Of a stretch of 64,000 nt of DNA, positions 1 through 64,000 are shown piece after piece. The notes under the pieces were generated by a model. That model saw nothing but the letters and a program-made list of their open reading frames with translations. It was not told where the DNA came from and searched no databases. This DNA is from Clavaria fumosa (taxonomy: Eukaryota; Basidiomycota; Agaricomycetes; Agaricales; Clavariaceae): contig OX637796.1 of NCBI GenBank assembly GCA_951802425.1, positions 434,001 to 498,000 on the forward strand, written 5' to 3'. The translations under genes were made by a program, and so were the position numbers. The number at the start of each line of letters is the position of its first letter. Position 1 is the first letter of the stretch.

Positions 1-483
1 CATATATTAGTTATCGGACATTTCATTCCTCCAATCTGCATGATTCCATTATGGATTATGACCCCTACATGACCTTGTACATGATGTCACATTGCCTTGT
101 GTAGCTTCCGGACATTTCTGTAGAACTGGATATGCTGTACTTAGAAAAATGTATATAAGTACATACCGGACTCTATGGGAAAAAAGCTTTTGGACCGTCA
201 TCATCTTGCTTTGATCTCGAAAAAGCCCACCCTTCGTCGTATCCCTCGATCCGCTGGCCTTCGTCGTTGCCGGCACCTAGAACTTTCGATCCAGACATCG
301 GACCCTATCGGATCCAACACCGTACACTCTGGACAACGTATACTCTCACTTTCTGAACCTTTTACAACTTAACCTCTATATCCTCCGAAGTTCTGTTTAG
401 TGTCCCAGTCATGTAAACAAGACCCCCTGAAGAACCAGGCCACGAACACCTAGTTGCAGCCAACACCCATACAGCCTACTACA
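1..483 (+). repeat. Family B 5' LTR (partial, 3' part only)
   Basis: Collinear with 14327-14809. By comparison with the full right copy about 410 bp of its 5' end lie outside the window. A TATA box (TATATAAG) sits at 152-159. The LTR ends in TACA at 480-483, matching the TGTA start of the right LTR as a terminal inverted repeat. The roughly 15 differences between the two LTRs indicate that B is not a recent insertion. Confidence 0.85.
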
Positions 484-487
484 ATTT

Positions 488-505
488 TGGAGCCCACCGC
501 GAGGG
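488..505 (+). other. Family B primer binding site, tRNA type
   Basis: A TGG-initiated stretch (TGGAGCCCACCGCGAGGG) starts four bases after the LTR end, the usual layout for a site complementary to the CCA end of a tRNA. I could not assign the tRNA. Unlike families A, C and D, no complement of this stretch is visible in the LTR, so self-priming is unlikely for B. Confidence 0.5.
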
Positions 506-863
506 GGTCGTAACAACGTCTTCACTACAGTCTTCAAGGATCCCCAGAGGCTCATCCGCTTCCCAGCATCGACATTCCGAACGACTAAAAGCGCGAAACC
601 CGGATCCAACCTCGGAACCACCACATACCGAACATACCGGAGAAGTAATCGAAACTTCTCATCTACTCCCATCGGACATCCCGAGTATCTCATCCATTGT
701 ATACTCCCATACGAGCTTTGCGACACCCATTATCACATTACCACAGATCTTCGAAGAACTGCTTACACCACTCCCCCTCGAATCGAACACCCTTCACTTC
801 CCGCCTGAAGCACCCCAGATTTTACCGGATGAAGTTCACTCACCACCATACGCACCAATACAA

Positions 864-1205
864 ATGGCTAACCAACCGAGATATCCGCTCCGTGGCGCTC
901 ACGGGGCCTCCGCCTTTGATGGAGTACCGACACACCTCAACCGGTACTTCAAGGACATCGACATCGTACTCACCGGCATTAATCCAGACATTCCCGAAGC
1001 TGATTTAATTTGGTACGCAAAGCATTACCTTGACACAGACACATGTCTCCTCTGGGAGACCCTCACACCAGACCCGGACCCGGTATGGACCTGGGAAACC
1101 TTCAAAGCGGCTGTCCGACGCCTTTATCCAGGATCCGATGGTGGCCATTTATTTTCCGTCGCTGATTTGGATCAGTGTCTTGGACATTTCTCTCGATTCC
1201 GATGA
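864..1205 (+). pseudogene. Family B gag remnant
   Basis: The frame opening at the ATG at 864 encodes a retrotransposon gag-like helical region: a FDG-type start followed by a Tyr- and Trp-rich stretch ending in a RRLYPGSDG-type motif near 1140. Similarity to gag then stops and the frame closes at 1205. No CCHC knuckle and no protease follow; the sequence passes directly into pol in another frame. A deletion between gag and the reverse transcriptase region is the simplest reading. The product would be a capsid-like protein, but this copy cannot make a functional one. Confidence 0.6.
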
Positions 1206-3012
1206 TTCCCCAGTCACTATCAAATGTGAACCGATGCATCTGAATATCGCATACCCCCTGTACAACAATACCTCCGAAATGAATTACCTGTCTATGGACG
1301 CCATTTTGCCAGTTTACCTAGGAAAGAAATATAAGAAGGTAGTGAACCGCGTCAATCCGATCAAAGCAACGGTACCCGAAGAATTCCGGATTGTCCGACG
1401 CCGGCATCCAGACCCCCTAGCTAATATACTGACACTTCCAACACACCCACCTGATTTCACCCCCGGTCTCCGATATACTCAAGACCAGAAAGATGCGCAT
1501 AACGCAAACCCCACCGGATTTTTATGGTTGGATGAAGAAGAACTCGTTCATTATCTGATTAAAGCCTAGGAGGATGCCTTCGCTTGGACGGAGACCGAAA
1601 AAGGACGATTCGACGCAAAATACTTCGATCTGATTATCATTCTGACAGTCGAACACATTCCCTGGATCTTCAAAAATATACCGATCCCCCCTGGAATCTA
1701 CGATGAGGTTCTGAAGGTCATCCGAGAGAAGATAGCTGCGGGAGTCTACGAAGAATCCAACTCTTCTTATCGGTCCCAGTGGTTTTGCGTGTTAAAGAAA
1801 GACGGAAAGTCTCTCCGACTTGTACATAACCTCCAGCCGTTGAACAAAGTCACTATCGGCGACTCTGCGGTTCCCCCGATAATGGAGGTTTTTGCGGAAT
1901 CATTTGCCAGATGCGGATGCTACGGAACTCTCGATTTATTTGTCTCCTTCGATCAACGGTCTCTCAATGAGCGAAGCCGAGACCTTACCACATTTCAAAC
2001 CCCTCTCGGAGCCCAACAGCTCACTTGTGTCCCCATGGGATACACCAACGCAATGCAGATTATGCATGGAGATGTCACGCATATTCTGCAAGATGAAATC
2101 CCGCATGTAACCATTCCATTTGTGGATGATGTCGTGATTAAGGGCCCGGAAACCCGATACGAGCTTCTGGACGGCACTTACGAGACGATCCCGGAGAATC
2201 CGCAAATACGGTGGTTCGTTTGGGAGCATTTGAATAACGTCAACCGGGTGCTCCAACGTGTCAAGATAGTTGGAGGAACCTTTAATGGCAAGAAAACGAC
2301 AATTTGCACCCCCAAAACAATCATTACTGGACACACGTGCACCTATGAAGGGCGAGTTCCGGATGCTTCCAATGTCCAACACATCCGAGACTGGCCTCCA
2401 TGCGAAACACTCACAGATGTCCAATCATTCTTAGGCGTTTGCAGACTGCTCCGGATATTAAAAACTATGCTGTACTTGCCCGACCTCTCGTCCATCTAAC
2501 TCGCAAGGATGTTCCATTCAGGTTCAAAGAAGAAGAGCAAAATTCGATGGACCGACTCAAAAACGCTATAGCCAACTCATCCGCCATTCGACCGATCGAT
2601 TACCATTGTGAACGGCCCGTGATCATGGCCGTTGACTCATCCAACATCGCTGTCGGCTTTGCGCTATTTCAAATTGGAGAAGATGGAGTCCGGTACCCAT
2701 CTAGGTTCGGATCAATAACCTGGAACGAACGTGAGGCCCGATACTCTCAAGCAAAAATTGAGTTATACAGACTGTTTCGTGCCCTTCGATTGTACCGGAT
2801 TTACCTTGTCGGCCTTCTGAAATTCACCATCGAAATAGATGCAAAATTTATTAAGGGTATGCTAAACAATCCGGATATTCAACCAAACGCTGCCATGAAT
2901 TGATGGATTGCCGGTATACTGCTTTTCGATTTCAACCTTGTTCACATCCCCGCAGATAAACATACTTGAGCTGACGGATTATCACGTCGACATGCCGGAC
3001 ATGGTGAGGAAG
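1206..3012 (+). pseudogene. Family B pol, reverse transcriptase and RNase H part
   Basis: One frame runs from about 1216 to 2499 with an in-frame TAG at 1567-1569. It holds the connection sequence before RT, then RT blocks with the YGTLDLF region near 1920 and the catalytic FVDD motif near 2110-2125 (Phe replaces the usual Tyr). A frameshift near 2450 moves coding into the frame of 2400-2903, which continues into RNase H (first Asp in AVDSS near 2630). A TGA at 2901 and another near 2970 interrupt the tail, where an ADGLSRR-type end of RNase H is legible. The D insertion at 3013 cuts the gene; integrase resumes at 8885. Typical agaricomycete gypsy pol, inactive here. Confidence 0.8.
3008..3012. 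repeat. Target-site duplication GGAAG of D copy 1
   Basis: GGAAG at 3008-3012 is repeated at 8885-8889, exactly flanking the TGTCAG...CTGACA element. Five bases is the normal Ty3/gypsy integrase duplication. Confidence 0.95.
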
Positions 3013-3317
3013 TGTCAGACTTAGTCTCACGGTTCACACAACTTAACGTAAGGTCGATGATGACGATACTAACATAAGGGGAAAAGAGTACAAGTAAGAA
3101 AGCGACGTAGTATATATAGCGAGCGGTTCGGGAGTTGCCGGCGTTCCCACGCTCGGACCCCGTGCGTCACGTGATGCGTCCAGGCCCGGGTCACGTGATT
3201 TTTCCATTATGTAAGCCACCACCCGTTCGGGTCACGTGACTCGTCCGCAAACTTCCCGCAACTCTTTTGCGATCCTTTCTTGGCCTTTCCAACCTGCTTA
3301 TGTAAGCGATCCTGACA
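3013..3317 (-). repeat. Family D copy 1, 3' LTR in element orientation (305 bp)
   Basis: Contains three TCACGTGA palindromes and the TATATATA box. It is 24 bp longer than the partner LTR because it keeps a segment between two CACGTGAT repeats. D copy 2 retains the same segment in its right LTR, so this longer form is ancestral. Confidence 0.93.
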
Positions 3318-3331
3318 TCACCCCCCTCTTA
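3318..3331 (-). other. Family D polypurine tract
   Basis: On the minus strand the sequence TTAAGAGGGGGGTGA immediately precedes the downstream LTR. The AAGAGGGGGG run is the likely plus-strand primer. The pol TAA stop at 3329-3331 overlaps its start, so there is essentially no 3' untranslated spacer. Confidence 0.8.
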
Positions 3332-6300
3332 AGGCTGGGCGTCTCGACCTGCCAACTTCGCCTTGTCAGGGTATTGCTGGAAGAAGTCCCGGAGCAACAG
3401 TGCAACGTTAGTGAGGTTGCGACGAGGTTCCCAGGTGTTCTCCTCTGCAGGGTATCCTAACCACTTTACCAAATACTTCACTCCCCGTCCAACCTTCTTG
3501 ACATCAAGAATTTCCTCCACCTCATACTCCAAGTGGTCATCGTCAATCGTGGGGGGTGGGGGTGGAGGCAAGTTCTGGGAAGGGAAAGAGGGAGCAATAT
3601 ATGGGGTGAGTAGCAACTCATTGAAAACCCGGTGAATGCGCCATGCTCGGGGGAGCTTGAGTCGGTATGCTGCTGGTCCAACCTTCTCTTCGATGGTGAA
3701 GGGTCCAGCCCACTTGTTGTCAAGCTTCTTGGATGGTCGATCCATTTTCAGGTTCCGGGTATCCAGCCAGACTAAGTCCCCCTTTGAGTATTCACGACTC
3801 GGGCGCTTTCCTTTATCATTGCTAGCCTTCATCGCATCTGCCGCCTTCCCCATTGCATCCCTGGCTGCTCTTCGGGATTCCGTGAGCTTGGCCATCCACT
3901 CGTCTGCTGCAGGGTTCACTTCAGAGGGCGGCCGGATACCACCATTCCAAGGGTGCCGGCCATACTCCAGATAGAAAGGTGTGAATCCAGTGGCTGAGTG
4001 CTCACGGTTATTGAGCGCGAATTCGGCTGTGGATAGCCACTCTGCCCAATCATCCTGCAGATGGTCAACATAGGCCCGGAGATACACTTCAACCTCCTGA
4101 TTGACCCGCTCTGTCTGTCCATCTGTTTGTGGGTGGAAGGCAGTGCTCAGGTTCGCCTTAACTCCAATCATCCCATAAAACTCCCTCATGAATCTGGACA
4201 CAAATTGGGTTCCCCGGTCACTCACAACTTTCTGCGGGACTCCATGGTCGCGGAAGACCCAGTCTCGAAGGATCCGAGCAGCACCAAGTCCCGTGAGGTC
4301 AAGGCCAATAGCTTCGATGAGAGTTCGTTTTGTAAACTTGTCGACAATGACAAGGATCGCATTGTGACCACGTGAGAGGGGGAAAGGTCCAACAATGTCC
4401 CAAGAGATGACTGCCCAGGGGCTCTCAGGGACAGGGTGCGGATGGAGCGGAGCGGCGCGCCTGGTACGATCAGGCTTGATTCGTTGGCATGTCTCACATC
4501 CACCTGCATACCGATTGGAATCCTTCACCATGCCCACCCACCAATAGGACCTCAGCAGAGCCGCCCTCAGTTTCCGTGGACCAGGGTGTCCTGCGATGGG
4601 GAGGTCATGCTCAAAGGTGAGCACTGCCTCACGTGCTTCTGGGGGCACCCAAGTGATTTCTGCCTTCCGCCAGAGTCCCATCCGATCTCTCGTCCACTCA
4701 TCATCAAGCTCCTCTGGCTTCTGCACATATACCGCACTGTTTTTCTGGAGTAGCGTCTCCATCTCCGATGTGAATGATGTGCGGGTCTCAGCCTCTGGGA
4801 AGACCTGTACTGGTGCATCCTCCTCCACCATCTCTCCATAATCTGGCCTCCGTGAGAGTGCATCCGCTTTCGTGTTTGACTTCCCAGTACGGTACTTGAT
4901 CTCGAAGTCAAAGCACTGGAGCTCTCCAACCCAACGGACCTGCCTCGGTTTCAACTTCTGGGGCTTCCGGAAGTACTGGAGGTTAGCATGGTCCGTCCAG
5001 ATTTCGATAGTCTCTTCCACCCCAATCAGGTAAGCCCGCCACTCGCATAGTGCCCGGATTACAGCCAGGAACTCCTTGTCGTACACATCGTAATTCTTCT
5101 CAGCTGCAGTGAGGGCTTTGGAGATGTAGTCTACAACTCTCCAAGTTCCATCCACCTGCTGCTGTGAGAGAACTCCTCCAGTCGCCAAGTTGCTCGCATC
5201 TGTTTCTACCTTCCATCTCCCTTTGTCTTGTGGTAGAGCCAAGACCGGGGCTGATACTAGTGCCAGGCGGAGATCTTGGAAGGCTGCTTCCTCCTCCTCC
5301 TCCCATCTCCACGGGACTTTCCCTGTCAGCCGGAAGAGTGGTTTTGCCCGGGCAGAGAGATTTGGGATGTGCCGGCGGAGGTAGTTCAGCATCCCGTTGA
5401 ATCTTTGTACCTCTTTCACATTTTTCGGTCTGGGCCAGTTACGGATCGCCGCGCCTTTAGCTGGGTCATGCTCTAGACGGTTGTGGGAGATCTTCATCCC
5501 CAGGAAGAAAACCTCACTCTTCTCGAACTCGCACTTGCTGAGTCTGAGACATAGGCCATTCTCCCCAAACTTCTTCAAGACCCGATCCATCCAATACCGA
5601 TGTGTAGCCAAATCCTCTGCAAACACTATAACATCATCAACATAGGCTCGGACATGCCCCCCTGCAATCTCTTCTCTCAGCACATGGTTCATGAAGCGCT
5701 GGAAGGTTGCAGGCGCATTCTGCAGCCCAAACCACATAACTGCCGGTTCGAAGAGTCCACGAGGCGTTAGGAAAGCACAGCGGTGCTGATGTTCTGGCCA
5801 GACCTGCATCGATGGGAAACCTCCCTTCGCATCAATCTTGGAATAGATGGTCGCCCCCTTTAACACATCCACAGTGTCTCGTATGAGGGGGAGGGGGTAC
5901 TTGTCTTTGATTAGATACGAGTTCAGCCTAGAGTAATCGATAATCGGCCGCAGCTTGTCCTTCTCACGTTTGAAGAAGAAGGGGCTTGCGTACGGGGACT
6001 TCGAAGGTCGGATTCGTCCAGAAGCTAGCTGCTCATCCACCCAGCGATTCATTTCCACCATCTCTTCTCGCGTCAGAGAGTATAGCTTAGAGGAGAGGTG
6101 TCCAGGGTCTGTTTTAAACTCGATTTTGATATCAAAGTCAGGGCGGGAGCGGGGGAGCTCATCCCACTTTGCTTCACTAAAAACCAAAGGGTAGCGGCTG
6201 GGCCAATCAGGGGTAGGGCCAGTGTTGGGAAAACGGGTGTCCGGGATACTGGCCGAGGCCAGGGTACTCGCTTTTGGTGGACCTGAGGGTCGAACAGGGG

Positions 6301-6979
6301 ACCGGTGGCTGTGTGGGGAGGAGGCACAGGAGTTGGGGCAGCGGGTGAGCCTTACTTCAGCTTTCACCCAGTCAATCTCTGGATTATGACGCTTTAGCCA
6401 ATCATGCCCAAGGATCGCCGTGTGGGACTGAGTCTTCCCTAGCAGGAAGTGGATCTGCTCCTGGTGGTCGCCAACCGTCACAAGCAGCTCCATCCCATAC
6501 CGGATCTTACCATCTCTGTTCTGTGTTCCATCCACATTATACATGGTGATTGGATTCAGCAAGGGAGATGGTTCCAATCCCACTTTTTTCGCCCACTCCA
6601 AGTCCATAAAGCAGTTGGTGCAGCCTGAGTCGACAAGGGCTTTTGTAGTTGCCCCTTTGCCAGTGCTGAGAGCCTCCAGGTGCACCTGGATGGAGAGCTC
6701 TCGGGGCATACGCAATAGGGTGTCCTTCAGCACCTCTGCAAGGTGCTTTGTTGGCTCCACTTGGCTGCTAGTCCCCTTTTCTCTTTTCGGTATTTCACTT
6801 TTAGCGGTTTCCGTTTCCGCTTTGTCCTTCACCTCAGCCCCAATCCGGGTGTGTCTCCGCTGCAAGATAGTGTATTTTGGGATACTAGCTGCGGGTACAG
6901 GGACGGGAGGGGGGCTGGGATATCTACTCCTGAGACTCCAGTTTGGACTCACTGGGCCTCGTCTCCAAAATCCGGCTCT
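3329..6979 (-). CDS. pol: Family D pol polyprotein (protease, RT, RNase H, integrase, chromodomain)
   Basis: Open from 6979 to the TAA at 3329-3331, about 1215 codons without interruption. Counting from the codon at 6952: an aspartic protease with LVDSGCTNCF near residue 107; reverse transcriptase about 270-470 with catalytic YVDD; RNase H about 530-640 starting ETDAS; integrase zinc finger (H-x4-H, C-x2-C) near 740-790; the catalytic core with D, D (VVSDRGTQF) and E (HPQTDGQTERVNQE); and a C-terminal chromodomain about 1145-1195 with the aromatic cage positions in YLVKWLGY and NTWEP. There is no ATG at the start. The frame overlaps the end of gag in the -1 phase, so expression as a Gag-Pol fusion is inferred. 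The chromodomain probably directs integration to particular chromatin. Confidence 0.95.
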   Translation of the reverse strand, partial: RAGFWRRGPVSPNWSLRSRYPSPPPVPVPAASIPKYTILQRRHTRIGAEVKDKAETETAKSEIPKREKGTSSQVEPTKHLAEVLKDTLLRMPRELSIQVHLEALSTGKGATTKALVDSGCTNCFMDLEWAKKVGLEPSPLLNPITMYNVDGTQNRDGKIRYGMELLVTVGDHQEQIHFLLGKTQSHTAILGHDWLKRHNPEIDWVKAEVRLTRCPNSCASSPHSHRSPVRPSGPPKASTLASASIPDTRFPNTGPTPDWPSRYPLVFSEAKWDELPRSRPDFDIKIEFKTDPGHLSSKLYSLTREEMVEMNRWVDEQLASGRIRPSKSPYASPFFFKREKDKLRPIIDYSRLNSYLIKDKYPLPLIRDTVDVLKGATIYSKIDAKGGFPSMQVWPEHQHRCAFLTPRGLFEPAVMWFGLQNAPATFQRFMNHVLREEIAGGHVRAYVDDVIVFAEDLATHRYWMDRVLKKFGENGLCLRLSKCEFEKSEVFFLGMKISHNRLEHDPAKGAAIRNWPRPKNVKEVQRFNGMLNYLRRHIPNLSARAKPLFRLTGKVPWRWEEEEEAAFQDLRLALVSAPVLALPQDKGRWKVETDASNLATGGVLSQQQVDGTWRVVDYISKALTAAEKNYDVYDKEFLAVIRALCEWRAYLIGVEETIEIWTDHANLQYFRKPQKLKPRQVRWVGELQCFDFEIKYRTGKSNTKADALSRRPDYGEMVEEDAPVQVFPEAETRTSFTSEMETLLQKNSAVYVQKPEELDDEWTRDRMGLWRKAEITWVPPEAREAVLTFEHDLPIAGHPGPRKLRAALLRSYWWVGMVKDSNRYAGGCETCQRIKPDRTRRAAPLHPHPVPESPWAVISWDIVGPFPLSRGHNAILVIVDKFTKRTLIEAIGLDLTGLGAARILRDWVFRDHGVPQKVVSDRGTQFVSRFMREFYGMIGVKANLSTAFHPQTDGQTERVNQEVEVYLRAYVDHLQDDWAEWLSTAEFALNNREHSATGFTPFYLEYGRHPWNGGIRPPSEVNPAADEWMAKLTESRRAARDAMGKAADAMKASNDKGKRPSREYSKGDLVWLDTRNLKMDRPSKKLDNKWAGPFTIEEKVGPAAYRLKLPRAWRIHRVFNELLLTPYIAPSFPSQNLPPPPPPTIDDDHLEYEVEEILDVKKVGRGVKYLVKWLGYPAEENTWEPRRNLTNVALLLRDFFQQYPDKAKLAGRDAQP

Positions 6980-7950
6980 TCAACAGGAGCCCTCTTCTCT
7001 CTCTCGAGCAAATCCAGGCGGTCTCGGAGCAGTGCGATCTCGTTCTCATAGTCCTCTGCACTACGTGCCTGGCTTTCCACAGCGCGGATCTGCGGCCTCG
7101 GGATCTGCGGACGTGTGTCCTGGAGCTGGCAATCTCTCACCATGTGACCAGCTTGGCCACATCGGAAGCAGGTGCGCAACACTCCAGGGGCATGGGCACG
7201 ATCCACCACCATGGCGTCACCGGCATTGGTGGGATGCGGCATGGTGGGAGGGGCAGGGGTGCGGGCCAGAGGCTGGGCCAGGAAGGGACGGGGGGCTGGG
7301 GTGAAGCGGGTTTGTTGAGGGAGGGGGCGGCTGGTTGCGGGCAGAGCAGGACGCACAGAGTTCTGTTGTGCGATGACTCCGTCGAGGTGATGCTGCTGAG
7401 CGTCTAGCTTTTCGGCAAGTGCCTTCCACTGCACGTAGGTCTCTGGCATTGGCGAAACACCATAGACCTTTCCCACTAGCCTCCTGCTCAGATTCGACTC
7501 CAGCCAATGGACCAGGATGTCCGAATTGGCCACTTCTGTCATCCCCGCTCTTCGGAACATTGTTTCGAACTTTGCGAAGAACTCAGGTGCCATCATGACA
7601 CCCTGTTTGAACTTCGCAATATCTGCGAGGGCAGTCGCACGGTCGTTCGGGTCATCGAACGCTCGCTTCATCTCTTCCACAAATTCTGCCCAGGTTCCAA
7701 CCTCGTTGTTACCCAGGATTTCCTCTCCCTTCACATTTGCCCATTCTGCGGCAAACCCCTCGCCAGTAATTTTGCTGAGGGTGTAGAGGACCTTTGCCAG
7801 GTCCGTGGCATAGATTATCGGATTCGCCATAAACAGGAGGCGGAGCGACCGGAGGAATGTACGGAAATTTCTTTTTTGCCCATCAAATGGGGCAATGACT
7901 AAATCCAGCCTTGTGGCATGGACTTCAGGCGGGGCGACGTGGTCAGCCAT
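6949..7950 (-). CDS. gag: Family D gag
   Basis: 333 codons from the ATG at 7950 (preceded by GTG, not used) to TGA at 6949-6951. The N-terminal half is a retrotransposon capsid-type domain (FDGQKRNFRTFLRSLRLLF near residue 23, TWAEFVEEMKRAF near 92). A Pro-rich linker at about 200-255 precedes one CCHC zinc knuckle (CFRCGQAGHMVRDC, about 262-275), and the tail is charged and coiled-coil-like. It would form the particle shell and bind element RNA. It is intact here, while copy 2 has a nonsense codon in the capsid region. It overlaps the pol frame by about 30 nt. Confidence 0.93.
   Translation of the reverse strand: MADHVAPPEVHATRLDLVIAPFDGQKRNFRTFLRSLRLLFMANPIIYATDLAKVLYTLSKITGEGFAAEWANVKGEEILGNNEVGTWAEFVEEMKRAFDDPNDRATALADIAKFKQGVMMAPEFFAKFETMFRRAGMTEVANSDILVHWLESNLSRRLVGKVYGVSPMPETYVQWKALAEKLDAQQHHLDGVIAQQNSVRPALPATSRPLPQQTRFTPAPRPFLAQPLARTPAPPTMPHPTNAGDAMVVDRAHAPGVLRTCFRCGQAGHMVRDCQLQDTRPQIPRPQIRAVESQARSAEDYENEIALLRDRLDLLEREKRAPVEEPDFGDEAQ
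6967..6973 (-). promoter_or_regulatory. Putative -1 ribosomal frameshift site GGATTTT
   Basis: On the minus strand GGATTTT lies in the gag phase G GAT TTT, 16 nt before the gag stop and inside the only window where both gag and the -1 pol frame are open (about 6979-6949). The pol frame has no usable ATG. GGAUUUU is a known -1 slippery heptamer in plant dianthoviruses. The heptamer is conserved in D copy 2 (46114-46120). The downstream structure was not folded. Confidence 0.5.
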
Positions 7951-8591
7951 CACAGACCCTGGTGGTGGTGATGGGGTTTCGGGGACGTCGGTAACAGGGG
8001 AATCGGGGGGGAGCTGGGCTCGACCCGGTCTCGGACGCAGACGCTGTAAATAGAATTCCGGGCCTTGGGCACTCAGGATTTCTTCGATCTCTTAGCAGTC
8101 CTGTCCTCTCAGGCTGCTCTCTATGTATCTAGGTACTTATAGAACTCTTATTCTATAAAACTTGTTGCTAGTGTGGGGCCCGAATGGTGTCCCAGGTGGT
8201 CACTCCACAACTCCTAGTGAGTTGCCCGTGTGCCCTTCTGACAATGGTCACAGAGCAAGGGCCCTGTCCACTGGACCAGGAAACTACAGAAAAACTATGT
8301 ATAGGGCCTTTCCGTGCCCTGTACACTACACGATTCACTGGTACGTAGCTGTAAAGCAAAGTTCCGGGCCTTTGGCACTCGGTGTCTCTTGGGGAGGGTC
8401 ACAGTAGACTTCCTCCGGGTCTGGTCACGTGTATCTACACACAGTAAAAATTTCACACGGTTCTGTTGCACACCGTGGGCAGGGTAAAGAGAAAGAGGAT
8501 GAGGGGGATAAGCTGTCACAGAGTGTGACAGTTTGAGATAGGGGTCCAGGCTAGCTGGGTTAGGACACGGGGCTAGGGCAGACAGGGGTTG
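7951..8591 (-). other. Family D copy 1 untranslated leader
   Basis: About 640 bp between the primer site and the gag ATG. I see no conserved coding frame. D copy 2 keeps the same leader at about 47098-47737 with scattered transitions, which suggests an RNA-packaging or translation role, but nothing in the sequence identifies one. Confidence 0.5.
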
Positions 8592-8601
8592 ATGTTAGTA
8601 T
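8592..8601 (-). other. Family D self-complementary primer binding site
   Basis: The plus-strand decamer ATGTTAGTAT at 8592-8601 sits two bases inside the element from the LTR at 8604. Its exact reverse complement ATACTAACAT occurs in the LTR at 8657-8666, downstream of the TATA box on the minus strand. On the transcript the 5' region could therefore fold back onto the primer site, as established for Tf1 and sushi elements, which use about 11 nt. The same pair exists in D copy 2 (47738-47747 with 47802-47811). Confidence 0.7.
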
Positions 8602-8603
8602 TG

Positions 8604-8884
8604 TGTCAGACTTAGTCTCACGGTTCACACAACTTAACGTAAGGTCGATGATGACGATACTAACATAAGGGGAAAAGGGTACAAGTAAGAAAGCGACGTG
8701 GTATATATAGCGAGTGGTTCGGGAGTTGCCGGCGTTCCCACGCTCGGACCCCGTGCGTCACGTGATTTTCCCATTATGTAATCCACCACCCGTTCGGGTC
8801 ACGTGACTCGTCCGCAAACTTCCCGCAACTCTTTTGCGATCCTTTCTTGGCCTTTCCAACCTGCTTATGTAAGCGATCCTGACA
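8604..8884 (-). repeat. Family D copy 1, 5' LTR in element orientation (281 bp)
   Basis: This is the promoter-bearing LTR of the minus-strand element. Reading on the minus strand it has TCACGTGA palindromes at 8799-8806 and 8758-8765, then a TATATATA box at 8702-8709, then the putative transcript start near 8666. It lacks 24 bp relative to the other LTR. Confidence 0.93.
8758..8806 (-). promoter_or_regulatory. Twin TCACGTGA palindromes in the family D promoter
   Basis: Perfect 8-bp palindromes TCACGTGA at 8758-8765 and 8799-8806, upstream of TATATATA (8702-8709) on the coding strand. The core CACGTG is the classic site of fungal bHLH factors of the Cbf1/Pho4 type. The other LTR carries three. 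A role as an upstream activating site is inference from position and motif. Confidence 0.45.
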
Positions 8885-10628
8885 GGAAGACACCAAGTCC
8901 GAAGATCATGAAGAGTGGATCAATCGGAGCTACGTGTTCGCTATGGAATACATGAATCGAACACCGAAATCTCACTACCCATCCGATGCACCCCCCTCCG
9001 GTCTCGCTCATACTGGCTTCCAACTTCCCACAGGATCGATGCTACTCAACTCGACGGTACCATCCGATGATCCACCAGACCCCAATAAATCCTCCGCCAT
9101 TCTTATCCCCCGGTCAGACGCAGCTAAGAAAAGAGAAGACCAGATCCGCAAAATTGAATCTTTCCTTCGAAACTCGATCCGTCCACCCGGCATCAATGCA
9201 AACCAGTTCTGACGATTAGTCCGCTCCGCATCCGAGTTCTTCATCCTTGATGACAAGCTATGGCGTCGCCAACCTAACGGATGCCACCAGGTAGTGCCTC
9301 CGGACCACAAACGGCTCGCAATTATCATAGAGGCACACGATTCACTCGGCCACAAAGGCATTTACGTTATCTGGACACGTCTCTTAAATCGGTTCTGGTG
9401 GCTGATGTTGGATCAAGACGTCAAATGGTTTGTCTGTACTTGTCACCAGTGTCAGATCCGGAAGATTTTTATTCCACTGACGGTCACCACCCCGGCTGGT
9501 CTTTTCCGTCGAGCACACATTGACACCATGTTCTTACCCAGAACTCGCGGTTTCCGACTTCTTGTCCACTCCCGATGTTCATTATCCGCGTATCCAGAAG
9601 CAAGACCACTACGAAACGAGACTGCCCGACTTCTCGGAACCTTCATATTTGAAGACATACTGTGCCAATGGGGAGCAGTAGAAGAGATCATTACGGATAA
9701 CGGCACCCCGTTTATCAAGGCCCTTGATTTCCTCAAGAAACGGTACGGAATCTGTCACATCCGTATCTCTGGATATAACTCCCGCGCTAGCGGAGTCATC
9801 GAACATGCCCACCAGTCGGTCTGCGAGTCGTTAATCAAAGCAGCAGACAGAGAAGAATCGAAATGGCCAGATGTGTTACCTTCAGTCATTTGGGCAGAAC
9901 GAACCACAATCCAACGATCCACCGGTCACTCTCCTTTTTACATCGCACATGGCATTGAACCGCTTTTCCCCTTCGACATAGCCAAAGCAACATATTTAAT
10001 TCCGACCGCCAATGCCCCGATGACCACTCCGGAACTAATAGCCCTCTGTGCCCACCAACTACAAAAACGGGAAGAAGATCTAGCAACCATTGCTGATAAA
10101 GTACTAGCTGCCCGAAAACAATCCATCAAGCAGTTCATCGATGCACACCGGAACTCCATCATCAACTACGATTTCAAACCTGGATTGCTGGTATTGATCC
10201 GTAATTCGGCCGTAGAAATGGAACTAAATCGGAAGACAAAACCACGATTCTTCGGACCGATGATTGTTGTCCACCGAACTCAATACGGCGCATATATTCT
10301 CTTGGAACTCGACGGCGCCATCTCAAAGATCCACTATGCAGCTTTCCGCATCATTCCCTACTATCTGCGATCGCAAACATCGATTCCGGTCACATCTATC
10401 ATCGACCAGACGACGGAGATAAACGAGGACATCTCGCGCTATCAAATACACGAGGCTCCACATAACTCCATCGATACCGGAGATGGGGAAACCCAAGCTG
10501 CTGAACTATCCGATGAATCCGACAATGAGGCCACCGATACCGATGCTCCGGAACAACCCGAAAACTTCGGCCTTGCCATTAAGCATCTTTCTCTATTGTA
10601 TCCGTTATTTTCCTACAATTTTCATTGA
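8885..10628 (+). pseudogene. Family B integrase (continuation of pol after the D insertion)
   Basis: Coding resumes right after the target duplication. A TGA at 9210-9212 interrupts an otherwise open frame that ends at 10628. From about 9330 the integrase zinc finger reads H-x4-H then C-x2-C (CTCHQCQ near 9440). The catalytic core shows D in AHIDTMF near 9520, D in ITDNGTPF near 9700 and E in SGVIEHAHQ near 9795, so the D,D,E triad is preserved. A C-terminal region rich in acidic residues follows; no chromodomain is recognisable. It joins to 1206-3012 once the D element is removed. Apart from the early stop this is the best preserved part of B. Confidence 0.85.
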
Positions 10629-10727
10629 TTTGATCGATGCCCAAACTTTCCAAAAAAAAATAAAAATTGAAATTTCGGACAAGTCCAAACCTCATACCCG
10701 ATGTTCTTTTAACCTTTTCCTTACACC
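10629..10727 (+). other. Short spacer between B pol and the solo LTR
   Basis: A/T-rich sequence with an A9 run near 10653. With the solo LTR removed it continues at 12221, giving about 165 bp between the pol stop and the stop of the convergent gene. Confidence 0.5.
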
Positions 10728-12215
10728 TGTTAGGGCCTGTCCCATCTCGATAGTAATGCCGGAAATCGACTTGTTGGTGACCAGTCCTGGAAACTCGCTA
10801 AGACCAATCAACTGTTGAGCACAGTCGAGAATGCTCGGTCCCAGAAGGTTGCGAAGACATCTGAGAAGATGTAAGAGCGAAGAAAGGCAAGTATAAAAGG
10901 AGGAGACATTGCTGGGAAGGTCGCGAAGTCGGTAGACGAAGTGTAGAGCAGGGAATTGATGAGGAGAAGGAGATGGGTAACGCTGAGAGGGTCGTGAATC
11001 GACCGACGAAGCATAAAAAAGAGAATAGACGAAGTGAGGGAAACTGGTAATGCTGAGAAGGTCGCGAGATCGACCGATGAAGTGTAAGAAAGGAAAAGGA
11101 CGAGGTGAAAGAAATAGATGATGTTGGAAGAGTCGCGGGTAATCACGACAGTGTTGAGAAGTGTGTCGGTGAAGGCGATAACTTTGCCAACCGACAGGAG
11201 AACCTGTAGGGTTCCAAGATCAGTACCAAGACGAATAAAGGAAGATACTTAGATTGCGCAAGTTGTACAAGTGCAGAGGACGAGTTAGAATAGAGTAGAG
11301 TGTGTCTTGGCGATCTTGTGGTCACCAAGAGAGACAAGACCTATCAATCGCGATGGTTCCAAGCTCAAAGGGCGTAATAGCCTCAAGCTTAAACCAATGT
11401 GCATCAATATCAAGTCTAGAGTACCATAAGTACATGCGAGACCTTATATACGTATGTAGAGAGAGTATAACGAAAAAGGGAAAGTACAGAGGTCGCCAGG
11501 CAACAAGACTATAGTAGTACGGGGTATGTTTAGTCGTAAAGTGACTAGGCGCGTGTTCTACTAGGGTCGCAAGGGGTTAGATATGCATAGGTAAGGTCGC
11601 GAAGATGACCGGTCACGGGTCGCGACCTGGTTAAATAATTATATATGTATCTATAACTACTGGGGGATTCTCGGATCATAAGTAAAGTAGTTATAGACGA
11701 TTGGGGAGAAGAAAGGAAGCATAATTTGAAGTGTCCATACAGCTGACCATTGGTGGCGCATTTGAGTGTTAAGGTCACGAGATCATAAGATCGATCATGT
11801 GAGTGACACTAGTGATGCAGGTGACCTATGGGTGGGTAGTCACGTGGGTAACGCTGGTAATGCGAGTAACGGTCGTAACGCTGGTAATGTATTGGCACTG
11901 GTAGTGGTAGCGCCGGGGGTGCTGTGTGGCAAATCACGTGCTGGTGGAAGTAGACACGCAACAACGTGTCACGCGTAAGATTGGTGGGTCCGGGCGGAGT
12001 ATACGTGTAGAGTGAGGGAGTAGGAGGCATTGCAAGTACGGCTTGGTGGTCGTGGGTGTCGTGTGGGCGCGGGGGAGGTTGCGGGGGCTTCCGGAAGGGG
12101 AGAGCGGGTTCCGGAAGTGGGTAGAGGGGCTCGCGAGGTTGTAGAGGGTTGTCGGGAGGCTCGTATATGTTGGTGGAGTCGGTTTGGGTAAAGGAAAAAT
12201 GAATGGGTCCTGACA
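10728..12215 (-). repeat. Solo LTR of family A (1488 bp)
   Basis: Reads TGTCAGGACCC...CCCTAACA on the minus strand and matches the family A LTRs at 20099-21584 and 21994-23480 end to end. It is flanked by a perfect 5-bp duplication ACACC at 10723-10727 and 12216-12220, and no internal A sequence lies next to it. It therefore inserted into the 3' untranslated part of B and lost its body by LTR-LTR recombination. It keeps the GACTTGATATT transcript-start motif (11406-11416, minus strand). Confidence 0.93.
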
Positions 12216-12286
12216 ACACCCTCGCCCTCTAACTCACTTTTCCCACACAACATTCCACCCCATTCAAAAAAGAAAACACAAAACAA

Positions 12287-13756
12287 TTACACTGTAAATG
12301 ACTTGCCAAGAAGGAGCATCCGGAGAAGCTCTGCCCCAGCCCTCACCTGATCCGCCCCCCTCTCCATCATCTGGAGCGCTCTCTCCAGCGCCTCCTTTCC
12401 GGACACCTCTGGTGCCATCTCCCGCTCCTTTCCCTTCTGGCTAGGACCTGCCTCCGCCTTCCTCCTCTTCGCTGACGGCTCCTCCACCAGCTCCACGCTG
12501 TCATCCTCAATTTCATCCTCCTCCTCCTCCGGCGTCGTCTCCTCGCGAACTGGTACCCGCATCGCACCTCGCCTTGGCCTCTTGCCTCCGGTCACCTCCG
12601 TCGCCTTCGGACCTGCTCCGCTCCATTAGCCAACACGGATCCGATACCCCCTTGACTTACCTCCGGTGCCGGACACTGCTGCCTTCTCTGTTTTCACTCC
12701 TGAAACATACTTATCATTTGTCTCAGCACGGAAATAAAAAGAATATTACTTACCTCGCACAGCCGATAAGCTGCATGACACCTTGTACGTCCGGCACCAC
12801 TGGCACGCTATCCCCTCCACTCCGTAACATGTGCGCCACTTCCGGGCGCACTCCTCACATCCTGGATCGTGTTCCTATTCATTAGATCAGACACCTAAAA
12901 CCTTCACACATTTTAATCGACCACTTACCTTATCTCCAGGCTGCCGTGCAGCCCAGGATTTTATATCAGCCCCCGCCCCTGCTCCGCTGCCTTCTGCCTC
13001 GCGATCTCCACCCACACCGGAGTCGCCGTCATCCGCCCACCCACCCGAGGCTCCAACGTGAGGGGCACCTCCACCATCTGCTGGCCCCCCACGGCTGCCG
13101 CTTCAATAACACTGACGGGCGTCACCCCGTCGGTTCCCCACACGGTCCGATGACCGTCCCGATCCTCTACCGTTGCCACCCGCACCTCTCCTGTCTCCAC
13201 CTCCGCAGTCGCCACCTCGTCCGCATGCAGCTCCACGATACTGTAGTTGTTGTCGTCGCTGTTGCTGCTGCCGCCGCCCCGCCATCGTCGTCGCTGTCAC
13301 TGATCACGATGAGGCGCGCCCTCTTCTAGGCAGCTCTCGTCGCCTCCATCCGCCTCTCCTCCGCCTCCGCCTCCGCTGCGGCCCTCCCAGCAGCCGCCCT
13401 CTCCTCATCCGCACGTTCCTGTTTGGCTTCGGCCTCCTCCTGTTCCCTCGTCCGCTCGGCGGTCCATTCGTCCCCACGGAGCCTTCGCGTGACGAGGACT
13501 AGTCCTTCGTCCACCTCCACGTCATCGTCGATTGCGTCAACGTAGCCCACAAGGAAATCATCCTGAAAACTTGTCAGTGCAAAGTGAAAAGAAAGAAAGA
13601 AACACCACGTACCGCATCACCCCCATACATCTGCACCCACTCCGTGTATTCACTGTCCTGCCCCCGCTCCGGCAATTCCTCACCCGGCGCCATGGTCCGT
13701 GCCTCCGTCATCACCTGGGCCACGTTCCAGAAAACGAGAGCGTCGAAGTTTTCCAT
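12287..13756 (-). pseudogene. Family B convergent gene with Zn2Cys6-spaced cysteine cluster
   Basis: A spliced model can be read. Exon 1 is 13756-13613 (48 codons from ATG, acidic). The donor GTACGT and an acceptor lead to exon 2 at 13562-12929. Exon 3 (12874-12754) carries the cysteine cluster C-x2-C-x6-C-x7-C-x2-C-x6-C, exactly the Zn2Cys6 spacing. Exon 4 is 12699-12661. Exon 5 is 12612-12287, with a basic KRPRR patch, an EEEED acidic run and an amphipathic C-terminus. All introns are GT-AG of about 48-54 nt. Exon 2 has a charged, Ala/Glu/Arg-rich coiled-coil stretch, a TAG at 13326-13328 and at least one frameshift, so this copy is probably dead. It lies tail-to-tail with pol and 5' of the 3' LTR, as do related genes in families A and C. 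DNA binding is inferred from spacing only. Confidence 0.65.
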
Positions 13757-13916
13757 TTTTTTTGGATGGTTGATGTGTTGCTGTTATTGGAGAAGACACA
13801 AGTGCATGTTTGGACCTATGTGCACCCACACAACGCGTACTTCACAATCAACAAACGATTATTTGGCCTTGTTTGGTTGCAACCGAGGGCGGTTGCATTT
13901 TCAGCCCCCAGGAGAA
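13757..13916. other. Spacer between the convergent gene and the B 3' LTR
   Basis: About 160 bp that would hold the promoter of the convergent gene (minus strand) and the B polypurine tract. The purine run AGGAGAA directly before the LTR at 13917 is the best tract candidate. No TATA box is obvious for the minus-strand gene. Confidence 0.4.
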
Positions 13917-14809
13917 TGTAAGGATAATATGCGGTTTAGACAACGAAACATCACAGATGCCGACTATCCAGATATTTCGGGATCCAAGGCAATCCGATAA
14001 CAATCCGACACCGTCTGATAACGACTGATACTTATCCAACATCGGACTCTCCGGTCTCCGATTCCCCGTGAAGATCACAGCCCACAGGTCACACACACTG
14101 CCCATGCCTTTCTATTTCATCACTCCAGCATGGTCAGCGCTTGACATACTCACTATTCCATTCCCATTCCTTTATTTCATATACCATGCTGTAAATTTCA
14201 TATTGTGATCCCTTTCAACCATTCAATCATTTAAACGTTTCAAACCCTTTGCAGTACTTTGTCCATTGTTCCTAGTACCCCTTTGCTGTACCAGCCCCAC
14301 TTTCCTTCTTTTATGAGTGGTCCGGACATATATTAGTTATCGGACATTTCATTCCTCCAATCCGCATGATTCCATTATGGATTATGACCCCTACATGACC
14401 TTGTACATGATGTCGCATTGCCTTCTGTAGCTTCCAGACATTTCCATAGAACTGGATATGCTGTACTTAGAAAAATGTATATAAGTACATACCGGACTCT
14501 ATGGGAAAAAAGCTTTTGGACCATCATCATCTTGCTTTGATCTCGAAAAAGCCCACCCTTCGTCGTATCCCTTGATCCGCTGGCCTTCGTCGTCACCGGC
14601 ACCTAGAACTTTCGATCCAGACATCGGACCCTATCGGATCCAACACCGGACACTCCGGACAACGTATACACTCACTTTCTGAACCTTTTACAACTTAACC
14701 TCTATATCCTCCGAAGTTCTGTTTAGTGTCCCAGTCGTGTAAACAAGACCCCCTGAAGAACCAGGCCACAAACACCTAGTTGCAGCCAACACCCATACAG
14801 CCTACTACA
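13917..14809 (+). repeat. Family B 3' LTR (893 bp)
   Basis: Starts TGTAAGGATAATATG and ends CCTACTACA, with TGTA/TACA terminal inversion. The last 483 bp match the left LTR. A TATA box (TATATAAG) lies at 14478-14485. The next base starts family A gag sequence. Confidence 0.85.
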
Positions 14810-15749
14810 CCGGCGCAGATGGAAACCCTTTGTCATGGAATGTCTTATGACTTTCTTCGCAAAGCCAGTAACCTTCCAAGGCAACCACGAGAAGGTTACT
14901 TTCGCGGCTTCTTATCTTACGGATACCGCACAGAGCCACTACACCTCCCTCCTTCAATTCAATCCCGACCACCCGGCCTTACACTCGTGGGAAGGCTTTA
15001 TCCGCAAGTTTGGAGGGATGTTTGGAGTGGTTAATACGCAGATCGAGGCGGACCAGAACCTTCGCTTGTTGCAAATGGCCAAAAACGAGCGCTTCTTGAA
15101 CCACATCATCCACTTCGAATCCAACTGGAATTTGGCCGCCTTGCAGTCAGAGCTCTACCATTCAATGTCCACGTGTATTAAAGAGGCCATGAAAGTCATT
15201 CCGTGACCTACAATGTACCAAGAACTTCGCGATTTGGCCATGCAGATTGACCAGAGGCACTGGGAATATGAGAGTGAGACTCGCTGAACTCAATTCCGCA
15301 CTAACCCTCCTGCTCCCCATCCCCCTGCTCAACAAGGCGGAAATCGCCCTCTTGCTCAACAAGGTGGAAATCGCAACTACCAGACGATGTCACGACCTTA
15401 TCCAGCTGCTGGCAATAATCCTACAATGCCCTGACCAGCTGCAGGGAATCCCACTAATCCACCCTGTCAGCTGAATCCGAATCCGAATCCACCCTACATC
15501 CCCCTCAGCAATGAGGAACGAGAACATTGTCATCAGGGAAATCTTTGTTTGAGATGTGGAAAGCCAGGACATTACAGCGTTGCATGCCCCGATTGATGAT
15601 TAGCCAGACGAGCCGTCTTCACACTAGAGGAAGGAGAAGAAGAGATCCAGGAAGAGTATGAAGTTGAGGAAGAAGTAGAAGAGGATGTGGATGACCCGCA
15701 CAAAGAGTTAAACGAGGAAGCGACTCAGGAGCTTCCGGGGGAACTCTGA
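14810..15749 (+). pseudogene. Family A copy 1 gag fragment
   Basis: Aligns from the KPFVTECLMTFF region of A copy 2 gag to its common C-terminal end (LPGEL stop at 15747-15749). Stops at 15204 and near 15285 are CGA to TGA changes relative to copy 2, and a TGA near 15431 is shared with copy 2. The CCHC knuckle is readable near 15553 (CLRCGKPGHYSVAC). An acidic Glu-rich tail follows. Not functional. Confidence 0.8.
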
Positions 15750-18700
15750 GTTGCGACGACCCAACCCCCATACTCGCATGGGCCACGACTAGTTCCTCTT
15801 CCCCTCAGTTTCCTCGTGACCTTTCTAATACTCCTATTGCTTCCCAGTCCTCCCAGTCCTTCCTCATAAAGACACATATACCAGATTTCAGCTCAATTCC
15901 CTTAAATACTCTCATTGATTGTGGCGCATCAATGAATTTCATCGATTTCACCCTTGCGAACTCCCGCCCAAACCTCTTAATGCCACTTCTGCAACCTCTA
16001 CCGCTTCAATACTTCGACGGAAGTTCCTCCAGCTCCAATATAACCCACTACATCCACGCTAATATGAAATTCCCCGATGATACTATCCAATCCATTAAGT
16101 TCCTCATCACTAAAACTCATCCTCTCACCCCTGTGGTTCTAGGGCTCGATTGGTTGCGAACCTGGAACCCCAGGATCGATTGGACCAACCTCACTTTTAG
16201 TTTCGGACAGACAGCCCACTCCGCGACTATCCCTCTCACCCTTTTGGATGTGAAACCCCTGAGTAAACCCTCCCTTGACCTCGTGAACTCGACACTGGAA
16301 CCCTCTAAACCCCTGCGAGTTCAATTGGTCAAGGCCACCATGCTTTGCCGCTTGGAGCAACAAGGAGAATTTATGGGTCTCCTATACTTCCAACCTGCGA
16401 ACAACCCCCACGATGACGAATCCATACTTGCGAGTTCTGTGACCATTCAACCCCCTCCAAAACCCGAAGAAACAGTACCACATGAGTACCATGACTTTAT
16501 GGATGTATTTTCTGAAGATTTAGCATGGGAATTACCTACGCACCGCGACTACGACCACCGAATCGAACTTGAGGAAGGCAAAACACCTCCTCATGGGAAG
16601 CTGTACAACATGTCAGAAGTGAAGTTAAAGACGTTGAAAGATTATTTGGATGACATGTTGGATAAAGGCTTCATTCGGCTGTCGAAATCCCCCGCAGGTG
16701 CACCAGTACTCTTCGCAAAGAAGAAAGATGGAGGCCTTCGCCTCTGTGTTGATTATCAAGGTCTCAACAAGATTACTCACAAAAACCACTACCCTATCCC
16801 TCGAATCGAGACCCTCGTCAACCAATTGCGCTTTGCCAAAATCTACTCCAAGATTGACCTCTGTGTTGGATATAATAATGTGAGGATAGCTGAAGGAGAC
16901 GAGTGGAAAACTGCGTTCCGCACTCGCTACGGCGCGTTCGAGTATCTTGTCATGCCATTTGGACTCACGAACACACCTGCAACCTTTCAGCACCTCATGA
17001 ACGATATCTTCCACGATTTGGTCGACGTGAACATAGTAGTCTACCTTGACGACATCCTAATCTACTTGGACAACCTCGAACAACATTGTGACCACATCCG
17101 AGAGGTTCTACGATGCCTACGCAAGGCAGACTTACATGCATGACCCGAGAAGTGTGATTTCCACACTGCGACAGTTGAATATCTTGGAGTTATAGTGTCC
17201 CCTGATGGAATTGCCATGGACCCTTTGAAGATACAGGCCATCCTAAGTTGGCCCACACCCACAAAGATCTGTGACCTTCAGAGCTTTTTAGGCTTTACTA
17301 ACTTTTATTGAAGATTCATAGACAACTATTCCAGCATCGTTATTCCACTTACGCAACTCCTCCGCAAGGACATGCCTTGGAAGTGGAGCCCATGATGCCA
17401 AGAAGTCTTCGATATCCTCAAACAAGCCTTTACTGAAGCTCCCGTCCTCTGGCACTATGACCCCGATCACCCCATTACCCTCGAATGCGACACTTCCAAC
17501 TACGTGATAGCAGCCATTCTCTCTCAAACCGATCCCGCAACTAATGAGCTACATCCCATTGCTTTCCATGCACATACAATGATTGCCGCAGAGCTCAACT
17601 ACGACATTTATGACAAAGAGCTACTCACAATACATGATGCCTTCAAGCAATGGAGAGCGTACCTCAAAGGCGCGTGATACCAAATTCAGGTCTTTTCAGA
17701 CCACAATAACTTACATTATTTCACCACCACGAAGCAACTCAGCCGTCGACAAGCCTGCTGGGCAGAGTATCTTTCCAGTTTCAACTATGTAATTCATTAT
17801 TGAGCAGGAAAGTTAGGCGCAAAGCCAGACGCCCTCACGCGACGACCCGACATCTACCCGAAGAAGTCTGACCAACCTGCGACTAATGTGCAAAACAACA
17901 AGGTTGTGATACTGCCAGAACTACTTCGAGCAGCCGTCATTCTGAATGAAGAAGCCTTAATTTCGCGAATTTGACATGCCCCTTGCAACTCCTACTTCTC
18001 AAAGAAATCACAGGGCGCTTCACAAGGTCACGACAAGGCGTTCTCGCTCTCACCTGATGGCTCACTACTACTTCGCATCGGTAAAATATACATCCCCAAC
18101 TACGACTCCCTCTGATTTGATATCCTATGCTCCAACCATGACCACAAACTACGAGGACCTCCAGGTATAAGAAAGACAACCCAGCTAATAAACAGGTTGT
18201 TTTTCTGGCCAGGACTCCGAAAGGACGTAACTGTCTATATCCATGGTTGTCACACCTGCGCAAGGGCAAAACCCGTCTGGCACAAACCCTACGGACTCCT
18301 CAAGCCCTTGCCCATAGGCGAGTGACCTTGGTCTTCGATTTCGATGGACCATATCGAAGCCCTCCCCCTCTCTGCAACCTTTGACTCGATTCTCATTGTC
18401 GTCTGTCGACTTACGAAACAAGCAATCTTTATCTCCACCAACACTACCGACACTGCGAAAGAGTTAGCTCAACATTTCATCACCCACATCTTCTCAAAGC
18501 ATGGGCTACCCGCGGATATAGTGTCGGATAGAGGAAGATTATTTGTTTCTAAGTTTTGGTCTTCATTATGTCAGGCTCTGGATATTACTTCCAATCTCTC
18601 CACAGCCTACCATCCCGAGACTGACGGACAAACGGAATGAGTTAACCAGATCTTAGAGCAATATATACGAATCTATATGAACTACCAGCAGGACGACGGG

Positions 18701-18790
18701 ACTTACCAACTCCTGCTCACCGAGTTCATATACAACAACACCCCCCACAGCGCAACTGGTGTCTCCCCGTTCTTCGCGAACAAAGGATAA
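15746..18790 (+). pseudogene. Family A copy 1 pol fragment
   Basis: Begins in the -1 frame over the gag stop. The protease active site is [10 protein letters not shown] near 15915, the reverse transcriptase has YLDDILIY near 17041, then RNase H and an integrase core with SDRG near 18525 and TDGQTE near 18620. TGA codons occur at 17141, 17309, 17393, 17677, 17802 and others; several are CGA in copy 2. Coding ends at FFANKG near 18786, where a deletion joins it to the minus-strand convergent gene. Confidence 0.85.
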
Positions 18791-19914
18791 CTCACCTTTT
18801 GCACTTCTCCACGCCTCCTCCAACTTGTGTTTTACCGCCACCAGCTCTCCTTCCAACTCCACTTCCCTGTTGGACTTCTCCACCCACAACGTCTTCCTTG
18901 AGGGCTCTGCGACTTGTTGTCTCAACATTGCAAGTTCCCTCGCCATCTCCTCCCTCGTTCCAGACTCTTGTGACAAGGTCGTCGCCTTCGTCCGTACCGT
19001 CGTCATGACCTGCTTCAACTCTTTGACTTCCTCCTCCCTTCCAACCAACGCTCCTTCATCGCCCTTACTTCCAGCCGCCCTTGAAGGATCTTGATTTTCT
19101 CCTCACACTCCATCACCTTCCGAAGTAGCTGCCCCTTTTCTCCTGGAGTTGCCAGAATCCGCGCCTTCTCCGCACGAACTTTCGTGACGTTCGTTAGTCG
19201 CACCGGCACGTCTTCCTCCTCTGTCTCCATTTCTGGCATGTCTGCAACTTGCCTCCTCAATGTTGAAGGGCCCGGCATCGGCAACCGCAACCTTGCCCTC
19301 ACTCATTTTCCGTGCCCTGCCCGCATCAGGGTCTCCGGAATCGGTAGGGTGGGGAGTTTTGCCCCCACTCGACTCGCAACCTTGGGTGCTCCTGTCCCCG
19401 CCATTTCCGGTCCGTCGATGCGCTTCAATGCCTCGTCCACTCACGCATCATCCCACCCAAGCTGGGCCTTGACGCGCCACTGATGAAAATCTTGGACCCA
19501 CAAACATTTTCTGTGGTCCTCCACGCACTGACGACATTTAGCGGCAGCACTGTGCTCGCACTGCCGGCTCTTCACGACGCAATTGTCGCAATCCTGTAAC
19601 ACAACCATTAGAGAGGAATTGGAACGAGAATTATTACTACGCACCTCGCACTCTACCTCGTTCCAGTCCTTGTTCTCTTTTGCTGACCCGATCTTCTTCC
19701 ATAATTTCAGGAAGTTTATGGGCAATGGGTCAGTCCTGCCCATAACGTTCTCCATTGACCCGCTAGGGCCTACGACATCGTCCCTCGCCTTGTTGGGACT
19801 CGTGACTTCTTCTCGAGAACGTGCACATCGCGCCTGTTCGACCTTTTGACGGGCCAGCACGTCTTCCAGGATCCCCAAATTGATCCCGGGCTCTGTTGCG
19901 TCGTAAATCTCCAT
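18653..19914 (-). pseudogene. Family A copy 1 convergent gene, Zn2Cys6-like cluster plus coiled coil
   Basis: Exon 1 runs 19914-19645 (90 codons from ATG). Intron 19644-19594 (GTGCGT...ACAG, 51 nt) joins it in frame to exon 2 at 19593. Exon 2 opens with the cysteine cluster C-x2-C-x6-C-x7-C-x2-C-x6-C (about 19590-19500), spacing identical to that of the family B gene. A linker follows, then long Glu/Lys/Arg-rich coiled-coil sequence with a frameshift near 19040 and TGA stops at 19441 and near 19303. The 3' end is missing through the deletion at 18790. The gene lies between pol and the 3' LTR on the opposite strand. The linker and coiled-coil parts correspond to 30841-30430 in copy 2. Confidence 0.65.
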
Positions 19915-20084
19915 TTCGTGCGCAACCTCGTTTTTGTTTTGCCGGTTTCGGGCTCGTGTTGTTTGACAAAAGGGGAGACCATAGTGGTTGGACTTAGAGA
20001 AAATTTTCGGGTGTCGTGACCTGATCAACAAACATCGTGCTGACTAATCATCATGTGATCTCCACTCTCGCAGGGCTCAAGGCT

Positions 20085-20095
20085 TGAAGGGGGGG
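20085..20095 (+). other. Family A polypurine tract
   Basis: GAAGGGGGGG three bases before the LTR start at 20099. A clean purine run in the correct position for plus-strand priming. Confidence 0.75.
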
Positions 20096-20098
20096 TAA

Positions 20099-21584
20099 TG
20101 TCAGGACCCATTCATTTTTCCTTGCCCAAGCTGACTCCACCCACATCCACGAGCTTCCCGACAACCCTCTACAACCTCGCGAGTTCCTCTACACACTTCC
20201 GGGACCCGCTGTCTCCTTCCGGAAGCCTCTCCAACCTCCCCCATGCTCACACGACACTTGCAACCACCATGCTGTACTTGCGACGCTTCCTACTACTTCA
20301 CCCTACGTGCATACTTCGCCCGGACCCACCAATCCTATGCGTGACACACCGATATGCGTCTACTTCCACCAGCATGTGACTTGCCACACGGCACCCCCAG
20401 TGCTACCACTACCAGCACCAATACATTACCAGCGTTACGACTGTTACTCGCATTACCAGCATTACCCACGTGACTACCTGCCCATAGGTCACCTGCATCA
20501 CTAGTGTCACTCACATGATTGCTCTTATGATCTCGCAACCTTAACACTCAAATGCACCACCAATGGTCAGCTGTATGAACACTTCAAATTATGCTTCCTT
20601 TCTTCTCCCCAATCATCTATAACTACTTTACTTATGATCCGAGAATCCCCCAGTAGTTATAGATATGTATATAATTATTTAACCAGGTCATGACCCATGA
20701 CCGGTCATCTTCATGACCTTACCTATGCTTTCTCTACCCCTCGTGACCTTAGTAGAACACGCGCATGGTCACTCTACGACTAGTTATACTCCGTACTACT
20801 ATAGTCTTGTCGCCTGGCAACCTCTGTACTTTCCCTTTTTCGTTATACTCTCTGTATGCACATATATAAGTCTTGCATGTACTTCTCGTACTGTAGACTT
20901 GATATTAATGCACATTGGTTTAAGCTTGAGGCTATTACGTCCTTTAAGCTTGGAACCACCATGATTGATAGGTCTTGTCTCACTTGGTGACCTCAAGATT
21001 GCCAACACACTCTACTCTATTCTAACTCATCCTCTGCGCTTGTACAACTTGCGCGATCTAAGTATCCTCTCTTATTCATCTTGGTACTGATCTTGGAACC
21101 CTACAGGTTCTCCCGTTGGTTGGCAAAGTCATTGCCTTCAACCGACTTACTTATCAATATCGTCGCAACCTCTCGCGACCTTTCCTACGTCGTCTATTCC
21201 TTTCACCTCATCCTTTTCCTTTCTTATGCTTCATCGGTTGATCTCACGACCTTCTCAGCGTTACCAGTTTCCCCCACTTCGTCTATTTCTTTCTTCACAC
21301 TTTGTCGGTCGACTTCGCGACCCCCTCAGCATTACCCATTTCCTTCTCCTCATCAATTTCTTACTTTATACTTCGTCTACCAACTTCACAACCTTCCCAG
21401 AAACATCTTCTCCCTTTATACTTGTCTTTCTTCACTCTCACATCTTCTCAGATGTCTTCACAACCTTCCGGGACCGAGCATTCTCAACTGTGCTCAACAG
21501 TTAATTGGTCTTAGCGGGTTTCCAGCATAGGTCATCAACAAGTCAATCTCCAGCACTACTATTGAGACGGGACAGGCCTTAACA
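20099..21584 (+). repeat. Family A copy 1, 3' LTR (1486 bp)
   Basis: TGTCAGGACCC...CCTTAACA. Contains the TATA box and, at 20896-20906, GACTTGATATT, the predicted 5' end of the A transcript. It is followed at once by a fragment of the family C LTR. Confidence 0.9.
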
Positions 21585-21993
21585 AATACCTAAGAGAGGA
21601 TCAGAACATAAGTCAAACTCCGAAGTTGATCAGAGTTTGTTGGAGTTGGTCGGAGTTGGTCAGATGACATGGAGAACGTCAAGGACAATGAGGATGAAAG
21701 CTCAGAGATGTTTTTAGGATCAAGAGACATTAATATTCAAACTGAGGAGCAGGGAGTTACAGGTGGAAACTTATACTGCAAGGACAGAGTATAGGAGTAA
21801 TGTGAAACAATGTACATATCAAATTACTAGGAGAGTTTCACCACATGTGCCTGTGCAATTTTCATGGAACAAAGAAACAACAACAAAAGTGACTCCCATG
21901 GGTCAAGGGTATCCTCTCAATGGTAAACAGAATGAGGGGATTGAGGGAGAAGGTTCTAGAACAAAGTCCGAATGATCCAAAGGCCGACGGAGT
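21585..21993 (-). repeat. Family C LTR fragment between two A copies
   Basis: Matches about 39117-39515 of the family C 5' LTR at high identity. The C orientation is minus, so the TATAAG box (21770-21775) and transcript-start motif (21733-21742) are read on the minus strand. A copy 1 ends at its left edge and A copy 2 begins at its right edge, so both A copies probably inserted into the same C LTR. Confidence 0.8.
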
Positions 21994-23480
21994 TGTCACG
22001 ACCCATTCATTTTTCCTATACCCAAGCCGACTCTACCAACATCTACGGCCCTCCCAACGACTCTCTACCACCTCGCGAGCCCCTCTACACGCTTCCGAAA
22101 CCCACTGCCCCCTTCCAGAAGCCTGCCCAACCGTTCCCACGCTCACACGACACTCGTGACCACCATGCTGTACTCGCGACGCTTCCTACTACTTCACCCT
22201 ACGCGCATACTTCGCCCGGACCCTCCAATCCTATGCGCGACACACCGATACGCATCTTGTTCCGCCAGCACGTGACTTGCCGTGCGGCACCCCCGGCGCT
22301 ACCACTACCAGCGCCAATATGTTACCAGTGTTACGACCGTTACTCGTGTTACCAGCATTACCCACATGACTACCCGCCCATAGGTCACCTGCATCACTAG
22401 CGTCACTCACGTGATCGCTCTTATGATCTCGCGACCTTAACACTCAAACGCGCCACCAACGGTCAGCTGTACAGACACTTCAAATTATGCTTCCTTTCTT
22501 CTCCCCAATTGTCTATAACTACTTTACTTATGATCCGAGAATCCCCCAGTAGTTATAGATACATATATAATTATTTAACCAGGTCGCGACCTGTGACTGG
22601 TCATCTTTGCGACCTTACCTATGCATACCTAACCCCTCGCGACCTTAGTAGAACACGCGCCTAGTCACTTTATGACTAAACATACCCTGTACTACTATAG
22701 TCTTGTCGCCTGGCGACCTCTGTACTTTCCCTTTTTTGTTGTACTCTCTGTACGCATGTATATAAGCCTCGCATGTACTTCTCGTACTGTAGACTTGATA
22801 TTGACGCACATTGGTTTAAGCTTGAGGCTATTACACCCTTTGAGCTTGGAACCATCGTGATTGATAGGTCTTGTCTCTCTTGGTGACCACAAGATCGCCA
22901 AGACACACTCTACTCTGTTCTAACTCGCCCTCTGCACTCGTACAACTTGCGCGATCTAAGTATTCTTCATTATTCGTCTTGGTACTGATCTTGGAACCCT
23001 ACAGGTTCACCCGTCAGTTGGCAAAGTCATCGCCTTCACTGACACATTTTTCAACACTGTCGCGACCACCGCGACCCTTCCAACATTGTCTATTTCTTTC
23101 ACCTCGTCTTTTTCCTTCTCTACGCTTCGTCGGTCGGCCTCGTGACCTTCTCAGCGTTATCACTTTCTCCCAACTCATCTATTCTTTTCTTCACGCTTCG
23201 TCGGTCGACTTCGCGACCCTCTCAGCATTACCCATCTCCTTCTCCTCATCAATTCCCTGCTCTACACTTCATCTACCAACTTCGCGACCTTCCCAGCAAT
23301 GTCTCCTCCTTTTATACTTGCCTTTCTTCGCTCTTACATCTTCTCAGACGTCTTCGTGACCTTCCGGGACTGAGCATTCTCGACTGTGCTCAACAGTTGA
23401 TTGGTCTTAGCGAGTTTCCAGGACTGGTCACCAACAAGTCGATTTCCAGCATTACTATCGAGACGGGACAGGCCCTAAAA
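21994..23480 (+). repeat. Family A copy 2, 5' LTR (1487 bp)
   Basis: TGTCACGACCC...CCCTAAAA; the terminal ACA has mutated to AAA. The TATA box TATATAAG is at 22759-22766 and GACTTGATATT at 22792-22802, exactly 33 nt from first T to first G. This is normal TATA-to-start spacing, and it sets the predicted transcript start. Confidence 0.9.
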
Positions 23481-23481
23481 T

Positions 23482-23492
23482 AATATCAAGTC
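23482..23492 (+). other. Family A self-complementary primer binding site
   Basis: AATATCAAGTC starts one base after the LTR and is the exact 11-nt reverse complement of GACTTGATATT at 22792-22802, the predicted 5' end of the element RNA. This is the length and geometry of Tf1/sushi self-priming. No TGG-type tRNA site is present. Confidence 0.75.
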
Positions 23493-23534
23493 TCCCCCTC
23501 GCCCCACCACTCAACACCCAGATAACATCCTATT

Positions 23535-25538
23535 ATGTCTTCCAGTCACACTCCTCCCCAACCAACCACTCACCACTTCCAGACACATACAGGTAGCCGC
23601 GCAATCACTCCAATGATCTTGGAGACTACTCGCGAGCCGCCTACCACCGTTCAAGAACGACCTGCGTCCGTCGTTCAATCACAGCCTGAAGAACCGATCC
23701 AAATCGCACCTAGCCACGCTTCGTCACCGCGAGAAGAGGCCAAATCGCTCGTGGAGCAGCTCAGCTACCCGCACTTTGACCGCCCTCGCCATGGTACCTA
23801 CCAAATTCTCAACAACACTCACCACCAATACGAAGCGGGAACCCTCGACGAAGATTTAGCATACCTCGTAGAGACCACAAACCTCTATGAGCCTTTGGTA
23901 CGATTGATGGATGGATTCTGAGCTAACCCACAGAACTGGTTATACGAGAGTCAGCGTCAGTATCCAGGGACTACCGATCGTGGAGTTCCGACTCCTCCCG
24001 ACCTGGATACCCCCTCGCGACCTCCAAGACAGGTTCAACCCACCAGAGGATCCCGGGATATGGCCCCGCTTTTCCAGGTCACGGCCCAATCTCTTCAGAA
24101 TTTTGCGAATCCTGCCGCGCCCGATGAGCGACCAGCCATTGTCTCCAGGATCCCTAGGTACACCGCCCCTCGCAGCAGCTGGCCTACGTGGATGCAGCCA
24201 GCCACTACTCCGAGTAGGGCGCTCCCTCGCAACCCTATTGGGACTGAAGCAACGCTTCAACCTGCCCCCCACCTCGAAATTCCAGTCAAGCCCTTCTGCA
24301 TTCCACAACCGGAAGCGCGACCAGTACCCCAGATGGAGACGCGACCAGCATCTCGCCCTCCGTCACAGGCTGAAGCCCTGCAGGCCCCTCCGGTCCTCCA
24401 TATGCCTCCACACCCCGCTGCCGCGCTTCGAGATGAGGCCCCTGGTACCCACCACCACCATTATTATTACCAGGCCCCTCCATCTGAAGGACCATCGACC
24501 CGAGATGCCTTCGCTCGAGAATCCAAGCTCGGCACCAGGCGCCCCGAGCCGTTCAATGGTTGCGATCGACGCAAGTGGAAGCCTTTCGTCACGGAATGCT
24601 TAATGACTTTCTTTGCGAAACCGGTAACCTTCCAGGGCGACCACGAGAAGGTTACTTTCGCGGCCTCCTACCTCACGGACACCGCGCAGAGCCACTACAC
24701 TTCCCTCCTTCAATTCAATCCCGATCACCCAGCCCTACACTCTTGGGAAGGGTTTATTTGTGAGTTTGGAGGGATGTTTGGAGTGGTCAACACGCAGATT
24801 GAAGCGGACCAGAACCTTCGCTTGTTGCAAATGGGCGAAAATGAACGTTTCTCGAACCACATTATCCGTTTTGAGTTGTTCGCCTTCGAATCCAACTGGA
24901 ATTCGGCCGCCTTGCAGTCAGAGCTCTACCGCTCGATGTCCACATGTATTAAAGAGGCCATGAAAGTCATTCCACGACCTACGACATATCAGGAACTTCG
25001 CGATTTGGCCATGCAGATTGACCAGAGGCACTGGGAATATGAGAGTGAGACTCGCCGAACTCAATTCTGCACTAACCCTCCTGCTCCCCGTCCCCCTGCT
25101 CAACAAGGTGGAAACCGCCCCTTGGCTCAACAAGGCGGAAATCGCAACTACCAGATGATGTCGCAACCTTACCCAGCTGCTGGCAATAATCCTACGACGC
25201 CATGACCAGCCGCAGGGAATCCTGCGACTTCGCCGCGACCCGCTAATCTGCCCCGTCAGCCGAACCCGAATTCGAATCTGCCCTACGTCCCCCTCAGCGA
25301 TGAGGAACGAGAACGTCGTCGTCAGGGAAATCTTTGCATGAGATGTGGAAAACCTGGACACTACAGCGCTGCTTGCCCCGATCAACGAGTAGCCGGACGA
25401 GCCATCTTCACGCTAGAGGAAGGAGAGGAAGACTTACAGGAAGAGTACGAAGTTGAGGAAGAAGTAGAAGAGGATGTGGATGACCTGCACGAAGAGTTAA
25501 ACGAGGAAGCGATTCAGGAGCTTCCGGGGGAACTCTGA
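23535..25538 (+). pseudogene. Family A copy 2 gag
   Basis: One frame from the ATG at 23535 to TGA at 25536-25538, 667 codons, with in-frame TGA at 23919-23921 (TGT in A copy 3) and 25203-25205 (also TGA in copy 1). The N-terminal third is Pro- and Gln-rich. There is a His/Tyr run near 24453-24470 and a capsid-type domain about 24550-25000 (TFFAKPVTFQGD, YTSLLQFNPDHPALHSWEGF). A Gly/Asn/Gln-rich linker precedes a CCHC knuckle (CMRCGKPGHYSAAC near 25337), and the tail is strongly acidic. It is probably the particle-forming protein of family A and would need both stops removed or read through. Confidence 0.85.
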
Positions 25539-28500
25539 GTTGCGACAATCCAACCCCCATACTCGCGCAGGCCGCGACTAGTTCCTCTTCTCCTCAGTTT
25601 CCTCGCGACCTTTCTAATACTCCCATTGCTTCCCAGTCTTCCCAATCCTTCCTCATAAAGACACAAATACCAGATTTCAGCTCGATTCCCTTAAACACTC
25701 TTGTTGATTGCGGCGCATCAATGAATTTCATCGATTTTACCCTCGCGAACTCCCATCCAAACCTCTTAATGCCACTTCCGCAACCTCTACCGCTTCAATA
25801 CTTCGACGGAAGTTCCTCCAGCTCCAATATAACCCACTACATCCACGCTAATATAAAATTCCCTGATGATACTATCCAATCCATTAAGTTCCTCGTCACT
25901 AAAACTCATCCTCTCACCCCTGTGGTTCTAGGGCTCGATTGGTTGCGAACCTGGAACCCTAGGATCGATTGGACCAACCTCACCTTTAGTTTCGGACAGA
26001 CAGCCCATTCCGCGACTATCCCCCTCACTCTTCTGGACGTGAAACCCCCGAGTAAACCTCCCCCTGACCTCGCGAACTCGGCACCAAAACCCTCTAAACC
26101 CCTGCGAGTTCAATTGGTCAAGGCCACCACGCTTTGCCGCTTGGAGCAACAAGGAGAATTTATAGGTCTCTTATACTTCCAACCTGCGAACAACCCCCAT
26201 GACGACGAATCCATACTCGCGAGTTCTGCGACCACTCAACCCCCTCCGAAACCCAAAGAAACAGTACCGCACGAGTACCACGACTTTATGGACATATTTT
26301 CTGAAGATTTAGCCTGGGAACTACCTCCGCACTGCAACTACGACCACCGAATCGAACTTGAAGAAGGTGAAACACCTCCTCACAGGAAGCTATATAACAT
26401 GTCAGAAGTGGAGTTAAAGACGTTGAAAGATTATTTGGATGACATGTTGGATAAGGGCTTCATTCGGCCATCGAATTCCCCCACAGGTGCACCGGTACTC
26501 TTTGCGAAGAAGAAAGATGGAGGCCTTCGCCTCTGTGTTGATTATCGAGGTCTCAACAAGATCACCCACAAAAATCATTACCCTATTCCCCGAATTGAGA
26601 CCCTCGTCGACCAATTGCGCTCAGCCAAAATCTACTTGAAGATTGACCTCCGTGTTGGGTATAACAACATGAGGATAGCTGAGGGAGACGAGTGGAAAAC
26701 TGCGTTCCGCACTCGCTACGGTGCGTTTGAATATCTTGTCATGCCTTTTGGACTCACGAACGCACCCGCGACCTTTCAGCACCTCATGAACGATATCTTC
26801 CACAATTTGGTCGACGTGAACGTGGTAGTCTACCTTGACGACATCCTAATCTACTCGGACAACCTCGAACAACATCGCGACCACGTCTGAGAGGTCCTAC
26901 GATGTCTACGCAAGGCAGACTTACACGCGCGACCCAAGAAGTGTGATTTCCACACTGCGACGGTCGAATATCTCGGAGTTATAGTGTCCCCTGACAGAAT
27001 TGCCATGGACCCTTCGAAGATACAGGCCATCCTAAGTTGGCCCGTACCCACGAAGATCTGCGACCTTCAAAGCTTTTTAGGCTTTGCTAATTTCTATCGA
27101 AGATTCATAGATAACTATTCCAGCATCATTATTCCACTTATGTGACTCCTCCGCAAAGACACGCCTTGGAAGTGGAGCCCACGATGCCAAGAAGTCTTTG
27201 ATATCCTCAAACAAGCCTTTACCAAAGCTCCTGTCCTCCGGCACTACGACCCTGATCACCCCATTACCCTCGAATGCGATGCTTCCGACTATGCCATAGC
27301 GGCCATTCTTTCCCAAACCAATCCTGCGACTAACGAGCTACGTCCCATCGCTTTCCATGCACATACAATGATCACTGCAGAGCTCAACTACAACATTTAC
27401 GACAAAGAGCTCCTCACGATACACGATGCGTTCAAACAATGGAGAGCGTACCTCGAAGGCGCGCGATACCAAATTCAGGTCTTTTCAGACCACAACAACC
27501 TACGATATTTCACCACCACGAAGCAACTCAGCCGCTGACAAGCCCGCTGGGCAGAGTATCTTTCCAGTTTCGATTATGTAATTCATTATCGAGCAGGAAA
27601 GCTAGGCGCAAAGCCAGATGCCCTCACACGACGACCCAACGTCTACCCGAAGAAGTCCAACCAACCCGCGACTAATGTGCAAAACAACAAGGTCGCGATA
27701 CCACCAGAATTACTTCGAGCAGCCGTCATCCTCAACGAAGAAGCCCTAATTTCGCGAATTCGACATGCCCCTCACGACTCTTACTTCTCAAAGAAATCAC
27801 AGGGCGCTTCACAAGGTCACGACAAGGCGTTCTCACTCTCGCCCGACAGCTCACTACTACTTCGCAACGGTAAAATATACGTTCCTGACCACAACTCTCT
27901 CCGATTCGATGTCCTATGCTCCAACCATGACCACAAACTACGAGGACATCCAGGTATAAGAAAGACAACCCAGCTAATAAACAGGTTGTTTTTTCTGGCC
28001 AGGACTCCGAAAAGACGTAACTGTCTACGTCCGTGGTTGTCACACCTGCGCAAGGGCAAAATCTGTCCAACACAAACCCTACGGACTCCTCAAGCCCTTG
28101 CCCATAGGCGAGCGACCTTGGTCTTCGATTTCGATGGACCATATCGAAGCCCTCCCTCTCTCCGCGACCTTTGACTCAATCCTCGTCATTGTCTGTCGAC
28201 TTACGAAACAAGCGATTTTCATCTCTACCAATACTACCGACACTGCGAAAGAATTAGCCCAGCATTTCGTCACCCATGTCTTCTCAAAGCATGGGCTACC
28301 CGCAGATATAGTGTCGGATAGAGGAAGATTATTCATTTCTAAGTTTTGGTCTTCATTATGTCAGGCTCTGGATATTACTTCCAATCTCTCCACAGCCTAT
28401 CATCCCGAGACTGACGGACAAACCGAACGAGTCAACCAGATCTTGGAGCAATATATACAAATATATACGAACTACCAGCAAGATGACTGGAATTACCAAC

Positions 28501-29198
28501 TCCCACTCGCCGAGTTCATATATAACAACGCCCCCCATAGCACGACTGGTGTCTCCCCGTTCTTCGCGAACAAGGAATACCACCCTAGACTCACGATTTC
28601 TCTCGACGACGTACCCACGCACGAAGCTCACATGGTCGCAACCGATCTCAAGACACTTCACCAGCATCTACGAGACCAACTCAAGGTCGCGAACGAGGCC
28701 TACTCGCGCTTTGCGGACAGGAAGAGAGAGGTTACACTGGATTGGAAAGAAGGAACGAAAGTGTGGTTAGATTTGCGGAATGTGAAGACAAAAAGACCGA
28801 TGAAGAAATTGGATTCGAAAAGAGCCGGACCTTTCCCCATACTTGCGAAAGTTTCGACTCACGCATATCGTCTCCAGTTACCAAAATTGATGTGAGAAAT
28901 TCACGACGTCTTCCACATTTCGTTACTCGAGAAGGTCTACGACAACACTTTCCCCCAGCGACAACAGCAACCCCCGCCCCCTATCGAGGTCGACGGCAAA
29001 CAACACTACGAAGTCGCCGACATACTGGATTCTCGAAGGAGGGGTAGGAAAGTGCTTTACCTCGTACGATGGGAAGGTTACGGACCCGAGGACGACACCT
29101 GGGAACCCATTGAATCACTTTCTGGCTCGAAGGAACTCCTCAAGGACTTCCACGCGACCTACCCGGAAAAACCTCGCGCGACACGCGCAATTCAATAA
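25535..29198 (+). pseudogene. Family A copy 2 pol with C-terminal chromodomain
   Basis: Starts in the -1 frame across the gag stop and ends at TAA 29196-29198. Domains: protease with [10 protein letters not shown] near 25700 (DCG instead of DSG); reverse transcriptase about 26380-26890 with YLDDILIY near 26830; RNase H from ECDASDYA near 27275; integrase zinc finger about 27930-28060; core with SDRG near 28315 and TDGQTERVNQ near 28410; chromodomain about 29005-29170 (YLVRWEGYGPED, TWEP). Defects: TGA at 26888, 27145, 27536 and 28894, and one extra T in the run at about 27987 that copy 1 lacks. At least two of the stops fit CGA to TGA. The product would be a chromovirus-type polyprotein. Confidence 0.88.
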
Positions 29199-29293
29199 TT
29201 TTCCTCGCCTCCTTTTCTTTTTTCTTCACTTTCTCACTTAGGACTTCACAGCAATTTATATATGCAATAAAAATACAACAAGAAAATTTTTAT

Positions 29294-30905
29294 CTACTGG
29301 TCGCAAGCTTTTTCCTTCCCCTTTCGCGACCCTTCTGCTCCTTCCCCACCTTCCACACTCACGACTTTTTCCTTTTCCCCCTTCTCCTCCTCTCCAGCCT
29401 CGGGAGCCTTCAACTCAAAACCCCAATTGTCCACCCTTGGAATATCCAACAGCTCCCTCCTCACGCGACATTGCTCCTGCTCTGCCCATTGCTCTACCCA
29501 CAATGGGAGTTCTTCAGGCGACTTCATCAAAAGGTCTTCATAGGCGAAGAAGACCGTCTCAAGGCCGTGCCGTCCTCGAAAGCGAGCCTCGCGGAGCTCA
29601 CCAACCATACTCCTGCATTGGTCATGCAATTCTAGAAACAAACCATCAGCTTATTGTTAAAGATACGAAACTCGCGACCACTTACCTTGCGACTGCTCCC
29701 TCAACACCGACAACTCCTTTTCCATCCTCTCTACAGTCGCGAACAAACCTACAAAACAAAGATTAGTTTGGTTTATACTCGCGACTATGGAATTCACTTC
29801 GTTCCGATTCCTCAGCCTCCTCCAGCTCGACCTTATGGTCTAGATAAACACAAATAACAGATTAGTCCACCTTCATACCCGCGACCACTAAAACTTACTG
29901 TTCTCCGACTCTTCGGTCTCTTCCAATCTTCGCCGGACGTCCCCCAACTCCACCCTCCAACCTAGATCAACACGAAGATTAATACGCGATCTCACAGAGT
30001 AGAATGATGACTTACCTTCCGCCTCCTTTTTCATCGCTGCAATCACCCTGCTCACCTCCTTGAACTCCTTGCGCATCCCCTCCGCCCCCATTAACAATTC
30101 TATAGACGCGAATGAGTCAAGTTCATACTCGCGACTATTCCACTTACCCTCTTTTTCCTTCCGCAACTTCTCTAACTCCCGGCGCGTGTTTCTCAACTCA
30201 ACTTCTTGGTCTGAATCACACAGAAGTCAATCTACAAGGCAACAATTCGAGTAAAAACTTACCTTGCCACTCCCCATGGAGTGCCTCAAACTCCTTTTCC
30301 GCTCCCTCAGCCCGCGTCGTCAATTCCGCGACTTCCGCGACCTCCTTGCCTTTGCCTATAAAAGTCGTGAGCTCAGTAAAAAACTGCAAGAACTAGGACA
30401 GATTGATATTCACCTTTCTTGCCCCACCGCAACGCCTCCAACTCACGCTTAGCCGCCGCCAATTCTACCTCCAATTCTGTCTCCCGATGTGACTTGTATA
30501 CCCATGCTATCTTCTTCGTGGGTTCCGCGACTTGTTGTCAGAGCGTTGCGAGCTCCCTCTCCAGGTCACCTCTTGGGACTTTTGTCCCTGCGATCTTTTC
30601 CTGTTCTTCCACCACCCCCCTCAACGATGACGGCTTGACGATTCGCCTTTTTGACGGACCAGGCGTTGGCGACCGCGACCTCGCCCTTGTCCGCTTCCCG
30701 CATCCCGCCCGTGTTGGAGTTTCCGGAACCGGTAGGATGGGGAGTTTTCCCCCCACTCGACTTGCGACCTTGGGCGTCGCCACGCCCACCGTTTCCGATC
30801 CCTCGGCGCGTTTCAGCGCCTCGTCGACTCGCGCATCCTAAAACCCTTATACTCCCAAAAGTGAGAGGGACAGGCCAGAACTCACCTTGTAGTGTAGAAA
30901 TGCAG
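29294..30905 (-). pseudogene. Family A copy 2 convergent gene, coiled-coil part
   Basis: Tail-to-tail with pol (stop 29294, pol stop 29198, 95 bp apart). Many short exons of Glu/Lys/Arg-rich heptad-like sequence are separated by GT-AG introns of about 50 nt. One clear intron joins the exon ending near 30889 (donor AAG-GTGAGT) to the exon starting at 30838 (acceptor TAG). From 30838 downward the sequence matches the linker and coiled coil of the copy 1 gene (KVASRVG and KLPILPVPET type motifs near 30760). A TGA near 30538 interrupts it. The N-terminal cysteine-cluster exon is not found, probably lost with the 3' LTR. The last exon (29641-29294) ends in an acidic-basic Lys-rich tail. Confidence 0.55.
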
Positions 30906-32583
30906 CCTTGAGAATGATGCTCCAAAGTCTCATAACCCCAAAATCACATGGAGTGAAGTTGTATTCTGTTTTACAAAGTAGATAGGGCTGTGGAAGAGTG
31001 GTAGAGGGACTCACCTACGAAGTTTCAGGTCAAAGGAGTAAGGGATGAGTGAGGGACAAGCAAATTACTTACACATTTGCACACTGATGTGGCTTGGGCG
31101 ACTTTGAGAGTGCCCCTGATGGTGGTTATGCCCTGATTGGGGTGTTTGACCAATCAAAAGTGTGGGAAGTCGCCCAGGCAGGTGCCATTCCCACGGTGCC
31201 CAGATTAGGCGGTGCTATGTGCCTGCAATACCTAATTTGGGACTACTCATCCATATCAATGACTCACACTTTTGTGACCTTTCGCGACCTTTCTGCTGAC
31301 TCCCTCAGGTCCTCCCTTGAACTGGGAAGTAGACTAGACCCTTGTAGGGTTAGGACAGGGCCAGGTGCGGTATAGTTAATCTATTATTAGTCTTACTGCA
31401 CTTTTCCAAATTGAGATGGAGGAGAGTAAGTAAGGTAAAGACAAGATAAGGTTGCGATTGGGCTGTGGAAACATCTGGAAGGTCGCGGAAATGATCGGGA
31501 GTGACTGCGGGGTGTTTCCCCGCATTTTCCTGGCGTTAGATCACCGATATTGAGTCAGTATGACTCAATATGATTATTTTTAGATAAGCTGGAATGTTCG
31601 AGATGAAATATCTCAACGAGGAGAGAAGATAAAATTATGATCTTACCTGATCTGTAAAGCCACTGAATTATCCTTAATTTAGAGTCCTTAAATGGTATGT
31701 TAGAACTACTATTTCAGGAGCTATGCTGTATTCTTCTAATTGTAGTAGGTACATGAATTTGAGTATAAATAGCTGGCGGAACTTTGCGTTCCAGGCATCA
31801 TTACGTACCCACTCATCGATTGAACCATCCTGCAAAAGAACTAAGCCTGAGTCTGGCTCCCCATGGAGCCAAGGACATATTTAGTAAAACTAAGGACAGG
31901 GTCTAGTTAAACTAAATGTAGTATCTGCTGACTAAGGACTTAGTCTGGTCAAGTGATCTGGGTACCCAAAGGTACCCAGGCTTCGAACAAGCCGCCCTGT
32001 GCCGGCTCCCCTCGGCGCGGTAAGTATTGAGCGAGTTATGAATATTTTAGTATAATGTACAAGGTACTGTACTGTACATAGTACTACTGTGTTCATCAGA
32101 GTAAGTAGTGAATAGCTAGCCAAGTACTGAGAATTAGGCAGTGGTTTATAGAGGTAGAATGGTCTACAAGACCAGGAGAATTTTATGAACTCTCCAGCCT
32201 GTTTCTCCTGTGTCTGGTTAGCTACTTATTCACTGATCTATTTGACCTATCTACATTGATTTGGCTTAAGTGTGCAATACCTATGGAGTGGTCAGTCATT
32301 GAGCCATAGTATCAACCTGTGGAGTGATACCAGGTTGAGGCAGACTATGGAGGTCAATGGCTAAGCCCATGGGATGTTGTGACTTAGGTTACTAACTAAT
32401 AATAATATCTGCCCAAAGCAATGCCTTGCTAGCAGTGTTGGTTTCAATACTGTTAGCAGGAAGGTATGGAACTGGAGGATCTACTAGTCCTGTAGACCAA
32501 CTGCATAAGGAATTGAGGACCTGTCTGAGTCATCCTGACTCTCAGTGACTCATTTCTGACTGCATCCAGTACCAGATCCATAA
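30906..32583. other. Gene-poor stretch, possible old LTR or promoter remnants
   Basis: No convincing coding frame. A TATAAATA box lies near 31764, followed by the hairpin GGCTCC-CCAT-GGAGCC near 31856. GGGTACC-CAAA-GGTACCC follows near 31964. A larger imperfect stem-loop spans about 32300-32370. The layout recalls an LTR but no terminal repeats or partner copy were found in the window. The family C 3' LTR, expected just left of 32584, is not recognisable. Confidence 0.4.
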
Positions 32584-33455
32584 CATGTCCCCACACAACC
32601 TCGTGCAGAAGATGAGGACCCTGAGATCGCAACCCTCACAAAGAAGATCAACGCATTGAGGGAGAAGAAGGCGAGGGAGGAGGAGGAGCGATGGAGGCGG
32701 GAGGAAGAAGAGCAGAAAGTGAGGGAGGTGGCGGATAGGGTGTGGCGGGAGGAGTTGGAGAGGGCGAAGGCGGTGGAGGCGAAGCGGAGGGTGGCGGAGG
32801 TGGCACGGGAGCAAGGGGAAGGGAGGAAGTGGTCTCCGACACCGGAGATGGAGGTGGATCACGTGGAGTGTGCACAATGCCATAGGTTGGGGGTGGCCTG
32901 TGTGTGGCTGAGTGGGGGGCAGGGGATGGCCTGCAACACCTGTGCAGGGGTGAAGCAGAAGTGCAGAGGTGGAGAGGCGGAGCAGCTGGAGTGGAAAAAG
33001 GCGAAGGGGACACGGAGTTGGAGGAGGATAGGGCAGAGATGTGGGTGCCACAGGGTTGGTGGCCAGAGGAGGAGGTGTTGAACTTGGTGTGGGCCATGCA
33101 TAGCATGGTCCTGAGGGGGGTGGTCATGATAGAGGAGTGGAGGAATGAGGCCACAGCAGAGGATCGGAGGATCCTCCACGGGATTTTGGAGAAGTGGGGG
33201 AGGAGGATGGAGGTGGTGGAGAAGGCGGAGGCAGCAGAGATAGCAGAGGAGGTGAGGAAGAAAAAGGCAGAGGTTCTGAGGGCGGAGGTGGAGGACATGG
33301 TGGTGGAGGTGATGGGGAAGGGGAAGGAAAAGGTGAAGGAGGTAGAGGCAGAGAAGGAGGCAGAGGTGGAGGAGGGAGAAGTGGGAGCGGAGTCTGGGCT
33401 GGAGAAGCCTGAAGGAATTTTGCAGGCATCACCCAGCTCACCCCCCTCTGCCTAA
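32584..33455 (+). pseudogene. Family C convergent gene, Zn2Cys6-like cluster plus coiled coil
   Basis: The coding frame is clear from 32584 (stop just upstream, so an unresolved 5' exon and intron are likely). A Glu/Arg coiled coil precedes the cysteine cluster C-x2-C-x6-C-x10-C-x2-C-x6-C at about 32869-32964, within the Zn2Cys6 range. A 1-nt frameshift near 32995 moves coding to the next frame, which continues as Glu/Val/Lys repeats to a Ser/Pro C-terminus (ILQASPSSPPSA) at 33455. The C-terminus is conserved in the second copy at 42032. It is convergent to pol, as in A and B. Function unknown; a DNA-binding or regulatory role is inference. Confidence 0.6.
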
Positions 33456-33940
33456 AAAAATTAATAATTTATCTACATTGTATTTATTGTTTTCTTTTTA
33501 TATAAATTTATTGTTTTTTATCTTTGAACTTGAGTGAAAAGTAAGCAGAGTGAAAGGAAAATAAAATAAGACAAGATGGAGAAGACGAAGAGAGATTCGG
33601 AGTTGGACTTGGGAGAAAATAAAAAGTTTGGAGTTTTCGGAGAAAAGAAATAAGAATAAAGGAGTTTTTCAGAGTTTTCAGAGAAAAGAAATAAAAAGAA
33701 AGGAGTTTTTCAGAGTTTTTGGAGAAAAGAAATAAGAAGAAAGGAGTTTTTCAGAGTTTTTGGAGTTTTCAGAGAAAAGAACAGAGATAGATGGAGAGAC
33801 AGAAAGACAGAAATACAGAGTAGAATATATTTTTATTTTATTTTAGGAGAAGATGGAGAAAAGAGACGGAGTTATGTAGAATGGAAAATGTACATAAGTA
33901 GAAGCATAAAGGAAATTTCAGGGTATCGGAGTAAGCGGAG
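33456..33940. repeat. A/G-rich spacer with short tandem repeats between the convergent ends of C
   Basis: Lies between the stop of the plus-strand gene and the stop of pol. About 33629-33780 holds three imperfect units of about 52 bp built from GGAGTTTTTCAGAG and GAGAAAAGAAATAAGAAG. The related spacer at 42033-42400 is similar in composition. It may hold both polyadenylation regions; no signal is definite. Confidence 0.6.
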
Positions 33941-36900
33941 TTAAATGTAAAAAGAATTGAGAGGTCTGGGCTTGTCCGGATAAGCATGATGGAAGTCCAA
34001 AACAGCCTCGGAGGCATGTACAAGTTCTGTGGCTGGTAACCAAGATGTTTCCTCTTCAGTCCCTTCGTATCCAGTCCACCACACCAAATACAGGAGTTTG
34101 CAGGTGCGGCATTTGTTGATCTTGGAGTCGAGCACTTCAGAGATTTCGTGCTCAAGGTCTCCATCGATCTCTACCAGAGGAGGCAGAGGGACTATACGAT
34201 TCGGAATTGTGTTTGGAGTAACAGGTTCCAGCATAAAAATGTGGAAGACAGGGTGGACCACTCGCATGGCCTCAGGGAGTCAGAGTATGAAGGCATGTGA
34301 GCTGGCTTCTCCAATGATCTCGATGGGTCCAAGGAACTTCTCAGCCAGTTTCAGGGAGGGTCTGGTCATATGGAAGTACTTCACCTTAATGTAGACTCAG
34401 TTTCCGACCTTAAACTCCAGTGCCAGAGTCTGATGGGTGTCTGCCAGGCCCTGATAGTGACATTGCACTTCAGCAATTTGGTTATGGAGTTCTTGGTGCA
34501 GTTGATCCAAGTCCACAGTGAGTATTCGGGCATGAACCGAAGTTTCTTCACATTCTGGGTACACTGATATATTTGGGTGATAGCCCTTGTTCGCAAAGAA
34601 CAGAGAGACCCTAGTAGTGGTGCTTGGAGCATTGTTGTAGGCAAACTCCGCTAGGGGTAGTAGTTTGGACCAGTTGTCCTGCTGATAATTGCAGTAACAA
34701 TGGAGGTACTGTTCCAATGTCTGATTTGTTCGCTCCGTCTGTCTGTCGCCCTCCAGATGGTATCCGGAGGTGAAGTGCAAGGTCATGTCAAGGACCTTGC
34801 CCAACAAGTGGAAAAAACGAGAGACAAACTCGGAGCCATGGTCGGAGGTGACATGTGATGGAACTCCATGTTTTGAAAAGACATGGAGTACAAACAGACG
34901 AGCCAACTCTGCAGAGTTCACTTCATTGGTCATCAGGATGAAAACCCCTTGCTTCATAAACCTATCAACAACCACTAGGATTGTAGTAAAACTGGAGCTC
35001 TCATGGAGTTGCTCAATGAAATCCATTGAAATGGAATTCCACAGTTTCTTGGGTATGGGCAGCTGCTTGAGCGTTCCATATGGCTTATGCTGAGGGGCTT
35101 TTGCCCTACCACAAGTCGTGCAGGATTTGCAAAAGTCTGATACGAATCCTCGGAGTTTCGGCCAGGTATAATCCCTGAAGCCCAAGGCTGTAGTCTTGGT
35201 CTGACCGAAATGTCTGGCAAGTGGGTGATCATGTCTCACACATAAAATGTGGAGTCGGAGGTCATTGACGTCCAGTACATAAATCTGTCTGTGCTCGTGG
35301 AGAAGTCTGTCATCGTCCATGGACCACTTAGGGTCTGTGGAGTTCAAGCAGAGGTCTTCTAGGATTGAGCAAGAGTCCAGACTGGATGTCCTCTCAGAGT
35401 TGATGATCATCAATCACAAACGATGCACAGAGTGCAGGTGCATAAAGCAATGAAGCTCGGAGAGACAATATCAATTGTTCGCTGGAGAACATCGGCCGGA
35501 GGTTTTGTGGATTGATGCAGGCATAGTCGCTATCCCCCTCTTTGGGATAGATGTCCCAACGTCTAGTCAATGCATCGGGTTTCATTCCGAGGTGCCTGGG
35601 GCAGAATCAGATCACAAAATTGAACTGGGAAAGGAACTCTGACCACCTGGCTTGATGCCAGGTGAGCAGGCAGACCATGGAGATGTACTTGAGGTTCTTT
35701 TGGTTGGTAACAACATTGACTGGAGTTTCAGAACCTTCAAGATAGTGTCTCCAGGCAGTAAACACCTCAAATATAGTGAGGAGTTCCTTATTGTGGGTGT
35801 CATAGTTCAATTCGGAGATGCCTATGGTGTGGGAATGAAAGGCGATAGGATGGACATCACTGTCGGAGGCGACTGTAGAGAGTATTGCGGTGACAGCATA
35901 GTCCGAGGTGTCTGTTTCAACTATAAGCAGGGCTCCCGGGATGAAGTGTGAGAGGATTGGAGCAGTGGAGAACACTGTTTTCAAAGAGTTGAAGGCGGAC
36001 TGGCAGTCATCGGACCAAAGCCATGGGATATTCTTTTGTGTGAGGCTGGTCATCAGGGCGATGATGTCAGAGTATCCATGGACAAAACAGTGATAGAAAT
36101 TGGCAAACCTGAGGAAGGACTTTACGTCTTTGACCTTCGCAGAGTGGGCCAATCCTGTATAGCTTTAACTTTAGCCATATCCATAGAAGGTCTGGCTGGA
36201 GATAAAACAAATCCAAGATACTCCATGATTTCAGCATGAAATTCACACTTAGCCAGGTTCAGGAAGAGACCATTCTTCTGGAGCCTTCGGAGTACCCCTC
36301 GGACATGCTCAACGTGTTGCTTTGTGTCCTTGGAGTAAATGAGGATGTCATCGAGATAGATGACCATGAACATGTTGAGGAGGTTGGAGAATATATCATT
36401 CATGAAGTGCTGGAAAGTGGCGGGCACGTTGGTGAGCCCAAAAGGCATCACACACCATTCAAAGGATCTGTATCAGGTGCAGAATGCGGTCTTCCATTCG
36501 TCACCCTCAGTGATACGGACCAGGTGATACACATGTCAGAGGTCGAGTTTTGAATAGATTCGGGCTTTTCCTGGGACATCGAGAAGATCTTTAGTCAGCG
36601 GAAGTGGATAATGGTCTTTTTTGGTCAATTTATTGAGACCACAGAAATCAACGAATAGTCGGAGTGTTCCATTCTTCTTCTGGACAAAGAGCACAGGTGC
36701 TCCGTGCAGAGAATGGCTTGGATGGATAAATCCGATGCAGAGGTGCTCATCCAGAATGTTGTGGAGTTTGCTGAGTTCGGACTGCAACAGAGAATAGACC
36801 GCACCTGGTGGAGGGGATTGGCCATCCAGCAGGTTGATCTTTAGATCATACGGTTGATGCAGGGCCTGGGTGTCTGCCTTCTTTTTACTGAAGACATCTG

Positions 36901-37740
36901 GAAAGTCCCTGTACTCCTCTGGAACGGAGAGGAGATCCTGGGGGGTGGTGTTGGGAATGTTGAACGAAGCGGAGGCCATGCGCATGGACTCACTTGACAA
37001 TGTCATGCCAAAAACTTGGGACCCGTGAAGTCCACAAGCCATGACAAATGCAGCAGCATTCACAAAAGAAACCTTGGGTGTCTCCTAGAGAGATGGAGTA
37101 GATGGAAAGGTCAGAGACAGAGTCAAAGACAGAGACAGAAGCAGAGATGGAGACGGAGTCCAGGTCTGGTTCGGAGTCACTGCAGATGACATTTGAACCA
37201 GAGTGCACAGAGCGGAGACAGACAGAGGACAGAGGGACAGAATGGAGAGTGCTGGCCAGTGCACCCTCCAGATCAGATTTCAGAGTTTTTTCCTCATTAG
37301 TAGATGGTCTGGGCTTTATCTGGCCAGTAGTCCAGTCAACCAGCGGGTTGTTTTGGAACAGCCAATTCATTCCCAAGATCACATCACTAGAGGGATCAAG
37401 ATCAGTAACTACACACAAGACATCAGTCGGATCCATGGTGGAGAGCCGAATGGATAACCAGACCGCTTCGGTAACTCATACGGAGGTGGTCCCATTAATA
37501 AAAACGACCTCCCGAGGGGTCACTGGAGTTTTCGGAAGACGGAAATGAGAAGCAAATTTGGCATCAATGAAACAGAGTTCAGTGCTGGAGTCTATCATTG
37601 CTTTGAACGGAGAAGAAATAGAAGGAGAGGAGGCAAGAAGAGAAAGAGAACGATGAAAGGAAAGGGTATCGAGTATAGGTTTAGTACAATCGGAGTTGGA
37701 GCAGCCAGAGAGTCGTACTGTGCTCTCTGGGCTGCTCAAT
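33941..37740 (-). pseudogene. Family C pol with chromodomain
   Basis: Read on the minus strand from about 37740. Protease active site MIDSSTELCFID near 37600; reverse transcriptase about 37063-36122 with the PFGLTNVPATFQHFMNDIF block near 36440 and catalytic YLDDILIY near 36350; RNase H from ETDTSDYA near 35920; integrase zinc finger about 35230-35080; core with SDHGSEF near 34830 and DRQTERTNQ near 34720 (QTDGQ has become EGDRQ). A C-terminal chromodomain lies at about 34170-33960 (YLVWWTGYEG). Stops or frameshifts occur near 37476, 36990, 36536, 36122, 35600 and 35400. Related to families A and B but clearly distinct. Confidence 0.85.
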
Positions 37741-37777
37741 CTTTTTTTGGCATGGAGTCATCTCCATCAGAGGTGAT

Positions 37778-38889
37778 TCATGCGGTGCTGGCACTGGCCC
37801 GTGAGGTCCGCTTATGACACTCGTTGGCTTTGTGGCCTGCTATTCCACAGAAGAGGCACAGATTGTTATCGAAATGCCATTGGCATTCCTCTGGAGTCAG
37901 TTTTCCATCCTGACCCAGATGAGCCTTCTTTGTATCACTGTAGCTACCAGAGTTAGCAGAGCCCTCAGCGGCCTTTGGAACGGAGTTCACCGGACGCTTT
38001 TCCAAGGGTTTCTCGGACTTGGTATTAGCGCGGAAGTGTTGGGGGACTTGGAATTATCCGAAGTCTCCTTTTTACTGGTGTTGTTAGGCATCAGAGCTTT
38101 AATGGAGTCCTGAGAGATCTCCTGCTGCCAAGCCCAATAACGGCCATTGATTGCACTGGCTTGCTCACAGAGTCTGCGGAGCATGTCCGCATGGTTAACG
38201 CATGCCAGTTTGTCCTTGATGCAGCTGGCAAGTCCTTTGTAGAATTGCCGTTGCAACATGTACTCATCCCAATGGACAATGGACGTGAATCTGTTGAACG
38301 AAATGGTATATTTCGTCAACTTCTGGTCCTCACACATCTGGAGGCATTTGAATTCGAACTCTGCCTCATGGATTGTGTCGTAAGGACCAAAGTTCTCTGT
38401 AAGTTGAGCAACAAACATCTTGTAGTTCAAAAGGACTGGATGGCCTTCGCAATCCAGGATCATCAGTTCGAACCATTCCAGGGTGAAGCCCCAGAGAAAG
38501 GAAAGGACATAGCATACCTTGTGAGAATGGGACTTGAACACTCTTGGGTGATCAAGAAAGTTCAATTGGCATTGGACCAAGAAGCTTTTTAACTTCTTAG
38601 CATCCGAGCCATCGAAGGTGTTGGGGTCGCGTAGTTTAACTGTCTCTGGGTGCTTGTTGGTGTCAATAATCTTCTGAAGGAGATGCACCAGAGTCAGTTC
38701 GTGCCTGGCTTGAGGTGTTGGAGGTTCATTTAGCTCGTCATTGTCGTCAGTGACCGAGGGGTCTGACTCTTCATTATGGTCTGGGGGTCCAGACACACTC
38801 GGAGTCGGAGTATTGTCAGCTGGTTCTGGAATGTTGACGTTGTCGGCAACAGGGGGTGGAAGTTGAGCACCGGATCGTGTAGTAGGCAT
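37778..38889 (-). pseudogene. Family C gag
   Basis: ATG at 38889-38887. The frame stays open for 300 codons to 37987; coding then continues in an overlapping frame (38005-37778) that holds the CCHC knuckle (CLFCGIAGHKANEC near 37850). The N-terminus is acidic and Pro-rich, and the capsid-type domain covers about residues 65-240 (NTFDGSDAKKLKSFL, LQMCEDQ). One frameshift near 38000 separates capsid and knuckle. It begins 29 nt inside the primer site, so the leader is very short. Confidence 0.8.
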
Positions 38890-38917
38890 TGTTAAATTTG
38901 TATATACGAGGTTTGAA

Positions 38918-38928
38918 GTTTGAATATA
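38918..38928 (-). other. Family C self-complementary primer binding site
   Basis: On the minus strand TATATTCAAAC begins one base after the 5' LTR end (38930). Its complement GTTTGAATAT is found on the minus strand of the C LTR fragment at 21742-21733, exactly 33 nt downstream of that fragment's TATAAG box, the same spacing as family A. The attached LTR itself has two changes there (near 39260). It begins directly where a self-priming site should be. Confidence 0.6.
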
Positions 38929-38929
38929 C

Positions 38930-39643
38930 TGTCACAGTCCTATTAAGTTAGTAGCAAAAGGGATTAGCGGAGATGTGCTATCAGAGTCTGATCAGAGTCC
39001 AATATTGGAGAAACAGAGAAGTAAGTGGAGAAGGAGGAAACTTATTGGACTGTGGCCTCAATGTATGTGTTGTGCCACCGTGTATATATGTGTCCCTATT
39101 TATCAAACAGAAACAATACCCAAGAGAGGATCAGAATGTAAGTCGAAACTCCGAAGTTGATTGGAGTCTGCCAGAGTTGGTCAGAGTTGGTCAGATGACG
39201 TGGAGAACATTGAGGGCGATGAGGACGAAAGCTCAGAGGTATTTAAGACCAAGAGACATTAATATTTGAACTGAGGAGCAGGGAGATACAGGTGGAAACT
39301 TATACTGCAAGGACAGAGTATAGGAGTAATGTGAAGCAATGTACATATCAAATTACTAGGAAAGTTTCACCAAATGTGCCTGTGCAATTTTCATGGAACA
39401 AAGAAACAACAACAGAAAGCAACTCCCATGGGTCAAGGGTATCCTCTCAATGGTAAACAGAACAAGGGGATGGAGGGAGAAGGTTCTAGAATGAAGTCCA
39501 AACAGTCTGAAGGCTGGCAGAGTGAAGTCCAATGATGGTGCGGAGTGGAGCACATGGAGTTACGGCGGAGTGGATCAGAGTTGGTATGGAGCCCGGAGTC
39601 TGGAGCGGGGATCGTGCTTATGCAAGTGGATGGGGTCATAACA
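38930..39643 (-). repeat. Family C 5' LTR (714 bp)
   Basis: Read on the minus strand it starts TGTTATGACC at 39643 and ends CTGTGACA at 38930. The boundary with the Ulp1-gene fragment at 39644 is abrupt. It matches 21585-21993 over about 400 bp. Confidence 0.75.
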
Positions 39644-39975
39644 GTGGGACAATATCAGGGTAGATCAATAACCTCATGTAATCAATATATTTGCCATATT
39701 TTTTTCATTGTAGTGTTGCGAGCACACATGTGCTTCTAGGTCCAGTTCAATTGAAAGATATTGAACTTGACCAACTCAAGGCTGGTCAATGGATAAGAGG
39801 AGATATTGTCAACTTTGCACTTCAGTACATCAACCAATGTTCAATGGATAAGAGGAGATATTGTCAACTTTGCACTTCAGTACATCAACCAATGTTCAAT
39901 TGTTAACAATGCTCAAGGTGGACAGAGAGACATACAAAGAATTGGAAACAAGGGCATCTGGAATACAGTGTAGAC
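39644..39975 (+). pseudogene. Duplicated fragment of the Ulp1-like gene
   Basis: Matches about 50910-51180 including an intron and the exon reading THVLLGPVQLKDIELDQLKAG. A perfect 55-bp tandem duplication (39786-39840 and 39841-39895) is absent from the parental copy. It ends abruptly in a short CCAGTCCTTGA-repeating joint and then family A tail sequence. Confidence 0.85.
39786..39895 (+). repeat. Perfect 55-bp tandem duplication
   Basis: Two identical units, 39786-39840 and 39841-39895, inside the Ulp1-gene fragment. The copy at 51044-51106 has one unit. Perfect identity means the duplication is recent. Confidence 0.93.
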
Positions 39976-39989
39976 CCAGTCCTTGATCC

Positions 39990-40870
39990 AGCCCCAGTCC
40001 TTGAACTCCTCGAGGACTTCCACATGACCTACCCAGAAAAACTTCGCACAACTCGCACAACTCAATAATTTTCCTCGCCTCCTTTTCAGTTTTCTTCACT
40101 TTCTCACTTCAAACTTCACAGCAATATGTATACACGATAAAAATCCAACAAGAAAAAAAAAATTTACTGGTTGCAAGCCTTTTCCTTCCCCTTTCGTGAC
40201 CTTTCTGCCTTGTCTACCTCTTCCACACTAGGACTTCTCTCCTCCTCCTGCCTTCCCTCCTCCTCCTCAATCAATTGTCCCTCTCCATCCACTCACGGGA
40301 ACTTCGCAATCTCGTCTCACAAATGATATTGCTCGTCACCCAATTGAATAACTTCGACTTTTCTTGCGACTTCTCGATTTTCCTCCACAAGTCATTGAAA
40401 CCGAAGTATACCATTTCAAGGACACGCCACCCACGAGCACGTGCAGCGTTGCATTCTTTGGTAATGGCCTCCAGCATGCCGTGAAGACCTACAAGAATTA
40501 TCAGTAATGTTACTCTGATAAACCACCAGATCGCTTACCTTGCTCCTCTTTCTTCATCACTGCTATTACACCTCTCAACTCCTCAAATTCCTTACGTGTT
40601 TCCTCCACCACTGCCAACAACCCTGTGAATACGAATTAGCTTGATTCATATTCGCGACTATGAAACTTACCCTTTTCTCTTTCTCGCGACCCTTCCAAGT
40701 CGCATCGAGCCCCTTTCAACTGAATTTCCTGCTCTGGCTCACAAGAGAGTTAGCTCGCTATGCCGTGACACAAAAATGTTCACTCACTTTCCCACTCCTG
40801 GACAATTGCCCCGAGTCTCCTTTCAGCCTCTAACACATTCCCCCTCAATTTCTTGTTCTCCACCACCAGA
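39990..40870 (-). pseudogene. Family A convergent-gene remnant (third copy)
   Basis: Starts with the end of A pol (corresponding to 29118-29198, chromodomain tail DFHMTYPEKL), then minus-strand coiled-coil exons with GT-AG introns. The last exon is about 40477-40271. It corresponds to 29294-30300 of copy 2 but is more diverged. No cysteine cluster is present in what remains. Confidence 0.6.
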
Positions 40871-41214
40871 TGCTGGCATATCCATGCATGGAGAGATTCT
40901 AATTAGAACACTATGGCTAGTGCATGGGAATTGTAATTTACCATTTGCAAATATATTCTAATTAGAATTGATTGAGGCTGTGCTCTGGGCTAAGGTAGCA
41001 ATGCATGGGGACCGGCAATCCCTACCTATTCCCTAGGACGAATAGGCTAGCCTATTCAGGTTGGATCCCCTCAAATCTCACCCCCCCCCCCTTGGAATTG
41101 AGGGAGGTGGCAGTGAGGGGAGGTGGCCCAGGGTGGATTAGGATTAGGTGAAGTGGGTTCAGGGGTTTCCCTAACTCAAATGGCAGGGTTAGGGCCTGGT
41201 TGGATTGACTGGGC
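40871..41214. other. Palindrome-rich joint without a gene
   Basis: Two perfect palindromes TTCTAATTAGAA (40897-40908 and 40956-40967), a perfect 18-bp palindrome GAATAGGCTAGCCTATTC (41040-41057) and a run of C near 41080 mark a junction between a family A tail and a second family C tail. No coding frame. Confidence 0.6.
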
Positions 41215-41397
41215 ATGGTTGGATCACCCTGTGGCATGGTTGGATCCACTTGGGGCATGGTTGGATTGACCCAAGGCCTGGTTGGATCACCTTGGGGCAT
41301 GGTTGGATCACCTTGGGGCATGGTTGGCTCACCTTGGGGCATGGTTGGATTTAACCAGGGCATGGTTGGATTGACCCAGGGCCTGGTTGGATCAGAG
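41207..41397 (+). repeat. 21-bp minisatellite, about nine units
   Basis: Imperfect repeats of GGCATGGTTGGATCACCTTGG. Three consecutive central units are nearly identical. The length is a multiple of three and the frame stays open, giving repeated MVGSPWG and MVGLTQG peptides. Confidence 0.88.
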
Positions 41398-42032
41398 TCC
41401 AAGGTGGAGAGAGGGGTGTGCAATCGGTGCCAGCAGTTGTTGCTGGACTGTGCATACCCAAGTGGGGGGTGGGGCACTTCACGCATCAAGCAGAAGTGCG
41501 TGGGTGGAGAGGTGGTGGGGCCAGAGCAGAAGAGACTCCGCTCTGTGAAATTGAAAAGGGTGGTGGAGTCAGAGGAGGTGGTGCAGGAGGTGTGGGCTCT
41601 GCAGGGTCCACAAGCAGAGTTGGAGAGGGCAGAGGTGGAGCAGACAAGGTTGGCCAAGGCCACCCTTGACTTGGTAGCCCATGGCATGGCAGAGTTGGAG
41701 GAGTGGAGGTGAGGGTGGAGAGGAATTATTTGAGGGCAGAGTGGAAGGTGGCAGTGGGGGATCAGAGGATCCTCCAAGAGTTTTTTATGGGGAAGTGGGG
41801 AGTGGAGGTGGAGAAGAAGGCGGAGGAGGAGAAGATGGTGGTGGAGGTGGCAGAGAAGGAGAAGGAGGTGGAGGTGAAGGCAGAGAAAAAGGAAGTGGAG
41901 AAGGGTGCAGAGGCAGAGGCAGAGAAGAAGAAAGAGGTGGAGGTGGATGAGGGGCAAGTAGGAGTGGAGTCTGGGCTGAAGGAGCCCAAAAGAGTTTTGC
42001 AAGCATCACCTGGCTCACCCCCCTCTGCCTAA
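41215..42032 (+). pseudogene. Second family C convergent-gene copy, with repeat-expanded N-terminus
   Basis: The frame begins in a 21-bp minisatellite encoding GMVGSPW-type heptapeptides, then reads the first half of the cysteine cluster (C-x2-C-x6-C near 41420). The second C-x2-C is lost and only its final Cys remains (RIKQKC). A frameshift near 41705 leads to the coiled-coil part and the conserved C-terminus (LQASPGSPPSA) at 42032. It lies 3' to the C pol tail at about 42400-42576 on the opposite strand, as in the main C copy. Confidence 0.6.
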
Positions 42033-42576
42033 AAAATAATTAATTAATTAATTATCTACATATTGTGTTTATTTTATTTTATATTTTATAAAAAATTTCT
42101 TTTATCTTGAAATTGAGTGAAGTAAGCAGTGTGAAAACAGAAAACGAAATGAAATGGAGTGGAGAAACAGAAGAAAAGTTTGGAGTCAGACTTGATAAAA
42201 AGTAAAAAAGTATTGGAGTTCCTTTAGAGAAGAAGGAAGAAAGCAAGAATAATGTTTTCAGAGTTTTGGAGAAAACAGAGTAAGGAAACAGAGAGAAAAG
42301 AGATGGAGAGATGGATTTTTTAAAATTTTAATTAATTTTTTTGCTTTTTGGAGGAGACAGAGTAGAGAGATAGAGTGGTATAGAAGAGAAATGTATGTAG
42401 AATGGCAAAGAAATAAGATTTTTCAGGGTGTTGGAGTAAACAGAGTATGGTCTAAAGGGAATTGGGAGGTCCAGGCTTGTTCAGATAAGTGTGATGGAAG
42501 TCCAAAACAGCCTTGGAGGCATGTATAAGTTCTGTAGCTGGTAACCAAGATGTTCCCTCATTGGTCCCTTTGTATC
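42033..42576 (-). pseudogene. Family C spacer and pol 3' end, truncated
   Basis: An A/G-rich spacer like 33456-33940, then from about 42420 the minus-strand end of the C chromodomain (compare 33900-34060). It stops abruptly near 42576, where family A gag begins. Confidence 0.7.
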
Positions 42577-43643
42577 TCACTCCAATGATTTTGGAGACTA
42601 CTCGCAAGCCGCCTACCACCATTCAAGAGCGACCCACATCCATCATTCAATCACAGCCCAAAGAACCCACCCAAATCGCACCTAGCCATGCCTCGTCCCC
42701 ATGTAAAGAAGCCGAGTCCCTCGTGGAGCAGCTCGGCTACCCACGCTTCGACCGCCCTCACCACTGCACCTACCAAATCCTTAACAATACTCGCTGCCAA
42801 TATGAAACTGGAACTCTCGATGAAGAACTAGTGTATCTCATTGAGACGACAAATCTCTATGAGGCATTGGTATGATTGATGGATGGATTCTGTGCTAACC
42901 CTCAGAACTGGTTATACAGGAGTCAGCTTCAGTATCCAGGGACTACTGACTGTGGAGTTCCAACTCCTCCAGACCTGGATACCCCCTCACGACCTCCGAG
43001 ACAGGTTCAGCCCACCAGAGGACCCCGGGATATGGCCCTGCTTTTCCAGGTTGCGGCCCAATCTCTTCAGAATTTCATGAATCCTGCCATGCCTGATGAG
43101 CGACCAGCCATTGTCTCTAGGATCCCAAGGTACACTGCCCCTCGCAGTAGCTGGCCTACTTGGATGCAACCAGCCACTACTCCAAGCAGGGCACTCCCTC
43201 ACAACCCTATAGGGACTGAAGCAACACTTCAACCTGCCCCCCACCTCGAGATTCCGGTCGAGCCCTTCCATATCCCACACCTGGAAGCGCGACCAGTACC
43301 TCCAATGGAGACACGACCAGCATCTCATCCCCCATCACAGGCTGAAGCTCCACAGGTCCCTCTGGTCGCCCCTATGCCTCCACACCTCGTCGCTGCACTT
43401 CGAGATGAGGCCCCTGGTACTCACCATCACCACTACTATTACCAGGCTCCTCCCTCCGAAGGACCATCAGCCCGAGACACCTTCACTCGAGAATCCAAGC
43501 TCGACACCAGGTGTCCTGAACCATTCAATGGTCACGACTGATGCAAGTGGAAGCCTTTCGTCACGGAATGCCTAATGACTTTCTTCGTGAAGCCCGTAAC
43601 CTTCCAGGGAGATCACAAGAGGGTTACTTTCGTGGCCTCTTAC
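42577..43643 (+). pseudogene. Family A copy 3 gag, left part
   Basis: Corresponds to about 23601-24670 of copy 2. The codon that is TGA at 23919 in copy 2 is TGT here, so this copy shows the ancestral reading through that position, but it has other stops (near 42870 and 43541). It is cut at 43643 by the family D copy 2 insertion and continues at 48054. Confidence 0.85.
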
Positions 43644-44042
43644 TGTCAGACTTAGTCTCATGCTCACTCAACTTAACGTAAGGTCAATGATGACAATACT
43701 AACATAAGGGGAAAAGGGTACAAGTAAGAAAAGGACATAGTATATATAGTGAGTGCTTTGGGAGTCAGACTTAGTCTCATGCTCACACAACTTAACATAA
43801 GGTCAATGATGATGATACTAACATAAGGGGAAAAGGGTACAAGTAAGAAAAGGACGTAGTATATATAGTGAGCGCTTCGGGAGTTGCCAGCATTCCCACG
43901 CTCGGACCCTGTGCGTCACGTGATTTTCCCATTATATAATCCACCACCTGTTCGGGTCACGTGACTCGACTGCAATCTTCCCACAACTCTTTTGCAATCC
44001 TTTCTTGGCCTTTTCTGCCTGCTTATGTAAGCAATCCTGACA
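43644..44042 (-). repeat. Family D copy 2, 3' LTR with internal 119-bp duplication
   Basis: 399 bp. Units 43646-43764 and 43765-43883 are near-identical tandem copies of the LTR part from its outer end through the TATA box. Without one unit the LTR would be 280 bp, matching the 281-bp LTR of copy 1. Confidence 0.9.
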
Positions 44043-44053
44043 TCACCCCCCTC

Positions 44054-46120
44054 TTAAGGCTGGGCGTCTTGACCTGCCAACTTCGCCTTGTCAGGGTATT
44101 GCTGGAAGAAGTCCCGGAGCAACAGTGCAACATTAGTGAGGTTGCGACGAGGTTCCCAGGTGTTCTCCTCTGCAGGGTATCCCAACCACTTCACCAGATA
44201 CTTCACTCCCCGTCCAACCTTCTTGACATCAAGAATTGCCTCCACGTCATACTCCAAGTGGTCGTTGTCAATTGTGGGGGGTGGGGGTGGAGGCAAGTTC
44301 TGGGAAGGAAAAGAGGGGGCAATATATGGGGTGAGTAGCAACTCATTGAAAACCCAGTGAATGCGCCATGCTCGGGGGAGCTTGAGTCGGTATGCTGCTG
44401 GTCCAACCTTCCCTTCGATAGTGAAGGGTCCAGCCCGCTTGTTGTCAAGCTTCTTGGATGGTCGATCCATTTTCAGGTTCCGAGTATCCAGCCAGACTAA
44501 GTCCCCCTTCAAGTATTCACAACTCGGGTGCTTTCCCTTATCATAACTGGCCTTCATCACATCTGCCGCCTTCCCCATTGCTTCCCTGGCTGCTCTTCAG
44601 GATTCCATGAGCTTGGCCATCCACTCATCTGCTGCAGGGTTCACCTCAGAAGGCGGCCGGATACCACCGTCCCAAGGGTGCCATCCATACTCCAGATAGA
44701 AAGGTGTGAATCTGGTGGCTGAGTGCTCATGGTTATTGAGCGCGAACTCGGCTGTGGATAGCCACTCTGCCCAATCATCCTGCAGATGGTCAACATAGGC
44801 CTGGAGATACACTTCAACCTCCTGATTGACTCGCTCTGTCTGTCCATCTGTTTGTGGGTGGAATGCAGTGCTTGGGTTTGCTTTAACTGCTGGTTCGAAG
44901 AGTCCACGAGGCATTAGGAAAGCACAGCAGTGCTGATGTTCTGGCCAGACCTGCATCAATGGGAAACCTCCCTTCGCATCAATCTTGGAATAGATGGTCG
45001 CCCCCTTTAACACATCCACAGTGTCTTGGATGAGGGGGAGGGGGTACTTGTCTTTGATTAGATACGAGTTCAGCCTAGAGTAATCGATAATTGGCCACAG
45101 CTTGTTCTTCTCATGTTTGAAGAAGAAGGGGCTCACGTACAGGGACTTCGAAGGTCGGATTCGTCCAGAAGCTAGCTGCTCATCCACCCAGCAATTCATT
45201 TCCACCATCTCTTCTCGCATTAGAGAGTATAGTTTAGAGGAGAGGTGTCCAGGGTCTGTTTTAAACTCGATTTTGATATAAAAGTCAGGGCAGGAGTGGG
45301 GAAGCTCATCCCACTTTGCTTCACTAAAAACCAAAGGGTAGCAGCTGGGCCAATCAGGGGTAGGGCCAGTGTTAGGAAAATGGGTGTCCGGGATACTGGC
45401 TGAGGCCAGGGTACTTGCTTTCAGTGGAACTGAGGGTCGGGCAGGGAACCGGTGGCTGTGTGGGGAGGAGGCACAGGTGTTGGGGCAGTGGGTGAGCCTT
45501 ACTTCAGCTTTCACCCAGTCAATCTCTGGATCATGACACTTTAGCCAATCATGCCCAAGGATCACCATGGGGGACTGGGTCTTCCCTAGCAGGAAGTGGA
45601 TCCGCTCCTGGTGGTCGCCAACCATCATGAGCAGCTCCATCCCATACTGGATCTTACCATCCCTGTTCTGTGTTCCATCCACATTATACATGGTGATTGG
45701 ATTCAGCAAGGGAGATGTTTCCAATCCCACTTTTTTCGCCCACTCCAAGTCCATAAAGCAGTTGGTGCAGCCTGAGTCGACAAGGGCTTTCATAGTTGCC
45801 CCTTTGCCAGTGCTGAGAGCCTCCAGGTGCACCTGGATGGAGAGCTCTCAGGGCATACACAATAGGGTGTCCTTCAGCACCTCTGCAAGGCACTTCGTTG
45901 GCTCCACTTTGCTGCTAGTCCCCTTTTCTCTTTTCGGTATTTCACTCTTAGCAGTTTCCATTTCCGCTTTGTCCTTCACCTCAGCCCCAATCCAGGTGTT
46001 TCTCTGCTGCAAGATAGTGTATTTCGGGATACTAGCTGTGGGTACAGGGATGGGAGGGGGGCTGGGATATCTACTCCTGAGGCTCCAGTTCGGACTCACT
46101 GGGCCTCGTCTCCAAAATCC
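44054..46120 (-). pseudogene. Family D copy 2 pol, internally deleted
   Basis: Protease (LVDSGCTNCF near 45780), the start of reverse transcriptase, then from 44888 a direct jump into the integrase core (STAFHPQTDGQTERVNQ). It continues to the C-terminal chromodomain (about 44230-44090). A TGA at 45848-45850 (CGA in copy 1) and a stop near 44597 interrupt it. The deletion removes exactly 526 codons including YVDD, RNase H and the first two integrase aspartates, with TAACT at both edges in copy 1. Confidence 0.9.
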
Positions 46121-47097
46121 GGCTCCTCAACAGGAGCCCTTTTCTTGCTCTTGAGCAACTCCAGGCAGTCTCGGAGCAGCGCGATCTCATTCTCATAGTC
46201 CTCTGCACTACGTACCTGGCTTTCCACAGCGCGGACCTGCGGTCTCAGGATCTGCGGACATGTGTCCTGGAGCAGGCAATCTCTCACTATGTGACCAGCT
46301 TGGCCACATCGGAAGCAGGTGCGCAACACTCTGGGGGCACGGGCACGATCCACCACCATGGCATCACCGGCATTGGTGGGACGTGGCATGGTGGGCGGGG
46401 CAGGGGTGCGGGCCAGTGGCTGGGCCAGGAAGGGGCGGGGGGCTGGTGCGAGGTGGGTATGTTGAGGGAGGGGGCGGCTGGTTGCAGGCAGAGCAGGATG
46501 CACAGAGTTCTGCTGTGCGATGACTCCATCGAGGTGACGCTGATGAGCATCTAGCCTTTCTGCGAGTGCCTTCCACTGCACGTAGGTCTCTGGCATTGGC
46601 AAAACACCATAGACCTTTCCCACTAGTCTCCTGCTCAGGTTCGACTCCAGCCAATGGACCAGGATGTCCGAATTGGCCACTTCTGTCATCCCTGCTCTTC
46701 AGAACATCGTTTCAAACTTTGCAAAGAACTCCAGTGCTGTCATGGCACCCTGTTTCAACCCCGCAATGTCTGTGAGGGCAGTCGCACAGTCGTTCGGGTC
46801 ATCGAATGCTCGCTTCATCTCCTCCACAAATTCTGCCCAGGTTCCAACCTTGTTGTTACCCAGGATTTCCTCTCCCTTCATATTTGCCCATTCTGCAGCA
46901 AACCCATCTCCAGCAATTTTGCTGAGAGTGTAGAGGACATTTGCCAGGTCTGTGGCATAGATTATCAGATTCGCCATAAACAGGAGGCAGAGTGACCGGA
47001 GGAATGTACAGAAATTTCTTTTTTGCCCATCGAATGGGGCAACAAATAAATCCAGCCTTGTAGCATGGACTTCAGGCGGGGTGATGTGGTCAGCCAT
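46096..47097 (-). pseudogene. Family D copy 2 gag
   Basis: Same layout as 6949-7950: ATG at 47097, capsid domain, Pro-rich linker, CCHC knuckle (CFRCGQAGHIVRDC). A TGA at 46699-46701 replaces the CGA of copy 1 in a FRRAGM-type motif, cutting the protein after about 132 residues. The frameshift heptamer is conserved at 46114-46120. Confidence 0.9.
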
Positions 47098-47749
47098 CAC
47101 AGACCCTGGTGGTGGTGATGGGGTTTCGGGGACGTCAGTAATGGGGGAATCGGGGGGGAGCTGGGCTTGACCCGGTCTCGGTCATAGACGCTGTAAATAA
47201 AATTCCAGGCCTTGGGCACTCAGGATTTCTTCAATCTCTTAGCAGTCCTGTCCTCTCAGGCTGCTCTTTAGGTACTTAGGTACTTATAGAACTCTTATTC
47301 TTTAAAGCTGTTGCTAGTGTGGGGCCCAAATGGTGTCCCAGGTGGTTGCTCCACAACTCCTAATGAGTTGCCCATGCACCCTTCCGACAATGGTCACAGA
47401 GCAAGGGCCCTGTCCACTGGACCAGGAAACTACAGAAAGACTATGTAGAGGGCCTTTCCTTGCCCTGTACACTACACGATTCACTGGTACGTAGCTGTAA
47501 AACAAAGATCCGGGCCTTGGGCACTTGGTATCACTTGGGGAGGGTCACAGTAGACTTCCTCTGGGTCTGGTCACATGTATCTACACACAGTAAAAATTTT
47601 GTGCAGTTCTGTTACACACTGCAGGCAGGGTAAGGAAGAAGAGGATGAGGGGGATAAGCTGTGACAGAATGTGACAGTTTGAGATAGGGGTCCAGGCTAG
47701 CCGGGTTAGGACATGGGGCTAGGGTGGATTGGGTGTGATGTTAGTATTG

Positions 47750-48053
47750 TGTCAGACTTAGTCTCACGCTCACACAACTTAACGTAAGGTCAATGATGAT
47801 GATACTAACATAAGGGGAAAAGGGTACAAGTAAGAAAAGGATGTAGTATATATAGTGAGTGCTTCGGGAGTTGCCGGCGTTCCCATGCTCGGACCCCATG
47901 CGTCATGTGATGTGCTCAGACCTGTGTCATGTGATTTTTCCATTACATAATCCGCCACCCATTCGGGTCACGTGACTTGACCGCAATCTTCCCGCAACTC
48001 TTTTGCAATCCTTTCTTGGCCTTTTCCGCCTGCTTATGTAAGCACTCCTGACA
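47750..48053 (-). repeat. Family D copy 2, 5' LTR (304 bp)
   Basis: Retains the 24-bp segment missing from 8604-8884. Several CpG positions have become TpG or CpA; for example two of the TCACGTGA palindromes have decayed to TCATGTGA. The primer site ATGTTAGTAT (47738-47747) and its LTR complement (47802-47811) are intact. Confidence 0.9.
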
Positions 48054-48352
48054 CTTACCTCATGGACACCGCGCAGAGCTGCTACACCTCCCTCCTTCAA
48101 TTCAATGCCAAACATCTGGCCCTACACTCCTGGGAAGGATTCATCCATGAGTTTGGAGGGATGTTTGGAGTGGTTAACACACAGATTGAGGAGGACCAGA
48201 ACCTCTGTATGTTGCAAATGGGTGAAAATGAGCAGTTCTCAAACCATATTATATGCTTCGAGTCTTTCGCCTTTGAGTCCAACTGGAACTCTGCTGCTCT
48301 GCAATCAGATTTATATCGTTCACTGTCCACACGCATCAAAGAGGCCATGAAG
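48054..48352 (+). pseudogene. Family A copy 3 gag, right part
   Basis: Continues 43643 after the target duplication: LTDTAQS-type motif, then WEGFIHEFGGMFG and EAMK. Similarity ends at 48352, inside gag, at the start of unrelated sequence. Confidence 0.85.
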
Positions 48353-48946
48353 CACCCCCTTCAGCACACCCACCCCCTATCCAAAAGGCCTAGCCAATTT
48401 TGACTGATGCCCTTTTTATGGGCCCAGCCGATCATCGGCCGAGATATAGCTTTATAGGCTTGGCCGATCAACTTGATATACCAAAATCCTGCCAGGCATA
48501 TAGGGATCCCATGGTAGTGATGATACCCTTTCAAAAGGGCTGGCCGACACCCATTTTAGGAACCAGTGTAGAGAGTCTGAAGCACCCTATTCAAACATTT
48601 CTCTCACTTACATGACACATTAGATCAGAAAGCTGGGGATAAAGCATATGCACAAGATTAGGAAGCAAAGATCAGATATGCTATTTGATAGACATGTAAA
48701 TGACAAGGTCACCTGCATCATTTGAGACTCCTTATCATCTGAGACTCCTCCATGACAACTTAACATAGCTGGGTGAGATGAAAACAAATATCCCTTCTAA
48801 TAGGTCTTCAAAGGGTAGAAGCAAATGTACTGATCGAATATGCAATGGAGCCATTATAAACTAGAGTGAAATGTGGTTGTCACTTGATTCAGGATATTCT
48901 TTGGAAAAGGATGGCCTTAATATCCTTTCTGAAGAGTATTCTGAAG
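48353..48946. other. Non-coding stretch
   Basis: No coding frame found. Three short GGCCGA-containing motifs occur between 48420 and 48550 (GGCTTGGCCGATC type). Otherwise unremarkable. Confidence 0.4.
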
Positions 48947-49950
48947 AGTATTCAAATCCACTTTGAATATGTGTTCTAAAGGAGAATGTATTGTAATTGT
49001 TCAAATATGCAATGTAGAAGTTGTGCATGTGAGTCTGTTATCACACCTTGTGATTATATCATTTTGTGGCTGTGCCCGGGATCCTGGGTGTGACCATCAC
49101 ACTGTGACCAAATCTGCATCAGAGTATTCAAATCCACTTTGAATGTGTTCTAAAGGAGAATGTATTGTAATTGTTCAAATATGCAATGTAGAAGTTGTGC
49201 ATGTGAGTCTGTTATCACACCTTGTGATTATATCATTCTGTGGCTGTGCCCGGGATCCCGGGTGTGACTGTCACACTGTGACCAAATCTGCATCAGAGTA
49301 TTTAAATCCACTTTGAATATGTGTTCTAAAGAAGAGGAGAATGTATTAGTATTGTTCAGGATGAGCCTTTGTACATAAAAATAAGCCATTGTGATAAAGC
49401 AGTGGCGTTGTTGGGACGCAAGAAGTGATGGGTCAAGTGAGAAAATAACTTAGCTCACATGAGTCACTTGTCACGCATTGTGACTGTGACTTGCTGAGGC
49501 TGTGCCCGGGACCCTGGGCGTGACAGTTACACTGTGACCGTAACTCTCCATAAGAGTATCAAAATGTCCTTTGAATATGTGAGCCTTGTGTATTTTTTAA
49601 AGGGTGCCTGTCCAACCAATCAAACATCAATTGATTGGAAAGAGGTTCAATAGTGCCAAATAACCACATCTCAAATGACTGACTTTGGCTATCTCTTTGT
49701 ACAATTATCTTTGTACTTGTTTTAATCTACGGAAATTCCACAGCGGTCACATCTTACAGCCAGAGTGAAGCAATGAAGCACATCTTGATGCAAAATAACA
49801 TAGCTTTGCTCATGTGAATTGTGTGTTGGGAGATGTGACTGTGACTTGTTATGGCTATGCCCGGGATTACGGGTGTGACAGTCACGCTGTGACCATAGCT
49901 TTGCATCAGAATATCCAAATGCTCTCTGAATATGTCACATGTGTTCTGGG
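48947..49950 (+). repeat. Degenerate satellite array, unit about 175 bp
   Basis: Unit 1 (48947-49122, 176 bp) and unit 2 (49123-49296, 174 bp) are nearly identical. At least two more diverged units follow. Each contains a GGCTGTGCCCGGGAT-CTGGGTGTGAC core (near 49067, 49242, 49499 and 49853) followed by a TCACACTGTGAC inverted motif. No coding frame spans them. Confidence 0.8.
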
Positions 49951-50263
49951 TAAGAGAAGAATGTATTGGTATTATTGACTAGGAAAAGCTGACTAACGTC
50001 AGCAGAACCCTTGCTTGAATATCTTTGCATAAATTTGATACAACTATGGCTCACAATTATGGTACCAGACGATGTCAAATAGTCATGCTGGTCCACAGGC
50101 TGCACCAAGCACTCAGATGCAGTAGGATGGCAGATGCATAGGTTGCGAACAACGCTGTATTTTCCAAAAGATTACCCACTCATAAAGTTAGTGTGGCTGT
50201 GCTGATGCTGTGATAACAGATGTCACATAGTGTGACTGTCGCATACACTTTTGTCGATATCCA
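49951..50263. other. Spacer upstream of the Ulp1-like gene
   Basis: No gene seen. It may hold the promoter of the downstream plus-strand gene; no TATA box is convincing. Confidence 0.4.
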
Positions 50264-52014
50264 CCATGTCTGCCCCAATCATCCTTCCTTGTGCTGCTGT
50301 CCATGTGGGTGGAAACACCAGCAACCCCAAATCCTTGGTTGCCTCATTTCAAGTCCAGGGTGCCATGTAAGTACTTTTGTTCTTGTCCATTCAATCTCCT
50401 AACTGAGTTGTGAAAGGGCCGCAATGACTTTGACAGGCGTGGGGTTTCCCCAAGTACAAGTTCACTTAGAAAGGGATTCATTGGCTTGTAAAGTGAGTCT
50501 CCCCAAACTGCAGGATAGGCATTACTAATGACATTAGATGAGTCACCCTGATAAGAAAGGGCGTCACGTGGTCATGGTCCTCCATGTCAATCTGGTTCGA
50601 CCTTTGAAACCTCAATTAGCACAGTTCTGGGGCAAGACTAAAGGTATGTACTTTTGAAAGCTTTCTCTATGTGTCTGAGAGGATCCAGGATGTGTACTGT
50701 TTCCAAAACTATTTCTCCTTTTTGATCAAGAATCAAGTCTCTGGAGTCAACAAACATACGAAGCGTTTGTTCAATCTGTCAAGCCTAACTTTCCGGGAGA
50801 CACATGGCAATATCTTAGGTATGTGGCTTGTTTTGAAAGCTAAATTTCAACATTAATGATTCGCAATATCATAAGACCTGAGGAATCCGAAGCTGCATGG
50901 GTATCTGGTGGGACAACATCAGGGTAGATCAATAACCTCATGTAATCAATATATTTGACATATTTTTCTCATTGTAGTGTTGGGAGCACACATGTGCTTC
51001 TAGGTCCAGTTCAATTGAAAGACATTGAACTTGACCAACTCAAGGCTGGTGAATGGATAGGAGGAGATATTGTCAACTTTGCACTTCAGTATGTCCACCA
51101 ATGTTCAATTGTTAACAATGCTCAAGGTGGACAGAGAGACATACAAAGAATTGGAAACAAGGACATCTGGAATATGGCTCGCAAATACATATTTCCTTCC
51201 AGTACTGAGGTAATTTCACACCTTAATGATGTGGGTGAAAGCTGATCATTTATTAGAAGAAAGGATAGCACCAGAGATATTATTGCATGGCTTCCAGAAT
51301 CTGCGCACAAATGCAGATACTGGATTATTCCTGGGTTCAGTGAGGAGCTGTACATGGCTGATATCTTGTTGGAATTTATGGGGATGCTATACCTATTACA
51401 GGAAGCATTGGTTTACCATAATTGTGGCAAACCCAGGCCATTGCTTTCTAGTCAATCAGCCAGATGGACTGGGGATGGTGAGTGTACCATTTCTTGCAAT
51501 ATTTTTGGTACTAACATCTTTACAGTACCATTGTCATACTTGACAGCTTTTTTCATGACAGGGTGCATTCCAAAGACACAAAGGCAATCCAAGACCTCTT
51601 CCGAGAGCTTGGGCATCAACAGGGCCTAAAGTACACCAAGGACCCAAAGGTTATCCAACCAAGGGTTTGTGGCAAATTGTGCAAAAAAGGGTGCTTCATA
51701 TATTTTCATATGCTCTTGCTTTAGGTTCCAAGACAGAACAATGGAGATGATTGTGGCATATATGCGATCCATTTTGCAAGGCTGTGGTTGCATGAAGGTG
51801 ACAGATTAATGGATGTGGTGCTGGTAATTGGATATTTCTTTTCTTCTTTTAATGTCATTTCAACATCCCTTAGAACCCCTTGATGTCTCTACAAGACATT
51901 GAACGAGCATGGAAGTGCTGGAGGATTGGTGGGCTTCGGACAAGGCTACGAGAAGAGATCCTCACCGTTGCAGAGAAGAGTTGGTTTGAGCAGGAAAAAC
52001 AAAGCATAGTCTGA
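50264..52014 (+). pseudogene. Ulp1-like (C48) cysteine protease associated with the KDZ transposon
   Basis: A multi-exon gene with short GT-AG introns. Readable exons: about 50546-50642, 50682-50818, 50878-50925, about 50978-51210, about 51265-51477, then several short ones to TGA at 52012-52014. The start is uncertain; the ATG at 50264 is a candidate. The protease triad can be traced: His in KHWFTIIVANPGH near 51410, Asp in ILDSF near 51545, and the Gln/Cys motif QNNGDDCGIYAI at about 51733-51768. Frame changes near 51370 suggest decay. Proteases of this kind remove SUMO-like modifiers, and KDZ elements of basidiomycetes often carry one. A partial duplicate lies at 39644. Confidence 0.7.
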
Positions 52015-52177
52015 TTGCCATTTACAGGCCTTTCTTCTTGTAATTCTACTTCCACTGGAATTTTATTGTATCTTGTATTTGTATTACTCTAACACTTTGC
52101 AACATAGAAGTGGCATATGTGAGTTTTTCTGTCGCCCAATCACATGACACAACACTTTGTCCACTGCAACCTCTGCC

Positions 52178-55100
52178 ATGCCAACCACTAAACGAAAAGA
52201 ACATGCCCAGGAGGTTGAATTTGTTTCAATTTACAATAAACGACTGTGGAAATCCTTTTTAAAGTCTCGAAATGTCTACAAACAACCTGCTCAACCATAC
52301 AATGTTCTACATAGCAAGCTGCGGTCTGAAACCTGTTCCAATGATTCCCTACTCCCCCAAACACCCCCTAGCAAGGCCGAACAGACTCTGCCCTTTACAT
52401 TTAATGCAGATGGTGACCCTGAGTGCATACTGGATTCTGATGCCCAACGGATTTCACATAAGAAAAAGCAAGGAAAGGTGAGGACTCCAGGTTGTTCTCT
52501 GTATGCTGAAGTATCTGAAAATGTACACATTCAGACTCAGAATGAATTCCTTGAGGATTGGCTTCCTTTAAGAACAGCCTACCTGAGGGAAATCTTGGAA
52601 TTAGAAGCTCCACTCCCTTCCAAAATTTGCCAGGTCTGCAATCAGAACAACTTCAAGTTTCGATGCCGCAATTGTTTCTATCGGCCTGCAACTTGCTCCT
52701 CATGCTGCGCCAAATCTCACATCAATATCCCATTCCATTCCATTGACGTTTGGAATGGAGTTTGTTTCCTGCCATCTGATCTCCTACATGTTGGACTGGC
52801 AATTCACTTAGGGCATCAAGGCTCACCATGTCCAGAATTCAAAGAGGAAGGGTACAGGGAGAAGGATCAATGTGAGCAAGATACCAGAAATGAACCTAAT
52901 TTGGATAGGCCGGGTGCAAGTCTGCTTCTAGTTGTACACTCAAATGGAGTGTGCCGACGGAGCATCTATTACTGCCAATGCTCAAATGCTCCTTCCCACC
53001 ATATACAGCTGCTTCAACACCATCTGTTTCCTGCCAGCTTTACAAAACCTCAAACAGTGTTCACATTTGAAGTCCTTGGTCACTTCTATATTGAGGCTAT
53101 GGAGTGTAAAACCTCAGCAGGCGCTTTTTACTCCAAACTAAAGAGATTTACCTCAAATGCCTTCCCAGACACTGTACCAGTTAGTATCCTTCTCCTCTCC
53201 TTTTCCCTCCATTTGTATTGACAAGCTGCTGACATTAGGATTGATACCGTGAACTAATGAGAGTATCTCGTCAATGGCGAGACTTGACAAATAGAAAACG
53301 ATTTGGTTTTGGGCATGACTTGGATAGGAAAACAGGAAATGGGGACCTAGCACTGTTTTGTCCTGCTTGCCCTCAACCTGGCATTAATCTTCCTAACAAC
53401 TGGCAAAGTCAACCAGATCAGTAAGTCTTGTTTTCACTGAATGCATGCAAACTCTGATAAAGAAATGCCAGATGGCTTTTCCGCAGATCCCTGGTTGTTG
53501 ACAGAAATTTCTCAGCAGAACACTTAAAAATGCGAAGAGCAGAGAAAGATGTTAGGTTAGCAAATGGAGAGGCATATATTGTAGAGGAGGTGAATTATCA
53601 ACATCACCTCTCTGAGGGCTTAGAGATTCGAGATGTAGGTGTCTAATTTGGACTGGTCACCTGAGATTCACTCCTACAACAGAAATCAAAATGCTCAAAT
53701 CACAGGGCTATAAGCCAGTCAAATGCTCACTCAAGTCACCTGGAAGCCACAGGAATAGGGGCATGTGCCTGCTCACAGCATGGGTGTTTTGTGCCACATT
53801 CTGTGGTTGATTTCCAGAAGGGCGAGTGGTGAGCTGAAAATGTCTGTATATTTGAATTTGGTTGCAAATACTTGTTGCTTTGTCTTCCAGTCACATCAAC
53901 ATTGACTATGCAATTTGCCAAGCTATCAAATATAGGACAGAAGGGATGACAGAGACTTTAGTCATCTATGATATCTGTTGTCAGTGGATTCGCAATTTCG
54001 ACAAGAGGGTCCAGGGGAGCCAGTATCTGTCTGTGCCCCCTTCAACAACAATCATACCTGCAGTGGGTAAATTTCACTTGGGGGCACACATTCGTTCCTG
54101 TTTCCCACTGTTCTCCTTGAACTTTGTTCATGGTGCTGGCCAACAAGATGGAGAGATTTTGGAGACTCTGTGGTCAAACCTGAACAAGGTCTCCAGCAGC
54201 ATACGGGCCATGAGCAAGGCACATCGCCACAAAGTATTGGATGACTATATGCGAGACTCAAACTGGAAGAAGATGGTGGGGATTGGTGGGTATCAAAATT
54301 TCCTAAGTGAATTTGGGATAACTGAATATGCAATCTAGTGAAGGCCCTCCTGGCGAAGTACAACGCTGCAACAGAAGGTCTTCGACAAACCAAGATTGCA
54401 TTCAATGATTTGAATGAAGGGATTGGATCAGAAGCAAGGGAAGAATGGATGAATTTAGAGCAGATTGCTTTGCAAAATCGAGGGGAAGCCCTCAAAATAT
54501 ATGATATACAACTAGAAAAGAGTGAGTTTCTATTCCTCACTTCATCACTAGAGATGGAAATCTGAAAATTTCAATATGAAGCACCAACTCTTGCAGATAT
54601 CAGGCTAACTCTCTCAGCTAGGGAAAAAGAAACTGGATTACCTTCGGGGATTACATCATTCCTGACTCAAGGCATGGATCTGGAACATATTCAGTAAGTG
54701 ACATTCAAGATGCTAAGCCTACACACATGCCAATGAGCCTCCAGATGTTCAATTGACCTAACCCTGAAGAGGAGACTCACAGCAGCTCAGAAGCAAAGCA
54801 TTATTGATAAACAGAATGCACTTCAATCCAAAATTGAAAATTTCAACCAATGAGTCTATACTGTTCTGGGAGATTTCGAGTGGGATGACCAACACCAGGA
54901 GACCATGCCAGAAGACACTGGACCTATAGAAGAAACACAGGATGATCCTCAGGATGGTGACGTGGAAGACCTGGACATGGACAAGCAGAATTGCATACAG
55001 AACAGGCTTTGGATGCCTTCTACGTTTGGCCACGACTTCTGCTTGAAAAATGGGTGGGAAAAATTTGTGGATCAAGAAATACAGCTGCGGGTGGTACAAG

Positions 55101-55781
55101 CAGAGGAGTCACTTGAAGGGCTCAGACTAGCAATTGGACACAAGTCATTGCTTTACAAGATACGAATTCGAAAATCCAAAACCCAGGCAAGCAAGACCAG
55201 GAGCCGCTTAGAACTCCTCCAAGTGAATGACAAGATCAAGGAGTATACTGGGAGGTACAAGTGTGCTAGGGCTGCCTTGATAAGCCTGGGAGCACCTGCA
55301 CATGTACTTGAGAAGTTTCAAGTTCTCCAAGACACGGACTTGAAAGTTAACACAGATGTGGCAGAGGAAAACCGGATTGGGCAGCGAAATGATGTATTAC
55401 CCTGGTTCTGGAGGATTGGGACTGGGGGGAATGCTGGGAACCCTTTGATGAATGAAAGTGAGTTCTTCGATATGTTAACTTCCTCATATGTTTCTATGCT
55501 GACTGAAATAAGTATTGAGGGTGAACTGGCTGAGAGCAAAGGCTCGATATGACAGGTGGGAAGAAGAGATGTTATTGGTGAGACACGAAATGACATGGGC
55601 ATTGGCATGGTATTCACACCAACAAAGGGAATGGGAGAGGAGGAGAGTCTGGGCAGAAACACAGTGCTTGCATGGTCACAGAAGCTATGCTGAGAAGCAG
55701 GCTATGGTATGGAGGTGGATGAGGGAGGCTGCATCTACTGCCTGGGGTGATATTTTGAGTCTATCACAAGTCAAATCTTAG
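52178..55781 (+). pseudogene. KDZ-type DNA transposase with N-terminal cysteine cluster
   Basis: ATG at 52178, 164 bp after the protease gene. The first long exon (to about 53179) contains the CxC-type cluster typical of KDZ transposases (CQVCN, CRNC, CSSCC motifs at about 52627-52715). Later exons carry the catalytic RNase H-fold: VVDRNFSAEHLKM near 53490, GACACSQHGCFVPHSVVDF near 53757, YDICCQW near 53969, GKFHLGAH near 54067, and the Glu in GEILETLWSNLN near 54150. A Glu/Lys-rich coiled-coil tail runs to the TAG ending at 55781. Defects: TGA at the exon start near 53243 and a frameshift near 54333. It would move DNA by cut-and-paste; this copy looks inactive. Confidence 0.85.
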
Positions 55782-55892
55782 CTAGCCACATCAATTGTGG
55801 GGATACAAAGCACTGCAATTTCACCCAGACAGGAGCTCTTTTCCTGGAGTTCAACAACAGTGATGAAGTGACCAGTTTCTATATAAATGTAC

Positions 55893-57196
55893 CTAGTTCA
55901 ACAATTGCATGTACGTATTCTGAGTTGGGTAAGTTGGTCTTGGTATCTGTAGATGGTCATGAACAGAATCTTTCATGAAATGAGCAATGCACAATCGTTC
56001 GCCACCCTCCCAATCCATCACTTCATGCAGAAAAACTTTACTAGCAAATACAAGGACAGTTCCAGGATTGTAGGAAAATTTACCACCAAGTTCCTGGAGT
56101 GCCATGTAAGCCTGCTTGTGAGTTCCAGCACTAACCAAAAGATCGTAGTGAGCCAGGCAGCCTCACTTGTCACGATGTGCAGGAGTCTTCCTGTTCACGA
56201 TGACTTCCATTGCCGTAAAAATCGAGGGCCAAAGCTGCACATTCTTGTATGTTTTTGCCATTGCCACCCCAGCTTGCACTTGGTCAATGGCTGAGCTCCC
56301 AAAGTCATATTGTTCTGGTGCAACCAAGGCCATAATTGAATTGCACAGCTTCTCTGCATGTGTGATTCCTCGAATGAAGGAGGAACCATATGCAGTCTGC
56401 AAGCTGATCGAAGCATGCAGTTTATCACTGAGCTGTTGACAAATTGAGACAGTACAACAAGGTAGTTATGTGACAGCATTACCTGTTGCTGGCCCTGCAT
56501 AAACCAGCCAGGAGAGAAGGACTTGATTCCAGCACCAAAACGACCTCTGCCTTCGGGTTCGACAAATCCCGTAGTACACCCAGCATTACTTTGCAAGTCT
56601 CTGTCCAGATGCTTGCTAATGCGCTCACACCCTATGTTGTACTGCTCCTGTAAATTGGTTAGAAAATATGGCTCAAAATGGATTGCCTTATCTCACCACT
56701 CTAGCACTAGAAAGAATTCCAGGCAGAGCCCACAGCAAGATACGACCGTGCTTATCAAGTATTGTGCAGGGTTCCTCTTGAACACCAAGGTCTTGAGGCT
56801 GCTTGAAATATTTGCTGAATTTCACCATGGCTGCATCGAAATTATTGCTGCGTTTGGCAATGAGATTGATATGTTTCACGCTGTCTGCAAACCGATCTAT
56901 GTCCCATTCAGTTTGAACTGAATGGTCAAATTGTTCAGCTGATTGTTGCAAGTCATTTAAGCTAACACACTTGGGTTGAAGAGGGCATAGGCCACAACTA
57001 GAACTACATGTTGTAGTTCTTCTTGAGTCACAGGTTGGTCGTCAGCATTACTCTTGTTGCTGGAATTCATGGCAACTCTCAATTCCTCAAGTTCACCCCA
57101 AATTTTCAACCTTCCTTCAATTTTAGATGGCTTAACAGGATTAAAAATTGATGACTTGCCTTGTCTTGAGTGGCTTTTGCATTTTATGAGGAACAT
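55893..57196 (-). pseudogene. TET/JBP-family 2-oxoglutarate/iron dioxygenase
   Basis: Minus strand, tail-to-tail with KDZ (112 bp apart). Exons: from ATG 57196 to about 56970 (apparent 1-nt frameshift there), on to about 56700, then about 56650-56490, then about 56435-55893, with GT-AG introns of about 50 nt. The core is recognisable: the iron-binding H-x-D in PAHRD near 56168-56180, a YDLLV strand, GGKFSYNPGTVLVFASKVFLH with the distal His near 56017, and the 2-oxoglutarate-binding Arg in GERLCIAHFM near 55985. One in-frame TGA at 56163-56165, just after HRD, breaks the core. Fungal members oxidise 5-methylcytosine and are often embedded in KDZ elements. Unless the stop is a sequence error this copy is dead. 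Confidence 0.75.
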
Positions 57197-57918
57197 GCTT
57201 GCATATCGTAGTGTGTAAGAGGCTCCACATGGTGTCTTTCAAAGTAGATGGCCTTGGGTGGGCGTTAGACATCAACTCAGCTCAGTTAGACGATACATAC
57301 GCATCACAAGGAGCATAATTGGTCCTCTTGTTTGAGCCAGATAAGTTAGTCTCTTGATGCTTCCTTTTGGCCATTGGATGAGCTGAATTCACAAATCTAT
57401 GTTAGGGGGTTCGACGGTCGACAAGGTCACATGACTCCTTTTTTTTTTTTTTTGAATCAGCATTTATATACCACAAGATGTGGCAAAGACAAAGACGTGG
57501 TTGTATGTATGGTACATATTTATGAGATAAAGGATGAATTGGGGATGGAGGTATGTGGCATGGGTTTGTAGGTTATATTGCTGTCATTTAGTGTGCCACT
57601 GAGCGGGATCAGCGGAGAGTGGATGGAGTGCAGGGTGTGCTAAGCAGTGTGGGCTGGGTGCAGGGTGCACTAAGCGGCAGAAGCAGGGCACAGGGTACTG
57701 GGATTAGCAGAGCGGAGAGCGGGGGCGAGAAGTGGGTCAGACGTGGCAGTGAGAAGGCAACACGTGATCGTGTAATGTTGAGATCATGTGACATGTCAAT
57801 ATTAACAAATAGAGCCAAATGTTGAATGGCCTTATAACAAGAAAACAAACAAAGATGGTCCCACTGTCTTTTGTCTTCTGCCACGTCATCCCCTCCGCTC
57901 CTTTTCGTCTCATCGCCT
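57197..57918. other. Gene-poor stretch with poly-T tract
   Basis: A run of T near 57440-57455. About 57600-57720 holds short GCGG-A-GAG and GCAGGGTG-CACTAAGC repeats. No coding frame is convincing. It may contain the right end of the KDZ element, but no terminal repeat could be defined. Confidence 0.4.
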
Positions 57919-58008
57919 CACTCTCATCTGCCTCGCCACTCTCGTCCGCCTCCCCACTCTCGTCTGCCTCGTCGCTCTCGTCCGCCTCGTCGCTCTTGTC
58001 CGCCTTGT
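57919..58008 (+). repeat. 18-bp minisatellite, five units
   Basis: Five contiguous 18-bp units of CACTCTCGTCCGCCTCGT type at 57919, 57937, 57955, 57973 and 57991. The unit is a multiple of three but no gene uses it. Confidence 0.9.
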
Positions 58009-58078
58009 TTCCGCTGTCTGCCCGCCCGCTGAGCCTCCTGCCGCGCCGCCTGGGACATCTATGTTATGGTTCGTGATG

Positions 58079-58139
58079 GACAGGGACAGCATTCTCTGTG
58101 CGGCAACTGCAGTGCCGCACAGGGAATGCTGCCCTTGTC
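58079..58139. repeat. Long inverted repeat, 27-bp arms
   Basis: Arms 58079-58105 and 58113-58139 pair at 24 of 27 positions around a 7-nt loop (ACTGCAG). Two of the three mismatches would be G-U in RNA. It could be a small transposon end, a recombination hotspot or an RNA hairpin. Confidence 0.8.
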
Positions 58140-58430
58140 TGTCATCAGGTGTCTCTTAGCTCGACACCTGCGGAGGTGCGTGTATTCTAATGCGACTCAC
58201 TATTGGTTGATGTGGTGCTCGTTGATGTGGTTTTTCAGAATTTCATATGAAGAGGGTGGCCGTATGGGCCTTTTGGTTTGGTGGCAGTTTAGATGCGAGC
58301 CAGCCCCAACCAACTCTCATTCATACCCACCTGGGGTGGCCAAATGGGCCAAGGATGTGAGTGTCGTCTGTCATGCAGCCGACCTCCCCCAACCCCTCAT
58401 CATTGTAAGTGATTTTGTTTTGCTTGCGCT

Positions 58431-58580
58431 CATACCCTGGGGTTGCTGTATGGGCTCCGAGATGGACTGCTAGCTGCCATGTGGTTAGCGTCCTCTCACC
58501 CCACTCATACCTTGGGGTTGCCGTATGGGCTCTGGGATGGACTGCTAGCCACCATGTGGTTAGTGTCCTCCCACCCCAGT
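58431..58580 (+). repeat. 75-bp tandem duplication
   Basis: Units 58431-58505 and 58506-58580 begin CATACCYTGGGGTTG and are about 90 percent identical. A partial relative occurs near 58323. Confidence 0.88.
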
Positions 58581-58668
58581 TTCTTACAGATTCCTTATGG
58601 ATGACGATCAGTAAGTTTGTTTTTTTTATCTACTCGAGACTGGGGGGACCTCTTGCTTCAGCGAAGTG

Positions 58669-58693
58669 GGGCACTGCTTAGATTGCAGTGCCC
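58669..58693. repeat. Perfect hairpin, 9-bp stem
   Basis: GGGCACTGC, loop TTAGATT, GCAGTGCCC. About 40 bp further on GTCAGAGG (58732) and CCTCTGAC (58757) form a second inverted pair. No U-tract follows, so a terminator role is not supported. Confidence 0.7.
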
Positions 58694-58896
58694 TCTTTGC
58701 AATGAAGCATATATTGCGATGCGAATGGCTAGTCAGAGGTGGATTTGGCCACCCATCCTCTGACGTAAATGCCAGACATGGTTTTCGTTTTGATACATTT
58801 TACGCTAGATAGACTTGTAAATTATTTGTACTTGATACTTTTTTTGAAATGAAGATGATATAAAGAAATGGTGCTGTAACTTTTGCCGTTTTGGAG

Positions 58897-58914
58897 CCCT
58901 AACCCTAACCCTAA
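58897..58914. repeat. Interstitial telomere-type repeat (CCCTAA)3
   Basis: Three perfect CCCTAA units, the complement of TTAGGG, the telomere repeat of most filamentous fungi. They are flanked by unrelated sequence on both sides. Confidence 0.85.
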
Positions 58915-59678
58915 GCAGGGCTAGTGGCTTTGAAGCCAGCTGTCACCGCATACTCATTTTAGAACAAACAGAGTGCTCGACCAGGCTCCCCAGGCTCTTC
59001 AGAGATGTGAGAAGAGCAGCAGCCAGCGACAGCAACAACAGTGACAACGGCGGCGGTGGCGGCTGCAGCATGCAGCAGCAATGGCCCAAGCCCCCAACAG
59101 TGGTCACAGACCAATGGCAGGGACTGGGGCCATTGGTGGCAGCAGGGACAGGGCAGAAGCAAAGCATCAGGGTGGGGAAAGGGAGCAGCAGTGGCAGCAG
59201 GGCGGGGCGGGACAGGCATAGCAGGGAACAGGTGGCAAGGAGTGGCAGAAGAGCAGGCGGCAGGTGGCAGGCATGCACAAGGTCTTGTCTCTGCAAGTAT
59301 CTGCTACAGGGCCATAGCACGAATGCCAAGAGGGCACGACGGCACCAGTAGGTAAATACAAGGAGAGAGAGCAGGTAGACACAAAGGGACAACTATAAAA
59401 CAAGTGAATGAGAACAATTATAGATACAAGTAAACAAGAGAATGTTTGAGCATTAGACCCTTCTCAACACTCATCACGCTCTCTTAGATGCTTTGTTCCA
59501 GCCTTGGATATATTCTCGTTGTGCCTTTGTAACTACAGATAAGATAGACCTCATTCATATTCAACTACTGTGACAAGTATGTGACATGCATGTGATCAAT
59601 TGACCCCCATGCGCACGAAGTGCTCTCGTGGACTCGCCATGGATGGTAGCAGGGTCGGGACTGTGATAACAGCAATAT
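58915..59678. other. CAG/GGC-rich low-complexity stretch, no gene
   Basis: About 59000-59340 is rich in AGCAGC, GGCGGC and GGCAG runs. Open frames there on both strands are products of composition. From 59400 to 59678 is ordinary A/T-rich sequence that would be the 3' flank of the minus-strand transposase. Confidence 0.5.
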
Positions 59679-61905
59679 TCAGATGCTTGAGTGCTCAAGT
59701 TCATCAAGGATAGCATCAGGGAGGACGCGATGACCACGGTACTTCTTGGCAGCCCATGCTGCCTGTTTGCCAGATAGCCCCTTTCGATAAGCATCCATGA
59801 ATCGTTGTGAACGTGTAGTGAATCTGAGTGGGACAATCAATAACCATCTGGCATGTTAATAAACACTCACCTTCGCATGGATTGAAGTGGAACACTATCC
59901 AAGGCTTCAAGGACATTGCGCTTGAGGTCAGATTCCTTGGTCGATGGTGGAAACATGCGGTATCTCCGTTTGGCATACCCCCAACACTGTTTGATGAAGT
60001 TCAACTCGCAATGGAATTTTGGCAAGAAATAACACTGAAAGCCATGTGCCTTGCACGCAGTCTCCAGGAGGGACTCTACCTCAACAAAGTCTGGCTGGCT
60101 GAATAAGATCCTACGGCAGCAGCAACTTGGTGAGCCAGTATTTGGTGGGCACTTGAATCCCTGACATTCAGCTCGAAGCTGTCTTGCCCCAGCGAAACCC
60201 CGCTCTTCGAGGATCCTGGCCATCCCTTTGAAGGCCCCTGCTTGCTCGTGGCCTGCTGGAAAGTACAGTGGCTGGGGGGAGCCATCTGAAAGCCGGCCAT
60301 CCGACATGGGGATGCGTTGCTTCAAGACCTTGCCATCAGGGCTGTGGACCGGCCCATTGCTGCCAAGAACAGGAACGTCGACCCCAAAGATTGGATTGCC
60401 AGGCTTATTGGGGAACTTGGGCATCTTTCGAGCAGACAGTGCGTCGTCGGCGCGCTTCAGGTGCGTGGTTGCGTTGTCGAACACAAAGACATGATCCTCA
60501 TTAGGAAAATGCTTCAATAGGATATCCATGGCTGTCGAGGCATGCTTCAAGACGTCTTCAGATGTAAAATATCCTTCGTGAGCCTTTCCTGCACGAAAGA
60601 AGACCCGTGCCTCCTCCTCCCTATTTGCAGAACGAAGCCAACCATGGTCAGCAGACACAAAATCAGCGATCATCAGAGATGCACCCTCTCCTTTCGGTTG
60701 CGGGGTGGCCTTCTCATCCTTGTGTACCCAGTAAGTTTTGCGCCTGTCATTTGCATAAAAAGTCGATTCGTCATGCCACCAGATGACGGTGCAGCGGCTG
60801 GCAGGCTGAGTGCCGAGGGAAGTGATTTCCTTGCCATCTTTCCAAGCACGCATGTTGGGTTCAAGTTTCGCTATTGTGGGGAGGAACTTGGTTTGCCGGT
60901 ATGTGACAACATCCTCTCGTTCATGTCCATCAACATATTGACCGTTAGGGCCCTTTGTCCATCTATAATCTATCATATGCATCCACCGTTGGGCAGTTGC
61001 AAAAGAAATGGTTTTGTTTAGTCTGTAACGCTCCTTGATGTCTTTCGTGTCGAGAAAATGGACAATGTCCAAAGCTCTGACATACTTTCCAATCCCCTGA
61101 AGGTGTGTGTGGATCTCTTTTGCCAACTCTCCCTTATCCAGTAACGACACATTCCAGCTTCCATAGAGATTGACAGGCAGGTCCTCTCGGTCCACCAGGA
61201 ATGATCGAGCCCATTGACGGAGCTTACGGGCAAGGTGCGGCCCTCTTTCAAAGGCATGAGCTGTCATTTCGGAGGCCCCAATCCATTTGAGTGACTGACA
61301 ACCATCTGTGTAGCTCCACAGGAATGCTTTGAGCATCTCAAGCCGCTGTCTCAAGAGATTGTCACCATCAAAAGGGTTGTGGCCAATTCCAGATTTCCGC
61401 TTTGGCCTGAGAATAGATTTGAGGGCAGCAAGAGCAGAACGAGCATCGTCGAGTGTGGGTGGGGAAAGGAATGGGTTTGCTCCTGGCTCGAGAGCGTCTT
61501 GACCATTTTCTGGCTCAGGGATAACTTCCTCTTCTCCCTCCTCATCTTCGGTTGTCCCTGTAGCAGCTGCAAACAGCTCTGAATCACCTTCTTCCGCTAT
61601 CACTCCATTGTCCATGACTGTGACTGCTCCCACCAGCGGAGACTCAGCTGCCCAAGTACATTGAGTGATCTCTGCAAATGTATTTCTCATGCTGGCAAGA
61701 GCATGGGTTGCCTTTTCTTGTCTACCTTTATTCATAATGTTGGTCTTTGGCTATTGACACAAGAACTCAGCACGGCAAAAGGTATTTGATAGCTACTCAC
61801 ATCCATATTCTCTTTTTCGGGGCCTTCAGGTTTTATCTTGGTCTTCTTGGCACAATCCCCTAGATTTTTTATGTTTTTTGCAGCATTGCGAGGTCGCTTA
61901 GGCAT
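59679..61905 (-). CDS. DDE transposase, intact, spliced, 709 aa
   Basis: Three exons: 61905-61801 (ATG, 35 codons, basic N-terminus PKRPRN), 61750-59871, 59823-59679 (TGA). Introns are 50 and 47 nt, both GT-AG and in phase, total 2130 nt. The catalytic triad is clear: Asp in WHDESTF about residue 362, Asp in FVFDNATTH about 460, Glu in FHCELNFIKQCW about 617. The last motif resembles the N-x-I-E-Q-x-W block of the Tc1/mariner-IS630 group. The second Asp to Glu distance is about 157 residues instead of the usual 34-39, so a large insertion sits there, including CCCRR. The N-terminal part should bind DNA. No frameshift or stop. Terminal inverted repeats were not found by eye. Confidence 0.88.
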
Positions 61906-62550
61906 AGCCAGAAATGGACTGACTCAGGCCGCCTGAGGCAGCCTTCGTAAATACCTATCTACTCCTCCCTCAGGCTGAAAATAGAAAATTCACAACCCAC
62001 AATTTGTTCTAATGACCCTTTTCTACTAGTCTTGGGTTGCACATTTGCAAGGGAGGGACTGTGTCTAAATTAGATGCAGATTTCCAATAATTCATCACCC
62101 AAACACATGTAAGCGTGACATAGTGGGTCACGTGATAGTAACTGTTTATGAGAGAGGCCTATCTTACAGAAGTCCTTCCTGGTCTGAACATGTGTTGTTC
62201 CCCCTTTGTCCAATCATTGTACTTGCCTACCCTGGTAGTTATGGAAACTTCCGTCTTGTCTGATATCACTTCACACCTTGTTCTCCCCTCTGTCTAATCG
62301 TTGTGTGGTACCACTGTCGACTGAACCTCCCTTATTCAAGAGATGTAGTCTTGTATTGTTGTAGTCAAGGTGATCTGGAAAACATTATATATGCGTGACC
62401 CTCGCTCACTCTTAGTGCTTATCCCCCTCGCAATGTGAAATAAACAAACGGCAAAGAGAAGTACTGGCGGTCGCGCTCTCCGCATTGTCCCAGGGTCAGC
62501 TGTATCCACAAGAATGACAGCTACTTCTACAGCACTTTCTTCTCAAAGGA
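61906..62550. other. Divergent intergenic region
   Basis: 645 bp between two divergently transcribed genes. A GGGTCACGTGATA motif lies near 62129 and a TATATA sequence near 62386, roughly 165 bp before the ATG at 62551; it may be the TATA box of the plus-strand gene. No coding frame. Confidence 0.5.
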
Positions 62551-63538
62551 ATGGATCCTGCTGGAACGCTGGCAAGACTTCTCGCCGACTATATGCGGTC
62601 GTATCTTGGAGATGAGGCATTGCAGTATGAAGAGGTTGTGTTCGATCTTGCCAATGACATCCTTATCAAGTTGCACACAGAGTACATGAAGAGCTTGGTG
62701 CATAAGATTCAGTATGAGCTTTCTGTTTCATATCATATTGTACTAACCATTTTCACAGAAATAAACATCCCCACGTCGTAATTTTTATTACGAATCATTC
62801 TCATGATGACACTGGCAACCTCTTTCTTTCACCTGGGTTATGCACCCAGGTCAAACCCATGAGTTTGTTTACAATGCATCTGCCTCCAGCTAATTTGAAG
62901 CCTTAGTTTCTCGACGTCCTCCTCCCACCTGCCCACTTGACATTCCTCAAAGGGGCAGAGGTCACATTGTGGATGATGCCTTGTGGAACATTAGTCAAGA
63001 ACTTCCATAGTTATTCAGAGCTAGCAGAGGCAACCAAGTGGTAAGACAATAACTAGCACTCTCAATTTGCTAATTAATCAAGATTTCCAGCCTTTTAATA
63101 TCAAACGTCATTGCATTCACAGCTGCTGAGCTCCAACCCTGCCTTATGGTAGGGTTCGTAGTTGCCTATGCCCAGCAAGTTCTGGTGGAGGGATTCCCTC
63201 TGGAGGACTGTCTCCGGAGGCTCCTACCTACAACATCAGCCATTTGTCGCCACATGGACATCGTCCGTCTCCAGGCAAGAGAGGGTCAAATACACGGTGC
63301 TCGTTATATGTGGGTTCACCCTGAGCTTCGCCCTTGGGGAAATCAGCTCCCTGTGCGATGCAAGGCCTGCGGCTGCATTCGCTCCTGGGTATCATCCACT
63401 GGTAATGCTGGGGCGAGAATATTTGCTTGTTGTAATCCACAGTGCACAAACAAGCTACTGTTTAATGCGCCTGAGGAGAAGGTTTGGCTGGGAGGAGAAA
63501 TTTTTGGAGGGTGCTGGCTAGTTATAAATCAAAACTAG
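62551..63538 (+). CDS. Agaricomycete-type hypothetical protein with C-terminal cysteine motif
   Basis: ATG at 62551. Exon 1 is followed by a GTATGA...ACAG intron and an exon from about 62760 (HVVIFITNHSHDDTG) to about 63040. A second intron (GTAAGA...CCAG) leads to the exon near 63092 that reads LLISNVIAFTAAELQPCLMVGF and continues to the stop ending 63538. A TAG near 62905 lies in the middle exon and must be spliced out or is a mutation. The C-terminal part has HPELRPWGNQLPVRCKACGC and a later CCNPQC, a probable zinc-binding pair. I recall similar proteins as common uncharacterised products of mushroom genomes. No function can be assigned and no mobile-element motif is seen. Confidence 0.55.
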
Positions 63539-63654
63539 CTACAGTAGTGTAAAGCATATGTTCCTCCACCATATTACAAGTAGTGTTCAGTAGAAAATGT
63601 CCCAGAGTGTTTTTGACTGGTTCTGAACGTCGAAAACTGGAGGCCTGCCCAGGT

Positions 63655-63772
63655 GACCAGTTTCCAACCAGTTTTAAACCAGTTTTTGACCAGTTTCAGA
63701 CCGCTGTTCAACACATCAGAAAATGAGTTTTCAACAAATTTTAAACTAGTTTTCAAACCAGCTTGATTTTCT
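63655..63772. repeat. Degenerate ACCAGTTTT tandem repeat
   Basis: Repeating units of 11-15 bp built on ACCAGTTT (63655-63705), continuing in weaker form to about 63772. No coding frame. Confidence 0.65.
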
Positions 63773-63806
63773 TGGTGCAACTACGTCAACTCACTATCAA
63801 CGATCA

Positions 63807-64000
63807 TCCTGGTACTAACCTACGGCTCCCAACTATGGTGGGGTGGACGATACGATAAATCAAACACAAAGCAAATGCACTAGACCCTCCCACGACCAAC
63901 CCACGGAGAGTCTTCACAAAATTTGCAGACCAACTAGAAGTTTTTCGACGGCTAACACAAGTGCGAACGATGCATGGGTATAAATAACCCACCATATTAC
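63807..64000 (+). pseudogene. Non-LTR retrotransposon reverse transcriptase fragment
   Basis: From about 63807 the plus strand reads LVLTYGSQLWWGGRYDKSNTKQM, then a TAG. The LTYGSQLWW block is typical of the region just after the RT catalytic motifs in fungal LINE-type elements. The remainder continues in shifted frames to the window end, where the element may extend. Confidence 0.45.

Follow-up and report, generated by a model that had tools for sequence, protein, structure and literature searches.

Retrotransposons in the 64-kb window analysed here, a 64,000-nucleotide stretch of a Clavaria fumosa contig, carry a gene on the strand opposite to pol, and the locus raises the question of what this gene encodes and whether the elements make use of it. 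A first-pass annotation, made from the sequence of the window, had described the gene in three families, A, B and C, as spliced, convergent with pol and encoding a cysteine cluster with the spacing of fungal Zn2Cys6 proteins. That finding was partly confirmed: it is real at its core and wider than first described, as a fourth carrier, family D, was found in this analysis.

Position of the antisense gene in four Ty3/gypsy families

In each of the Ty3/gypsy families A, B, C and D, the opposite-strand gene lies between pol and the 3′ LTR, tail-to-tail with pol. The A, B and C genes in the window are all convergent to pol, and this arrangement, as claimed for the three families, held across the genome. 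Counting the places where pol of the same family was listed no more than 6 kb away, the two genes converged at 28 of 28 for A, 127 of 127 for B, 89 of 91 for C and 27 of 28 for D, or 271 of 274 overall, the pol lists behind these counts comprising about the best 150 of 1,306-1,653 candidates. The claim that the gene sits on the 3′ LTR side was borne out in the window for A and B, where the LTR edge was seen, but for C, whose edge was not seen there, the side is given only by orientation to pol. This position, antisense to gag-pol in the interval between pol and the 3′ LTR, is that of the aORF-3R class.

The families differ in pol, as had been stated, with integrases 47-49% identical between A and C, and mostly 64-68% identical between C and D. 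Family A is a chromovirus, its second copy in the window ending pol with a chromodomain (28896-29198, + strand; Pfam PF00385, 57.3 bits, 1.5e-15). C and D are probably chromoviruses as well, judging from a chromodomain match in C of 23.7 bits, slightly under the PF00385 cut-off of 25.1, and a chromodomain-like stretch read by eye in the D locus L091. In a Pfam scan of the one window copy of the B integrase frame, Integrase_H2C2 was matched and a chromodomain was not. Ancient inheritance or exchange had been suggested as the origin of the shared gene; inheritance fits C and D, whose gene products gave an hhalign probability of 92, though in an alignment that offsets the cluster halves, whereas the A, B and C/D proteins can be aligned at the cysteine skeleton only.

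Gene structure, copies and selection

All five window copies of the antisense gene are broken. The B gene (12287-13756, − strand) begins at ATG 13756 and has five exons, with an in-frame stop in exon 2 of the window copy and the cluster C-x2-C-x6-C-x7-C-x2-C-x6-C in exon 3 (12773-12859, −). Its four GT-AG introns, all on the − strand, lie at 13563-13612 (intron 1, 50 nt in this copy), 12875-12928, 12700-12753 and 12613-12660, and GT and AG were found in 20 of 20 loci. Eleven B copies were translated, and five of them, all from a recent burst, were free of stops after splicing. The convergent pol is represented by an integrase frame with H2C2 (9213-10628, +), and the portion of the 3′ LTR at 14327-14809 (+) repeats window positions 1-483 at 97%. 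The 1.5-kb stretch separating B pol from the antisense gene was rejected as part of B, because it is a solo A-type LTR (10728-12215, −) with a 5-bp target duplication, ACACC (10723-10727 and 12216-12220). Among the B pol matches listed, 25 places have one common score and 22 of these have 1287-aa open frames, and from these sequences family B looks recently active.

Copy 1 of the A gene (18653-19982, −) is rearranged, its first ATG at 19982 being out of frame with the cluster exon; it lies between pol frames at 15695-18640 (+) and a 3′ LTR at 20099-21588 (+, TGTCAGGACC...). The cluster, of the same spacing as in B (19504-19590, −), is immediately preceded by a GT-AG intron (19594-19644, −), for which an AG acceptor and a GT donor at 51 or 54 nt were present in 29 of 29 loci. 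Copy 2 (29294-30905, −) had been listed as a further carrier of the gene, but the remnant has coiled-coil exons without the cluster exon, and the motif was absent in a six-frame scan. Within one A subgroup, identity is only 67-85% for the LTRs but about 91-95% for the intron as well as the exons, a contrast that may reflect module exchange by recombination.

Family C departs from the splicing that had been claimed for all three families, which stands for A and B with their canonical introns. A single open frame of 321-375 aa that starts with MSN and extends across the cluster was found in 21 of the 30 C loci fetched, and the reading of the window copy as a spliced gene was therefore rejected. 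That copy (32584-33455, +) is unspliced and N-terminally truncated, without the MSN start, and changes frame downstream of the cluster C-x2-C-x6-C-x10-C-x2-C-x6-C (32869-32964, +); its gag-pol occupies several frames (33941-38931, −) with a chromodomain-like end at 33941-34279. The second C copy, said to carry the gene likewise from 41215, does contain it (41209-42032, +) but in degenerate form, the middle of the cluster with cysteines 4 and 5 being gone from the remnant at 41419-41499. Four loci (L013-L016) have an altered 3′ end.

Conservation of the cysteines across copies and dN/dS had been proposed as checks on the gene, and both came out in its favour. All six cysteines were found in 28 of 29 A loci (the 29, of 30, having at least four of the six), in 8 of 8 distinct B exon 3 sequences and in 21 of 21 full-length C frames, and they are retained in L089, a C relative at 59% identity. 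The median dN/dS in C was 0.38 (187 pairs), indicating purifying selection, and a codon-position test agreed in A, B and C, where non-CpG variability at third positions was 2.2-4.5 times that at positions 1 and 2 (one-sided Fisher, P 1.5e-5 to 0.0023). Variable non-CpG sites at position 3 versus positions 1 and 2 numbered 50/221 versus 47/466 in C, 20/39 versus 18/78 in A, 15/26 versus 15/64 in B exon 1 and 11/29 versus 5/59 in B exon 3. This excess of third-position variation indicates that selection acts on the protein. The reading frame is under selection against amino-acid change, the coding-like conservation of the aORF-3R class, which reveals some use of the gene without telling which.

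The cysteine cluster compared with Zn2Cys6 proteins

A six-frame search of the window for stop-free matches to C-x2-C-x6-C-x(5-12)-C-x2-C-x(6-9)-C returned exactly three, in the B, A copy 1 and C genes described above, and none in any of 20 base-shuffled windows. The spacings are as originally reported, x7 in A and B and x10 in C, and D has the Zn2Cys6 spacing across an intron in the spliced reading of L091. Charged coiled-coil sequence accompanies the cluster, also as reported.

The identification as a fungal Zn2Cys6 binuclear cluster held for the spacing but not for Pfam family membership, which is unsupported since Zn_clus (PF00172) stayed below its gathering cut-off of 21 bits in every family (D 15.4; C 15.5 and 17.7; A 13.1; B 10 and 12.2) and in the best relative, P0001 (18.2). 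At these scores Zn_clus was the top Pfam match for cluster segments taken from A, C and D and second for B, and it was missing from the match lists of longer A frames (window A, L058, P0014). The sole PDB match of the D cluster was the Zn2Cys6 regulator PPR1, at an E of 2.8. Classical Zn2Cys6 clusters have basic residues between Cys2 and Cys3 and a proline ahead of Cys4; the basic residues are present in A, B and D and weak in C, and no family has a proline directly ahead of Cys4. AlphaFold, run on six sequences, gave no usable model of the C cluster (residues 96-127; block means 35-52) and a confident helix upstream of it (residues 13-78). The proteins resemble Gal4-type factors in six-cysteine spacing and in nearby helical and basic stretches and differ from them in the sub-cut-off Pfam scores, the missing proline, a cluster that is internal rather than N-terminal, and their location in retroelements; the first three count against a Zn2Cys6 regulator. 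Elsewhere in the genome, 16 matches exceeded the Zn_clus cut-off, none of them in the window.

The six cysteines may instead form another zinc fold (two knuckles, treble-clef or ribbon-like), the spacing being convergent and DNA binding unneeded. The low Zn_clus scores, the alignment of A, B and C/D at cysteines only and weak matches to other metal or zinc families (COX17, zinc_ribbon_6, zf_ULT1, PHD_P300) are consistent with this, whereas the exact C-x2-C-x6-C ... C-x2-C-x6-C spacing in four families and the second half-cluster of D, CDQCREKRVGC, close to the classical first half, argue for Zn2Cys6. Comparison by hhalign with six Zn2Cys6 sequences favours the latter in D (probability 66), yet hardly in A (15), C (6) or B (4.5). 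We consider a different fold somewhat unlikely; it is compatible with each reading of function below, and its probability is not summed with theirs.

A putative element-encoded nuclear regulator

We give about an even chance to the gene encoding a nuclear dimeric protein that binds chromatin or DNA of its own element, at the LTR or leader, and tunes transcription or silencing. As an accessory gene of a Ty3/gypsy element, read in reverse from the 3′ LTR side, its predicted product would join a six-cysteine cluster of Zn2Cys6-like spacing to long helical, charged, coiled-coil-like parts, with basic stretches as possible nuclear localisation signals. Such a protein would enter the nucleus as a dimer, bind its target DNA or chromatin and act in trans, adjusting sense transcription or relieving host silencing, much as retroviral antisense proteins do. 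Strand may explain why the introns are kept: they run antisense to the genomic RNA and would escape splicing from the RNA that is reverse-transcribed, which would imply expression from the gene's own antisense transcript. A transcription factor system of this kind would be analogous to HBZ, a bZIP protein with, to our knowledge, no comparable cysteine cluster, or to the anti-silencing factors of plant DNA transposons.

Plants and Boty already provide examples of gypsy elements with antisense genes, and the Cys6-cluster type, of which none turned up among the papers listed in literature searches, appears to be the new part. In Boty, from Botrytis cinerea and Sclerotinia sclerotiorum, the antisense gene is brtn (Zhao et al. 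2011, according to PMC7264820, PMC8365987 and PMC4227169); Boty is likewise a fungal chromodomain gypsy element with the gene in the pol-3′ LTR interval, but in ascomycete hosts. The plant examples, Grande gene23, RIRE2, Retand TRP28 and PvRetro13, include a nuclear product (Grande) and a predicted DNA-binding one (TRP28), but belong to plant elements, the Retand ones non-chromovirus, and the texts on them, where the words "zinc" and "intron" are absent, describe neither cysteine cluster nor introns (PMC7264820, PMC11963269). HBZ of HTLV-1 is likewise antisense, its promoter lying in the 3′ LTR, and its product is nuclear (PMC11963269, PMC10186651).

A broader claim, that several chromovirus and non-chromovirus gypsy families of fungi encode their own Gal4-like zinc-cluster regulator, ancient or repeatedly acquired, antisense and with strand-protected introns, is offered tentatively and falls short of an even chance. 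If true, fungal retrotransposons would encode a nuclear regulator with the DNA-binding fold predominant in fungal transcription, an entry to the element's dialogue with host promoters and silencing, and such genes might have been recruited as host factors. Retention of introns by strand, in an element copied through RNA, is a clean idea that lends itself to testing.

An accessory role outside transcription, such as nuclear import of the preintegration complex, chromodomain-assisted integration targeting or chaperoning of RNA or capsid, with the cluster binding zinc and nucleic acid or protein, would fit the frame selection, helix and basic stretches equally well. The clear chromodomain of A agrees with it, and retroviral-accessory-like roles are proposed for plant antisense ORFs in the review PMC7264820. 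We nevertheless think it rather unlikely, as an antisense promoter and introns would be needless for a late-acting factor and the spacing suggests DNA binding, neither point being decisive. It is improbable that the antisense transcript is the functional part, with convergent transcription producing dsRNA and small RNAs that limit copy number. The near-constant tail-to-tail arrangement agrees with such a role, also suggested for plant antisense ORFs in the same review, but the bias among codon positions, the constancy of the cysteines and the preserved splice sites show that a protein is selected; both may hold. That captured host genes are decaying passengers of no benefit to the element is disfavoured as very improbable, since the host-like exon-intron structure, the many broken copies, including all those in the window, and the above-cut-off Zn_clus matches outside it are set against a location and orientation shared by four or more families at hundreds of places, a dN/dS of about 0.38 and the intact spliced frames of recent B copies.

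For the proposed regulator, the A leader, from the 3′ LTR to the ATG (19983-20098, −), is a candidate target and probably includes the antisense gene's own 5′ end. It also holds a polypurine tract (on +), which counts against a purely control region. The leader is the most conserved stretch of the region, at ~95% identity against 66-77% for coding blocks and 77-87% for LTR blocks of the same copies, and is 93-97% identical at 39 other listed places (best 40 of 161 candidates). Such uniformity is expected of a cis-acting control region, and recombinational module exchange could explain part of it.

Cysteine clusters and their linkage to pol

The window (bases 434001-498000 of contig C3, in a genome of 48.8 Mb and 17 contigs) contains a nest of Ty3/gypsy retrotransposons. 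A search of its six frames for stop-free matches to the Zn2Cys6 spacing returned exactly three, one for each opposite-strand gene of families A, B and C, at 12773-12859 on the minus strand (B), 19504-19590 on the minus strand (A copy 1) and 32869-32964 on the plus strand (C). Each of 20 shuffled windows gave zero matches, which bears out the clusters that the first-pass annotation had read in these genes, and the shuffles together with the genome-wide conservation of the motif rule out chance cysteines. The cluster is present in copy 1 of both A and C, as had been described; the second C copy is without cysteines 4 and 5, and the cluster exon is absent from the second A copy. The window copies are also broken as genes: that of C is without a start and shifts frame after the cluster, and those of A copy 1 and B are disrupted as well. 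An Rfam scan of window 10-44 kb gave no hits, and no C LTRs were found when sought as repeats within the window. A tandem repeat with units of about 174 bp lies at 48945-49358, outside the elements studied.

The B gene could have been read as a piece of the LTR that adjoins it. This LTR, at 10728-12215 between B pol and the B antisense gene, is a solo A-type insertion flanked by a 5-bp target-site duplication (ACACC), so that reading was rejected, and the B layout without the insertion is pol, antisense gene, 3′ LTR.

Whole-genome searches located the antisense genes and pol of each family, including a fourth, D, found outside the window. At places for which the lists gave a pol of the same family no more than 6 kb away, the closest such pol was downstream and on the opposite strand in 28 of 28 cases for A, 127 of 127 for B, 89 of 91 for C and 27 of 28 for D, confirming the proposed tail-to-tail layout; two C places and one D place had another orientation. 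A shuffle covering A, B and C placed only 1.3, 5.4 and 4.6 genes, respectively, near a pol at random. The antisense gene belongs to the elements. The gene places for which the lists gave no pol of the same family inside this distance numbered 33 of 61 in A, 13 of 140 in B, 21 of 112 in C and 6 of 34 in D, an absence that says little since the lists hold only about the best 150 of 1,306-1,653 pol candidates. Foreign pol beside a gene was rare among the listed pol, with 2 to 5 cases per comparison: three of the 61 A genes lay by B pol and three by C pol, two of the 140 B genes by A pol and five by C pol, and two of the 112 C genes by A pol and two by B pol. These comparisons used the best 61 of 167 A gene matches, all 140 B and the best 112 of 151 C, against 76 of 151 A, 140 of 151 B and 150 of 150 C pol rows, weaker rows being dropped. 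For D, 39 of 59 gene rows were merged into the 34 places, the other 20 being kept apart, and the pol set was 31 of the 150 listed rows of the search that yielded the family. Among the B copies, 25 listed pol places share an identical score, 22 of these with 1287-aa frames, as do 39 cluster exons, and from these identical scores B appears to have undergone a very recent burst.

Cysteine conservation and selection on the protein

Conservation of the cysteines, which had been proposed as a check, was found in all three window families. None of the six varies among the 21 full-length C frames, and all six occur in each of the 8 distinct B exon-3 sequences, of which two run into a stop just after the cluster. 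In A they are complete at 28 of the 29 loci (of 30) that hold at least four of them, a restriction that makes the figure lean towards the motif; the exception has Phe for cysteine 4, and the thirtieth locus, L064, carries a deletion. Two further relatives of C were recovered, of which L089, at 59% identity, keeps all six cysteines, and L090 is broken after cysteine 5.

In the C alignment, 67-88% of CpG-linked sites are variable, and this strong decay is as expected if the elements were subject to cytosine methylation. Because old copies decay mainly at CpG, non-CpG sites were counted apart. Variable sites were concentrated at codon position 3 compared with positions 1 and 2 in C (50/221 vs 47/466; one-sided Fisher P = 1.5e-5), A (20/39 vs 18/78; P = 0.0023), B exon 3 (11/29 vs 5/59; P = 0.0014) and B exon 1 (15/26 vs 15/64; P = 0.0023), with P values that are optimistic because related copies are not independent; the A test used 17 of 26 distinct sequences, those at or below 40% codon identity being dropped. 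The ratio dN/dS, another check called for on intact copies, was well under 1 in C (0.17-0.64, median 0.38, in 187 pairs with dS above 0.05), a value pushed up by decay after insertion. As judged from these substitution patterns, the product of the antisense gene is a selected protein.

Introns and the A leader

The first-pass annotation described all of these genes as spliced, which did not hold for C, where 21 of 30 fetched loci have, without splicing, a single open frame of 321-375 aa that begins with MSN and includes the cluster. Four introns, each 48-59 nt long, interrupt the B gene, and their GT and AG ends are present at 20 of 20 loci, many of which are near-identical burst copies. Spliced translations of 11 B copies contained no stop in five (all from the recent burst), one stop in two and at least two stops in four, including the window copy. 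In A, both AG and GT mark the intron preceding the cluster at 29 of 29 loci; the donor was located by its GT pattern, so that this figure leans towards the motif, and neither the AG acceptor nor the intron length (51 or 54 nt) was imposed. Efficiently spliced introns would be lost from the strand represented in the genomic RNA, the template of reverse transcription, and we infer that introns on the antisense strand escape this removal and would imply a separate antisense transcript.

The first ATG of the A gene lies 116 bp from the edge of the 3′ LTR, and these bases (19983-20098, the leader) also hold the polypurine tract. Of 161 candidate places in the genome the best 40 were listed, and the leader is 93-97% identical in the 39 of these other than the window copy. 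Across two A subgroups, compared in 16 pairs, its identity is 95%, against 77-87% for LTR blocks and 66-77% for gene blocks; the ATG pattern used for this profile occurs in 14 of 30 A loci, ten of them in the two subgroups. A conserved antisense promoter or leader would be expected to give such a profile. Part of the pattern may come from recombination, since inside one A subgroup the LTR has 67-85% identity and the intron and exons alike have 91-95%. Conservation profiles of C and B showed no single peak at the ATG like that of A.

Nature of the protein and related loci

The only domain signal recurring in all four families is Pfam Zn_clus (PF00172), at 10-18 bits and always under the 21-bit cut-off; it ranks second for B and was unlisted for the longer A frames in the Pfam scan. 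With scores under the cut-off and the proline feature lacking, the protein is not filed as a proven Zn2Cys6 family member. The D cluster gave one PDB match, the Zn2Cys6 factor PPR1 (E = 2.8), and in hhalign comparisons with six Zn2Cys6 sequences D gave the highest probability (66), followed by A (15), C (6) and B (4.5). Between families, hhalign gave a probability of 92 over 45 columns for C and D, with the first half of the C cluster paired out of register with the second half of D; the pairs C-B, A-B, B-D, C-A and A-D reached 0.7-13 and aligned the cysteine skeleton alone. AlphaFold returned a confident helix at residues 13-78 of the C protein and no model for the cluster (block means 35-52). 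Relatives in the protein database numbered 13 for C, two for A and four for B, and carried no Pfam domains. All six C-type cysteines are kept in P0001-P0004 and all six A-type in P0014, in the remaining C relatives the cluster region is truncated or broken, and P0015 and P0016-P0019 do not span the cluster.

Beyond the observed layout, conservation and selection, we propose that a nuclear, dimeric zinc-cluster protein would be made from an antisense transcript whose start lies in the 3′ LTR or close to it, and that this protein may act on the LTR or chromatin of the element that encodes it. Its binding of zinc and DNA, its entry into the nucleus, its dimerisation and its regulatory role are all putative, and we consider the chances about even that the protein is a transcription or anti-silencing regulator, the remaining belief being spread over rivals. 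Searches of an open-licence library listed no paper on a cysteine-cluster antisense gene.

Family D was discovered beside a pol 68% identical to that of C; D pol is mostly 64-68% identical to C, and seven listed places have open frames of 1241 aa. The D locus L091 (G000:C4:914600-916600) is the 2 kb beyond the pol that led to the family. Its convergent gene has a long, charged N-terminal part, and one intron splits the cluster, which in our spliced reading is C-x2-C-x6-C-x10-C-x2-C-x6-C, ending CDQCREKRVGC. The D cluster exon also has 33-47% identity to 20 further genome places, such as C3:530286 and C1:5157771, and open frames of 415-439 aa are present at several of these; no pol is listed within 6 kb of 19 of the 20, and the places are possibly more families or host genes. 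At a separate locus, L001 (G000:C8:3224907-3227999), three Zn2Cys6-like clusters stand in the same frame, with starts within 744 bases of each other.
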